DNA from: Candidatus Woesebacteria bacterium GW2011_GWA1_39_21
Lineage (GTDB): Bacteria > Patescibacteriota > Microgenomatia > UBA8517
DNA: 57,479 nucleotides
Assembly (NCBI GenBank): GCA_000993685.1
Contig: LBWP01000009.1
Location: 9,463-66,941, forward strand
Direction of reading: 5' to 3'
Shown: in pieces, positions 1-57,479 of the stretch
How positions within the stretch are numbered: the first letter of the stretch is position 1
Layout: each line of letters starts with the position of its first letter
Notes under the pieces: model-generated
Database searches by the model: none
Seen by the model: only the letters and a program-made list of their open reading frames with translations
What the model was told of the DNA's origin: nothing
Translations under genes and position numbers: made by a program

Positions 1-128
1 AATAAAATGCCGTCCTGATTTACAATTTTGAGCTTTGAATTTTGACATTTGAGTTACTTTTATCATTATACCAGTACCTTTTCGCGTTGTTTTAACTACT
101 ACAACAAAATGCTAAACTTAATTTGAAA

Positions 129-1571
129 ATGCTCAAAAAATTATTCCTGCCTCTACTACTGTTTTTGTTTTTTTTAGGAAGTGCCAAAGTTGTATCTGCC
201 CAGGTAAACTGCGGTCTATACTGTCCCAACAATTACCCCTCAAGACCCCAAGCACAATGCAGCACGTCAAACCCCAGCCCGACAAGCTGCACCGCAACCA
301 ACTATTATTGCACCGAGTCGCCATTAAGTGCTTGCTATTGTTGTTCAAGCGTACCTCCAACTCCAACTTGTACTCCAGATAACTACTCCTGTAACCCCCA
401 AGACCCGGCCGCCTGGTGCTGCAACTCTTCATATGTTTGTAACGGCTACTGCGCACCATACTCTTCACCCATTCCAACAAATACCACGACACCTTTTCCG
501 TCCACCACGCCAATCCCTTCACCAATAAATACAATTACCCCAGGCGTCTCACCCCAACCTTCCCCACCACCTTCATCCACACCAGGTGTCCCAACAATCA
601 CCCCAACTTATCCAATCTGTACCGGATTTGATGGCCCAAACCCATGCCAACAGTATAACTGTACAGGTACTCCAGCCAGCGCGTGCGAGCAAAACGGAGG
701 AATTTGCCTCAATTCATATTGCTACCCGGCAAATTGCCGTTGTGGCGAAAGCGCCAACGACTGCCCGGATTTCTGGACTTGTAAAACTGATGGCCAAAGC
801 TACTGCAGGGAAGGCACGCCAACTTCCTGCTCCTCCGGTTATATCAACTGTACCCTCGGGCTAGACTCACCCGATTGCACACCGGGATCGACCAACTGTG
901 AAAGAGAGTGTAATACCAGTCTTGCCGTTTGTAGTCTTGCTTATGGAAAATGTTATGTCACGGCAACCTGCGGTTATTTGGAAGACGGAAGGCCTGGTAC
1001 TTGTATCACTGATGACGGAAGCTGCCCCACTAATAGAGACAAGGGTCGGCTCGACTGTGTTGCTGGAAACATCTGTTGTGCCCAACCTCCCGAATGTATC
1101 GGTCGACTCTCAAATACGCCGGGTCAATGTTTTTTTCTTAATTGTCCAACAGATTCGGACTATTTCTGGGAAGGATCAAACCCCCCTTTTTCCGATATTG
1201 GTTGTCCACTATTTCAATCTTGTTGCACCAGGCCGGGGGACGATTGGTTGAATAGATATAAACTCAGTAACCGCTGTGTTACAAACGGAGAACAGGGAAT
1301 TGCAACGGCTATTGGCTGTGTCGCCGTCACCAGTCCCACAGAATTTTTGCGTTTTGTTCTTCCTTGGGCGATCGGCGTCGGCGCAGGAGTTGCCTTTATT
1401 TTAATGATTGTTGCCGGGTACTTAATGATGACTTCAGGTGGTGATCCATACCGTGCACGAGCTGCGAAGGAACTTCTAGGTGCGGCAATTGCAGGACTTT
1501 TAATGATCGTTTTTTCCGTATATCTTCTTGATGTCATCGGCCTTCGAATCTTGCGCCTTCCAGGGCTTTAA
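129..1571 (+). CDS. Cys-rich, Pro/Thr-rich secreted ectodomain with C-terminal two-TM TrbC/VirB2 (T4SS pilin-like) domain
   Basis: Signal peptide MLKKLFLPLLLFLFFLGSAKVVSAQ; C-terminal TM-SGGDPYRARAAKELLGAA-TM hairpin; ATG at 129 (ORF track opens at TTG 123). Confidence 0.75.
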   Translation: MLKKLFLPLLLFLFFLGSAKVVSAQVNCGLYCPNNYPSRPQAQCSTSNPSPTSCTATNYYCTESPLSACYCCSSVPPTPTCTPDNYSCNPQDPAAWCCNSSYVCNGYCAPYSSPIPTNTTTPFPSTTPIPSPINTITPGVSPQPSPPPSSTPGVPTITPTYPICTGFDGPNPCQQYNCTGTPASACEQNGGICLNSYCYPANCRCGESANDCPDFWTCKTDGQSYCREGTPTSCSSGYINCTLGLDSPDCTPGSTNCERECNTSLAVCSLAYGKCYVTATCGYLEDGRPGTCITDDGSCPTNRDKGRLDCVAGNICCAQPPECIGRLSNTPGQCFFLNCPTDSDYFWEGSNPPFSDIGCPLFQSCCTRPGDDWLNRYKLSNRCVTNGEQGIATAIGCVAVTSPTEFLRFVLPWAIGVGAGVAFILMIVAGYLMMTSGGDPYRARAAKELLGAAIAGLLMIVFSVYLLDVIGLRILRLPGL

Positions 1572-1616
1572 AAGTCCCGTTTCCCGAAGACCTCAATGTG
1601 CTAAACTTTATCTGGA

Positions 1617-2567
1617 ATGAAATTAATTTATCGAATTTTATTTTTAGTCTTTTTTTCGTTTCTTTTTGTTTCAATATTTTTTATATCTTTCCCAAGCACA
1701 GCCAAGGCGCAGGCCACACCGGGAACTTGCGCATGCGAGTGGGCGGGGATGCCTGGACCGTCCACAAGTTGTGTACTCGGTTCAAATCCTGTTTCCAATT
1801 GCATCGCAGGTTTCGTTCCCAGTTGTTATCAAGAGACAGTGGGAGGTAGTAATTTCTGTAATTGCCAATGTGTAACCCCAACACCAACTCCGGGACCGGG
1901 AAATTGCAGTTGTACTCAAGTTTCAGGTGTCTGTCAGCCACTTCAGGGACCTGGGTACTGCAATCAATCCGCGGGTTACATTCCAAAATGTAGTACGTTC
2001 GGGAGTAGCTGCAGTTGTATTTGCGTTATTCCAACTCCAACTGTTTACCCGTCAGCCTGGTCCGAATGTAACACTAGGTGCACAGACCCAGCCTACCCTG
2101 TAGGCAACTGTACAAATACGGGAGGAAATCCAGACACAACACGATGTGCAAGACCACCTGCTCCAAACCAGGCTTACGATTGCCAGCTTGGAGGTGGCGC
2201 AACTGCAGATTGTTTTTGCTGCGTTACTCAATTAGTAGACATCTACCCACTAACCCCAAAGGAGGCATTAAGTCCCAGATGCGGGACAGACAGCATCAAC
2301 ACCGCAATCGGTTGCCTTCCGGTTGGTGATAAAAACGCTTTCCTTGCATTTATCTTACGCTGGGCAATCGGGATCTCCGGTGGTGTTTCTTTTCTTTTAA
2401 TTATCTATTCCAGCTTTATGATCATGACTGCCGCCGGTGACAAAAGAAAACTCCAATCGGGAAAAGAGCTATTAACAGCGGCACTGTCCGGATTGATGAT
2501 GATTATTTTCTCGGTTTTCATATTGGATTTTATAGGAATCAGGATTTTGCGACTCCCGGGACTGTAA
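1617..2567 (+). CDS. Cys-rich secreted ectodomain with C-terminal T4SS pilin-like domain (paralogue of the previous gene)
   Basis: Signal peptide, Cys-rich region, C-terminal TM-AAGDKRKLQSGKELL-TM, same IGxRILRLPGL end as the preceding protein. Confidence 0.75.
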   Translation: MKLIYRILFLVFFSFLFVSIFFISFPSTAKAQATPGTCACEWAGMPGPSTSCVLGSNPVSNCIAGFVPSCYQETVGGSNFCNCQCVTPTPTPGPGNCSCTQVSGVCQPLQGPGYCNQSAGYIPKCSTFGSSCSCICVIPTPTVYPSAWSECNTRCTDPAYPVGNCTNTGGNPDTTRCARPPAPNQAYDCQLGGGATADCFCCVTQLVDIYPLTPKEALSPRCGTDSINTAIGCLPVGDKNAFLAFILRWAIGISGGVSFLLIIYSSFMIMTAAGDKRKLQSGKELLTAALSGLMMIIFSVFILDFIGIRILRLPGL

Positions 2568-2664
2568 AGGGTACTAAACAGTTTATCCAACAATCCCAGG
2601 AGTTGTTAAGGCGTTTTGTTCAAAAATTGTATATAATTTAAGATAGCGAATTTATAAATCAAAC

Positions 2665-3276
2665 GTGAGAAGAAAAATATTCAACACACCAATACAGGTT
2701 TTACCAATTCTATTTTTATTCCTGTTTTCAAGACTGTTCTTTGTCGCTCATGTTAATGCTCAGGGCACCTGGGGCTGCACCTCACCACCCGGAAATAATA
2801 CTCCTTGTTATTTTGATCCCAATCAGACTGCCTGTTTTGCCGGCTACAGGTTACCTTCCGGCACCACTCAAATTTGTGCTGATTTGGGGTTTAACAACAA
2901 TTGTGATGCAATTCTGTATTGCGAACGCATTGTTGAAGAAACTCCAGCACCAACATCATCTCAACTTAATCTTCCCGCTATTTATCAAACGATTCAATCG
3001 CAAGGTGGTGCGTTCTCCTTTTCCAATTCTCCCGGGAGCATTGTCTCCGCACTTTTAAAGTACATTTTTCCAATTGCCGGTCTAATCCTTCTTTTGATGC
3101 TTATACTTGGTGGTTACAACATGATGCTCTCGGGCGGTGATCCGAAAAAGGCGGCGTCGGCAAAAGCAATAATTACAACAGCCGCTGTCGGATTTATTCT
3201 TATCTTTTCAGCATATTGGATTGTTAAAATAGTTGCTAACGTACTCGGTCTTGGCGACATTACGAGCACATTTTAA
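2665..3276 (+). CDS. TrbC/VirB2-type pilin-like protein with short Cys-containing ectodomain
   Basis: GTG start, signal peptide, TM-LSGGDPKKAASAKAIITTAAVGF-TM. Confidence 0.7.
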   Translation: MRRKIFNTPIQVLPILFLFLFSRLFFVAHVNAQGTWGCTSPPGNNTPCYFDPNQTACFAGYRLPSGTTQICADLGFNNNCDAILYCERIVEETPAPTSSQLNLPAIYQTIQSQGGAFSFSNSPGSIVSALLKYIFPIAGLILLLMLILGGYNMMLSGGDPKKAASAKAIITTAAVGFILIFSAYWIVKIVANVLGLGDITSTF

Positions 3277-3284
3277 GTTAAAAT

Positions 3285-3379
3285 AAAATACCACGGGCTA
3301 AAGCCCATGGTATTTTGTCGCTTGCGATTAACAAAGTTAATCGCGAAAACTTGCTACATCCACGGCATGAATGCCGTGG
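3285..3379. repeat. Three consecutive hairpins (REP / IS200-end-like palindromic element) between pilin genes 3 and 4
   Basis: AAAATACCACGGGCT-AA-AGCCCATGGTATTTT; GCGATTAAC-AAA-GTTAATCGC; CCACGGCAT-GA-ATGCCGTGG. Confidence 0.65.
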
Positions 3380-3403
3380 TTTTAAGCAAGGTAACAATAA
3401 AAC

Positions 3404-3721
3404 ATGCACTACTTAACCCAAGTAAACATCGGCTCAATCTTTCACTCACCTTTCGGGCAGACAAAGGGTCTTGCCGATTTTGTTTCGGTAGTCCTTTTCA
3501 ACGCCGTTGCTTTGGCTGGGGTAATTCTATTTCTTCTTTTGGTCGTTGGCGGAATTATGATGATTTCTGGCGCCGGAAGTGGAGATAAAGAATCTGTTGC
3601 CCGCGGAAAGAAAGCTGCAACGTCCGCATTGATTGGTTTTTTGATTATTTTCGTAAGTTATTGGATAATAGTAATTGTTCAGACCGTTTTTGGATTTAAT
3701 ATCTTAAATCCAACACCATAA
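3404..3721 (+). CDS. TrbC/VirB2-type pilin-like protein
   Basis: Two TM helices separated by ISGAGSGDKESVARGKKAATSALIGF. Confidence 0.7.
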   Translation: MHYLTQVNIGSIFHSPFGQTKGLADFVSVVLFNAVALAGVILFLLLVVGGIMMISGAGSGDKESVARGKKAATSALIGFLIIFVSYWIIVIVQTVFGFNILNPTP

Positions 3722-3726
3722 GTTTT

Positions 3727-4083
3727 ATGGATAAACTACTCGCTACAGCTTGGGGAACAATCGATGCGCCGCCTGGCGTATCCAGATGGGGAGCCCTAAT
3801 AACTGGAACCGGATCTGGACCACAGAAATTCTTCACCATGGTTGTCAGGACGATGATTGTGGTTGCGGGGATCTATGCTTTTATAAACATCATTCTTGCC
3901 GGATACGACTTTATGTCGGCCGGGGGAAACCCAGAAAAGATGGCCCGCGCTTGGCAAAAAATCTGGCAGACACTTTTGGGGCTGTTAATCGCCGCCGGCT
4001 CTTTTATTTTGGCGGCAATTTTCGGTTGGCTTATTTTCGGAAATCCGAATGCACTTTTGCAAATAACAATTTTCACTCCCTAA
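3727..4083 (+). CDS. TrbC/VirB2-type pilin-like protein
   Basis: Two TM helices around SAGGNPEKMARAWQKIWQTLLGL. Confidence 0.65.
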   Translation: MDKLLATAWGTIDAPPGVSRWGALITGTGSGPQKFFTMVVRTMIVVAGIYAFINIILAGYDFMSAGGNPEKMARAWQKIWQTLLGLLIAAGSFILAAIFGWLIFGNPNALLQITIFTP

Positions 4084-4084
4084 T

Positions 4085-4450
4085 ATGGAAAATTATCTAA
4101 GTCAAAATCCGCTTCAGGTCGGCGGAACAATAAACGGAATCGGTGTCTATGGAAACCCCGGCAATAGTTGGGACATACTATTCAGTGGGGTTTTGTCAAA
4201 AGCAATTGGTCTTCTGACAATTGTTGCCGGAGTTTATTTCATCTTCCTTTTAATTTCCGGAGGTATCGCCTGGATGTCATCGGGGGGTGACAAGGCAAAA
4301 CTAGCAAACGCCCGATCGACGATGTTTTCCGGCGCAATTGGGCTTACGATAGTCGTTGCCGCACTTTTTATCGCACAAATATTCGGTGGGATTATTGATC
4401 TTCCAAATATTCTCAACCCGGCGGCGATTTTGCGGTCACTTGCTCCTTAA
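4085..4450 (+). CDS. TrbC/VirB2-type pilin-like protein
   Basis: Two TM helices around SSGGDKAKLANARSTMFSGAIGL. Confidence 0.7.
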   Translation: MENYLSQNPLQVGGTINGIGVYGNPGNSWDILFSGVLSKAIGLLTIVAGVYFIFLLISGGIAWMSSGGDKAKLANARSTMFSGAIGLTIVVAALFIAQIFGGIIDLPNILNPAAILRSLAP

Positions 4451-4501
4451 ACGCAAGGCGCTTGACATCATAATATCCGATAAAGGATAATATAAGTACT
4501 T

Positions 4502-4831
4502 ATGAAAAATTTACTGGCACAAGTAATTAACATTAACGCCCCTGCGCAGTTTAGCAACCTTCAAAATATCGACTTTGGCGAACTGGTAACTATCGCTATC
4601 ACCTTTGCAATTATTGTTGCAGCTTTAGCTTTTTTCTTTATGCTTATCCTTGGAGGCATCAAATGGATCACCTCCGGTGGAGACAAGGGCAAAATTGAAA
4701 GCGCTAGAAGTCAAATTACAGCTGGACTAATCGGGCTTGTTATAGTTTTCGCTGCGTGGGCAATCCTCAGCATCGTCGAAAACTTCTTCCAAGTTAATCT
4801 AAGAAGTTTTAACCTGAACTTGCTTCGCTAG
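4502..4831 (+). CDS. TrbC/VirB2-type pilin-like protein
   Basis: Two TM helices around GGIKWITSGGDKGKIESARSQITAGLIGL. Confidence 0.75.
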   Translation: MKNLLAQVININAPAQFSNLQNIDFGELVTIAITFAIIVAALAFFFMLILGGIKWITSGGDKGKIESARSQITAGLIGLVIVFAAWAILSIVENFFQVNLRSFNLNLLR

Positions 4832-4863
4832 TTTGGGTTTCCCTTTTTAAAGGGTGAAAGGGG

Positions 4864-5205
4864 GTGGAAAAAATGAATTTATTAGCAACCGGTGATGTCT
4901 TGAACCTTAATGCACCAACAGGATTTGAAAATTTGCAAAATATTTCCTTTGGTTCGTTAGTTGGTTTGGCAATATCGTTTATCTTGATTGTTGCAGCGGT
5001 CGCTTTCTTCTTCATGCTGGTATTGGGTGGTATCAAATGGATCACCTCCGGTGGAGACAAGGGCAAGACTGAAGCAGCAAGAAATCAAATCACAGCTGGT
5101 TTGGTTGGATTGGTAATCGTCTTTGCAGCATGGGCAATATTAACTCTTATCGAAAGCTTCTTCGGAGTGAGTTTGAGAACGTTCACTATTCCGGGAACGC
5201 CGTAA
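4864..5205 (+). CDS. TrbC/VirB2-type pilin-like protein, close paralogue of 4502-4831
   Basis: GGIKWITSGGDKGKTEAARNQITAGLVGLVIVFAAWAIL. Confidence 0.75.
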   Translation: MEKMNLLATGDVLNLNAPTGFENLQNISFGSLVGLAISFILIVAAVAFFFMLVLGGIKWITSGGDKGKTEAARNQITAGLVGLVIVFAAWAILTLIESFFGVSLRTFTIPGTP

Positions 5206-5231
5206 GGTTAGTATTTGACCTTAATAAAAAA

Positions 5232-5257
5232 GCAGTCCCAACGGGGCTGCTTTTTTT
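5232..5257 (+). terminator. Rho-independent terminator after the eighth pilin
   Basis: GCAGTCCC-AACG-GGGCTGC followed by TTTTTTT. Confidence 0.75.
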
Positions 5258-5273
5258 GTGCTAAAATTATTTT

Positions 5274-5582
5274 ATGACCAACCCGGTTCCCAGCGTTCAT
5301 GTTGAAGGCAGTGTGGCAACAATTAAAGGTTTCGAATGGATTTTTCAAAATGTTGTTGCATCAGTTCTTTTTTTGGCTGGAATTATCCTTTTTATCATGC
5401 TAATTCTCGGAGGTTTCAAATATCTCACCTCCGCCGGAAACCCGGAAAACGCAGCAGCAGCACAAAAGACAATTACATATGCGATTATTGGAATCGTAAT
5501 TGTGGCGCTGGCTTATTTAATTTTGGTTCTTATTCAGCAGTTCACCGGAGCAAATGTCACACAGTTTACCGTAAACGCATAA
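5274..5582 (+). CDS. TrbC/VirB2-type pilin-like protein
   Basis: Two TM helices around TSAGNPENAAAAQKTITYAIIGI. Confidence 0.7.
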   Translation: MTNPVPSVHVEGSVATIKGFEWIFQNVVASVLFLAGIILFIMLILGGFKYLTSAGNPENAAAAQKTITYAIIGIVIVALAYLILVLIQQFTGANVTQFTVNA

Positions 5583-5715
5583 TATAACAGAGTAGAAGAG
5601 TGTAAGTTTGACACCCTGATACCCCGCAACCCACTTCTTACTCCTATTTTCTATTTCCTAATTTCCTTCTTCTTATACTCTATTCTCTGTCTCCAACCGT
5701 GTGCTAAACTTAGTC

Positions 5716-8700
5716 ATGTTTACAAAGCGGATTTTGAAAACTTTTTTTGCCTTCTGTTTATTTTTTTTTATTTCTGTAACGGAAGCTTCTGCCCAAAGCC
5801 CAGACAATTTTGATTGTAATGGCGGATTCTCCCCACTTTTTTCCGGAACAAGTAGTATTACTTATAAAGAAATTGTTTTAAATACGCCGTCACGAATCGT
5901 TGCCCATATTGTGAAGGTAGACATCACCGACAACAATATTTACTACACAACTACACCAAGGCAATATTTAGGAACCGCCACTTCAGCTTTTTTGGGAAAT
6001 GTCGGGGCGGCTCTGGCAATTAACGGTAGCGGATTTGTTTCGCTAAGCGACCCGCTTGGTCTTAATTCGTATCGGGGTGATGTTTACTCGACCGACAGGA
6101 GTGTTGGTATCGTTGCTTCAATTGACAGAAACGACGACATCAGTATTATGCAAAGCCAACCCAGTCCAATTTGGAGCGTCGTCAGCGGTGTTAATGTTCT
6201 TGTCATGGGTGGACAGGTTGCCAACAAGGTCAGTATGTGTTCACAAACTTCATGTCTAGCTCCAGGGTGCGGTGGACTTGGCGCCACCTATTGTACCGTC
6301 CGTCCAAGAACGTTGATGGGGATTAATTCAAACACTCTAATTATGATTGCGGTTAACGGCGACCTCCCAACCACCCGTGGAGCATCTTTTCTTCAGGGGG
6401 CGCAAATGTTGCGCCAATGCGGAGCGTTAACAGGAATGAATATGGACGGAGGCGGTTCAACAACAATGGTCGCGCAAACACCAAATGCAACCGGAAGGCA
6501 GTTTCTTAATACTCTCGCAAGCGGCGAGAGAACGGTTTCAAACCACTTTGGAGTCTGCATCGGTCCGTGTACAGTCAGTAACCCCTCATACACCTCACCT
6601 TTACCGGAGGGAGAAGCGCGGCCCCGCTACAACAGCGCGCAACCCTATCCTTTTCCTTGTAATAAAACCGCACCATACGATTCCACCTTTCAAGCATCAC
6701 GTGACAATGAATTTCATTCTCTTCGTCCATACCAGGGAAGTCCCTGCGATCCAAATGCGGAAGACCTTGCCATATTTTGTGGAAACGATTTGTTCGTAAC
6801 ACAAAATGTAACCGTAACAAAAAATTTCAACAACGGACCACCAAACTTCCCCATATATTCCTCCGGCGGAACTACGGTCACACCCAATCAACCGCCCAGG
6901 TCACAAGTTGATTATGCTTGTAAATATTGCGAAGGACCCAATCAATGTAGCGACCGGCGTTTTGGTGGTTGCGACCCAGGACTTAATGAGTGTGAAACAA
7001 ACCGTGACTGTAGTGGTTGCCACATCAACAGTAATGGTACAGAAACTTGTTCTTTCACCATAACCAATTCAAAAAATGTAGCTGTTGATGTTTCCGGAGC
7101 CGAGCTTCCAATTATGGGTTACACCGAACCGTCGGTGGGTGCAGACCCGGGGAAACCGAAGGTAATAAATGCCTATAACCCAAACGAGGAAACTGTGGAC
7201 AATGCAACCAAGGTTAATGAATATGTCAGTTGGTATTTAAATGGTATTATCGGTCGGGCCGAATACCCTTATTGGGACCCCGGTTCGGATTGTATGGGAA
7301 AATCAACTGGCCGTCCAGGGACGTGCTCTACCACCCGAGTGTCTGCCGGACAGGTTCAGTGTTTAAACGAATGGCCCGCCCCAATAAGCTGGTTCGCCGA
7401 GCCTTATTATGTTCCCTGGATCATTCCCGACGGAAAAGAACAGTGTGCCGGACAAAATAAATACTGCTGCGTTCACCCAGACTCGCAAAGGTTTCCCGGA
7501 CACCTTTTGCAAACCGATTATTCGGGCCCGGTCAAAAAATTACTTCCCTTCTCGATTCAAAATATGGAAAAGGTTTCAGAAATCAACGATGCTGTTACCT
7601 CTGTCAATACACCCGATCCGGCCCCCGGGACACCCCTTGCTGGAATTAGACATAACCAAGTGGTCGGTTGCGCAATTTCAATTCCTTTCTTCAACGTATT
7701 CGGGTTAAACATCGACTTTGGTTCGGGAATCCCCGCACCCTGTTACAGACAATGGCAGCTTTCTGACTTTAACTCATTTACAAATATAGTTTCCGCACTC
7801 TCAGACCTCGTGAAACGTCAATACCACCTCGCAGACTACAACGGTTTCAGGCCACCAATTGAGGAAGACTATCTCGGCCAAGATTTTTCAAACTTTCTCG
7901 TAAACTACAAATCATGGCGTGGTAATACCTGCATTGCCATTAAAACACCAATTCCGCTTATTGGAACAGTTACGCTTTGCTTTAATTTCTCACTGATAAA
8001 TCCGGCCGTCTTTGGCAACCTCTTTCCTTACGCGCCACTTTCTTCAACAGAAGACCGTCTTGGTGACATTAGGATTAAATCTGCTGGTGTTTCACCAATC
8101 AGTGTTTCTCCAAATTTCCGAATAATTAGCGTTAGTGTAACCGACATCCAAAACGCCAACCTCTTCGTTCCGCATATGGAAGAAACATACGACCTATCAA
8201 CTTTGTTGCAAAAGACTTTTGCGTATAAAGACGCTGCCTTAGACGAAATGCCAACAAGCGGGTTTATTCCTGAATCGCCCTACTGTTCATACCGTGAGGT
8301 GCGAAACAATCCGGGAGACGATCTGTTTGCGGGTACGCTACGTGCACGCATTAACTACACGGCACAGGTATTTTGCACTTACTTTCTTTGGGGCGATGGC
8401 ACGCCGGCAGCTCCTTATGGAAACCTATGTGAGAACCTTCTCGGCGGAAGGTGTTTGGTGAATGATGGCCAAGCGTGCGACACCAACTATGGTCAATATG
8501 ATTGTGAACTAGGTCGAATCTGTGTAACCGGAACATGTAACAGCAACCCCAACGTCTCAGGTGAAACGGAATGTGAATCATCAACAGATCCAAACATTTC
8601 AGGAGTTTGTGTCCCCGTTGATTGGACATGTACTACAACGGGGGGTGGAGTATGGAGTCCGGGCACATACTGCAACGGAGACGTAAACTTTAAATGTGCC

Positions 8701-9702
8701 CCCTCAATTGATACAATCTGTACACCAAATTACTCAACACCCCCACAAACACAAAGTTGTACAAACCAGCTTATGGTTAACATGAAGCTTGAAACAAGAA
8801 CGCCGCTCGCCAATGAGGTTTGGACAAAACTAGTTGTTGGTTCCACTGGAATCTTTCGGAAAATGTTTCCCAAAATCGGAGGTGGAAACACAATCGAGGG
8901 AATCTATGACATGCCCGCATCGTCTCAGGTTGGATATTCGGACGAATCGGGCGACCCAATCTACGCGGGTGACCCCACCAACCAAACCCCGGGTGACAGA
9001 GCGCAAATTTACTTTCCCCACATCGGAGGAATTAAGGAATATTTCTTAACCGGAATACAGACACTGCTTCGTCCGAAAGGGTATGGCACCCAACCGTTGT
9101 TTTGTGAAGGTAGAGATTGTGTTGAGGGAAACTTAATTCCAAGCGTTTCCGGAAATTATAGGGTACCGGGTGGTAAATCTATCTGCGAAGTCGCGGACGA
9201 ATACAATGTTCCCTGCGAATATCTCAGAGCAATTTGGTTTATAGAAACCGGTAACGCTACTGGTTGCGGCCCCAACTCACCAGATGGCCCAATGGCTATT
9301 ACCGATGGTGATATGCAATATATTAACAACGGTCCAGTATCTCTTGATCGTTGTAACCTATCCGACGCCTGGGAACTTGCCGCTCGCACTCTTCTTTGGA
9401 AAAAATACATCAACCAACAGGGTTGGCAAACCCCCGGCGCCGAAATCGTCTTTTCGTTTGACAAAACCAGCTGGGACCTCATCGCCGTTGGTCAATATAA
9501 TCAATGCAATGAGTGTAAAGCCAGTGCCCAATCACAATATCGCTGGGGTACGGGTAGATCTTACTGCGACGCCGCGATCTATCTAATCCAAAACGACTTC
9601 CCCTTCGGATGGCCGTGGCAAGGCGACCGATCGTTCATTCCAAACGGCCCCAACTGGTATTGTTGCTATAACAACACCACAGGCGTCTGTGAGCCTAATT
9701 AA
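5716..9702 (+). CDS. Large secreted protein with phosphodiester glycosidase (NAGPA-like) N-terminal region and lysozyme/transglycosylase-like C-terminal region
   Basis: Signal peptide MFTKRILKTFFAFCLFFFISVTEASA; MIAVNGDLPTTRGASFLQGAQMLRQCGALTGMNMDGGGSTTM is NAGPA-like; C-terminal EVADEYNVPCEYLRAIWFIETGN is SLT-like. Confidence 0.65.
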   Translation: MFTKRILKTFFAFCLFFFISVTEASAQSPDNFDCNGGFSPLFSGTSSITYKEIVLNTPSRIVAHIVKVDITDNNIYYTTTPRQYLGTATSAFLGNVGAALAINGSGFVSLSDPLGLNSYRGDVYSTDRSVGIVASIDRNDDISIMQSQPSPIWSVVSGVNVLVMGGQVANKVSMCSQTSCLAPGCGGLGATYCTVRPRTLMGINSNTLIMIAVNGDLPTTRGASFLQGAQMLRQCGALTGMNMDGGGSTTMVAQTPNATGRQFLNTLASGERTVSNHFGVCIGPCTVSNPSYTSPLPEGEARPRYNSAQPYPFPCNKTAPYDSTFQASRDNEFHSLRPYQGSPCDPNAEDLAIFCGNDLFVTQNVTVTKNFNNGPPNFPIYSSGGTTVTPNQPPRSQVDYACKYCEGPNQCSDRRFGGCDPGLNECETNRDCSGCHINSNGTETCSFTITNSKNVAVDVSGAELPIMGYTEPSVGADPGKPKVINAYNPNEETVDNATKVNEYVSWYLNGIIGRAEYPYWDPGSDCMGKSTGRPGTCSTTRVSAGQVQCLNEWPAPISWFAEPYYVPWIIPDGKEQCAGQNKYCCVHPDSQRFPGHLLQTDYSGPVKKLLPFSIQNMEKVSEINDAVTSVNTPDPAPGTPLAGIRHNQVVGCAISIPFFNVFGLNIDFGSGIPAPCYRQWQLSDFNSFTNIVSALSDLVKRQYHLADYNGFRPPIEEDYLGQDFSNFLVNYKSWRGNTCIAIKTPIPLIGTVTLCFNFSLINPAVFGNLFPYAPLSSTEDRLGDIRIKSAGVSPISVSPNFRIISVSVTDIQNANLFVPHMEETYDLSTLLQKTFAYKDAALDEMPTSGFIPESPYCSYREVRNNPGDDLFAGTLRARINYTAQVFCTYFLWGDGTPAAPYGNLCENLLGGRCLVNDGQACDTNYGQYDCELGRICVTGTCNSNPNVSGETECESSTDPNISGVCVPVDWTCTTTGGGVWSPGTYCNGDVNFKCAPSIDTICTPNYSTPPQTQSCTNQLMVNMKLETRTPLANEVWTKLVVGSTGIFRKMFPKIGGGNTIEGIYDMPASSQVGYSDESGDPIYAGDPTNQTPGDRAQIYFPHIGGIKEYFLTGIQTLLRPKGYGTQPLFCEGRDCVEGNLIPSVSGNYRVPGGKSICEVADEYNVPCEYLRAIWFIETGNATGCGPNSPDGPMAITDGDMQYINNGPVSLDRCNLSDAWELAARTLLWKKYINQQGWQTPGAEIVFSFDKTSWDLIAVGQYNQCNECKASAQSQYRWGTGRSYCDAAIYLIQNDFPFGWPWQGDRSFIPNGPNWYCCYNNTTGVCEPN

Positions 9703-9748
9703 TCGCTCAATGAAACTTCGGGGTTTTTTCCGTCCCTCCACATTTAAT

Positions 9749-9955
9749 AATTTTATAACAGCTTTCAAGAAATCCCCACCCTTCATGGTGGGGATGACCC
9801 GCCTGCTTAGCTACGCAAGCTAGCGGGCAGGATTGAACTCTGAAAATGTGCAAACAGAATTAAGCTTTGCTTTTGATAAAATCTTAAACTTTGCTTATAT
9901 GCCATCCTCCCTGGGGAAACTCCGTCTTTTAAGGCGGAGAGGGTGTCATTGACAG
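9749..9955. repeat. IS200/IS605-end-like non-autonomous repeat, copy 1
   Basis: CCCCACCCTTCATGGTGGGG hairpin, GCTTAGCTACGCAAGCTAGC, then CTCCGTCTTTTAAGGCGGAG; about 160 nt shared with 27013-27175. Confidence 0.65.
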
Positions 9956-10079
9956 AAAAAGTTGGACGTCTTTCTTTTATCCTAAATATTTTTAGTTGCC
10001 GCTACCCAAAACCCGCTTCGCACAACCAGCTTTTCACTCTTGTGCCGTTGTTACCAGTATGTGGTATTATTAACTTGAC

Positions 10080-11840
10080 ATGGGTGCATTTAAGAAACTG
10101 TTGCTATCGACGTTGTCATTTCTAATTCTCTTTGTATCATCCCTGTCTTACTTTTCCGCCCCTGAAGCAAGGGCACAATCGACTAACCCCTGGTACAACC
10201 AATCGTTCACACAGTGGTATACAAAAGTGTACGATACACAAACTTCTCCCCCACAAGAGATTTTTGGGGAAAGATATACCGCAGCCCAAGTCCAGTGGGT
10301 AATGTATAGCCTAATTGCCATGTTCCCAAACTTTGCCCAAACCGCAATTACATGTATTTTTAAGGGCGGCGGCGTTGACAGTTGTGCCGCACAAAATCCG
10401 ATGGTGGCGATGGATACATCGACCCAACCATATGTCGAAAAAGGTGTCCTCGCAACGTTGTTTAATCCGAACCGTTCGTTATCGGGCGTCAACTACGTCC
10501 GCGAAAAACTCGCATCGCTTAGTATCATCCCCGAGGCACAAGCTCAAAATGCAGGTTTTGGCTTTTATGCGTTGGGGCCGGTGCAGAACATCTGGCAGAA
10601 ATGCCGCGATATTATGTACGGACTTTTTGTTATTATCATTATCGTTTTCGCCTTTATGATCATGTTTCGCGTTAAACTCAATCCGCAAACGGTTGTCTCC
10701 ATTCAGTCGGCAATTCCGAAGATTATCATCACCCTCATCCTCGTTACCTTCTCTTACGCAATTGCCGGCCTGATGATCGATTTAATGTATGTTGTTATCG
10801 GCCTTGTAGCATTAATTTTTACGCAGTTTGATTTTATTCAGGGTGGAAGCGGAAGATGGGAAAAGGTCTTTACATTATTAACCGACGGACCTGGGGGGGC
10901 CTTTGGAATCGGCGGAATTATCGGTTGGCTAACGGGCATCTTCTGGCCTTTTGCCGTTGCTTTCTTTCAAACAATTTTCTATCTCTTTGGCCTCGGCGGT
11001 GCTGGTGGTGTTGGTTTGGGAATTCTTTGGGGTATCCTGGCATTTTTCTTGACAATCGGTGTTTTTATCTGGCTTCTGCTTACCTCCGTAAAAGTCTTTA
11101 TCCTTCTTATCAGGACATACATCACAATTTTAATTTCCGTAATTTTTTCCCCGTTTCTTATCGGGTTCGGCGCAATTGGCCCAATTGGCGGATTCGGAAC
11201 TTGGCTGAAAAACCTCGTTGCAAACTTGGCTGTTTACCCAGTCGCGGGGGCACTTTTAATGCTTTGTGTTCTTTTCCTTAGTGCCACCTATCCGGAAGTA
11301 AACAACAATCTACATAATTTCCTACAGCTTGGCGATTCGCAAATTTCAAATATTTTTAGTGCAACCACAGCCGGTGGACAAACGCGGCAGTTTTGGTACC
11401 CGCCACTGACCCTGGGAACGCAAAATTCAGCCACCGGATGGGATCCGCTGCCGATTCTTTGGACATTTGCAGCTCTAGCAATTCTTGCAATGGTCCCAAG
11501 TGCTTCAAATATGGTAAAATCACTTATGGCTGGAAAAGGAATTGAGGCACCTGACTTGACTGGAAAAGGTGGTTTGCTTGCCGGAGGACTTGGGTTTGCA
11601 GCCGGAGCTGCGGGTGGTCTTGTATCGAGAAACATTCTTACACCATTTGTATATAATCAAGCAAAGAGGGCTGAAGCGGGTGAGGGCGGCTTTTTCTCAA
11701 GATCAGTCTCCTCTTGGGGTGTTAGGCGTGGTTATATTCGTGCCCCGTCTACGACATTTGTAACAAAACAAGGAACTTGGTATGAAACCCAACCCAAGGG
11801 ACAAACCCCAAAAAATCCTAACCCTCCATCAAAACCATAA
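10080..11840 (+). CDS. Polytopic membrane protein, VirB6/TrbL-like T4SS channel component
   Basis: Signal peptide, many TM helices, position between pilins and VirB4; soluble C-terminal tail. Confidence 0.55.
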   Translation: MGAFKKLLLSTLSFLILFVSSLSYFSAPEARAQSTNPWYNQSFTQWYTKVYDTQTSPPQEIFGERYTAAQVQWVMYSLIAMFPNFAQTAITCIFKGGGVDSCAAQNPMVAMDTSTQPYVEKGVLATLFNPNRSLSGVNYVREKLASLSIIPEAQAQNAGFGFYALGPVQNIWQKCRDIMYGLFVIIIIVFAFMIMFRVKLNPQTVVSIQSAIPKIIITLILVTFSYAIAGLMIDLMYVVIGLVALIFTQFDFIQGGSGRWEKVFTLLTDGPGGAFGIGGIIGWLTGIFWPFAVAFFQTIFYLFGLGGAGGVGLGILWGILAFFLTIGVFIWLLLTSVKVFILLIRTYITILISVIFSPFLIGFGAIGPIGGFGTWLKNLVANLAVYPVAGALLMLCVLFLSATYPEVNNNLHNFLQLGDSQISNIFSATTAGGQTRQFWYPPLTLGTQNSATGWDPLPILWTFAALAILAMVPSASNMVKSLMAGKGIEAPDLTGKGGLLAGGLGFAAGAAGGLVSRNILTPFVYNQAKRAEAGEGGFFSRSVSSWGVRRGYIRAPSTTFVTKQGTWYETQPKGQTPKNPNPPSKP

Positions 11841-12008
11841 TAATTTCTGCTTCGAGGTGTCCAAAAGAAGGAGACTGCACGATTTTTGCGACATCCGTTT
11901 TTTTAAAAATGTTAACCTTACAGAATTAAAATATTGTAAACATACTTATCTGGAGCGAAGTAAGCTACTTATTGTGGTGTCTTAAGGGTCCAATTGTGGA
12001 ACATGTCC

Positions 12009-14219
12009 TTAACCGACTATCTGATGAAAAATCCAATCGCTCTCGCTTTGTGAAACACAATTCGTCCGCATCGCATTCGTCAAAAAATCGGCAACTGAAA
12101 CAGAGTTCTGTCCAGACTCTCCTTCTTTTGTGTTCGTGACTTTGTTCTGATAGTCTTCCGAGCGGTAACCAATTTCACCATTCATCCATTTCGGTGTAAA
12201 CTTTTGCCTCGATCTGGTCCTCAGTATCCCCAACAAATGCCACGCAAACGGATTTTGTGGTACACCATCCCTCAATTCACCAGGTTTAAGCTTGCCCAAC
12301 TTATCCCAAAATCTGACAGTCGAATCTTCAAAAAAATCCGCCGTTAGTTTGTTCACATCAGGAATCTCCCTAATCATGGTGCTCCTAATTTTCTCACCCC
12401 TGACTGTGTCGAGGTGGTACCGACCCCAAGAGCCGGATGTGGGTTCACCAGCAGCCTCTGAACCTGTCCTAATTTCTGTATCCGACCAAGGAAAATCAGG
12501 GTTTGATCTGGACAGACCATACTTATATGATAAGTCGTGAAGTGAATATTCATCGTTCTCTGTTTTTTGTAAAGGCTTAATTTGTCCATCGTTGTCCTCA
12601 TAAGTAAAACCCTTAAGTGTAACATTTGTTTTGGACTCGTAACTGTCAACAAGCCTACCAATTCGTCCAATACTTAATGGGTGTCCAGAATGCGAAATCG
12701 CCTTGTAGTCTTTCACCCTATGTGACTGTGCGTAACTTCGATAATCACTAAATTCTTGTTCTGTATATTCATAACTGCTGATAATATTTCCGTTTTCATC
12801 GCGAAACACCTTCTCATCTAAATCCACGATCCGGCCACGTTCGTCGTTTGCAGGCCAACCCCACTCGTTAGCCCGAACTTTATCATTATGAATCAACTTC
12901 GTTCTTATATCGCTTGCAAAGGGGGGGTTTCCAAAAGAATACTTGTAAACAATGTTTCCTTTTGAATCTCTTACCGGCTCTTCTTTCTCGTCCCCATTGT
13001 TATCTTTTACTTTTACAGTTTTAGCAGGTTCCACCCCCCATGCCAGTTTCGAAATCGTTCCGTCAGATGATGCCGCCCGCCATGCAGCAAACAAGACGTC
13101 AATTCGCTGGGAAGTCACTGTCTGCGGTGTTGATCCCTCCTTTGCTGGCAAAGTTGTTGTAATTTCTGTATATGGCAGCAGTGCTTTAACCCATGAGACA
13201 AAATCCCCCGTTGTCCGAAAGCCGTTCAGATAGATGTTATGGCCAGTGTGTTTTCCGTATTTATCTTTAATCTCATTTCCTTCGTCGTCGCGTAGCTTTA
13301 TTTTCCCCCATCTGATATCTTCAATTGCGTTCTTTGTCCTGTCTACAGCACGTCCCCAAGGACTCTCTTTCTCACCAGCTGACTCTAGGCGATTACTTTG
13401 ATAAAAACCGATCCAATGACCTTTATCTGGCTTGGGCGACCTTGAATTCATTTGCATCCAAGAATCTTCGTCTTCACAAGTCCTTTGTGTAAAAATAAAC
13501 AGCGGTTCAAAAACTTTTGTCCTAGCATCATAATGATGGCGCAAGCCTTTTAGATCACCTATCGAATTCGACAAAGAATCCATTCTTTCCTTCTCTGCTT
13601 GGGTTTCTTCATTAATAAAATCATGAACACGATCGTCGTCTAATGTTTTTCTGTTTGCTCTTTCATTTGCCTCATTAAGGCGCTCGTAAAATCCCACTCT
13701 CTCTTCTATAAATGTCTGTATATACACGTCTTTGTTTTTTCGATAAAATTGAGCTCGCTCAATCGTCTTCTCCAGTCCATCCTCAACCGCCATTCTTACG
13801 TAACTTGTTTCTGGCCTATCTGTTGAGGTTTCAACGCTCTCAAACATGTTCTTCAAATCGACAATTTCCCTGTCGTCAATCCGCTCAGGCCTTAAACCTT
13901 GTTTTCTCCTTTCTCTATTGGATTTAAGTTTCTCCATATACATATCAAAGTCGTAATTCCCTGCGTCAACACCATTAGTCACGCCTTCGATCCATGCCAG
14001 AGCTTTTTCCAAGGATTCGCGCAATTGGGGAACATTTCCAATTCGGATAGCTTCTCTAAACTCGGTGATTCGCATTCCTCCGGGAACGGTGTAAAGATCC
14101 CGTGTATCCATTTGCCTTAAGAGCTCGGGGGTTATGTTTCGCTCTTGGTTTTGTGCACCACCTTCAGGTTGTTGTCCAAAACCATTTTCTTGATTATTTT
14201 CCATATCTATCTCTCTCAT
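12009..14219 (-). CDS. 736-aa soluble highly charged protein of unknown function
   Basis: Long single ORF, no signal peptide or TM; start may be ATG at 14204 (MENNQENG). Confidence 0.7.
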   Translation of the reverse strand: MREIDMENNQENGFGQQPEGGAQNQERNITPELLRQMDTRDLYTVPGGMRITEFREAIRIGNVPQLRESLEKALAWIEGVTNGVDAGNYDFDMYMEKLKSNRERRKQGLRPERIDDREIVDLKNMFESVETSTDRPETSYVRMAVEDGLEKTIERAQFYRKNKDVYIQTFIEERVGFYERLNEANERANRKTLDDDRVHDFINEETQAEKERMDSLSNSIGDLKGLRHHYDARTKVFEPLFIFTQRTCEDEDSWMQMNSRSPKPDKGHWIGFYQSNRLESAGEKESPWGRAVDRTKNAIEDIRWGKIKLRDDEGNEIKDKYGKHTGHNIYLNGFRTTGDFVSWVKALLPYTEITTTLPAKEGSTPQTVTSQRIDVLFAAWRAASSDGTISKLAWGVEPAKTVKVKDNNGDEKEEPVRDSKGNIVYKYSFGNPPFASDIRTKLIHNDKVRANEWGWPANDERGRIVDLDEKVFRDENGNIISSYEYTEQEFSDYRSYAQSHRVKDYKAISHSGHPLSIGRIGRLVDSYESKTNVTLKGFTYEDNDGQIKPLQKTENDEYSLHDLSYKYGLSRSNPDFPWSDTEIRTGSEAAGEPTSGSWGRYHLDTVRGEKIRSTMIREIPDVNKLTADFFEDSTVRFWDKLGKLKPGELRDGVPQNPFAWHLLGILRTRSRQKFTPKWMNGEIGYRSEDYQNKVTNTKEGESGQNSVSVADFLTNAMRTNCVSQSESDWIFHQIVG

Positions 14220-14328
14220 AAATTATACACCGATTTTACACTTTCTGAGAGGAAAATGCCAAAATCCAAACAATCTGTATTGCCTACATTGACTTTTTTT
14301 GATAGAACGTCAAAAATATCAACTTAAC

Positions 14329-15181
14329 ATGAGTGCCGACAATGGTATCGAACACAGGTCAGAAAGTACTAACTTTGTAAATTTATATAATCCCGATTAT
14401 TTTTTTGGCATTTTTACTAAAGACAACGGCCCGTACAAATACCGGCTTGATAGTAATTTTAATAGAATAATTTCATGGAAACATGATCCTCTTCACTACC
14501 TTTCGTCCATGGTGGGTTGTGATATAACCAGCCGGCAGGATGAGGAAATTAAAGATAGATACAAAAAAATCTATTTTTTCGAATCCGACTTGAGAAGAAC
14601 AACCGCAGCTCCGCTATCCAAACCGATAGTTCAACGCGTTTCTAACAAAGACGACATAGAAAGTCTTGCAAAAAAATATCAAGATAAATATGACAAGTAT
14701 GGAATTGGTTTAGAACTCGTCCCAATAGAAACTGCCAAATATGTAGAACGTGACATGTGGGAATACGAGGAAAGAATTGCCAGGTACGAAGGTAAGTCTC
14801 ACCCACCAAGGACAGTGACTTATTGGGACAATTTTACTTTTATTAATCGATCAAAAAAACAACCCCGACGTTTGGCTAGATTTTGGACCGACAATACTAG
14901 TAAGAATTCGCGAGTCTGATGGAAATTTGCTTGAAGACCGTGGGGTGTTTGCAAAAAATTTTGTTAGGTTTTTTAACATTGTTGACAAAAGCATTAAGGT
15001 TTTTTACGGGATAGAACAAAAAAGTCTTCCGTCAAAAAAAATTATCTTACAACCCGATGAAAGAAATATGCCTGAATACTTGGCCACTTGTTCTTATTGC
15101 AAAAATGATTATTTAACAAACCAAACTCTTGCTTGTCCGTCGTGTGGAGCCTCCAAACCGATTTTTATAACGAGAAAATAG
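14329..15181 (+). pseudogene. Zinc-ribbon-containing protein split by a +1 frame change at an A7 tract
   Basis: Frame 1 reads ...FINRSKK; skipping one A at 14853-14859 gives ...SKNNPDVWLDFGPTILVRIRESDGNLLEDRGVF..., joining the downstream ORF with CSYCKNDY...CPSCGASKP. Confidence 0.6.
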
Positions 15182-15327
15182 CCTTTCAATACATTCATAA
15201 ATAACATGTTTTACGCTAAAAAAATATTTGTCAAAAATTTGTTTTTTGTTGTATCTGTGAAAAAGCGTGTAATTGAAAAATATGATTTGGCAAGGCGCTT
15301 AATAAAATATTAATTCAAATCACTTTT

Positions 15328-15975
15328 TCACTTTGGGGAATACATTTGTTCTATTGAACTTTGTAGTTTTTCATCAAGTTCTTTCATCACCACCTCTTTT
15401 GGCTTTCTTATGCTTATTCTTGTGCTTATTCTTGAACCGTAGTCCCATTTTTTATTCGTATCGTTATGACAACTTAAGTATAAGCCAGATTGATCTCTAG
15501 GTTTTATTTCCGGTAGACTCCCCCAATCCAAGTTGTTGTTGTACCAATGCTTTCTCTTAATAAGAAAACTTACGGAAAGACTCCTTCCTTCTGGCATATC
15601 TAATCTGCACTCCTTCCATGTTTCTTGAAAAGAGTGTCCAGTATGGGCAAGAGTTGTCGTTCCGCCCTCGTCGCGAACACTTTCTAGTTCCTCACGCTTC
15701 TCGTTTTCAATATTTTTCCACCCAACAAAATGAGCATAGGAATTAAAAACGTCCCTATTAATTTCGTTTAAAACTTTCGGTATTTCCTTCAATAGCAGTG
15801 GATAATTGGCTGCTGCAAATTCTCTCTTCTTGTTTTCTTCCTCGTTTCTAACTCTTTCCCCAGCGGCAACTATTGCCGCTTTCCTTTCTTCTTCCTTCAG
15901 CTTTTCTAGCCTGGAATTTTCAATAAAATTTATTCCTTGAGTAACTTTTTCTCTTAACTGTTCATATTTTGACAT
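15328..15975 (-). CDS. Hypothetical protein, coiled-coil-rich N-terminus
   Basis: ORF with TATAAT 6 nt before ATG. Confidence 0.55.
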   Translation of the reverse strand: MSKYEQLREKVTQGINFIENSRLEKLKEEERKAAIVAAGERVRNEEENKKREFAAANYPLLLKEIPKVLNEINRDVFNSYAHFVGWKNIENEKREELESVRDEGGTTTLAHTGHSFQETWKECRLDMPEGRSLSVSFLIKRKHWYNNNLDWGSLPEIKPRDQSGLYLSCHNDTNKKWDYGSRISTRISIRKPKEVVMKELDEKLQSSIEQMYSPK

Positions 15976-16148
15976 GGGCTCATTATAACACTATAAGCCA
16001 GTTATCACCATTGTTTGTTGGTCTGTCGGCAATTCTTTCATACTATGAGTACAAATCCCTTTTCCTATTCGTGAAAAGGCCTCGTGATTGAAAAATTAGT
16101 TTCATAGGATAGAGTAAAAGAAAAAAGTTGTTTTATCTCGAGATCTAC

Positions 16149-16370
16149 TTAAAAATATCCCTTAAACTCCTCCAGAGTCATTGAAGCTTGAGTTAAAATG
16201 CTGTTAAAAGTTCCTTTTGCGATTTCCTTATGGTTGGGAACAATTACTGTTTGAAGTTTACCTCTGTAAAAACCTCTGTATTTGATATGACTTCCCTTCT
16301 GTGAAACTTGACTAAAACCTGCTCTCTTCAGTACTTTTGTGACATCTTTAGAAGAGTACAACTTAGGCAT
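16149..16370 (-). CDS. hicA: HicA-family mRNA interferase toxin
   Basis: MPKLYSSKDVTKVLKRAGFSQVSQKGSHIKYRG...TVIVPNHKEIAKGTFNSILTQASMTLEEF. Confidence 0.9.
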   Translation of the reverse strand: MPKLYSSKDVTKVLKRAGFSQVSQKGSHIKYRGFYRGKLQTVIVPNHKEIAKGTFNSILTQASMTLEEFKGYF

Positions 16371-16578
16371 AAATTTGTTTTATTTCAGTATTTTGGGGAA
16401 TTATTGAATGGGGAATTTCCACGCCTTCGTCCTCCAACAGAAGATCCAAGGCCTCCTGAAGGTTTTTTACTGCATCATCTTTGGTTTTACCTTGGCTTGC
16501 CAATTCAAACCCTAGGGTTTTTGCTACAAACCATTTCCCCTCTTTCCAAACAACAACAGGTAACATTTTCTTTATCAT
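16363..16578 (-). CDS. hicB: HicB-family antitoxin
   Basis: KEGKWFVAKTLGFELASQGKTKDDAVKNLQEALDLLLED; 8-nt overlap with hicA. Confidence 0.85.
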   Translation of the reverse strand: MIKKMLPVVVWKEGKWFVAKTLGFELASQGKTKDDAVKNLQEALDLLLEDEGVEIPHSIIPQNTEIKQIYA

Positions 16579-16774
16579 AATATAAATATTATATCACCGA
16601 TTTTACACTTTTTGGGAATAATTTGCATTGCAACAACAATCTTTAACCCTTTCACCTTTTTACTCTTTCGCCTTCTTATCTTGTTCCGTGAAAAAGCCAA
16701 GTCATTGAAAAATAGATTTCATGGGATAGAGTAAAAGAGTGGAAGAGTGTAAGAGCGGGAGTAAATACAAATTT

Positions 16775-17140
16775 ATGCAAGACAAACAAAGTTACAAAAA
16801 GTTAATTGTTTATCAAAAGTCAAAAGAGTTGGTGCTTTTTGTTTATGAGATTACAAGAGAGTTTCCCAAAACCGAGGAGTATGTACTTTTACCCCAAATG
16901 CGAAGGGCAGTAGTTTCCATAATGGCGAATATTGTAGAAGGTTATGCAAAAAGTAGGAAAGAGCTTATAAGATTTCTTTCAATAAGCATTGGATCGTTAA
17001 CAGAATTAGAGGTCTATCTCGACCTTTGCCTTGAACTAAATTACCTTAAACAAAAACGGTATGATAAAGGTTATAATTTACTTATTGAAGTAAAGAAACT
17101 TTTATATGGTTTTCAAAAATCTTTGAGGAACGGGGTGTAG
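16775..17140 (+). CDS. Four-helix bundle protein (23S rRNA IVP / Avd-like)
   Basis: YKKLIVYQKSKELVLFVYEITREFPKTEEYVLLPQMRRAVVSIMANIVEGYAKSRKELIRFLSISIGSLTELEVYLDL. Confidence 0.85.
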   Translation: MQDKQSYKKLIVYQKSKELVLFVYEITREFPKTEEYVLLPQMRRAVVSIMANIVEGYAKSRKELIRFLSISIGSLTELEVYLDLCLELNYLKQKRYDKGYNLLIEVKKLLYGFQKSLRNGV

Positions 17141-17192
17141 AATAGTTATATCGCTTACACTCTTCTACTCTCCCGCTCTTCTACTTTAATAT

Positions 17193-18347
17193 ATGGAACA
17201 ACATCCAATTCCACAACAAATAGCTTCGTATCAGTTCAAACTGGTTGGCGACATGACCTTAAAGCAGTTTGTCCAGCTTGCAGCTGGGGCATTAATATCG
17301 CTTCTTTTGTATGCCTCGCCCCTCCACCCCTTTATTAAATGGCCTCTAATTATCGTCTCGTTTTTATTCGGTGTTGCTTTGGCATTTCTTCCCATCGAGG
17401 ACAGACCATTAAGCACCTGGATTTTTATTTTCTTTCGTTCAATTTACTCACCGACTTATTTTGTCTGGAATAAATCAAAAAAACCGATTAATTATTTCAT
17501 GCCAGAAGAAACATCTGCAAAACCAGCCTCTATTAAAATTGCTGACAGAAAAGAGAAAGTCCAAGAGCTTCTTAATCCGGTAATTAAAAAAACTGAAGTG
17601 ACGAGCAAGCTCGAAGAAAAAGAAAAAACGTTTCTTACCAAGCTTTCGCAAAGCTTCATTGCCCCAAACACTACGGTTGTTATTTCAACCACTCCGATGC
17701 ATACTTTTGTTTCTAATCCGCAAGCTCAACCATTCATACCAACCCAACCACAACCTTTTGTCCAAAAAGTTCAACCCGTAATCACACAGCAGACAAGCGT
17801 CCGGCCGACAGTTGTCGTTCCTACTCCACCCAAAGCTGGGTTTGATAAAATACAGGGTTATCAAATCACACAACCAGGCGCGCAAAGTACAAACGGCGGG
17901 GCATTTTCGGGAACAACCAAGGTTATACCTATGACATATCCAAAACAGGATGTTCAAAAAACTGCAACCACACGCTTTTCGCAAGACGTAATTCCACCGC
18001 TTCCAGCAACAAGGGAAAACGTTGTCGTCGGCCAGGTTCTTGACCAGTTCGGACAGACCGTCGAGGGTGCAATTTTGGAAATAAAAGACGTTGACGGAAG
18101 GCCCGTTAGGGCGCTTCGCAGTAATAAACTCGGGCACTTTATGATTGCCACCCCCTTAATAGAGGGTGAGTATATTATTCAAACAGAAAAAGATGGGTAC
18201 GAGTTCGAGCCGCTCAAACTGAAGGTCGAAAACAAAATTATTCCCGCTATTGCAATTTGGGCAAAGCTGGGTGGCATTAAAAAAGAGGAGGAAAAACCGG
18301 TTGAATTAACCGAGCAACAAAAGTTTATGCAGGATTACAAACTGTAA
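17193..18347 (+). CDS. PrgI-like (VirB3-type) membrane protein with C-terminal carboxypeptidase-regulatory-like domain
   Basis: N-terminal PQQIASYQFKLVGDMTLKQFVQLAAGALISLLLY; C-terminal VVVGQVLDQFGQTVEGAILEIKDVDGRPVRALRSNKLGHFMIATPLIEGEY. Confidence 0.7.
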   Translation: MEQHPIPQQIASYQFKLVGDMTLKQFVQLAAGALISLLLYASPLHPFIKWPLIIVSFLFGVALAFLPIEDRPLSTWIFIFFRSIYSPTYFVWNKSKKPINYFMPEETSAKPASIKIADRKEKVQELLNPVIKKTEVTSKLEEKEKTFLTKLSQSFIAPNTTVVISTTPMHTFVSNPQAQPFIPTQPQPFVQKVQPVITQQTSVRPTVVVPTPPKAGFDKIQGYQITQPGAQSTNGGAFSGTTKVIPMTYPKQDVQKTATTRFSQDVIPPLPATRENVVVGQVLDQFGQTVEGAILEIKDVDGRPVRALRSNKLGHFMIATPLIEGEYIIQTEKDGYEFEPLKLKVENKIIPAIAIWAKLGGIKKEEEKPVELTEQQKFMQDYKL

Positions 18348-18436
18348 GGGTCGAAGGGCGGGAGAGTAAAAAAGTATAAGTAAATAACATTTATAACTCA
18401 CGCTCTTACACACTTTTACTCTTATACTCTAAATAT

Positions 18437-19093
18437 ATGAAGCTACCATTTTTATCAACACCAGACAAACCGTTATACGACACGACACAGGACCGCATCC
18501 CGATTGCGGACATCATCCACGACATCGTTCTTTTTAAAGACGGCGGTGCGGCTCTAATTGTCGAGTCAACGTCGCTTAACTTTGGCCTTCTTAATGAAAT
18601 GGAACAAGAGGCGGTCATTTCTTCTTATGCAGGCCTTTTAAACTCATTTAATTTCCCCGTTCAAATTCTTGTTCGCTCGCAGAGAAAAGATATCGGAAAC
18701 TATATGCGCTTTCTCGATGAAGCAAAGAAAAAGATTTCAAATAACAAGCTTATGCTTCTGATAAACGACTATCAGAGGTTCATTATCGAGTCGGTCAAGA
18801 AAAAGAACGTCCTTAGTAAAAGCTTCTATTTGGTCGTACCCTTCTCACGCGTTGAGCTGGGCTTGGCAAAAGTCGTCATGGGTTTGGGTTCAAAAAACTC
18901 AACAATTCCCTTTCCCAAAAGTTATGTCTTAAAAAAGGCCCGGGTTTCGCTCTATCCTAAAAGAGACCATCTGATTCGACAGGCGAGACGTTTGGGGGTT
19001 GAACTGCGGCAGTTAACAACACCCGAATTAATTGAGCTTTTCTATCATATTTATAATCCAATTCCTCCGCACAAGCGGAAGCGGACAGGATAA
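18437..19093 (+). CDS. TraC-like T4SS accessory domain protein
   Basis: PIADIIHDIVLFKDGGAALIVESTSLNFGLLNEMEQEAVISSYAGLLNSFNFPVQILVRSQ; precedes virB4. Confidence 0.6.
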   Translation: MKLPFLSTPDKPLYDTTQDRIPIADIIHDIVLFKDGGAALIVESTSLNFGLLNEMEQEAVISSYAGLLNSFNFPVQILVRSQRKDIGNYMRFLDEAKKKISNNKLMLLINDYQRFIIESVKKKNVLSKSFYLVVPFSRVELGLAKVVMGLGSKNSTIPFPKSYVLKKARVSLYPKRDHLIRQARRLGVELRQLTTPELIELFYHIYNPIPPHKRKRTG

Positions 19094-19312
19094 GATTAAT
19101 AAAACTTATAACTCAAAGTCCCTACGGGTCGGTGACCCTCAGGACCGGAGACAAAAAGCAAAAGTTCAATCAAAAAGTTAAAAACAAATTTGAAAAACAC
19201 CAATAAACGGTTCTATTTGTAAAATTGTAAAACAAGAGCAGGAGTGAGGAAGAGCATGAGAATTTATTTACATCTTTTACTCTTTCACCCTTTTACTCTT
19301 TTATACTAACCC

Positions 19313-21505
19313 ATGAAACTTACAGAAATTTTCAAAAAAAAGAAAAGTGTGCCACGGGCAAATCCTGTCACTGAAACGGACGTTAAATCCCCCAGCGCCA
19401 GCGCTACCGGCCAGCAACAAACAACCGCTCAAACGTTCTTGAACAAAAACGGGGACCAAAAACCAACACCCGTTGTTTCCCGCGCCGGTCTTGATGAAGA
19501 AGATCTGGATATTTTAGCCAAGCAGGGCAGCACCAAACCAGAGATTATCGACCCCAACAAAACCGTGGCTGATGGGATGACTGTTCTTGACGTGGTTGCC
19601 CCAAAAACTTTTGAGATCGATTTTGACTATATCAAAATAAACGGGGTCTACTTTCGGACTCTTTTTGTTTCAGGCTACCCACGCTTTGTTTCCCCGGGGT
19701 GGTTGGAACAGATTATCAATTTCGACAGCTCTCTTGATATTTCTTTCTACGTCTACCCTGTTGAGGTTAAGGGTGTTTTGGAAGATTTGCGTCATAAGAT
19801 TGCCGAAATGGAAGCTGAAATTGCAACCGACCTTGAGCGTGGGCGTATTGTAAACGCCACAACACAAGCAAAGCTTGATGATGCACAACTTCTTCAGGAG
19901 GAGTTGGTGAAAGGCTCCGAGCACTTTTACGAATTTGCTTTCTATATCACTATCCCTGCACAGGATTTGGAAGATTTAAACGACATTACAAAGCAGGTTC
20001 AGGCAACATTGGGGTCACTTCTTGTTAGTGCGCAAGCAGCAACCCTTGATATGGAAAACGGCTTTTACTCAACCCTTCCCTTTGCAGCCGACAGGCTTTC
20101 AATTACACGAAACATGGATACCACCTCGCTTTCAACAACGTTTCCACTAACTTCCGCAGAGCTTTCATCCGACAGCGGAGTGTTGTATGGAATTAATCCT
20201 CTGAACGAGTCGTTTGTCATTTTTGACCGCTTCTCGATGGAAAACTCAAACATGGCTATTTTTGCCACATCTGGTGCCGGAAAAAGTTATTTCGTCAAAC
20301 TCGAATCTCTACGTTCGTTAATGTTGGGAACAGAGGTGATTATCATTGACCCCGAGGCTGAATACAAAGATCTTTGCGCTGCCGTTGGGGGACAGTACAT
20401 CACTTTCTCGTATAGCTCACTGTCGAAAATTAACCCCTTTGATTTATCACAAATTTACGAAGAGGGAGAAAACCAGCTCGGATTAAAGGTGCTTTCGCTA
20501 CACGCCTTATTTAAAGTAATCATGGGCGCGCTTAATCCGATGCAAGAGGCTCTTTTGGACCACGCACTGGTCGAAACATATCGCGCAAAGGGAATTACTC
20601 AGGACCCGGCAACACAAAAGAAAGAACCTCCGCTGATGGAGGATTTATACAAAATACTGGTCGGAATGGAAACCGAACCAGCACTTGATCTGGCGGCAAG
20701 AATTGAAAAATTTGTCAAGGGAAGCTTCATCGGTATTTTTGATCAACAGACCAACGTCGAAATCAATAATCCTTTCACCGTCTTTTCCGTACGCGAAGTG
20801 CAAGATGCCCTGCGGCCAATCGCAATGTTCATCATCCTTGAGTTTATCTGGACAAAAGTAAAGAGAGATCTTAAAAAGCGACTTCTTGTCGTTGACGAGG
20901 CGTGGCACATGATGCGCTACCCCGACTCGGCACAGTTTATGTGGTCGATCGTCAAAAGAGCACGCAAGTACTACTTAGGGTTGACTACAATCACCCAGGA
21001 CGTCGAAGATTTCTTGACTCAAGATATCGGAAAGGCAATCGTCACCAACTCGGCAATTAGACTTCTTCTCAAACAGTCGCCCGCAGCGATCGACAGGGTT
21101 GCCGAGGTTTTTTATCTCTCTCAGGGAGAAAAACAGCTTTTGCTCGGCGCCAACATTGGTGAAGGAATTTTCTTTGCCGGCAACCACCACGTTCCAATCT
21201 ATATTGTCTCTTCTCCCGAAGAACATAAACTAATTTCAACCAAACCTGCGGACGTGATAAGAAAACAGCAGGAAGAGGCTTTAGCGAAAAAAGAAAAAGA
21301 GAAAATTGATGCCGCCCCGGTTCTACAAACAAATAAAACAGTTGCCTCACCCGATTTCGCGAAAAACGCTTCGGTTGTCGCAATATCCACACCAGTAAAT
21401 ATTGGAATAGCAACAACCGCCCCCCCCGACATTTTTGACAAGAAAGTTGACCTGACACAAAAAAGCCCCGCCGATGTTCAAAAAACAATCGCCAATAAAC
21501 AATAG
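19313..21505 (+). CDS. virB4: VirB4/TraC-type T4SS ATPase
   Basis: Walker A ATSGAGKSYFVKLE, Walker B KRLLVVDEAWHMMR, downstream TQDVEDFL motif. Confidence 0.85.
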   Translation: MKLTEIFKKKKSVPRANPVTETDVKSPSASATGQQQTTAQTFLNKNGDQKPTPVVSRAGLDEEDLDILAKQGSTKPEIIDPNKTVADGMTVLDVVAPKTFEIDFDYIKINGVYFRTLFVSGYPRFVSPGWLEQIINFDSSLDISFYVYPVEVKGVLEDLRHKIAEMEAEIATDLERGRIVNATTQAKLDDAQLLQEELVKGSEHFYEFAFYITIPAQDLEDLNDITKQVQATLGSLLVSAQAATLDMENGFYSTLPFAADRLSITRNMDTTSLSTTFPLTSAELSSDSGVLYGINPLNESFVIFDRFSMENSNMAIFATSGAGKSYFVKLESLRSLMLGTEVIIIDPEAEYKDLCAAVGGQYITFSYSSLSKINPFDLSQIYEEGENQLGLKVLSLHALFKVIMGALNPMQEALLDHALVETYRAKGITQDPATQKKEPPLMEDLYKILVGMETEPALDLAARIEKFVKGSFIGIFDQQTNVEINNPFTVFSVREVQDALRPIAMFIILEFIWTKVKRDLKKRLLVVDEAWHMMRYPDSAQFMWSIVKRARKYYLGLTTITQDVEDFLTQDIGKAIVTNSAIRLLLKQSPAAIDRVAEVFYLSQGEKQLLLGANIGEGIFFAGNHHVPIYIVSSPEEHKLISTKPADVIRKQQEEALAKKEKEKIDAAPVLQTNKTVASPDFAKNASVVAISTPVNIGIATTAPPDIFDKKVDLTQKSPADVQKTIANKQ

Positions 21506-21514
21506 TTTTCTTAA

Positions 21515-23485
21515 ATGGAAGATAACAAAAGCAATCCATCAAAACAAACTCAAGGGCGAATTGTAATTCGAATTTCAGACTCGATTCCCCAACCCATAAG
21601 TGATAGAAAAACAAAAGACGCCGCCGCCGCCATTGATGCCGCAACTGGACAAACCCCACTATCTCGATCAAATCAAAAAGCAATCGAGGAGACCGCGAGG
21701 AAGTTGTGGAGGATGGGAACAGACCCTGGAAAGTTAAAACAATCAATCAATAGTTCCTCAGCAACCCTGACAGAGAAAGATAAGGGCAGTCTTTTGCAAA
21801 TTAGCGAAGAAATTGAAAAACTCAATAAAGTCTTTCCACAAACGACGCAAAAGTTTCAGTCACAAGTTGACCCAAGATCTCAGGTGGAGGTTCAAGAGCT
21901 TGCTGGGGGAGAACCACCCCACATTGTTCACGGCTTACAGTTACAAAAAACTCAAAGGGGTGTTCAGGTTGCTCCATCAGAAACCAAAAATCCTCAACTC
22001 TACAATTCACAGTATCTAAATCAGGCAAGAAGATATAGTGAATCACTAACAAACCATGCGCAACGACATTATCAAGAGTACCTAGTTACTACTGTTACTT
22101 ACCAGGAGCCGGATATCGTACCGCCAAACATTGGATCAACACCACGGACATCGGGGTTTGAAAGCGGATCGTCGTTTACGCAAGGATCTGCCTTTCAAAC
22201 ACTACGAGACAGTTTTCAAAAAGTTGCGGGCTCGGCTTCAACATATGGTTCACAAATCGCAAGCAACGCCGTGGGCGCAGCAAAAATTTCAAGCCAAAAT
22301 GCAATAAAACAAGGATTAAACAAACTGGCTTCGGGTTTTCAGCTGTTTCTGGCAAGAGCACGATTGTATGCAAAAATCGCTAAGTGGCTAATTTTGGCCT
22401 TTTTTGCCTGGCTGACAACTGTGATCATTACAACAATTATCTGGGGAATGGGGTTTATCGCCCTGACAATTGTTATTCTAATCATTATTAACTCCGGGGC
22501 ATATGTTGTTCCACCGGGTGGTTTTACTGGAGATTTTGCATCTAATCCTTCTTCTGTTATCAGGGTAACAAAAACTGCAAATCCTTCGGGGCGCCTGCCA
22601 AACGGGCAACAGATGATTAGTTATGAAGTCAATATCACGTCTTCAAGTGACACAATAACAAACATCAGTGTTAATGATAACTGCGTAATTCTTCCAAACG
22701 GGACGTGTCCGCCTATGGAAAGCATCAGGGCGGGTTTAACTTCATCACTACCTTCACTCACACCATATTCATCCTTCACCGCCCTACAAAGCTTTATCAG
22801 CAGCGTCTCAATCGGTGGTTCCGATCCGTTTGTGATCACCTACACCAGGGCTTACAATCTTTCAGACGCCACCGCCTCAGATTTCTTTAACGTAACCGGA
22901 ACGGTAGCGGGACAAGGTGAAACAGGCACTGGAAGGACTTCGTCCTGCTTCGGCAATTGTCCATCCGGTTGTTTCGAGTTTGTGGGAACCTGGCCATCAA
23001 GTCCTCGTTTCGTTCTTGAGCAGGCAATTCTCAATGTGGCAGGACAGCACCCAACATATATGGGTAAGGTTTGTTCAGCCGGTACAATCAGACTCGGATA
23101 TGACGAGAGCAAGGTGCTCTATTGTGGTTGGTTTGCTAACGGACAGGGTGGTTCAGACGTAGACATTTGGTTCGCAGCAAGGGGTGGATGTCTAATAAAT
23201 CTTGGTGTTACGGAATATCTATTGGCACACGAGATTGCTCACTATTTAGCAACATACTACCCCGGCGCTTATCAATCTTATTTGGACGATACCGCTTTTA
23301 ACGAAAGACCCATCTGCACATATGTTGAACCCAATCATCCAGCGTCTGAGGACTTTGCAGAAATAATGGGGCTGTACGTCAACGACAACCTGGGGTCAAC
23401 TTGTATACCCAACGGGTTCGCAGCAAGGTATCCAATCAGTTTTGAGTTTGCGCGCTGCAGGATTTTTGAAGAAGGATGCAACTAA
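21515..23485 (+). CDS. Membrane-anchored protein with C-terminal HEXXH metallopeptidase-like motif
   Basis: TM near residue 290; EYLLAHEIAHYLATYYPGAY and downstream ASEDFAEIMGLY. Confidence 0.6.
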   Translation: MEDNKSNPSKQTQGRIVIRISDSIPQPISDRKTKDAAAAIDAATGQTPLSRSNQKAIEETARKLWRMGTDPGKLKQSINSSSATLTEKDKGSLLQISEEIEKLNKVFPQTTQKFQSQVDPRSQVEVQELAGGEPPHIVHGLQLQKTQRGVQVAPSETKNPQLYNSQYLNQARRYSESLTNHAQRHYQEYLVTTVTYQEPDIVPPNIGSTPRTSGFESGSSFTQGSAFQTLRDSFQKVAGSASTYGSQIASNAVGAAKISSQNAIKQGLNKLASGFQLFLARARLYAKIAKWLILAFFAWLTTVIITTIIWGMGFIALTIVILIIINSGAYVVPPGGFTGDFASNPSSVIRVTKTANPSGRLPNGQQMISYEVNITSSSDTITNISVNDNCVILPNGTCPPMESIRAGLTSSLPSLTPYSSFTALQSFISSVSIGGSDPFVITYTRAYNLSDATASDFFNVTGTVAGQGETGTGRTSSCFGNCPSGCFEFVGTWPSSPRFVLEQAILNVAGQHPTYMGKVCSAGTIRLGYDESKVLYCGWFANGQGGSDVDIWFAARGGCLINLGVTEYLLAHEIAHYLATYYPGAYQSYLDDTAFNERPICTYVEPNHPASEDFAEIMGLYVNDNLGSTCIPNGFAARYPISFEFARCRIFEEGCN

Positions 23486-23516
23486 ACAATTGGAACGTTT
23501 TGTATATAATTAATAT

Positions 23517-24050
23517 ATGAAGAAAAATCTTAAAACGTTGTATGTCGCTATCGCAATCCTAATATTTATCGTTTTTATTATTGTTTTCATAAGCTTAAAA
23601 AACAACAAACTTCTTTCATATAACGGAATTACACCTTCAAAATCCAGTAAAAATGATCTTTTACAGACACTCGGCCAGCCTGACCAAATATCAACAGAAA
23701 GTGGAACAACGTATGAATACAAAACCAACAGTCCGGTTAGAAATGACAAATACTTTCTCAATGATAAAGACAAAGTTAATCTGATTAAAGAAATTATCAC
23801 ATCAAAGGATAACATCAAATTTTCCGATCTTATTAAAAAATACGGGAACTCTTACACTCTTTTATACGGGCCTGATGCGCAAACTGGTTTTAATCTTTAT
23901 GTATATTTAGAGGCTGGGGTTGCTTTTATTGGAAATAAAAACACGGAAGATGTGATTGAAATCTGGTACTTCCCAAAAACAGATGTTCAAAATTTTATAA
24001 AAAGTTACGCCCCCGATTACTCTTTTAGTTATGTTTTCCGCCAAAATTAA
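23517..24050 (+). CDS. Hypothetical protein with N-terminal TM/signal anchor
   Basis: ORF with TATAAT 6 nt before ATG. Confidence 0.55.
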   Translation: MKKNLKTLYVAIAILIFIVFIIVFISLKNNKLLSYNGITPSKSSKNDLLQTLGQPDQISTESGTTYEYKTNSPVRNDKYFLNDKDKVNLIKEIITSKDNIKFSDLIKKYGNSYTLLYGPDAQTGFNLYVYLEAGVAFIGNKNTEDVIEIWYFPKTDVQNFIKSYAPDYSFSYVFRQN

Positions 24051-25174
24051 CTCTGAAGACGGACAGGCATAATCAGATGAAGTAATTTCTCGTCAGACGT
24101 GTCCAAAAAGACTCCCGGGGAGTTAACATCGTTAAATTTAATTTCTATATTCTCTCCTTCAACGCAGTTGAGATAGTCTTCGACGTATTTACAATTAAAA
24201 GCAATGACAAACTCGCCTTTCTCGTCAAACAGTTGACTGTCCTTACTTTCAATTTTAACGTCCAAAGAGTTTTCCTGGTCACCCGATTGCGAACTTTCCG
24301 CGTTTAATTTGAATGTTTTTTCGCTGATGATAAACTTGACGACATTCGCGGCGTCACGCGCAAACACCGAGGCTAGTTTGATAGCTTGTGACAATTCATT
24401 TCTGTCGACATCAAGTTTTAATTTATAAGTCTGAGGAATAATCTTTTCAAAATCCGGGAATTCACCTTCAATTACCCTAGAAGACAAAACTGCTTCGCCT
24501 ACCTGAAAGACAATTTGCTTCTCGTCCTTTTTATAATCCAATACAATCTTTTGTTCCTTCGCAATTCTTATTAGTTCCGAAAGTACCCCTTTTGGGATGA
24601 TGATTTTTGTTTCTCGGGAAGATTCCTTCATGGGCATGTCTTTTTTTGACAAACGAAATCCATCGGTAGCTACCCACGAGACAAGGTCTTTGAAAAGTAT
24701 CATTAAAACCCCCGTCAGGGTCGGTCGTGTCTCGTCAGAAGAGACGCAATAGAGCACTTTTGGAAGCGATTCCAGAAATGTTTCCGACGGTATTTCCAAG
24801 GCATTTTTTGACACCGATGCGGGAATTGGAGGAAAATCGGAGGCGACAATTCCTAAAAGTTTCGAGGAGAAACTGCCACATTTTAGAAAAATTTGTTCTT
24901 TATCAACCTCAAGGTCAACACTTTCGCCGCTTAAGTTCGAGGCAACATCATGAATTGTTTTTGCCGGGACGGTTATTTTGCCTTCACTCTCTATCTTAGC
25001 GGCAATGGCTAAACAAACAGACATCTCGAGATTGGTGGCAGAAATGTTTAATTTATTATTCTTAGTTTCAAGAAGAATGTTTCCAAGTATTGGGAGTTGG
25101 GCTTTGTAAGATGTAAAGCGTGATGTGATTGATAAAGCGTCAAAAAAGGACTTCCTCGATACCCTCAACTTCAT
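24047..25174 (-). CDS. dnaN: DNA polymerase III beta sliding clamp
   Basis: MKLRVSRKSFFDALSITSRF...; ends LLHLIMPVRLQS; adjacent to dnaA. Confidence 0.95.
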   Translation of the reverse strand: MKLRVSRKSFFDALSITSRFTSYKAQLPILGNILLETKNNKLNISATNLEMSVCLAIAAKIESEGKITVPAKTIHDVASNLSGESVDLEVDKEQIFLKCGSFSSKLLGIVASDFPPIPASVSKNALEIPSETFLESLPKVLYCVSSDETRPTLTGVLMILFKDLVSWVATDGFRLSKKDMPMKESSRETKIIIPKGVLSELIRIAKEQKIVLDYKKDEKQIVFQVGEAVLSSRVIEGEFPDFEKIIPQTYKLKLDVDRNELSQAIKLASVFARDAANVVKFIISEKTFKLNAESSQSGDQENSLDVKIESKDSQLFDEKGEFVIAFNCKYVEDYLNCVEGENIEIKFNDVNSPGVFLDTSDEKLLHLIMPVRLQS

Positions 25175-25189
25175 TTGTCAGACATTATA

Positions 25190-25436
25190 AGGTAAAAAGT
25201 TAAATAGGTAAAATGGTAAAAATATTTTTATATATGTTTTCTTTCACCTTTTTACTATTTTACTCTTTTATCTTTATTAGATAGTAGTAATAGTAGTAGG
25301 AGCTGTGGATAAGTGGATTGTTAGCTTTGTTTTAGCGTAATATCTTTTGTTAATAATAAAGCTAAGGGTTTGTGGATAATTTTGTGGATAAGTATGGTTA
25401 TTTTGTGGATATGTGTAAAAAGCAGCCGACTTATCC
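25190..25436. other. oriC: Probable oriC: DnaA boxes, DnaA-trio run and AT-rich unwinding region
   Basis: TGTGGATAA at 25304, 25371, 25383, TGTGGATAT at 25404; TAGTAGTAATAGTAGTAG at 25282-25299; AT-rich flank. Confidence 0.85.
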
Positions 25437-26807
25437 TCAAATCAATTTTTTTATCCCCAGAATGTCTTCACGGATTTGCACATTGTTTGAGGCCATCTGT
25501 GTGATTTTATCAACAGCATGCATGACCGTTGTGTGGTCTCTCCCGCCAATTAATCTACCCACTTCCTCGTATGGGAGCGAAAGCTGAGTTCGAAGGATAT
25601 ACATCAGTAGCTGCCGTGGTTGAGCCAGCCTTTTTACGCGACTTTCGCCCATGAGTTGTTTTTTTCCAAGGGAATAGTATTTCATAACAGCGGTAACAAC
25701 ATCGTTCGCGGAAGCCTTAATTCTAATAGGAGAACTATCGTCTCCCTTCCCCACCAGGTTTTCAATCAACATTTCGTTGAGCTCCGACTTTTTAATCGTG
25801 AGTTCGGAGAGAAGTTTAATCAGAAAACCCTCGATTTTTCGCGGGGTGTCGATATTTCCTGCAATCATGTGTATTAAATTGCTCGGAATGGTTAACCCTT
25901 TTTGTTTAGCCTTGATCCCGACAATCGCACAACGAAGTTCAAAATCTGGGGGACCAATATCGACAATCAAGCCGGCCTCAAAACGGCTTTTAAGTCGTTC
26001 TTCGAGTCGCTTTATTTCTGAAGGAGGTTGGTCAGACGTTAAAATAATTTGTGATCCAGAATAAACCAATGCATTAAAGGTGTGGAAGAACTCTTCCTGG
26101 ACGGAAACTTTTCCAGCAATAAATTGAATATCATCAATTAAAAGTAGATTGAGCTTTCTGTATTTATTTCTAAAATCCTGCGTTGTTTTGTTTCTGATCC
26201 CCTCGACAATGTCGTTTGTGAAATCCTCTCCGGTACAGAAATAGACTTTAGCGTTGCGGTTTTTCTCAAGGACGGAGTGTCCAACCGCGCTCATCAAATG
26301 TGTCTTGCCTATCCCCACCCCACCCCAGATAAATAATGGGTTATAGGCGCTTCCTGGGTTTTTAGAAACAGCTTCAGCGGCAGCCCAGGCCATTTGGTTG
26401 GAGGAAGAAACGGCAAAGTTTTGGAAGGTGTATGTCATCCGAAGTTTTGACTGGGAGATGGCTCTGTTCAGATCCTCGCCATGGTCTTTACTATTTTCGA
26501 AAAGCGGCGTAACGGGTTGAAGATTTTTTCCATTGGAATTTTGCTGTTTTACAGTAAATATTAAATCAACAGGGGTTTTTAGAAAGGAACTTAAAGTGTC
26601 CTGGACGATGCCGAAATATCTTGTCTCGAGTGTCGCTTTTGAGTATAAGGTTGGGCATCCAATTTCTATAAAGTGCCGCTTGTCGTTTTTTTTAAGAGAA
26701 ACAATATGGGTTTGTGTAAACCATGTGGAAAATATTGCCCCCGAAACGCTCAGTTTGAGATTTTCGCAGACGTCACCCCACAAATTGTTTGTATCAATTC
26801 CTTCCAT
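25437..26807 (-). CDS. dnaA: Chromosomal replication initiator DnaA
   Basis: GGVGIGKTHLMSAVGHSV Walker A, LLIDDIQFIAGK, C-terminal GGRDHTTVMHAVDKI. Confidence 0.97.
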   Translation of the reverse strand: MEGIDTNNLWGDVCENLKLSVSGAIFSTWFTQTHIVSLKKNDKRHFIEIGCPTLYSKATLETRYFGIVQDTLSSFLKTPVDLIFTVKQQNSNGKNLQPVTPLFENSKDHGEDLNRAISQSKLRMTYTFQNFAVSSSNQMAWAAAEAVSKNPGSAYNPLFIWGGVGIGKTHLMSAVGHSVLEKNRNAKVYFCTGEDFTNDIVEGIRNKTTQDFRNKYRKLNLLLIDDIQFIAGKVSVQEEFFHTFNALVYSGSQIILTSDQPPSEIKRLEERLKSRFEAGLIVDIGPPDFELRCAIVGIKAKQKGLTIPSNLIHMIAGNIDTPRKIEGFLIKLLSELTIKKSELNEMLIENLVGKGDDSSPIRIKASANDVVTAVMKYYSLGKKQLMGESRVKRLAQPRQLLMYILRTQLSLPYEEVGRLIGGRDHTTVMHAVDKITQMASNNVQIREDILGIKKLI

Positions 26808-26958
26808 TTTAATTGTAAATGAAGTGCAAAGTAGACGCAGAACCAAACCATTTTTGTAGTTTTCTGCTTCTAATAAATGCATCTATCCCCAATTGTTAAG
26901 CATAAATTGCAAATGCACATACACATTTTTGCATTCAAACTATCTTGTATATATAAAG

Positions 26959-26967
26959 TTATCCACA
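26959..26967. promoter_or_regulatory. DnaA box upstream of dnaA
   Basis: TTATCCACA. Confidence 0.7.
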
Positions 26968-27012
26968 ATTAGTCAACCCCAAAAAATGACGAAAAGACGT
27001 CATTTGTTAGGA

Positions 27013-27175
27013 ATATTTTATAACAGCGTTCAAGAAATCCCCACCCTTCAGGGTGGGGATGACCCGCCCGCTTAGCTTGCGCAAGCTAGCGGGCAGGATT
27101 GAACTCTGAAAATGCGTAAGCAGAGTCAAGCGTTGCTTTTGATAAAATCTTAAGCACGCTTATATGTCATCCTCC
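27013..27175. repeat. IS200/IS605-end-like non-autonomous repeat, copy 2
   Basis: CCCCACCCTTCAGGGTGGGG hairpin and about 160 nt shared with 9749-9910. Confidence 0.65.
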
Positions 27176-27250
27176 TTTTGAGGCGAATGGCTAAACAGCT
27201 GTTTGGAAAATACAAATTTAAATTTGTAAAATTAATGATATAATCTTCTC

Positions 27251-27391
27251 ATGTCGACAAAAAGAACTTATCAACCGTCAAAGTTCAAAAGAGCCAAAAA
27301 GTTGGGTTTCAGAAAACGCAACAGTACAAAAAAAGGAAGGAAGATCATAAAAAGACGCAGGTTTGTAGGAAGAAAAAGAGTTACTCTCTGA
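27251..27391 (+). CDS. rpmH: Ribosomal protein bL34 (not in ORF track)
   Basis: [46 protein letters not shown]. Confidence 0.95.
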
Positions 27392-27394
27392 AAA

Positions 27395-27751
27395 ATGTTT
27401 GCAAGAAAATTCTCCATCCCTAGGAAAGAATTCACACCAATTAAAAAAGAAGGTAAGCTTGTTCAAAACAACAGCTTCGGTGCCCTTATTAGAAAAAGAG
27501 AAATGTTGGGAAATCCACGTTTTTCGGTTGTTATATCAAATAAAGTGATGAAGCTCTCAACACACAGAAACCGAATCAGGCGCTCTTTCCGCGACACGCT
27601 GCGCAGAAACTGGAAAAAGGTCGACGACGGATTGGATATGATATTTCTCGTAAAACCGGGAATCGAGAAGCTTCCGGTTTCGGAAATTATGAAAGAGATA
27701 GAGGTCTTTATCGATGAAAAGGCGTATCAAAAAACTTCTACAAAGAGTTGA
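27395..27751 (+). CDS. rnpA: Ribonuclease P protein component
   Basis: RFSVVISNKVMKLSTHRNRIRRSFRDTLR; follows rpmH. Confidence 0.9.
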   Translation: MFARKFSIPRKEFTPIKKEGKLVQNNSFGALIRKREMLGNPRFSVVISNKVMKLSTHRNRIRRSFRDTLRRNWKKVDDGLDMIFLVKPGIEKLPVSEIMKEIEVFIDEKAYQKTSTKS

Positions 27752-27962
27752 AATTTCGCTGATCTTTTTTTACAAAAGTTTCATCTCTCCCCCATTACAA
27801 CTCATTATTAAAGGAGGTTGCAGGTACAATCCCACCTGTTCCGAATATGCTGTTAACGCAATAAAAAAACATGGCCCTTACAGAGGCCTTCTTCTGGCAA
27901 TTTATAGATTTTTAAGCTGCAACCCTTTTTCAAAGCACCCCTTGGAGTACCCTCTCAAGTAG
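27714..27962 (+). CDS. yidD: Membrane protein insertion efficiency factor YidD
   Basis: FYKSFISPPLQLIIKGGCRYNPTCSEYAVNAIKKHGPYRG. Confidence 0.92.
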   Translation: MKRRIKKLLQRVEISLIFFYKSFISPPLQLIIKGGCRYNPTCSEYAVNAIKKHGPYRGLLLAIYRFLSCNPFSKHPLEYPLK

Positions 27963-28093
27963 CTTCGTTATTGTGAAATTGTTACCCCCTAAGATTTCAA
28001 TTGGATTAACAATTGCGTTACAACTCTTTGGAAAAAATCTTGTACCTTCCCCCTTGAGTAAAAAAAGCTTTGCCTATACAATTACTAGTTGTT

Positions 28094-28912
28094 ATGAATA
28101 TTTTTGAGGTTGTACTTTTGCAGCCGTTGGCTAATGGTTTGATTGTTTTCTACAAAGTTTTTGGCCAAAACATGGGTTTGGCGATAATTTTTTTCACTAT
28201 CTTTTTACGCATCATCCTAAATCCCCTAACTAAACCCTACATGGATTCGATGAAAAAAATGAAAGAGTTGGCCCCGGCACTAAACAAACTAAAAGAACGC
28301 CACAGGGGCGATAAAGTAAAACTTGCCCAAGCCCAGGCGGAGTTTTATAAACAAAACAAAGTGAATCCAAGCGCAGGTTGCCTTCCCTACCTTCTCCAGA
28401 TTGTTGTTCTGATTGCCTTTTTTAACGTTTTTACGAAAACGTTGTATCCAAATGTTGATACAGTTGCGAGTTTTAATAAGCTTCTTTACCAACCTTTGCA
28501 ATTCGCGCAAGATGCAGTTGTTAATACGAAATTTCTCTACCTCGATATTATAAAACCCGATTTGATTTCGATTCCTTTCCTGCCTTTTAAAATTCCCGGA
28601 CCGATGCTTATTGCGGCGGCACTTTTGCAATTCCTCTCGGCAAAGGTGACATCGCCGTTTTTAAAGCAGGAGGAGAAACTTGTTAAAAAAACAAAGAGTG
28701 ACATGGACGATATGCAGGTCGTGATGCAAAAAAGCATGGTCTATACATTTCCGTTGATGACTTTGGTCATCGGTTATCAATTTCCATCAGGGCTGGCGCT
28801 TTACTGGCTGGTATTTTCTTTTACCCAAACTTATCAACAAGTGAAGTCGCAGGGTTGGGGAGGATTAACCCCTTTCTTAAAACGTTTTGGTTTGCTAAAA
28901 TCAACGCCGTAA
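28094..28912 (+). CDS. yidC: YidC/Oxa1 membrane insertase
   Basis: MDSMKKMKELAPALNKLKERH; FPSGLALYWLVFSF. Confidence 0.93.
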   Translation: MNIFEVVLLQPLANGLIVFYKVFGQNMGLAIIFFTIFLRIILNPLTKPYMDSMKKMKELAPALNKLKERHRGDKVKLAQAQAEFYKQNKVNPSAGCLPYLLQIVVLIAFFNVFTKTLYPNVDTVASFNKLLYQPLQFAQDAVVNTKFLYLDIIKPDLISIPFLPFKIPGPMLIAAALLQFLSAKVTSPFLKQEEKLVKKTKSDMDDMQVVMQKSMVYTFPLMTLVIGYQFPSGLALYWLVFSFTQTYQQVKSQGWGGLTPFLKRFGLLKSTP

Positions 28913-28916
28913 GAAT

Positions 28917-29393
28917 ATGGTTGCAAAGTTGACAAAAAATAACGACGAAAAGCTGGTCAAAGAGACATCTGAGGAGCTTTTGAAGTTAATTGGCGTGGAG
29001 GTTTCGTGTGGAGTTTCGTATGACAACGAAAACAAAATGTACCTTCTTGATATTCCAGCACAAGACGAAGCGGGACTTTTAATTGGGAAAAAAGGCGAAA
29101 CGATTAATTCCTTTCAGGTGGTTTTGAACCAAATTCTTCGTAGTAAAAAAGGAGAGTGGCTGCGTGTTGTTGTTAACATTGCTGATTTTCGCGAAAAGGA
29201 AAAAAACAGAATGCAGGAGCTGGCTCAACAAACTGCAGTGCGGGCTAGAGAAACAGGTGAGCCACAAAACTTATACAATTTAACGGCATCGCAGAGAAGA
29301 ACCGTCCACATGACACTGTCTCAGGAGGAAGATCTTCAAACCGTGTCCGTTGGCGAAGGCAACGAAAGATATCTAATTGTTTCTAAAAAGTAA
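28917..29393 (+). CDS. jag: KH/R3H-domain RNA-binding protein (Jag/KhpB)
   Basis: GLLIGKKGETINSFQVVLNQI and R3H-like C-terminus; follows yidC. Confidence 0.88.
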   Translation: MVAKLTKNNDEKLVKETSEELLKLIGVEVSCGVSYDNENKMYLLDIPAQDEAGLLIGKKGETINSFQVVLNQILRSKKGEWLRVVVNIADFREKEKNRMQELAQQTAVRARETGEPQNLYNLTASQRRTVHMTLSQEEDLQTVSVGEGNERYLIVSKK

Positions 29394-29397
29394 TTCC

Positions 29398-29823
29398 ATG
29401 CAGCCTCCAAACTCTTATGAGATTTACACCGACGGCGGTTCTCGTGGAAACCCCGGCCCCGGCGCTTCCGCATTTGTCGTTTATCAAAACAAAAACAAAC
29501 TGACACAGCGGGCATCCTTTTTTAAATTGACAACAAATAATGTAGCAGAGTACTTCGCCGTTTTAACGGCCCTTTCCTGGGCGAGGAAGAATTTAAACAG
29601 CACCGAAGTTGGAAAAATTGATTTCTTTTCCGATTCGGAGCTGATTGTCAGGCAACTTTCGGGGGAGTATAAAGTGAAAAACGCCAAGCTACGAAAAATT
29701 TATGAAAAGATAATTACTTTAGTTCTTGAGATGAAAACAAAGATAGCCTTTCACCACATAAAGCGAGGTTTTAACTCGGAGGCCGACGGTCTCGTCAATA
29801 AGAAAATGGATGAAAATATCTAA
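29398..29823 (+). CDS. Ribonuclease HI-like protein
   Basis: EIYTDGGSRGNPGPGASAFVVY; SDSELIVRQLSGEYKVKN. Confidence 0.9.
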   Translation: MQPPNSYEIYTDGGSRGNPGPGASAFVVYQNKNKLTQRASFFKLTTNNVAEYFAVLTALSWARKNLNSTEVGKIDFFSDSELIVRQLSGEYKVKNAKLRKIYEKIITLVLEMKTKIAFHHIKRGFNSEADGLVNKKMDENI

Positions 29824-29980
29824 AACTTCACGTACGGAGATAGGTAATAACCAACTACTTCACTTGAAATTTGTACAAGGACACTCTTTTGATCAAGATT
29901 TAATTACGTAAACAATGTCTCCTTTTCAGAAAAGTTGAAGGAAAGTTTTTAACTTTAACAAATGTATAATTAAATTAATT

Positions 29981-31954
29981 ATGCCCCGGTATCTTGTTAG
30001 TGAAGGTAGTACCCAGTATAAAATTCTGGTCGTCTCTGAAAACGAAACCTTCGTCCGCGCCTGCCGTAAATTTCTTGCCCGCGAAAACATTGGTCTTGTT
30101 GTCAGAAATCAAAGTGAAAATTTAGGAATTCAGACGACATTTGCTTCCGGTGGGAATTGGGTGGCAGTAATTTATGACCTGACGCAGACAAATATCAAAC
30201 TCGATGATCTTAAAAAGGTGGTGAAAAGACCGGTAATTAAGACACTATTTATTCTCAAACGCAGAAAGACCTCTGCAGACATACAGTTTTTTTCTTTGGG
30301 GGAAAACGTTGACGCTGTTACTATTTCAAATCTTGAAACGACAAGGGTCAACAAACTTTCAAAACAACTGGTTGAAAAGTACTTCCGCTATGAAAAAAAA
30401 TTCTTGGGTGGGACCCCTTCGGTCGAGAGTGATAAACGAAACCGACACGTGTGGTTTATTTGCCTATTATTGATCCCGCTTTTGCCATACCTGTTTACAT
30501 TGGTGGTTTTGGTTAACGGGTTTTTCCGAAGAAATCTTGCTCCAAGAGTAAACCTTAGTAAAACGCTACGTTTTTGTCATGTCGACACCTTGTTAAACAG
30601 GGGTATTAATAGTTTCGTGCGTTTCTACTCGTCCCCGCCGGTACTTCAAATGGCTTATAAACTGCCTCAGAAAGTTTCCGACGAGGAAGCATTTGAGAGC
30701 TTCAGATATTGTAATAACGTCAAACAAGCACTTACTGTCAACGCATTTTTAAAAAGCTTGATAGACCTTAAACCGGGGATGTTAACTATTGAAAAATCTT
30801 CCCCCAACGAGAAGCTTTTTCTTAGCCGGATATCTGGCGAATCCGAAACGGGTACATCTCACACAAGCGAAGAAATCTTAATTGAAAAGATGGGCGCGCT
30901 GTTTGGCGAATTTGCACGAATTCTTCGTAATGAGAAAGAACGTACTTACTTGATAACGACCCAGGACAACAGCTTTTTAACGCCTACCGGTGGCAAACTT
31001 AAAGATGGATATTTGTTTTCGATAAAGGCGGGTGAAATATTTTTTTTAAACTCTTTTAAAGTTAATGATTTGGAGCAAAAGTTTAAAGGTAAGTTTGATA
31101 TGGCAGATAGAGTCGTTGATAATGAAAATTTAAGTAAAATTGACCAGATGGTTTTACCGAAGGACAAGTTTCAGATTTTAGTTACAATGATTAAGGACGT
31201 CTATGGTTTGGAAATTGATGGTCAAATTTCCATACAAAATTCTTATCTGGACGGTCTTGTTTTGGCACGCGACTTGTTGGCAAAAAATAACTTGTCCTAC
31301 CAAAATTCACTTGACCTTTATAAAAGGCTGGCCGTGGTTGTTAAGTCTAAGGGTGTAACATATTTTGATAAATCTCTCGTTTGGGATGTATTTTCAATCT
31401 TCGACAACACTGCGGGGTGGGAGAAATTTTCTAACAATTGTAATTTGAGCATTGGGTTTTTGGACGTTGGCAAACAATCTAACACGGCAGCAACCAACGT
31501 GACGGTTGATTCGGTGCTCTCTGATCTGCTCTCTGATCTGAAGCTGAGCTTGCGCGTGTTGTTTTCGAAGCCGGCAAATCGGGATAATCAAATTGTAACT
31601 TACTTTCCCGCCAAAGTGGTCACGAAACTTCCTGACAAAGACGGTGTTTTTCAAAAAGAAATCTCGCTACCCACGCAAAAGTTTTTTGTGAGCAAGGCTT
31701 TAGCTAATGTGGGTAGTGGCGAGCTTGTTGACTTTTCTTTTCCGGTTAAGGACTGTAAAGATGGTTTTGGTGTAACTTTTATTAAACAGCCCGGAAACGA
31801 GACGTTGGGGGTTAATTATAATTTTTTGACAGGTAGTACTTACTATTTATATATAAACGGCAACTTGACCGGAGTGGGTAATAAATTTTATAATAGCAAG
31901 TTGCTGACGTTAACAGAGGACACAACACTCCGTTTTATAAAACAAAATGAATAA
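29981..31954 (+). CDS. DUF4012-like membrane protein with N-terminal receiver-like region
   Basis: YLITTQDNSFLTPTGGKLKDGYLFSIKAGEI resembles DUF4012; TM segment LLLIPLLPYLFTLVVLVNGFF. Confidence 0.55.
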   Translation: MPRYLVSEGSTQYKILVVSENETFVRACRKFLARENIGLVVRNQSENLGIQTTFASGGNWVAVIYDLTQTNIKLDDLKKVVKRPVIKTLFILKRRKTSADIQFFSLGENVDAVTISNLETTRVNKLSKQLVEKYFRYEKKFLGGTPSVESDKRNRHVWFICLLLIPLLPYLFTLVVLVNGFFRRNLAPRVNLSKTLRFCHVDTLLNRGINSFVRFYSSPPVLQMAYKLPQKVSDEEAFESFRYCNNVKQALTVNAFLKSLIDLKPGMLTIEKSSPNEKLFLSRISGESETGTSHTSEEILIEKMGALFGEFARILRNEKERTYLITTQDNSFLTPTGGKLKDGYLFSIKAGEIFFLNSFKVNDLEQKFKGKFDMADRVVDNENLSKIDQMVLPKDKFQILVTMIKDVYGLEIDGQISIQNSYLDGLVLARDLLAKNNLSYQNSLDLYKRLAVVVKSKGVTYFDKSLVWDVFSIFDNTAGWEKFSNNCNLSIGFLDVGKQSNTAATNVTVDSVLSDLLSDLKLSLRVLFSKPANRDNQIVTYFPAKVVTKLPDKDGVFQKEISLPTQKFFVSKALANVGSGELVDFSFPVKDCKDGFGVTFIKQPGNETLGVNYNFLTGSTYYLYINGNLTGVGNKFYNSKLLTLTEDTTLRFIKQNE

Positions 31955-32654
31955 ACTAAGTCTTAAAGCAGATAAAAGAACCTTAACTGGTCGAAAGGTC
32001 AAAAAACTAAGAAGGGAAGGGAATATTCCCGCAAATGTTTATGGCTTTAAGGTGAAATCACAAGCAGTAACAGTTGGCGCAAAGGAATTTTCTGAAGTGT
32101 ATAAAAGCGCCGGGGAGACCTCTGTTATTGAGTTGGCAATCGGTAAAGAAACAACCCCGGTTCTTATCCACAATATTCAGCACGATCCGGTTGACGCAAG
32201 TTATTTACACATCGATTTCCTTAAGATTGACTTGAATAAGAAAGTTACAACAAAGATACCTTTGACGATAGTCGGCGAGTCGCCGGCCGTAAAGCAGGGT
32301 TTGGGGACACTTGTATCATACCTCGACGAGGTTGAAGTTGAAGCTCTGCCGGGCGATTTAGTTGACCATATTGATGTAAACGTCGGCTCGCTTGCCGAGG
32401 CTAACCTGGGCCTTGCCATCAATGATTTGAAATACGATAAGGCAAAGTTGACGATAACCAATGACCCAGAAACTACAGTTGTTAAGATTGAGGTTCAGAA
32501 AGAAGAGCCGGTAGAAGTTACTGCATCGGTTGAGGAGAAGGCTGAAGAAGGAGCGGTGGCGGGAGAAGTCAAGGGGGGCGAGAGTGAAGAAACATCTGTT
32601 GGCGAAAAGAAATCACCAGAAAATTTGCAAGAAGATAAGAAAGAAACTAAATAA
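31947..32654 (+). CDS. rplY: Ribosomal protein bL25 (CTC-type)
   Basis: LKADKRTLTGRKVKKLRREGNIPANVYGFKV; Glu-rich C-terminal tail. Confidence 0.92.
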   Translation: MNKLSLKADKRTLTGRKVKKLRREGNIPANVYGFKVKSQAVTVGAKEFSEVYKSAGETSVIELAIGKETTPVLIHNIQHDPVDASYLHIDFLKIDLNKKVTTKIPLTIVGESPAVKQGLGTLVSYLDEVEVEALPGDLVDHIDVNVGSLAEANLGLAINDLKYDKAKLTITNDPETTVVKIEVQKEEPVEVTASVEEKAEEGAVAGEVKGGESEETSVGEKKSPENLQEDKKETK

Positions 32655-32694
32655 GAACTGAACGACACCCCTTTTTCATCCGATATAAAATATT

Positions 32695-34980
32695 CTATTT
32701 CCCGGATGGCCAGGAGCTTGCAACCAACATAATATCTGGGGACTTTCTTTGGCTTTTCAACTCCTGCCAGATGCTTTCTGTTACAAACGGTATAAAGGGA
32801 TGGAGGAGTTTTAAGGTGTTAAACAAGACGTGTCGTAAAACAGAAAGTGGAACAAGATCGTTTGTTTCAAGCCGCTTTTTAACCGACTCCAAATATTTAT
32901 CGGCGAAATCGTGCCAGACAAATGCATAGAGTTTTTCAGAAGCTAGCCCGAATTTGTAACTTTCCAAATATTTTGAAGTTAAGTTAATTATTTTATTTAA
33001 TTTCTCAACAATCTTTTTATCGTTTGGTGATACACCCTTCATTTTATCGGAGAATTCGGGGATGGACTTGTAATCCTCAACTGCGGCGTCTTTTAGTTTC
33101 ATGTCGATAAACCTTGAGATGTTCCAGATTTTATTGGCAAAGTTACGTGCTCCTTTGACCTTGTCGTCGCTAATGGCAATATCCGATGCCGGTCCGACAC
33201 CGGCAACCAGGGCCCAACGCAATGCGTCAGCTCCGTATTTATCAACCATAACAATTGGGTCAACAACGTTGCCTTTGCTTTTGCTCATTTTTTTACCGAA
33301 TTGATCGACAACTCTGGCGTGGATATGAACAACGCGAAAGGGGACCTCGTTGGTTAGGTACAAGCCAAACATCATCATTCTTCCGACCCAGAAAAAGAGA
33401 ATATCCCAAAGCGTGTCGAGAACAGATGTCGGGTAAAAGTATTTAAAATCCTCTGAACTTTTTTTAATGTTGTCGACATCTATTCCGAGAGTTGTCAGCG
33501 GCCATTGACCGCTCAGAAACCAGGTATCGAAAGTATCGGTTTCTTGAAGCAATTTATCCGAGCCGCATTTGTGACACCTTTTGTTATCGAGCTGATAAGA
33601 AGCATTTTTAGGAGCTAATATTGATTGTAGCCCGCCGGAAATTTCATCAAAGGAGTATCTTTGTGAAAGAGTTTCATAGACACCCTTAACACACTCTTTG
33701 TTTTTGTTGATAAAACTGATTTGAATTTGCGAGTTGCAGTTGAAACAATACCAAACAGGAATACGCGGGCCCCAGACAACCTGACGACTGATGTTCCAAT
33801 CGATGATGTTTTCCATCCAATCAAAATAAAGTTTTTCAAAGCGTTTTTTAGGAAAGATTTTAGTTTTGCCTTTTTTAACCGCAGCAATTGCAGGGGCGGC
33901 AAGTGGTTTTGTTTTAACAAACCACTGTGGAATAATCATCGGCTCGATGACATTTGAACATTTATAACAAACACCGACCGAGTGGGTGAGCGGTTCTTTT
34001 TTAACCAGTTTCCCGTTTTGCTCCAATAGTTCCAAAGTTTTTTGACGAGCCTTGTTGACATAGAGCCCCTGAATTTCATCGGGCACGCGCGGATCGGATT
34101 TGATCCGGCCGGTTTGTTCGATAATGCTGATAATCTGTAAATTGTTTTTGACTCCGATTTCATAATCCAAGGTGTCGTGTGCGGGAGTAACCTTGAGCGC
34201 TCCCGTTCCGAATTTAATATCAATATTCTCGTTGGTGATGATTGGAATTTTGAAATTGATAAGAGGGATCGTAGCTTTTTTCCCGACTAAATTGTTATAC
34301 CTTTTGTCTTTTGGATTAACGGCAACGGCAACGTCCGCGAAAATTGTTTCCGGTCGTGTCGTTGCAATTTGGACAGGTCCGTAATCCAGATAATAGAGAA
34401 AACTGTTTTGTTCTTTGTAGACAACCTCAAGGTCGGAAAATGCCGTCCCGCAGCGGGTGCAGTAATTCACAATTCTTTCACCGCGGTAAACAAGACCGTC
34501 ATCGTGAAGTTTTTTGAAGGTTTTCAGAACCTTTGCAACAATTCTTGGTTCAAGACTATAATGGTAGCGACTCCAATCCATGGAAAAACCGAGGAGTTTC
34601 ATCTGGTTTTTGTTAAGATCTTTGTTTTTGTCGCAAAAATCCCAAATCATTTTGTAGAGTGTTTTACGGTCGAAATCAAAGCGGCTTTTCCCCTCGCTGG
34701 CAAGATGTTTTTCAAAAACATATTGTGTTTCAATTCCTGCGTGGTCGCCTCCTGGTAGCCAAAGAGTTGGATCACCAAGCATTCGATGGTAGCGAACCAT
34801 AATGTCTTCGACTGTAAAAAGGGCATGTCCCATATGCATCGGATCGTTGGCGTTTGGTAGAGGTAGAATAACCGTAAACGGCTTTCTTTTCTGATTTATC
34901 TTTGGACTAAAAACACCCGACTTTTCCCACATCGAATAGATTTTCTCTTCATACTTTTTCTGGTCAAACACCTTGTCCAT
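32695..34980 (-). CDS. valS: Valyl-tRNA synthetase
   Basis: PNANDPMHMGHA (HIGH), GKKMSKSKGNVVDPI (KMSKS), ATTRPETIFADVAVAVNP. Confidence 0.93.
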   Translation of the reverse strand: MDKVFDQKKYEEKIYSMWEKSGVFSPKINQKRKPFTVILPLPNANDPMHMGHALFTVEDIMVRYHRMLGDPTLWLPGGDHAGIETQYVFEKHLASEGKSRFDFDRKTLYKMIWDFCDKNKDLNKNQMKLLGFSMDWSRYHYSLEPRIVAKVLKTFKKLHDDGLVYRGERIVNYCTRCGTAFSDLEVVYKEQNSFLYYLDYGPVQIATTRPETIFADVAVAVNPKDKRYNNLVGKKATIPLINFKIPIITNENIDIKFGTGALKVTPAHDTLDYEIGVKNNLQIISIIEQTGRIKSDPRVPDEIQGLYVNKARQKTLELLEQNGKLVKKEPLTHSVGVCYKCSNVIEPMIIPQWFVKTKPLAAPAIAAVKKGKTKIFPKKRFEKLYFDWMENIIDWNISRQVVWGPRIPVWYCFNCNSQIQISFINKNKECVKGVYETLSQRYSFDEISGGLQSILAPKNASYQLDNKRCHKCGSDKLLQETDTFDTWFLSGQWPLTTLGIDVDNIKKSSEDFKYFYPTSVLDTLWDILFFWVGRMMMFGLYLTNEVPFRVVHIHARVVDQFGKKMSKSKGNVVDPIVMVDKYGADALRWALVAGVGPASDIAISDDKVKGARNFANKIWNISRFIDMKLKDAAVEDYKSIPEFSDKMKGVSPNDKKIVEKLNKIINLTSKYLESYKFGLASEKLYAFVWHDFADKYLESVKKRLETNDLVPLSVLRHVLFNTLKLLHPFIPFVTESIWQELKSQRKSPDIMLVASSWPSGK

Positions 34981-35047
34981 ATTTATATATCTGAAGTCTA
35001 TTTTACCATTGTAGGTATTTTTTTACAGAGGAACGGGAAAGGATGTG

Positions 35048-35659
35048 TTAAATTGAGAAACTTACCAGTTCTGTTAACTTGTAAATCGTTTTTGGGGTCT
35101 CTGGCATCTTTTGGTTTAACCTGTTAAACCAAATTACGTTAAGCTTGTTTTTTGCAAGCTCCTCGCAAATGTCGAGTCTGTCATCAATAATAACGCAATC
35201 TTTCGGAAAACTTTTCAAGGAATTCGTATTGGTTTTTCTTCTTTTAATAAAAATATACTTCTCGTCAAAATATGGGAGTATCCCCGAGTATTTGAGTTTG
35301 TGTCTTTGAAACTTTGCGTACCCTTCAGAAAATATTCCGAGAAGATATTTCTGTTTAAGGCGTTTAAGCGTAGGGATTGTGTCGTGGTACAGCAAGTTGT
35401 TGCCTTTATCAAAAGATTTGTAATATGTATTTGTTAGTGTTTTATAATCGCTTCCAAAACGCCTGGAAAGTTCTTTGCAATAATTTTCTGGTTTAAAATC
35501 CGTTGTCGATTTTAAACTTTTCATGTAGTTTTCTCGAACTTCAAGTATCTGGCTCGTGGAGCCGATAATTTTATGTCTAATCGCCTTAAAAGTTTCTTGG
35601 GCTAAATAGTCGGTGTCGATTAACGTGCGGTCGATATCAAATAAGATAATTTTCTTCAC
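35048..35659 (-). CDS. HAD-superfamily hydrolase
   Basis: ILFDIDRTLIDTD, DCVIIDDRLDICEELAKNKLN. Confidence 0.85.
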   Translation of the reverse strand: MKKIILFDIDRTLIDTDYLAQETFKAIRHKIIGSTSQILEVRENYMKSLKSTTDFKPENYCKELSRRFGSDYKTLTNTYYKSFDKGNNLLYHDTIPTLKRLKQKYLLGIFSEGYAKFQRHKLKYSGILPYFDEKYIFIKRRKTNTNSLKSFPKDCVIIDDRLDICEELAKNKLNVIWFNRLNQKMPETPKTIYKLTELVSFSI

Positions 35660-36774
35660 ATTGCCTGATCTATTTTTAGGTTGGGCAATCGATCGATATT
35701 TTCTGGATTGGAAAATTCCTTTTTGAGAAATTTAAAATACGCCGAAATACCAACCATCGCCGCGTTGTCGCCGTAAAGTTTTTTGTTGTAGGAAAACACG
35801 GGAACAACTTTTAGTTTTTTACACATTGTCCGGACTCTTTTTCGAAAATCGACATTGGCCGCAACACCGCCACCAGCGAGTAAATATGAAGTTTCGTTAG
35901 ACAAGTTTTTAATAATCGTTTTTTTGCTTATTCGAAAGAAATGGTCAAAAGCTACTTTCTGGTAGGTTGATGCTAAGTCGTTGATTTGTTGTCGTGTCAA
36001 TATTTTTCTTTCAGTTAAACTTGTCACTAGTCTATTAAATGCAGTTTTAATTCCCGAGTAGCTGTATATTCCTTCATCCTCGCGCCCTAAAAGCGGTAGC
36101 GGCAAATGGTATTTGTTCGGATTGCCTTTTTTTGCAAATTTTTCCAAAACGGCTCCGCCAGGGTAACCAAACCCCAAAAGTCTAGCCGATTTGTCAAGCG
36201 ATTCGCCCAAAGCGTCGTCGATTGTTTGAGCGACAACTTCATATTTCCCGATGGCTTCAATTTGCACAAGCAGGGTGTTTCCGCCGGACACGACAATTCC
36301 GAATGCTGGGTGCTTAAGGCGGTTGTCGGGCATTAACAGATTAGCTGCATTGTTACTGGTCAGTCCACTTTGGTTATTGTTTTTGTTTGCTTGTGCAAAG
36401 ACGCCCATAAGATGTGCATCTAAGTGATTAACTGCAATTATTGGAATCTGATATCTTATTGCCAAATTTTTAGCGAAATTTATTCCTACTCCCAGAGCAA
36501 TTGCCAAACCAGGTCCGACAGTAACGGAAACGGCATCCAAATTTTTGTATTGTATTTTCGCCGTATTTACGGCCCTTTCCACGACCCAGGAAATCTTTCT
36601 TTCATGTTGCCGCCGAGCGACGCTCGGAACGACGCCGCCGAATTTCGCGTGGATTTTTGACTGCGACCAAACGACATTTGATAAAACCGTTAGCCCTTGC
36701 GTGATGGCTGCGGACGTCTCGTCGCAAGAAGTATCGATTGATAAGATTGATGGAGATTTTATTGTTTTTCTCAT
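35656..36774 (-). CDS. tsaD: tRNA t6A37 threonylcarbamoyltransferase subunit TsaD
   Basis: LSIDTSCDETSAAI, AVNHLDAHLMGVF, LLAGGGVAANVDFR. Confidence 0.95.
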   Translation of the reverse strand: MRKTIKSPSILSIDTSCDETSAAITQGLTVLSNVVWSQSKIHAKFGGVVPSVARRQHERKISWVVERAVNTAKIQYKNLDAVSVTVGPGLAIALGVGINFAKNLAIRYQIPIIAVNHLDAHLMGVFAQANKNNNQSGLTSNNAANLLMPDNRLKHPAFGIVVSGGNTLLVQIEAIGKYEVVAQTIDDALGESLDKSARLLGFGYPGGAVLEKFAKKGNPNKYHLPLPLLGREDEGIYSYSGIKTAFNRLVTSLTERKILTRQQINDLASTYQKVAFDHFFRISKKTIIKNLSNETSYLLAGGGVAANVDFRKRVRTMCKKLKVVPVFSYNKKLYGDNAAMVGISAYFKFLKKEFSNPENIDRLPNLKIDQAM

Positions 36775-36780
36775 TATGAA

Positions 36781-37845
36781 TTATTTAGCAACCATCCATC
36801 GGATTAATCTTTCGTTTTCTCTCTTTCCAAAAGTCAGTTGCACCCAAATAACAACCGCCTCTTCGGTGTATTTTTTTATTTCATCAACAATTTTATCTGC
36901 CCACTCAATAACAATTATTGAACATTCAGAAATATTTTCCCCGAAGTCCAGGTCGTAAATTTCTGATGGGCTGCTCATTCTCCAAGTGTCAATGTGGACA
37001 AGACTCTGATGGCCTGTCTGCAACTTGTAACTAATTTGAAGATTAAAAGTTGGAGAAGTGATCAGGTCTGTGACTCCGACTGCTTTTGCAAGTCCTTTTG
37101 TAAAAACGGTTTTGCCGCTACCCATTTCTCCCGTTAGTGCGAAAACAAACGCGCGTCTTCCAAAATGGATTTCATACTTTTGCCACAATTCTTTGGCAAA
37201 ATTTTTCGTTTCCTCCTCGTTTCGCGAAAGAATTTCGTTTTTGTTGTTAAATAAAATTTCTCCCTGTCTTAATACCGTCAGATCGTCACAGGTGGTATCA
37301 ACAACGGTGGATGGGTCTTTGTGTGGAAGTTCTCCGGAGTCAATAATTAAATCAATCAATTTTTTTTGAGATTCGGAAATGTTGTCTAAAACATCAGAGA
37401 TTTTGTATGGCCTTTTTTTGTAACTTGCGTTTGCAGAGGTTGAGGTAATTGGTCTTCCGAATTTTTTAATAATATCGATTACCAGCTTGTGGTCTGGAAT
37501 ACGAATCCCTAAAGTACCCGCTTCGGACTCAACCCCGGGTGCAACATTGTGTTTTCCGTGTGAGACAACCGTTACCGGACCGGGGAGCAGGCTTTTGTAA
37601 ATATTTGCTGCAACTTTATTAATAAATACATACCCCTCTGCCATTGTTTTTCCTGATGTGGCGATTGAGTAGGGTTTGCCGGCAGGCCTTTTTTTGTAAC
37701 GGTTAAGTTTTTTTATTGCAGCGCTATTAGTTGCGTCGGCGCCAATCCCATACATCGTTTCGGTCGGGTAAATCACTAAACCACCTTTGTCAAGAATGCG
37801 GATAACATCGTCAATTTTAACAGTGCTCACGGAAACAATTTCCAT
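36781..37845 (-). CDS. TsaC/Sua5 fused to TsaE
   Basis: N-terminal GGLVIYPTETMYGIGADATN...KRPAGKPYSI (Sua5/YciO); C-terminal ALTGEMGSGKTVFTKGLAKAVG...TSPTFNL (TsaE P-loop). Confidence 0.9.
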   Translation of the reverse strand: MEIVSVSTVKIDDVIRILDKGGLVIYPTETMYGIGADATNSAAIKKLNRYKKRPAGKPYSIATSGKTMAEGYVFINKVAANIYKSLLPGPVTVVSHGKHNVAPGVESEAGTLGIRIPDHKLVIDIIKKFGRPITSTSANASYKKRPYKISDVLDNISESQKKLIDLIIDSGELPHKDPSTVVDTTCDDLTVLRQGEILFNNKNEILSRNEEETKNFAKELWQKYEIHFGRRAFVFALTGEMGSGKTVFTKGLAKAVGVTDLITSPTFNLQISYKLQTGHQSLVHIDTWRMSSPSEIYDLDFGENISECSIIVIEWADKIVDEIKKYTEEAVVIWVQLTFGKRENERLIRWMVAK

Positions 37846-37923
37846 ATGTGGATATTATAGCGCAGCCGGGGCTAGTTGATAAAAAAATTTCAGATTTGGC
37901 TTACATGACCTAATAAGCAACTA

Positions 37924-39687
37924 TTAGGCGGGCGCTGTTCCTCGTAAAAATTTCGCTTGCCAGGGAAGGTAGTTAGAGTAAAAAATCTTTTCAAAAATTA
38001 CCGAACCGCCCCGTTCAACCTTGTAGTTAAAATAAACTTTTGCGCCCCACGCCTTATAGTCAATTTGTTTGACGACTCCAGTTTTTAAGGTTGGGTCGTC
38101 AAGATACGCGTCTTCAGGCGGGGGAGTAACATCTTTAATTACGGGTTTAGTAATTGTTGTAACCCTTCCATCACTTGTGCCATAGAAGTCAAAAGTAAGT
38201 TTACTATTAGCGCTGTTGAAAATTGCCTGTATTAAAATATAGTTTTCAGTATCGTTTTTAAACTTCATGTCGGTTGTCGGGTCGAAGACGGTTGCGTCCA
38301 GCCCGGGTGGAGAGTTCTGTTCGTAGTATGAGACGCGGTACGAATGACTTCTTCGTTCGATAATTGGAAGGCCTGCGTCTAAAGCCGCGCGAAACATTGT
38401 TGTGGAAACCTGACAAACACCGCCGCCGTCACCAAGAACCGTCTGGCCGTCCTTAATAATATATGCTTGTTGATAACCGGTAACTTTTGAGACGTCACCA
38501 AGAATTTTGTTAAATGAGAAAGTTTCTCCGGGGGCGATTAAAAAGCCGTCAAACTCAGATGACGCAAGCTTGATGTTGTGAATTCTTGTCGAGGCCGAGC
38601 CGCGAAAAGTTGATTCACCGTGGCCAATTTTTTCTTTGATGCCCAAGTTGTTGATGTCCCCGGTTGTAATTTCTGGATTCGTCTTTGTATAGGGCAGATC
38701 CAAACTTATCTCAAGTTTGTTGCTGTTTGCAAGCAGATTTCTTTTTTCTATGATTTTGTTGATTAAAAGAGTTTTGTCGACAGCAACACCTTCCTCGGAC
38801 GGTGCAAACTCGGTTACTTTACCGCTGCTAAAGACAAAAACCGAATTTTTAGTTTCCCGATCGTAGGTCTTGGTAATACGTTGCGCAATCCTTTCGACAT
38901 TCTCACGCGTGACAGAAGGTCTGTCATTTAGTGTTGAGATTAACTCTTGGTCATTTATCTCGCTTTGAACACCATTTAACTCAATTGTCATCTTTTTGTT
39001 TATCAAGCTGTTTGCTTGAAAAATTAGTCTGCTTTTTTCTGTAGAGTTGATATTCGCCGAAATATGTTTAAGGTTGAGATTGGGTGTTTTTAAAGAAAAT
39101 TTCAAAAGTGAGTTGTGAACCTCCTGTCGTAAAAGCACTCTGTCTAACTCGTAGCCGTCTGTACCGGGGATGTCGACGATTTGGTCGTCTTCCAGTGAGA
39201 GATTTTCAAACACTGCCGGGGTTGAAACAAGCGAAATTATTTTGTCGACCTCGTTATTTAACAATTGCTGGGTGTAAGTGAGCGCGGGTTGCGCGTCAAC
39301 CTTTTTAAAATAGTTCGTAAATGAAATAAAGCCTGACCCTGGGCTACTGTACTTTTTTAAAAGTGCGGCGTTTTTCCAGCTTTGTTCACCGTCGACTGAA
39401 TAATTTATTTCGCTTAAATTTATTTCGTAAGGTAAGGATTCGACATAGACGGTAAGTGTTTTAAAGTTCTTTGTTTTATTGTTGATAAGATCGACAAAGT
39501 TATTTTTATTGAATCCCGAAACGTCAGTCTCTGAAAAATAGACATTGTGAGAAATACGGTTTTTATAATAAAGGCGATAGCCAACCTCAAGAGCTAGGGG
39601 AAGGTTGAGAATTACAATAAGTACAATTGCAAATTTCAGAATGTCAGTACTTTTGATTATCCTTTTCATTTTTGGTAGACAAAACAT
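37924..39687 (-). CDS. VanW-family membrane-anchored protein
   Basis: NIKLASSEFDGFLIAPGETFSFNKILGDVSKVTGYQQAYIIKDGQTVLGDGGGVCQVSTTMFRAAL. Confidence 0.9.
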   Translation of the reverse strand: MFCLPKMKRIIKSTDILKFAIVLIVILNLPLALEVGYRLYYKNRISHNVYFSETDVSGFNKNNFVDLINNKTKNFKTLTVYVESLPYEINLSEINYSVDGEQSWKNAALLKKYSSPGSGFISFTNYFKKVDAQPALTYTQQLLNNEVDKIISLVSTPAVFENLSLEDDQIVDIPGTDGYELDRVLLRQEVHNSLLKFSLKTPNLNLKHISANINSTEKSRLIFQANSLINKKMTIELNGVQSEINDQELISTLNDRPSVTRENVERIAQRITKTYDRETKNSVFVFSSGKVTEFAPSEEGVAVDKTLLINKIIEKRNLLANSNKLEISLDLPYTKTNPEITTGDINNLGIKEKIGHGESTFRGSASTRIHNIKLASSEFDGFLIAPGETFSFNKILGDVSKVTGYQQAYIIKDGQTVLGDGGGVCQVSTTMFRAALDAGLPIIERRSHSYRVSYYEQNSPPGLDATVFDPTTDMKFKNDTENYILIQAIFNSANSKLTFDFYGTSDGRVTTITKPVIKDVTPPPEDAYLDDPTLKTGVVKQIDYKAWGAKVYFNYKVERGGSVIFEKIFYSNYLPWQAKFLRGTAPA

Positions 39688-39790
39688 GCTGATGTTTTCA
39701 TAACTTATGTTAAGATTATACAGTCCGACTAAGTTTGGCGCAGCACCCTTTTAAACAGGGTTTGTGATAACAAATTTTTTCGGAATAATT

Positions 39791-41305
39791 ATGAGAAATC
39801 CATTTAATGCAATTTTTAGAAAAGAAGCAAAAACGACGCCGCAAAAATCCGATGCTGTTAATGGTAAAAAAGTACCTGTTTACCCAACCTCCTCCGGAAA
39901 TGTTTCAGCTTTTCCGTCAGCTCCCGGATCTGCGGCCGGGTATGAAGAGTACACGTATCAACCAAGACCGAGGACGGGCTTTAAAAAAGTTTCCAAAATT
40001 CTTGTTATGGTTTTGTCCTTTGTAATTGTTTTGCTCCCTTTGGCGTTTCTTTTACTTAAAGGCAATCCCTTTGTTGGTAAAAACGTCGAAAAGAAAGGCG
40101 AAATTACTTGGTGGGTTTTGGGGATGGAGGAGCGCGTTATAAAAAAGATGATTGAAGAGTACCAAGTGAAGAATCCTAAGGCAAAGATTAATCTGATTGT
40201 TCAGTCTGAAGTTGATTACAGAGAGCGTTTAGTAAACAGCCTTAAGGAAAAAAAGGGACCAGATGTTTTTACTATTCACAACAGCTGGGTTCCGATGTTA
40301 ATTGATCAGCTTGATCCAGTTCCAGAAAATGTTTATACCAAGGAGGATTATGCGAAGGATTTCTACCCCGTGGTGGTAAAAGACATGAACACAACAAACG
40401 GAATTGTCGGTATTTCTCTTGAATACGACGCCTTAACACTTTTTGTAAACGAGAGCACCTTTTCTTCGTCGGGCGAAACACCACCGCGGACGTGGGACCA
40501 ATTTACACCCTTGGCAACTAAGCTAACAATTAGAGGTGCAAACAATTTAATTTTACAATCGGGTGCAGCAATGGGGTGGGCAGAGAATGTTGAATACTGG
40601 CCCGAGATAGTCGGTCTTTTGATGCTTCAGAATAAGTCAAATCTTTATTCTCCTGCAACAACTAACGACTTGTCGTCCGGTGCAATCCAGGAATTTGGGA
40701 ACTTCCACAGCGTCTATAAAGTTTGGGATGAGACATTGCCAAAATCGACTGTTGCCTTTGCGGAAGGAAAGGCCGCGATGGTTTTTGCTCCCGCCAGAGC
40801 CGCCTCGGAAATAAAAAAATTGAACCCTAATTTGAACTTCAAAACCGTGATTGTTCCACAAGTGCGGAGAGACGACCCGAATGAACCTGAGTATACCTAT
40901 GCGACATACTGGGTGCAAAGTGTTTGGAACAAATCGGGAGATAAAGATTTGGCGTGGGACTTTTTGAGATTTTTATCCGGTGAAAATTCACTACAGGAAA
41001 TGCATGATACATCCGAGTCCCTGGGTTTGTTGCCAAAAGCCTACCCCCGTATCTCAATGAGAGACAAGTTAATCAACGATAAGATCTTTGGATCTATTGT
41101 TGCTTTGGCGCCGGTGGCATCCTCTTGGTATCTTGCGGACGCAACAAACGACGGCGAAGAAGGGATTAACTCGCTTGTAAATGCAGCTTACAAGAAGGTG
41201 GTTGATCTGGTGTCGATGCGAAAGGGGGGTAACAATACAGCAGTTATTAAGGCATTAACTGCCGAATTGAAAAAAGTACTGAGTGGGTTTAATATTGCGA
41301 ACTAG
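39791..41305 (+). CDS. Membrane-anchored extracellular solute-binding protein (family 1-like)
   Basis: TM then GEITWWVLGMEERVIKKMIEEYQVKNPKAKINLIVQ; FAEGKAAMVFAP; DLAWDFLRFLSG. Confidence 0.85.
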   Translation: MRNPFNAIFRKEAKTTPQKSDAVNGKKVPVYPTSSGNVSAFPSAPGSAAGYEEYTYQPRPRTGFKKVSKILVMVLSFVIVLLPLAFLLLKGNPFVGKNVEKKGEITWWVLGMEERVIKKMIEEYQVKNPKAKINLIVQSEVDYRERLVNSLKEKKGPDVFTIHNSWVPMLIDQLDPVPENVYTKEDYAKDFYPVVVKDMNTTNGIVGISLEYDALTLFVNESTFSSSGETPPRTWDQFTPLATKLTIRGANNLILQSGAAMGWAENVEYWPEIVGLLMLQNKSNLYSPATTNDLSSGAIQEFGNFHSVYKVWDETLPKSTVAFAEGKAAMVFAPARAASEIKKLNPNLNFKTVIVPQVRRDDPNEPEYTYATYWVQSVWNKSGDKDLAWDFLRFLSGENSLQEMHDTSESLGLLPKAYPRISMRDKLINDKIFGSIVALAPVASSWYLADATNDGEEGINSLVNAAYKKVVDLVSMRKGGNNTAVIKALTAELKKVLSGFNIAN

Positions 41306-41321
41306 AGACCATTTTTACTAC

Positions 41322-41351
41322 TTGACAATTGAACACCTTCTTTAATAAAAT
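41322..41351 (+). promoter_or_regulatory. groESL promoter
   Basis: TTGACA (41322-41327), 18 nt, TAAAAT (41346-41351). Confidence 0.65.
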
Positions 41352-41376
41352 AGCACTCGCATAAGATGAATGCTAA
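41350..41376 (+). promoter_or_regulatory. CIRCE (HrcA operator)
   Basis: aTAGCACTC-N9-GAaTGCTAA, one mismatch per arm to TTAGCACTC-N9-GAGTGCTAA. Confidence 0.88.
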
Positions 41377-41380
41377 TGTT

Positions 41381-41692
41381 ATGAAAATAAAAGTTTCCAA
41401 AAAGGTAAATCTTAGTCCGGCTCCAGGATACATTATTGTTATTCCAATGGAAGCACAAGAAAAGACTGCTTCAGGAATATATCTTCCAGATACAGCAAAC
41501 GAGAAACCGCAAAAAGGTAAGGTCTTGGCAGTCGGTGATGATGAAATTACAGATAATGGCACAAAAAGAAAGTCACACGTTAAAGTTGGCGATGTTGTCA
41601 TCTACAAAAAGTGGGGCGGAAACGAAGTAAAAATTGATGGAATGGAATATCTATTTGCAAAGTTTGATGATATCTTAGCTACAGTTGGCTAA
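41381..41692 (+). CDS. groES: Co-chaperonin GroES
   Basis: [45 protein letters not shown]; start 41381 preferred over 41366, which lies in CIRCE. Confidence 0.93.
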
Positions 41693-41697
41693 AAAAT

Positions 41698-43338
41698 ATG
41701 GCAAAGCAATTAAAATTTGGTGACGACGCAAGACAATCTCTGATGAAAGGGATTGATGTTGTTGCCAAGGCGGTTGTGACAACGCTTGGTCCTAAAGGGA
41801 GGAATATTGCGCTTGACAAAAAATGGGGATCCCCAAATATTGTCCATGATGGGGTTACTGTCGCCAAAGATATTGAACTGAAAGACCCCTTTGAGAATAT
41901 GGGGGCGCAGCTCGTCAAAGAAGCGGCAAGTAAAACAAACGATGTTGCTGGTGACGGTACGACAACGGCAACGCTACTTGCTCAGTCAATTACGGCAGCG
42001 GGGATGAAAAATGTGACTGCGGGCGCAAATCCGATGATTGTCAAAAAGGGAGTGGAAAAAGCCGTTGACGCTATTGTATCTGAGCTGAAAAGAATTGCAA
42101 AACCGATTAAGAAAAAGGAGGAAATTACTCAGGTGGCAACAATATCTGCAGGTGATGAAGCAATTGGGAAAACCATCGCTGAGGCTTTAGACAAGGTTGG
42201 TCGTGACGGTGTTGTCACGGTTGAAGAGGGTAAAGGCTTAACGATCGAAATCGAGTACAAAGAGGGAATGGAGTTTGACAGAGGTTACGCGTCTGCATAT
42301 TTTGTGACCAATCCGGAAAAGATGGAGGCGGAGGTTGAGAACCCATACATTCTTCTAACAGACAAGAAAATTTCTTCGGTTCAGGACTTTTTACCTTTCC
42401 TTGAGAAATTTGTAAAAGTTTCAAAAACTTTGGTTATCATTGCGGATGAGGTTGAGGGTGAAGCGTTGGCAACCTTGGTTGTTAATAAGTTGAAAGGAAC
42501 ATTTAATGTACTTGCTATCAAAGCACCGGGATTTGGTGACAGAAGAAAGGAACTTTTGGAAGACATCGCGGTTCTTACTGGGGGTACAGTACTGGGCGAA
42601 GACACCGGAAGAACTTTTGAAAATCTTGAAGTGTCAGATCTTGGTCAAGCGGAAAAAGTTTGGGCAGACAAGGATAATACAAGAATTATCGGCGGTAAGG
42701 GTGAAACTGCGAAATTAAAAGGTAGAATCAACATGTTAAAAAGACAAGTTGCAGAAACAGACTCCGATTTTGATAGAGAGAAATTGGAGGAAAGACTGGC
42801 AAAACTTTCCGGAGGGGTTGCACAAATTAATGTCGGTGCCGCAACAGAGATTGAATTAAACGACAAAAAGGAAAGAGTGAAAGACGCAGTTGGTGCAACC
42901 AAGGCTGCCGTTGAAGAAGGGATATTACCGGGCGGGGGAATTGCTTTGATTAAGGCTGGGTCAGTATTAGATACTCTAAAATTTGACAACGAAGACGAAA
43001 AGGTTGGTATCGAAATTGTAAAGTCGGCCATTGAAATGCCGCTTCGAATGTTGGCAAGAAATGCCGGGGAAGATGACGGATATGTTTTACGAAAGATTGA
43101 AAGTGCAAAAGACACCGATTATGGCTATAACGCACTAACCGGGGTTTTTGGTTCGATGACCGAATTTGGAATTTTGGATCCTCTTAAAGTAACGCGTTCG
43201 GCACTGCAAAACGCAGCGTCCGTTGCGATGATGGTTCTAACTACGGAGGGCCTTATTACGGACATTCCCGAAGAAAAATCAACTACAGCCGGAATGCCAC
43301 CTGGCGGAATGGGTGGTATGGGCGGAATGGATTACTAA
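41698..43338 (+). CDS. groEL: Chaperonin GroEL
   Basis: [15 protein letters not shown]-terminal [11 protein letters not shown]. Confidence 0.98.
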
Positions 43339-43391
43339 AAAATTTCTAATTACTAATTCCTAATTTCTAAACACTTCAATATAATCAGCTC

Positions 43392-44057
43392 ATGTGGAAA
43401 GATGCGGAAGTATTCCTACTTTCTGATAGGTATGTTGCTCCATTGGTTAAAAAGTATGGTCATTGTACTTTAAAACCAAGGCAGAAAAAATATTACTTTG
43501 AAGATCTGGTTGATGCAATTGTTCAACAGCAACTTTCGATGAAAGCCGCCTCAGCAATCTTCAACCGACTCAAAGAGGTAATTGAAAAACAAGAAGCAAA
43601 GTATGAAAAAGAACTCAAAAACGAAATCCACAAATGGAGAAATACTACAACAAAAAGTGTTGAAATTACCGCCGGAAAGTTGATTGTAATTTCTGATACT
43701 AAGATGCGGACTTGCGGTTTGTCGAGACCAAAAGTGGTCTATTTAAAAGATCTGTCTCAACGAGTACACGACAAAAGATTGAAAATAACACTTTTGCATA
43801 AACTGTCCGATGATGAAATTATCAAAAACCTGACTGAAATTAAAGGAATAGGAGAGTGGACGGCACACATGTTTTTAATGTTTACTTTGTGTCGACCCGA
43901 CATTTTTCCGTCTGGCGACCTGGGTTTGCGGAATGCTTTTTCTAAAGTAATAAAAAAGGGGCTGGATCAAAAACAAATGGAGAAGTTTGCTTTACGTTGG
44001 AAACCGTTTCGTACAATTGCCAGTTGGTACATTTGGAAAACGTTGGAAAACAACTAG
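43392..44057 (+). CDS. HhH-GPD / AlkA-like DNA glycosylase
   Basis: LVDAIVQQQLSMKAASAIFNRL; LTEIKGIGEWTAHMFLMFTLCRPDIFPSGDLGLRNAF. Confidence 0.88.
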   Translation: MWKDAEVFLLSDRYVAPLVKKYGHCTLKPRQKKYYFEDLVDAIVQQQLSMKAASAIFNRLKEVIEKQEAKYEKELKNEIHKWRNTTTKSVEITAGKLIVISDTKMRTCGLSRPKVVYLKDLSQRVHDKRLKITLLHKLSDDEIIKNLTEIKGIGEWTAHMFLMFTLCRPDIFPSGDLGLRNAFSKVIKKGLDQKQMEKFALRWKPFRTIASWYIWKTLENN

Positions 44058-44157
44058 TCGCGTATTACTTTGTGTTAAATAACTAATGGTTGATAACAAC
44101 ACTTCATGAAAGAAAAAACCCTTGTATTGCATCGATAATTGTAGTAGTTATGTGCTT

Positions 44158-44604
44158 ATGAGTGTAGAGTTGAGAGAAGTCAGAAAACCTGATTACGAAG
44201 GAGTAATTTTTTTAATACACCACGACGGGAAAGTATTACTGGAACGAAGGAATAACCCGGATAAGGTTTATTATGGTTATACAATAATACCAGCAGGTAA
44301 AGTTAAAAAGGAAGAAAATGAATCGTTCATAGATGCTGTGAGAAGGGAGATAAAAGAAGAGTGCGACATTACCCCCGGCGAGTTGATTAATCTGGACACA
44401 TTTCTTCAAATATCGATATCAAATCATTTTTATAGAACAACCGCTTTTTTAGTAACAGATTATAAAGGTAGGGTAAGAAATGTTGAAGGCAAATCGGAAC
44501 ATATCTGGGTGAATATCAACAAAGCTTCTGAGATGCTGCCGTTTGCTGACTCAAAACATGTGATCAATTTAGCTAAAGATTACTTACTTCGGCAAAACAG
44601 TTAA
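44158..44604 (+). CDS. NUDIX hydrolase
   Basis: Nudix box-like IIPAGKVKKEENESFIDAVRREIKEECDITPGEL. Confidence 0.88.
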   Translation: MSVELREVRKPDYEGVIFLIHHDGKVLLERRNNPDKVYYGYTIIPAGKVKKEENESFIDAVRREIKEECDITPGELINLDTFLQISISNHFYRTTAFLVTDYKGRVRNVEGKSEHIWVNINKASEMLPFADSKHVINLAKDYLLRQNS

Positions 44605-45324
44605 GGGATTAAAAGGTTTACCATTGTCTCTTATCTCAAGATGTAGATGATCCCCCGATGCGTGTCCGGAGGCACCCATTAAACCAATGATCACATCTGT
44701 TGTCACTTCTTGATTTGGTTTGACCAAAATTTTTGAAAGATGGGCATAAAGTGAAGTAATCTTATTTCCGTGGTTGATAAGAATTGCGTTACCATAGGCA
44801 TATTTGGAGTAGCTGACGTCCTCAACAACACCGTCCATTATTGGTCGGACTGGATCGCCGGTTACCCCATCAAAATCTAAGCCTGGATGAAAAACCTTGT
44901 AACCTTGTGTGATGACTATTTTCCCCACAGGATATTGGATACTTTTCTTGGTTTCCAAGACAAATGGCGCTTTGGTGATAAAACTTTCATCAGGGGTAAC
45001 CTTTTCATCATAAGGAAACTGCACGAGGGATGTTGAGAGAAAAAGTGCTGCTAAATTTATTCCGATAACTTTTTGGGTCTTGTTATTTTCAAAAACCAAT
45101 CTGAAAACTCTGGAAACACGGTTGCCTTTTTTGACACCGCGGAGCGTATTTATCGCTAAGAAAAAAACTCCGACTTCGTGAGTTAACCAACGCTTAAGTT
45201 TCAAAACAGTAAACTTGCCCCCGTTGGATAAAGACATAAACCAAGATAGGCCTTGATATGAGGCTTTGCTGTCAGCTGCCGTTTTTTGAGAACGAAGCCG
45301 ACGTTTTTTAGTTATTTTTCTCAT
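44584..45324 (-). CDS. M23-family (LytM) peptidase, membrane-anchored
   Basis: KVFHPGLDFDGVTGDPVRPIMDGVVEDVSYSKYAYGNAILINHGNKITSLYAHLSKI...SGHASGDHLHLEIRDNGKPFNPLTVL. Confidence 0.92.
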   Translation of the reverse strand: MRKITKKRRLRSQKTAADSKASYQGLSWFMSLSNGGKFTVLKLKRWLTHEVGVFFLAINTLRGVKKGNRVSRVFRLVFENNKTQKVIGINLAALFLSTSLVQFPYDEKVTPDESFITKAPFVLETKKSIQYPVGKIVITQGYKVFHPGLDFDGVTGDPVRPIMDGVVEDVSYSKYAYGNAILINHGNKITSLYAHLSKILVKPNQEVTTDVIIGLMGASGHASGDHLHLEIRDNGKPFNPLTVLPK

Positions 45325-45397
45325 ACTCCCCGAGATTCCTTCCCCGGGGCGATGTTTTAAATCAAACCCTAACTTTCAGATGCTTTGAAAAAAACTA

Positions 45398-45412
45398 CCA
45401 CGTTAGACGTGG
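45398..45412. repeat. Short palindrome CCACGT-TAG-ACGTGG
   Basis: Perfect 6-bp stem in the 45.3-45.8 kb non-coding region. Confidence 0.5.
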
Positions 45413-45661
45413 CAGGTGGCCGGATTTACACCGACCGTGGCATGTTTTAAACTATTAAACTAGCCAACAAAAAATCCCGCTATTAAGCGAGATCTCGCAA
45501 TTGTACACTGTGAAATTGCAAAAAGCAAGTTTGTAATATATCCGAAAGATGAAATATTAAATAGCAAACTGGAAGATGTGCCATTTTTGTAAAAACGCTT
45601 ATCTTGTGAGAGTTAAGCCTATATGCTAGTATTTTAATGATTTATTCAAACTTCGCCAAAA

Positions 45662-45798
45662 CCGTGGACTCTTAGTCCACGGATGAAAGGGAGGAGTAAT
45701 CAAATGGTTCGGCCAGCTCACCATCTTAAGTAAAAACTGAAGGACTTGTTGAGCCCAAAGGGCGAGAATACCGAGGACTCGCCCTTAGGTAGTTTATT
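45662..45798 (+). ncRNA. IS605-end/omega-RNA-like element A (5' hairpin plus scaffold-like 3' part), no tnpB
   Basis: CCGTGGACTCTTAGTCCACGG hairpin; AAGGGCGAGAATACC...TTAGGTAGTTTAT shared with 49542-49597. Confidence 0.45.
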
Positions 45799-45829
45799 CT
45801 GCAAGGTATTTCTAACCGGCAGTGGAGCT

Positions 45830-46054
45830 ATGAGAGGAATTTTAAAATATCTTTCTTCGCAAAACGGCAGAACCGCAAGGTTTCTTACCGGGGCGGTACT
45901 TATTTCTGCCGGACTGTTTGTTTCGCCAATAATGATTGTTGTCGGACTGTTACCTTTTTTTGCAGCCATTTTTGATGTCTGTCTTTTCGCTCCCTTTTTT
46001 AAACTTCCTTTTGAAGGAGAGAAGCTGCGCGATGAGCTTTCAGATAAACGTTAA
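45830..46054 (+). CDS. Small membrane protein, DUF2892-like
   Basis: NGRTARFLTGAVLISAGLFVSPIMIVVGLLPFFAAIFDVCLFAPFF. Confidence 0.65.
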   Translation: MRGILKYLSSQNGRTARFLTGAVLISAGLFVSPIMIVVGLLPFFAAIFDVCLFAPFFKLPFEGEKLRDELSDKR

Positions 46055-46104
46055 GGAGGTCTTTTTCTAGATTAATTATCGATGACGTCGTAAAATACTT
46101 ACCT

Positions 46105-46920
46105 ATGGTAACGAAACTTAAGTCCAAAGAAGAATCTTTTGATATTCATCTGCCTCTAAATGGGAACGCCCTATTGGAAAAGACGCTTTATAATATCAAT
46201 TTAAATGTTGAAATAAGAACCCTCTGGAAGGTAATTAATGTAAATGCCATAGAAAGATTGGGAATGAGTGACCACGGACCCGTACATTTCCAGATTGTAG
46301 CTAATATTGCTTTAAGGCTTGCAAGGCTACTGCAGGATGCGGGTGTGAAGATGTCGATTACTAAAAACTACGATTTGTCTGATGATTATGCGGAGGTGGT
46401 TGTCCTATGTGCAAGCCTTTTCCACGATTTGGGTATGAGTATTGAAAGAGAGGGGCACGAAACCTTTAGTCTGATTCTTGCAAATAACATTTTAAGAGAG
46501 ACACTCTCTTTTTTGCCGCTTAAGGAAAAAACGATTGTTGCATCAGAAATTCTTCATGCAATTATCAGCCACCGGGCTGGGGGCAGACCACTAACGATTG
46601 AAGCGGGAATAGTAAGAGTTGCGGATGCTCTCGACATGAGTGAGGGCAGATCTCGCATTCCTTATGAAGCGGGTGAAGTTAATATTCATTCCGTTTCAGC
46701 TGCTGCGATTGATAAGGTGGAAATTAGAAAAGGAAAAGAAAAGCCGATTTTAGTAAATATTATGATGAACAATTCAGCGGGGATTTTCCAGATAGATGAT
46801 CTTTTGAAAAGTAAAGTCAAAGGCTCTGGATTGGAAAAATTTATCGATGTTATTGCGACGATGTCGGAAAAAGGAGAGAAAAAACTGATTGATAAACTAA
46901 GTTTTAAAGAAGAGGTTTAA
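46105..46920 (+). CDS. HD-domain phosphohydrolase-like protein
   Basis: DHGPVHFQIVANIALRLARLL...VVLCASLFHDLGMSIEREGHE. Confidence 0.75.
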   Translation: MVTKLKSKEESFDIHLPLNGNALLEKTLYNINLNVEIRTLWKVINVNAIERLGMSDHGPVHFQIVANIALRLARLLQDAGVKMSITKNYDLSDDYAEVVVLCASLFHDLGMSIEREGHETFSLILANNILRETLSFLPLKEKTIVASEILHAIISHRAGGRPLTIEAGIVRVADALDMSEGRSRIPYEAGEVNIHSVSAAAIDKVEIRKGKEKPILVNIMMNNSAGIFQIDDLLKSKVKGSGLEKFIDVIATMSEKGEKKLIDKLSFKEEV

Positions 46921-46992
46921 AATTAAATAGCAGTTCACCATCACCAACCCCGATAGAATTCAATCTAAAATCTAAAGACGATGTCTTTTTGA

Positions 46993-47063
46993 GGCCGGAA
47001 GGGGAATCGAACCCCTGCATCGCGGTTTTGCAGACCGCAGCGTTTCCACTTCGCCATCCGGCC
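46993..47063 (-). tRNA. tRNA-Cys (GCA)
   Basis: GGCCGGATGGCGAAGTGGAAACGCTGCGGTCTGCAAAACCGC...GGTTCGATTCCCCTTCCGGCC; anticodon loop CTGCAAA. Confidence 0.93.
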
Positions 47064-47290
47064 AAATCTAAATGCAAGCAGTATTTTATCATACCGACCC
47101 TGAGAGTGTAAGATAGCTACTAGAACCGTTTCAACGAATCTGAAAGTGAAGTTACATTGTCTGAAATCGTGTGTGTCAGTCCGGGAGAGCTTGCCGTGAT
47201 TGACGCTTTGGTAGCGGTAAATCTAAACACAAGGCCGCTAACTCAAGATAAGATTACCAAACTTTGTTTCGAATATTGTAATATTAAAAA

Positions 47291-48694
47291 GTGAAAAAAA
47301 CTTATTTGCTAGTAGGGCTTTTCATAATTTTAGTTTTCTTTACTCGTTTTTATAATCTCTCCAACACCGCCCAGTTTGCAGAAGATGAAGCTGGATTTTT
47401 GGTAAGAGTACACCAGATTTATGTTGAGAAGAAGATTACGCTGGTTGGGCAAGTGAACGAATTCGGAACCAAAGTTTTTAGCTCGTCGACAGTTTATATG
47501 CTTTTGCCATTTGCAATCTGGGGTAAGTTTGATCCGGTGAGTATCTGTTATGGCGCAGCATTTTACGGAGTCCTCACAGTATTTGTACTTTTGTATTTGG
47601 TAAAGATTGTTAATGTGAAATTATTACCCTTGGCGGCCTTGCTTTTACTTGTGTTCTATCCACTTGTGCGGATGGGGCGTTGGGCTTGGAATCCCAATTT
47701 CATTCCACTTTGGCTTGGCATGGCGTTAGTTTTTTATTTTAAGAACAAGAATTGGTCATACTTTTTTTCCGGGATTTGTCTCGGACTATCTGTCCACCAA
47801 CACTATTACGCAGTGTTTACTTCTCTGGCGTTTATTGGTTTGGCCTCCGTTGGTCAATTAATTCAAAAAAACATTCTTAAACCATTTCTACTTTCGCTTG
47901 CTTTTGTGTTAGCTCTTGCACCATTTGTTATTTTTGACTTGCGCCACCCGCCGGGAATCTTTTTGCATGGTGCCTCGAGCCATGTTCAAGCTTTAAACCT
48001 GATTCACTTTTTTGATAACCTGTTTAGCTACACATTCGATACAATGAAATATTACACACAGAATTCGGCTTTGGCGATAGTTGCCCTTTTTACCACATTG
48101 GCCTTGTTTCTTTCTGATCTTTCAAAACAGAAAAAAACGCTTCTGTTTTTTGTTCCGGTTGTCTTACAAGTGGTCTTTATGTCGCTTATCGGATCGTACT
48201 TTCCCCACTATTTTTTTTCAATAATTCCGTTTTTTTTGGTCTGGCTGTTTTATAAGCGGGAAAAAGGGAACGTTTTTGTCTATGTTATCAGCATCTGCCT
48301 AGTTGTCGGCGGAATTTTATCTATACAACACCAACTGAAAGACTCTCCAGTTGAACCGGATCTGGCAACAGCGAAAGCAATTGACACTATTTTGAAAAAG
48401 CAGATTACAAATAATTATTTGAAAAATGTCAACATTGCCACGCTTGCCAGTCCCGACCCCGTAACTCAAGCCGAAAAATATCGCAGTCTGCTTTTGGTCC
48501 CCGATAACCTATCCGTAATGACACACGATGAATATTTCAGAAACGATTTTTTGTTTGTCATCTCAACGTCACCCGAGGGTAGGGTCAGAAGCGATCCCGC
48601 AGCCGAAATGACTAATTTCCGTGGTGGTACGCTTTTGGGTACTTGGGTAGCAGGTGATGGCTCGTGGCGTGTTTACTTGTTTGCAAGGGGATAA
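47291..48694 (+). CDS. Polytopic glycosyltransferase (GT39/ArnT-like)
   Basis: FAEDEAGFLVRVHQIYVE motif after first TM; multiple TM helices; GTG start. Confidence 0.65.
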   Translation: MKKTYLLVGLFIILVFFTRFYNLSNTAQFAEDEAGFLVRVHQIYVEKKITLVGQVNEFGTKVFSSSTVYMLLPFAIWGKFDPVSICYGAAFYGVLTVFVLLYLVKIVNVKLLPLAALLLLVFYPLVRMGRWAWNPNFIPLWLGMALVFYFKNKNWSYFFSGICLGLSVHQHYYAVFTSLAFIGLASVGQLIQKNILKPFLLSLAFVLALAPFVIFDLRHPPGIFLHGASSHVQALNLIHFFDNLFSYTFDTMKYYTQNSALAIVALFTTLALFLSDLSKQKKTLLFFVPVVLQVVFMSLIGSYFPHYFFSIIPFFLVWLFYKREKGNVFVYVISICLVVGGILSIQHQLKDSPVEPDLATAKAIDTILKKQITNNYLKNVNIATLASPDPVTQAEKYRSLLLVPDNLSVMTHDEYFRNDFLFVISTSPEGRVRSDPAAEMTNFRGGTLLGTWVAGDGSWRVYLFARG

Positions 48695-49440
48695 TGAAAA
48701 AAAAGACGATTATTGAAAAGACTCTTGGCATTAAAGGCGACTATCAGTACAAAGCGTTGCGGAGCCATAACTATTTGCAAGCAAATTGGCATGCAAATAA
48801 GCTATTAGCGTTAGAAGAGCTTATCAATCTGTATCAACCGGAGGCGGTTCTTGATCTGGGAGCGGGTTCGGGAAACTTTGAACTGAAATTTTACAAAAAA
48901 ATTAAGAGGGTCGTCGCCGTTGATTACAACGAGGATGCATTGAATTTTCTAAGAAAGAAAATGAAAGAGGCGTCAATACGAAACGTTAAAACTTACTTGC
49001 TAGATTTAGTTAACCTTCCCAAGAACAATAAACACGGAAAATTTGACATGATTATCATGGTTGATGTTGCCGAACATTTACGCCGCAAAGATTTTGTGAA
49101 AATTATTAGTGCGTTTAAGAAATTGCTGAATAAAGATGGAAAAGTTGTAATTATTACACCAAATTACCAAAGTCTTTGGCCGATAATCGAGAAGGCAATC
49201 GATGCGTTTACTCAAATTCCGCACCTGGAAGACATGCAGCATATTACCAAGTTTACGCCGGCCAACTTGAAACAAATGTTTATCTCCGAAGGTTTTCGTC
49301 AAGTTAATTTTTCAACCTTCAACAACTTTTCGTTTATGTTCCCGTCTAAAATACTTTCGTCTTATTTTTGTGGACTGGAGCTAAAAATGGCTTTTCCATG
49401 GGGAAACTTAATCGAAGCTGTATTTGAAATTGAGCTGTGA
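48694..49440 (+). CDS. Class I SAM-dependent methyltransferase
   Basis: EAVLDLGAGSGNFELKFYK; FDMIIMVDVAEHL. Confidence 0.85.
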   Translation: MKKKTIIEKTLGIKGDYQYKALRSHNYLQANWHANKLLALEELINLYQPEAVLDLGAGSGNFELKFYKKIKRVVAVDYNEDALNFLRKKMKEASIRNVKTYLLDLVNLPKNNKHGKFDMIIMVDVAEHLRRKDFVKIISAFKKLLNKDGKVVIITPNYQSLWPIIEKAIDAFTQIPHLEDMQHITKFTPANLKQMFISEGFRQVNFSTFNNFSFMFPSKILSSYFCGLELKMAFPWGNLIEAVFEIEL

Positions 49441-49541
49441 TAGTAAGTGTTTTTTTATCATGTAGTTTGCAAATACCAGAACTATCAATCCATGGCCTGT
49501 CTGTCTACGTAGGTAAAAGCAGGCAGAAGTGTTTGGGTGAA

Positions 49542-49597
49542 ACTTGTAGATCCCGAAGGGCGAGAATACCAAGGGGCTTTACCATAGGTAGTTTATC
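49542..49597 (+). ncRNA. IS605-end/omega-RNA-like scaffold B, no tnpB
   Basis: ACTTGTAGATCCCGAAGGGCGAGAATACCAAGGGGCTTTACCATAGGTAGTTTATC. Confidence 0.4.
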
Positions 49598-50396
49598 AAG
49601 ACTTAATTATTTCAATTATTTTTTTAAACGGGACACCACAACTTATAAGTAGACTGGTATCAAAACCGGTGTAGTTAGGGTGTTTTTTTCTGGAGCGTAT
49701 CAAGTTTTGCGAAAATGTTGCAGAGGAGACAAAAAATAATACAGTACACCAATAGATGGAATAAGCTGAATCGAATTTTGGCCTGAATATGATATATGCA
49801 GTTACTATTAAAAAAGTATAAATATATGTTTGCAGTTTCATTACCCTATCAAATTTTTGCTGCTTTTCAACCTTGTTTACGAAAAGAACCTGGTAAAATA
49901 AAAACCCAAATAATATTCCGACAGCAATTCCCAAATATAAATTTATATTTGCCTGTAGCGATAAGAGTGGAAAAAAGATGTTTAGATTGCCGACAATGAA
50001 CATAGTAAGAAGTGCTGTTGAAAGGGTGGCCAGATGCGATAACCACATGTGGAAATATTCGGTGTGTTCAAAAACGTTAAAGAGGGGGTCTTTGTTTTTC
50101 TTGATGGCGAAAGTTTTTGTTAGGGAGTGGATTACCATGAATGCGAAGAAGAAAAGTAGGACTACAGTTATTAGTGTATCAACAAAAAATTTGTCCTCCT
50201 GGTCGTAAATTCCCGCACTGTTCAGGTTGTAAAAAACGACGGTTTTAATCCAAATTATCAAAGTCGGTGTGATAATAAAAGCATATATAAACTGAACAAG
50301 ATCCATTTTTAAAAGCTCTTTTTTTCCAACGAATCTGTAAATCAAAAAACCCGTCACCAAAATACCAATTGGAAGTAACATTAAAAAGGCTTTCAT
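49596..50396 (-). CDS. Polytopic membrane protein of unknown function
   Basis: Multiple TM helices. Confidence 0.55.
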   Translation of the reverse strand: MKAFLMLLPIGILVTGFLIYRFVGKKELLKMDLVQFIYAFIITPTLIIWIKTVVFYNLNSAGIYDQEDKFFVDTLITVVLLFFFAFMVIHSLTKTFAIKKNKDPLFNVFEHTEYFHMWLSHLATLSTALLTMFIVGNLNIFFPLLSLQANINLYLGIAVGILFGFLFYQVLFVNKVEKQQKFDRVMKLQTYIYTFLIVTAYIIFRPKFDSAYSIYWCTVLFFVSSATFSQNLIRSRKKHPNYTGFDTSLLISCGVPFKKIIEIIKS

Positions 50397-50501
50397 TATT
50401 AATATAATAATAGCAGTTTTGTTGAAGAACGACCAAAAATGATGGTCTTATCAATGAAACACAAATTTCATTTTTACTGTGTTGGTTAGAATAAGCTGAA
50501 A

Positions 50502-51038
50502 TTATCCAAAGAGGTTTTTCAAAGATAAGTGTTTCATTTCAATCAAATCTTTCTTCGGAATGTCCCACGCCAGATTGTAAGAAATCTTGTTTTTAGTTCC
50601 GAACTGGTGTTGATTGCAGTACAAAATGTTTGTAAGGACTGCTGTGACATAGTCTTTGTCCCAAAATTGATGACGCTGTTTGCTAAAAGATGTAAATGAT
50701 ATTATGTTCCAGTTATTGAAAACTTTATCTTTTTGGTTTGCCCAAAACACCGAAAATAACTTTGGATCGATTTGGTCTCCACCCTTTCTTTTAATGACTG
50801 ACTTAATTAAATCAGCGGGGGCAACCAGGGTCTCGCCAATGTCTGTCCAGAGTTCGGCGGAATCAAAAAGTGTTGTATAAGTTGGTGGAAGGGTAACTTT
50901 TGGGAGTTTTTTAAACCGCCTGCGAATTGTTGATATCTGAGAGGGCGTATATGAATGCCTTTTCTGCATAAACTGAACGATTTTGGCTTCATAATCAACA
51001 TATTCCAACCGGTCCGTTTCTTCAAATCTTTCCCGCAT
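50502..51038 (-). CDS. Hypothetical protein
   Basis: 178-aa soluble ORF. Confidence 0.5.
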   Translation of the reverse strand: MRERFEETDRLEYVDYEAKIVQFMQKRHSYTPSQISTIRRRFKKLPKVTLPPTYTTLFDSAELWTDIGETLVAPADLIKSVIKRKGGDQIDPKLFSVFWANQKDKVFNNWNIISFTSFSKQRHQFWDKDYVTAVLTNILYCNQHQFGTKNKISYNLAWDIPKKDLIEMKHLSLKNLFG

Positions 51039-51142
51039 AAAATTGAAGACAGTATATTAATAACGCTTTTTAAATGATACACCGCTTCTTTAGAACTGGG
51101 GTTCAGAAGAAGAAATGAAAAATGTAGCCGGCCTTTTGGAGA

Positions 51143-51289
51143 CTAATTTTTTCTAAGATACCAAGCCGCAAGCAACATTGTCGCAGCAACAAGAATTAGC
51201 CATGAATAAACCGTCCAGTTGACAAAAGCCGTTAGAAAAAGAACAAGAATTGCGACTACCGTTAAAAAATCGTCTTTGTTTTTCAACAT
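51143..51289 (-). CDS. Small 48-aa two-TM membrane protein (not in ORF track)
   Basis: MLKNKDDFLTVVAILVLFLTAFVNWTVYSWLILVAATMLLAAWYLRKN. Confidence 0.5.
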   Translation of the reverse strand: MLKNKDDFLTVVAILVLFLTAFVNWTVYSWLILVAATMLLAAWYLRKN

Positions 51290-51670
51290 ATTAATCACCC
51301 CAGATTTATCATAACATTTTGTATAAAACTTAGTCTAGTAAGTTCTGGATGAAAGACATTTTAAATAAGTGAAATTCATAAACTAAATTTGAAATTGGGA
51401 AGTCGGCTTAGTAGAGATCTGGTATAACCAAACGCCTTGATTGGGGTCGCGTGTAAAATTTTAATAGAGGTCTGGGTTTTTAAATGGTATCAGCGCTAAA
51501 ATTACTGCTTGTTCATAAAACGTAGTTCTCGTTAAGACGTCTCCGGTTAATATTCCCGGCGGACGGCAATAAGAGAGTCTTGCGTTACTTGATATTTTGA
51601 ATCGCAGAGATTGCGGAGTCGTGTTTTGCCTTTTGCACATTAGTGAGGGATAGGAGTGTAAAATAGATGC

Positions 51671-53054
51671 ATGCCGCAAGTTTTAAAAAACTTCCTCAAC
51701 CAAATCACCATGTACAGATTAATGTTGTACTTTCTGCTTGCCCTGTGGGTCGCATCAATAATCCTTTCTCTCACGGACACCTTGCCATATAATCCTCTCG
51801 ACATTCTTTCTTCTGGAATATTTTTAAGTGTAGTTTGTAATCTTGCCAACTACCTGTTGGCAAAGATTTTCCGTGCGAGGACAAATCTGTGCCATGGCTT
51901 CAAAATATGTGTTGGCATTAAATAAAAAGCATATTTTTAACCCTGCTGCCTTTGCAGTATTCTTGGCTGCGATTGTTCTTCACAACGGAGCGTCATGGTG
52001 GATGGGGAGTATGTACACGCTTCCTCTTATCGCGGTGGGGGGGCTTTTGATCCTTATTAAAATTAAGAGGTTTGAGTTGGTTGCAAGCTTTCTTGCGGTT
52101 TATTTTTTAACACCCGTCTTGTTTGGTAAAGGATTTACTATAAATTCTTTTGTTGTCCCTTCCATCTGGTTTTTTGTTTTTGTAATGCTTATTGAACCCC
52201 TTACGTCTCCTTCGACCAAAAACAAACAGGTTATCTTTGGAGGATTTGTCGCTTTAGTTTACTTTTTACTCCCAAAAATCATTCCGGGCTATGCGTATGG
52301 TTTAGAAACAGCACTCCTTATTGGGAATCTACTTAATCTTTTTCTTTCTCCCTCATTTAATTTGGTAATGGTTTTTAGGAAGAAAGAAAAAGTGACTGAA
52401 AATACCTGGTCTTTTCATTTTGAACCAATGAGCAAGTTTAGGTTTATCCCCGGGCAGTACCTGGAATGGACACTTCCACATAAAAATCCGGACTCAAGGG
52501 GAACAAGGCGTTTCTTCACTATTTCCTCAGCCCCAAGTGAAGGAAGTGTCGCACTAACCATGAGAGTTGCCGAAAAAGGAAGTAGTTTTAAGTCTGCGCT
52601 TATGAATTTTAGGGAGGAACAAGAAATTGTAGCTTCAAGTCCGCAAGGAGAGTTTATTTTACCACAAGATAAAGCCCTGCCATTGGTTTTTATAGCCGGA
52701 GGTATCGGAGTGACTCCCTTTAGGAGCATGATAAAGTCAATGCTTTTGAATAATGAAAAAAGAGATATAGTTCTTCTCTATTCAAACAGACAAGAAGCGG
52801 ACATTGCTTTTAAAAAGATTTTAGACGGTGCAAAAGGTGTCGGGGTGAGAACTGTGTATGTTAATACCGAGAAAGACGGGTATATTGATGAGGAAATGAT
52901 AAAGAAAAAAGTGCCGGACTATCAAAATAGAATCTTTTATGTTTCAGGGCCGGAACCCATGGTCGAAGCCATTAAAAAACTGCTTTCCCAAATGAAAATT
53001 AAAATGATTAAAACCGACTTTTTTCCTGGCTATACAGAGACCCACCAAGGATAG
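51671..53054 (+). pseudogene. RnfD/NqrB-like membrane domain plus ferredoxin-NADP reductase-like domain, disrupted near 51890
   Basis: N-terminal fragment ends ...LLAKIFRARTN; C-terminal frame resumes at AMASKYVLALNKKHIFNPAAFAVFLAA; FNR motifs RFIPGQYLEWTLPH, FFTISSAP, FIAGGIGVTPFRSM. Confidence 0.7.
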
Positions 53055-53055
53055 C

Positions 53056-53342
53056 TTATTCAACTATTACTACCCCTGTGCGGGTTGGAAACATGTGGTT
53101 GTGATAGTTATAAGTACCGGTTTCGGTAAAAGTGAAAGAGCTGTTGTTCCAACAGCTACGACAAGACTATCGGGAACAAACCCTGAGTCTGAATAGGTAA
53201 CCGTGTTGTTTTCTCTCCCATTTTCGACAACCTGTGGCTCTTGAGTGACATCTTCATTGTCACTTTTGTTTCCTTTGAGGAAAAAAAAGCCAACTATCGC
53301 AACCAGTAGAACAATAAAAATTATTAAATACTCTTTTTTCAC
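53056..53342 (-). pseudogene. Cupredoxin-like secreted protein, disrupted
   Basis: Frame 1 gives signal anchor and SGFVPDSLVVAVGTT; the shifted frame encodes SSFTFTETGTYNYHNHMFPTRTGVVIVE, a cupredoxin-like end. Confidence 0.7.
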
Positions 53343-53509
53343 AGTCTTAATACTACACCATTATATGTCTTTTTTTAACGGGTTATATTAAGAAGCTTGC
53401 TGGTGCATTTTGCTCTATACGATAGACAAAGTTCGAACATATTATTTAAGATCGTCCGTTGCAAATAATTTGTCGTAATCAGTTCCTGGTACGCTGATCC
53501 GATGATTAT

Positions 53510-53998
53510 TCAAATTTCCCCATAACCTCGAGTAAAATTTAATTGATACTTTAGTTTATTTCCGGGTTCTAATAACTCCCTTGCCTGTTCTTCACCAAGT
53601 TCGGGCAAACTCACAATATCAGGTTTGCTCCCCTGGTATTCTGTCAACTCTTCTTCTAATCGTTGTCTCCACTCATGTTGTTCGGTACCAAAAGTGACTA
53701 AAAAAGAGACCTTTTTGCCTTTTGGGTGCAACTTAGATTTCTCTCTTATAACACCTAAGTGTTCCTCTATATGTTCTGGATCGTAATGTGTAACAACAAC
53801 GTGCTCTGTTCCATTCGATTCTATTGTTAGAAGGAGGCTGGCATCACAACCCGTTCTGCCTCTCGTACGAATTAGAAATACCCTATTATCAGTTGGTAAA
53901 ATAACGACCTCGCCATTTTCATTTCGAGGTACTTTGACTTCCTCAACTTGCGGGAACTTTTTTTCAGGAGGAATTAGCTGGGCTTCTAAATCGTCCAT
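53510..53998 (-). CDS. Hypothetical protein
   Basis: 162-aa soluble ORF. Confidence 0.5.
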   Translation of the reverse strand: MDDLEAQLIPPEKKFPQVEEVKVPRNENGEVVILPTDNRVFLIRTRGRTGCDASLLLTIESNGTEHVVVTHYDPEHIEEHLGVIREKSKLHPKGKKVSFLVTFGTEQHEWRQRLEEELTEYQGSKPDIVSLPELGEEQARELLEPGNKLKYQLNFTRGYGEI

Positions 53999-54239
53999 AA
54001 TTTGATTATATCAAAGTTCTAACGCAGTTTTGATGTTACTGAGATATGAAGCTAAAAATCTCTGGCTCCCAACACCAAGTTTCAATATATCTTCAACTTA
54101 GTTGATTATATATCCGTCCCAGACGGCTATAAAAGAAAGTATAGAGAGACTAATCAAAATTATTGATGATTTAGCCTCATTTACTCTTCCGTCTATTAAT
54201 CTGAACAGTGGAACAACTTACAGCTAAAGAATGGATTGA

Positions 54240-54833
54240 GTGGGAAGTAAATGCTATATTGAAATAGACGTGGTCAAAAAAAGATTAAAATGGATATTTG
54301 GCGCCTTAGTTTTATTTCTAATATTTAACTATTTCACAACCAAAACACCAATCCTGCCGGGAAGAATTTACTTCCATGACAATCTGGGCCAAACATTTTA
54401 TCGAGACTGTAAAGGTCCAGCACCAATCTGCTCATACAAGTATCACAAATTAGATGCGGATTGGTACACTTTCCATGTTTTAATGGAAAATAGTTTTGCC
54501 GCAGACAATAAGCATGTTTTTTGGGAAAATCAAATATTGAAAGATGCTGACCCAAAAACTTTTAGGGTTTTAACCCAAGAGTTTGGTAAAGACTATCGTT
54601 TATATTATTTCAAGCAGTTTCATTTTGGTGAATATTTAAGAAAGCAGTTTAATTACGCAGATTCGATAATTCCGGACACGGTTGAACCTATCGTATCTAT
54701 TACAAATTCCGAATTTATCATAAAAATTGGCAGTAGATATTACCATGCGAAGACAGAAACTAGCCCTAATTTTATGCGTGAAATTCCAAAATCCCAAATT
54801 CTCATGTCCGGAGGTTACGAGATAAAACCATAA
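54240..54833 (+). CDS. DKNYY-like repeat protein with N-terminal TM
   Basis: SFAADNKHVFWENQILKDADPKTFRVL resembles DKNYY repeats. Confidence 0.55.
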   Translation: MGSKCYIEIDVVKKRLKWIFGALVLFLIFNYFTTKTPILPGRIYFHDNLGQTFYRDCKGPAPICSYKYHKLDADWYTFHVLMENSFAADNKHVFWENQILKDADPKTFRVLTQEFGKDYRLYYFKQFHFGEYLRKQFNYADSIIPDTVEPIVSITNSEFIIKIGSRYYHAKTETSPNFMREIPKSQILMSGGYEIKP

Positions 54834-54973
54834 ACTAAAAACTGTCAGTTTATATTAAAACGTGGGTAAGGCTATTTTGCTCCCGCTAATAAATACATTC
54901 AGGACACTTGACTATTCCCAATATGACTATGATAACTACAATTTTAACTTTGCTTAAAGTATACTGATATATA

Positions 54974-56236
54974 ATGAAAGAGTATCATCAAGGCTTTACG
55001 CACTTAATATTACTTCTAATTGTTTTGCTGGGTTCTATTGCATCACTTTTATATTTTTCTTGGAAGAATAATTTACTTAAAATTACTCCTCAGTCGCAGG
55101 ATGAAGTAAAAGAAATTTCTGAAGTAATTTACGAATGGGAAAAAGTGAAGCCAAACGAGAAAACAAAAGACTTCGGAAGTAAAAACAAGCTTGGTTACAT
55201 TAAACTTGGAAAAGGTGAGCTTTGGCTGGTTAATGAGGACGGTACTGGTGAGTTTCTATTTCAGAATGGAGTATCAGCTTCGGCCGCAATTTCCCCCAAT
55301 GGGAAATATATAGCTTTCCTTAAGGGTGAAGGTGAATTGATGGTACAGAAAATTAAAGGCGTTAGTCCTTCGCAACCGACCAAACTGACTAATATATTTC
55401 AACCAAAAAAGGGTGAAACTAAAGGTGTTGGTACAAGCATCTTTGCTTGGTCGCCTGATAGCATTAAGATTGCCTTTGATGCTGCCTTTTACCCCCAACC
55501 TGATGCAGATTATTCACCGAAAGAGCATATTACACCAACAGGGGTCAGTGAAGGCATATATTATGTTGACCTCATTAATCCAGAGGAAGCAATAATACTG
55601 TATAAATACAAAGAGAGGATAGAAACCTATGAAATTGAGGAAAGATTGATGGGTTGGAAACCTAATTCAAAAGAAGTTATTTTTCGGGATGGATATAATG
55701 CTCCAGATAAGACTGTGAATATTACAACAAAGGAGATAAAAGTTTTTCGGACAGATAAAACTGGACAATATAACTGGAACAATTCAGGGGGCAAGTTGGT
55801 ATATTTTGATTATGATGCTAATAAAATTATTTTAGAAGAAAAAGGAGCCCAAAATATACTTGCTGAATCAGCGACTAAAGATGGTAAACCAATGAACCTT
55901 CCTCAACGCCCTCAATTTTCTCCTGATGGTAAGTATGTTATTTATCACAATTCCAACTATACTGAAGGCAATGAGGAGCTTTGGTTGGTTGATATAACCA
56001 AATCTAATTTTCCAAAGATTTTAATTACAAAGACCGACCTTAATAAAACATGGCATTCAGGTTATTGGCTTTCTGATAGCAAGACAATATTGTATGGGAT
56101 AGATGATACTAATGTAACTAAAGGATTTAACATTGACCTTTATTTAGTATCCATAGAAAACAAAATACCCCATATGATTGCAGAAGGTTCTTACAAACCC
56201 GCAACTTCAACGTCAAATACAGGTCTAGACAATTAA
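54974..56236 (+). CDS. Membrane-anchored TolB/WD40-like beta-propeller protein
   Basis: Repeated AISPNGKYIAFLKGEGELMV, FAWSPDSIKIAFDA, FSPDGKYVIYHNS. Confidence 0.75.
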   Translation: MKEYHQGFTHLILLLIVLLGSIASLLYFSWKNNLLKITPQSQDEVKEISEVIYEWEKVKPNEKTKDFGSKNKLGYIKLGKGELWLVNEDGTGEFLFQNGVSASAAISPNGKYIAFLKGEGELMVQKIKGVSPSQPTKLTNIFQPKKGETKGVGTSIFAWSPDSIKIAFDAAFYPQPDADYSPKEHITPTGVSEGIYYVDLINPEEAIILYKYKERIETYEIEERLMGWKPNSKEVIFRDGYNAPDKTVNITTKEIKVFRTDKTGQYNWNNSGGKLVYFDYDANKIILEEKGAQNILAESATKDGKPMNLPQRPQFSPDGKYVIYHNSNYTEGNEELWLVDITKSNFPKILITKTDLNKTWHSGYWLSDSKTILYGIDDTNVTKGFNIDLYLVSIENKIPHMIAEGSYKPATSTSNTGLDN

Positions 56237-56333
56237 CTAATAAATATAAGTAAATTAAAGCGAGGAAGACCTTGTATTAGTTCTTTTAACCTTATCTCCA
56301 AACAAGATTGTAACGTCACAATTGTATAATACT

Positions 56334-56627
56334 TTAGCAGTCAATGTTTGTTAGTCGGCTTTCCACCTCGACTTTGGATGCTTTTCTAATGAACAGACCG
56401 ACAGTAACAGCCACAAGTACTAGTAAAATAAATAATGCGAAGAGAACAATATATCTTCTTTTGTCTTTAAAACTAAGTCTTGGTATGTGAGGAATTTTTG
56501 AAGGTTCTACTTTTTCTTGCTTTAAGGTTTCATTTAAAGGAGAAAGTGTGAGTTTTGGGACATTTTCATTACTGGTCTCGTTCAGGTTGGAAAATTGTCG
56601 GTTCAAATTTTTGTTCTCATCCCCCAT
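56334..56627 (-). CDS. Small single-TM protein
   Basis: YIVLFALFILLVLVAVTVGLFI. Confidence 0.45.
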   Translation of the reverse strand: MGDENKNLNRQFSNLNETSNENVPKLTLSPLNETLKQEKVEPSKIPHIPRLSFKDKRRYIVLFALFILLVLVAVTVGLFIRKASKVEVESRLTNIDC

Positions 56628-56784
56628 GCTTTAAATATAAACTTTGTCGAGTCAAAAACCAAGCTTGCGAGACTAAAGTTTCTAATAAGAAAGAAACACG
56701 GGGGTAATATGAAGATTATTCGAACCAAGAGAAACACCTGATAATATGGGACAAACAGAGCTTTTACATGCTCAGCGTCCTATC

Positions 56785-56859
56785 TGGCTCCTCGACTAGG
56801 ATTCGAACCTAGAACCTTCTCCTTAACAGGGAGCCGCTCTACCGTTGAGCTATCGAGGA
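56785..56859 (-). tRNA. tRNA-Asn (GTT), CCA encoded
   Basis: TCCTCGATAGCTCAACGGTAGAGCGGCTCCCTGTTAAGGAGAAGGTTCTAGGTTCGAATCCTAGTCGAGGAGCCA. Confidence 0.93.
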
Positions 56860-56922
56860 ATAAAGTACAAGCAGGATTATAACTTGTGCCCTGCTATCTG
56901 CCCACTTATAATATGCCAAACT

Positions 56923-57411
56923 ATGCAAGATCAAAAGAAAGTTAAAGTTTTGTGGGTAGATTATTCCACACAAAGCGAATTGTTAAAGCCGATGCAGCAA
57001 CTCAAGGAGATTTATTTCAAAGACGCAGAAATAACCTTTGTCGATTCAGATAGACAGTTGTATAAATTTGAAATCGGGAAAGTGCTGGCAAGGTTTGATG
57101 TGTGTATTGTTCATATGAGCAATATTGGAATTGACGGTTTCTTGGAAGCCTTTAGAAGTGAAATGCCAGATACACGTGTTGGGGTTTTAACAAACGAAAT
57201 GTTGGGGTGGGTTGCTGGGGATGTGATGAAAAAGTTTTCTCCAGACTTTTTGTCAAATTTTGACGATGATGAATTTATAAAAAAACAAATCGAAAAAGGA
57301 AGGGTGACATCGGCTGAAATTCAAAAGCGGGGGAAAGAGGTTCTTTTGTCAACGACAAACAGGCCAATATCAGAAGGAAAAATTGTCAGAAGTGAAAGAG
57401 AAGATTGGTAG
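56923..57411 (+). CDS. Hypothetical protein, receiver-like N-terminus
   Basis: MQDQKKVKVLWVDYSTQSELLKPM...; TATAAT 10 nt before ATG at 56923; the track start at 56845 lies inside tRNA-Asn. Confidence 0.5.
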   Translation: MQDQKKVKVLWVDYSTQSELLKPMQQLKEIYFKDAEITFVDSDRQLYKFEIGKVLARFDVCIVHMSNIGIDGFLEAFRSEMPDTRVGVLTNEMLGWVAGDVMKKFSPDFLSNFDDDEFIKKQIEKGRVTSAEIQKRGKEVLLSTTNRPISEGKIVRSEREDW

Positions 57412-57479
57412 ACCTTCTGAACTTTATTATTAAAAATCGGTTATTCAAATTTATTTTTTAAACTTTCCGGTTTCCCTTA

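What the first reader, a model, noticed from the sequence alone, without database searches (positions are those of the whole stretch)
129..23485. T4SS-like locus built from nine pilins, VirB4, PrgI-like and VirB6-like proteins, with no recognisable relaxase or coupling protein, beside oriC
Read directly: nine pilin-like genes, a wall-hydrolase-like giant protein, a VirB6-like channel, PrgI/TraC/VirB4 and a metalloprotease, followed about 1.7 kb later by oriC. I saw no VirD4, relaxase, VirB8/9/10 or VirB11 in the window. Conjugative T4SSs normally need a relaxase and a coupling protein. Inference: a chromosomally fixed apparatus for protein export, host attachment or DNA uptake.
Basis: partly seen in the sequence, partly recalled or inferred. 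Interest (0 to 1): 0.8.

Follow-up and report, generated by a model that had tools for sequence, protein, structure and literature searches.

The report
Known secretion machine with hypervariable gene
The locus is the already described secretion machine that ultra-small parasitic bacteria keep beside their replication origin, but inside it sits a gene, apparently unreported, whose position is fixed while its sequence is swapped and remade even between close relatives, so it may encode what the machine delivers into host cells.

Summary
Window 123-23485 holds nine T4SS-type pilins, a NAGPA-domain protein, a VirB6-like protein, PrgI, TrsD, VirB4 and a membrane-tethered metallopeptidase, beside dnaN/dnaA. 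No relaxase or T4CP lies in the locus or in the 9.5 kb upstream of the window. A lone VirD4-like ATPase sits on another contig. This apparatus is already published as the Patescibacteria MPF-FATA-type T4SS (PMC12102498; essential for epibiotic growth in Southlakia, PMC10633639). So the finding as written is a new member of a known kind.

All 35 loci with both neighbours carry such a gene, its stop codon a median of 20 bp from the VirB6 stop. Yet only 34 of 903 unique pairs (3.8%) are detectably similar, while every pair is for VirB4, VirB6, PrgI, TrsD and dnaN. In one sibling pair with flanks 89-95% identical, about 1.7 kb (VirB6 tail plus the C-terminal two thirds of the gene) is replaced outright. 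No library or fold search identified it. I propose a polymorphic T4SS substrate or host-specificity factor (about 0.45). Secretion is untested.

The parts
123..1571 (+). pilin-like protein 1 (Cys-rich ectodomain, C-terminal T4SS_pilin domain)
   Evidence: PF18895 2e-6, above cut-off
1617..2567 (+). pilin-like protein 2
   Evidence: PF18895 0.035, below cut-off; same architecture as pilin 1
2665..3276 (+). pilin 3
   Evidence: PF18895 1.5e-11
3404..3721 (+). pilin 4
   Evidence: PF18895 3e-6
3727..4083 (+). pilin 5
   Evidence: PF18895 0.0037, below cut-off
4085..4450 (+). pilin 6
   Evidence: PF18895 1.1e-5, just below cut-off
4502..4831 (+). pilin 7
   Evidence: PF18895 1.8e-8
4864..5205 (+). 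pilin 8
   Evidence: PF18895 8.9e-9
5274..5582 (+). pilin 9
   Evidence: PF18895 1.1e-11
5701..9702 (+). secreted 1333-aa protein: NAGPA domain, a core conserved across the family, variable C-terminus
   Evidence: PF09992 8.6e-20; homologous to the protein at the same place in 14 relatives
10080..11840 (+). VirB6-like polytopic membrane protein
   Evidence: family conserved in relatives; no HMM match, so assigned by topology and position
12009..14219 (-). hypervariable slot gene: 736-aa protein with no predicted membrane segment, tail-to-tail with VirB6
   Evidence: position conserved, sequence not; no convincing family match in Pfam, NCBIfam, PADLOC, PHROGs
14299..16578 (.). small ORFs between slot gene and PrgI, not conserved in the sampled relatives
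   Evidence: no Pfam hits; absent from relatives by tblastn
16739..17140 (+). S23/IVP four-helix protein (bAvd-like), recurrent before PrgI
   Evidence: PF05635 1.1e-33; also in the VirB6-PrgI interval of several relatives
17193..18347 (+). PrgI/VirB3-like protein with C-terminal CarboxypepD_reg domain
   Evidence: PF12666 1.4e-4, below cut-off
18437..19093 (+). TrsD-like protein
   Evidence: NF041427 5e-6, below cut-off
19313..21505 (+). VirB4 ATPase
   Evidence: NF045971 4.7e-111, above cut-off; PF19044 4e-30; PDB 4ag5
21515..23485 (+). membrane-tethered extracellular HExxH metallopeptidase; some relatives carry an M23 domain at the same place
   Evidence: sequence motif; M23 in relative L049 1.2e-17
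24047..25174 (-). dnaN
   Evidence: conserved beside VirB4 in 42 of 44 relatives
25304..25391 (-). three DnaA boxes, putative oriC between dnaN and dnaA
   Evidence: TTATCCACA at 25304, 25371 and 25383
25437..26882 (-). dnaA
   Evidence: DnaA sequence; conserved neighbour

Best explanation
The locus is the chromosomally fixed, monoderm-type T4SS of Patescibacteria, here in a Woesebacteria-like Microgenomate. VirB4, PrgI, TrsD and the VirB6-like protein form an inner-membrane translocon. A set of divergent VirB2-like pilins forms a surface fibre or channel. The NAGPA-domain protein and the tethered metallopeptidase probably locally open the epibiont's or the host's wall. It serves host interaction rather than conjugation (shown: parts and linkage; inferred: function). 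The minus-strand gene between VirB6 and PrgI encodes a large soluble protein that I propose is a polymorphic substrate of this T4SS, or its host-specificity factor. Its position is fixed, but its C-terminal part is replaced by recombination and the rest evolves very fast. My probabilities: known T4SS lineage 0.95; host-directed, non-conjugative function 0.8; slot protein is a delivered substrate 0.45.
For: VirB4 identity. VirB4 in 52/56 relatives and 41/44 phylum genomes. Pilins in 149/153 phylum genomes. dnaN linkage 42/44. No relaxase with PF03432 in 56 genomes. Slot gene present in 35/35 loci with VirB6 and PrgI; 100% of pairs alignable for VirB4, VirB6, PrgI, TrsD and dnaN; 34/903 unique slot pairs. 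Sibling pair L031/L035: flanks 94.8% and 89.4% identical at DNA level, about 1.7 kb between them unrelated. N-terminal dN/dS about 0.6 vs 0.06-0.27 in neighbouring genes. Slot types conflict with the VirB4 tree (16 changes, minimum 8, shuffles 19-26). The relatives found by whole-genome search lie in the same slot. Almost no slot protein has a predicted membrane segment. Published essentiality for epibiotic growth (PMC10633639).
Against: Nothing shows that the slot protein is secreted. It has no recognisable toxin domain, fold or translocation signal. Both AlphaFold models are poor (mean pLDDT 52.9 and 49.4). The slot was seen only in the class of this genome and not in four class loci with at least 4 kb of upstream sequence (two of them, L046 and L097, look like the same species). 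A T4CP normally recruits T4SS substrates, and here it is a lone VirD4-like gene elsewhere. Divergence alone would also fit a fast-evolving cytoplasmic assembly factor.
Confidence: 0.7

Rival explanations
1. The slot protein is a cytoplasmic assembly, chaperone or regulatory factor of the T4SS that evolves fast, perhaps contacting the VirB6 tail, and is not exported.
For: Almost always present, single copy, soluble, directly beside VirB6. In L031/L035 the replaced tract also takes the VirB6 C-terminal tail. Weak colinear profile-profile signals above reversed decoys hint at one very diverged family.
Against: Partners VirB6, PrgI, TrsD and VirB4 are all well conserved. Wholesale C-terminal replacement between siblings and patchy sharing of types across lineages are unusual for an assembly factor.
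Confidence: 0.35
2. The VirB6-PrgI gap is only an integration or recombination hotspot carrying unrelated cargo.
For: Extra small ORFs and S23/IVP genes accumulate there in about half of the loci. Many slot types share no detectable similarity.
Against: Always one large ORF, same strand, tail-to-tail with VirB6, similar size; relatives found by genome search sit in the same slot; no phage or defence match.
Confidence: 0.15
3. The T4SS is a conjugative or mobile element integrated near oriC.
For: Its VirB4 belongs to a family named from conjugative elements; a VirD4-like ATPase exists in the genome.
Against: No relaxase found; linkage to dnaN conserved across the class; VirB4 present in nearly all genomes searched.
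Confidence: 0.04
4. The apparatus imports DNA, like archaeal Ced/Ted systems, supplying nucleotides or templates.
For: VirB4 also matches CedB/CedD models weakly; no relaxase is needed for import; Patescibacteria often lack nucleotide synthesis (PMC12102498).
Against: CedB match is far below its cut-off. It does not explain the hypervariable gene or the secreted wall-active proteins.
Confidence: 0.12

Closest known systems
Patescibacteria-clade T4SS (MPF-FATA related; Quinonero-Coronel et al. 2025, PMC12102498)
   Same: VirB4, TrsD, PrgI/VirB3, VirB6-like, VirB2-like pilin arrays, no relaxase in most, T4CP elsewhere, dnaA/dnaN neighbourhood in Microgenomatia
   Different: The paper's main text does not describe a hypervariable minus-strand gene; its supplements could not be read here
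Southlakia epibionticum T4SS SEML1_0006-0019 (PMC10633639)
   Same: Pilin array in a monoderm-type T4SS lacking recognisable coupling protein and relaxase; essential for growth on the host
   Different: Saccharibacterium, experimentally tested; I did not compare its genes directly
Polymorphic toxin systems (PMC3482391)
   Same: Related N-terminus with replaced C-terminus, allele exchange at a fixed place
   Different: No known toxin domain, no consistent immunity gene, no known trafficking domain

Membership tests
Patescibacteria / MPF-FATA T4SS | VirB4 of the monoderm class | tested here: met
   NF045971 372 bits vs cut-off 325; 4ag5
Patescibacteria / MPF-FATA T4SS | VirB3/PrgI beside VirB4 | tested here: inconclusive
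   PF12666 E=1.4e-4, 22.8 bits vs 27; position conserved
Patescibacteria / MPF-FATA T4SS | TrsD | tested here: inconclusive
   NF041427 E=5e-6, far below cut-off; conserved family
Patescibacteria / MPF-FATA T4SS | VirB6 | tested here: inconclusive
   Polytopic conserved protein, no HMM or PDB match
Patescibacteria / MPF-FATA T4SS | array of VirB2-like pilins | tested here: met
Patescibacteria / MPF-FATA T4SS | chromosomal place beside dnaN/dnaA | tested here: met
   42 of 44 relatives
Conjugative system | relaxase | tested here: not met
   PF03432 0/56 genomes, PF08751 0; MOB_V and MOB_L tests uninformative
Conjugative system | coupling protein in the locus | tested here: not met
   none in window or upstream; lone VirD4-like ATPase on C2
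Polymorphic toxin / effector | related N-terminus, exchanged C-terminus | tested here: met
   L031/L035 and L026/L032
Polymorphic toxin / effector | adjacent immunity gene | tested here: not met
   in 10 of 31 loci less than 170 bp separates the slot gene from PrgI
Polymorphic toxin / effector | recognisable toxin or trafficking domain | tested here: not met
   no convincing Pfam, PADLOC or PHROGs match
T4SS substrate | translocation through the T4SS | not testable with these tools
   needs a secretion assay

The most novel reading that the evidence does not exclude
The Microgenomatia T4SS carries a dedicated polymorphic effector gene locked between VirB6 and PrgI, with an N-terminal recruitment region and exchangeable C-terminal modules, diversified by recombination and selection from the host. 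It would be the first candidate substrate of the Patescibacteria T4SS that I am aware of.
Probability: 0.42. Interest if true: 0.85.

Novelty: new variant of a known kind. Interest (0 to 1): 0.55.

Why it matters
What the Patescibacteria T4SS transports is unknown, though the system is essential in the one member tested. A gene in the T4SS locus whose position is fixed and whose sequence is hypervariable is a concrete, testable candidate for a substrate or a host-range determinant in a very large group of uncultured parasites.

Tried and rejected
The window-only view that 12009-16580 is an inserted cargo island was rejected: the large minus-strand ORF recurs in relatives. Common ancestry of all slot families was not shown: hhalign gives one strong cross-cluster link and only weak signals otherwise, though above reversed decoys. 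AlphaFold2 of two slot families gave poor models and no PDB fold match. Defence (PADLOC) and phage (PHROGs) origins found no support. A lysozyme-like reading of the NAGPA protein's C-terminus is not supported by PDB sequence search. The slot was not recognised in loci of other classes. Quinonero-Coronel Table S4 (genes near virB4) is a supplement and could not be read, so prior notice of the slot gene there cannot be excluded. Inspection of HExxH versus M23 counts in the post-VirB4 protein used simple patterns and is rough: it even missed the Pfam-confirmed M23 domain of L049.
Full report
WHAT IS THERE. The window is G000:C9:9463-66941 of a 1.04-Mb, 92% complete genome. Its closest public VirB4 relatives are Candidatus Woesebacteria and other Microgenomates. 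From 123 to 23485 it encodes nine pilin-like proteins, a NAGPA-domain giant, a polytopic VirB6-like protein, PrgI, TrsD, VirB4 and a membrane-tethered protein with HExxH, followed by dnaN, three DnaA boxes and dnaA. VirB4 passes a curated monoderm VirB4 model and matches the solved VirB4 4ag5. PrgI, TrsD and three of the pilins fall below their curated cut-offs, and VirB6 matches no model, so those names rest partly on position and conservation.

NO CONJUGATION MODULE. The 9.5 kb upstream of the window hold a SpoIID-domain protein, membrane proteins, SmpB and a ComF-like protein (the last two named by eye), and no relaxase or coupling protein. PF03432 relaxase is absent from 56 genomes, this one included, and PF08751 is absent from this genome. 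MOB_V and MOB_L searches were negative too, but their controls did not ring. One VirD4-like ATPase (777 aa; TrwB_AAD_bind 6e-10) lies alone on contig C2. VirB4 occurs in 52 of 56 relatives and 41 of 44 phylum genomes, the pilin family in 149 of 153 phylum genomes. VirB4 lies beside dnaN in 42 of 44 unique class loci with enough downstream sequence. The apparatus is therefore chromosomally fixed.

ALREADY KNOWN. PMC12102498 reports this system in 2,417 of 3,035 Patescibacteria genomes: a VirB4 clade nested in MPF-FATA, TrsD, PrgI/VirB3, VirB6, arrays of 2-11 VirB2-like pilins enriched in Microgenomatia and Saccharimonadia, few relaxases, T4CP mostly elsewhere, and dnaN/dnaA among the commonest neighbours. 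PMC10633639 found the Southlakia T4SS essential and noted the lack of recognisable coupling and relaxase proteins.

THE SLOT GENE. In relatives the order is pilins, NAGPA protein, VirB6, one large minus-strand ORF, PrgI, TrsD, VirB4, peptidase, dnaN. All 35 loci with recognisable VirB6 and PrgI carry it (440-1586 aa). Its stop codon lies a median of 20 bp from the VirB6 stop over 32 unique loci. Four loci with at least 4 kb upstream of PrgI lack it. Nearly all slot proteins lack predicted membrane segments.

POSITION FIXED, SEQUENCE NOT. By blastp at 1e-3, every pair of loci is alignable for VirB4, VirB6, PrgI, TrsD and dnaN. After removing duplicates, only 34 of 903 slot pairs are, in 21 clusters. 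Slots are unrelated even in L027/L033, whose VirB4 proteins are 92% identical. On the VirB4 tree the shared slot types need 16 changes against a minimum of 8 and 19-26 in shuffles: related to ancestry but often replaced. The supported clade L027/L033/L048 carries three different slot types.

REPLACEMENT, NOT ONLY DRIFT. L031 and L035 share 94.8% DNA identity up to the end of VirB6 and 89.4% from within the slot gene's N-terminal part onward, with about 1.7 kb of unrelated DNA between. The replaced stretch covers the last residues of VirB6 and the C-terminal two thirds of the slot protein. The retained first 190 residues have dN 0.20 and dS 0.34, a ratio near 0.6; neighbouring genes give 0.06-0.27. 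In L026/L032 (VirB4 94% identical) only about 60 N-terminal residues align, and the two bodies match different other genomes. A search of 137 class genomes with the L035 C-terminal part found one relative, in the slot of another family. Relatives of the window's slot protein also lie beside VirB6.

INTERPRETATION. A soluble protein encoded in a secretion locus, with a retained N-terminus, exchanged C-terminus and relaxed or diversifying selection, looks like a polymorphic substrate or host-specificity factor. This is inference: no secretion data exist, no toxin domain or fold was found, and in 10 of 31 loci there is no room for an immunity gene before PrgI. The chief rival is a fast-evolving cytoplasmic partner of VirB6. 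Whether all slot families share one fold is open; weak colinear profile matches exceed reversed decoys.

VERDICT. The apparatus is a known system. The slot gene is, as far as the library I could search shows, undescribed, and is the part worth following.

Noticed in passing
L048:7481-11068(+), L049:7604-11119(+), L089:7923-11594(-): VirB4 genes of several relatives carry an intein of roughly 500-600 aa with LAGLIDADG endonuclease inserted at the Walker A motif (Pfam Intein_splicing and LAGLIDADG_3). No paper found on inteins in VirB4 of these bacteria.
   Followed up: partly
window 21515-23485; L049:11120-12514; L014:11853-14726: The post-VirB4 protein is modular: C-terminal HExxH in some genomes, M23 peptidase in L049, and a DnaJ domain near the N-terminus in L014.
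   Followed up: partly
window 16739-17140; L013, L014, L017, L027, L099: S23/IVP (bAvd-like) four-helix genes recur within the T4SS locus, mostly between the slot gene and PrgI.
   Followed up: no
window 1-66 and L050:7897-9528(-): A SpoIID-domain, coiled-coil protein is encoded divergently next to the first pilin gene; it contains a masked stretch of N.
   Followed up: no
L123, L124, L126, L128: In some loci of other classes one or two soluble plus-strand ORFs of about 370-530 aa lie between the VirB6-like and VirB3-like genes, with weak similarity to one another; they might be the counterpart of the slot gene.
   Followed up: partly
L031:5750-5839 and L035 equivalent: The replaced tract in the L031/L035 pair also changes about the last 25-30 residues of VirB6, hinting at coupling between the VirB6 tail and the slot protein.
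   Followed up: no
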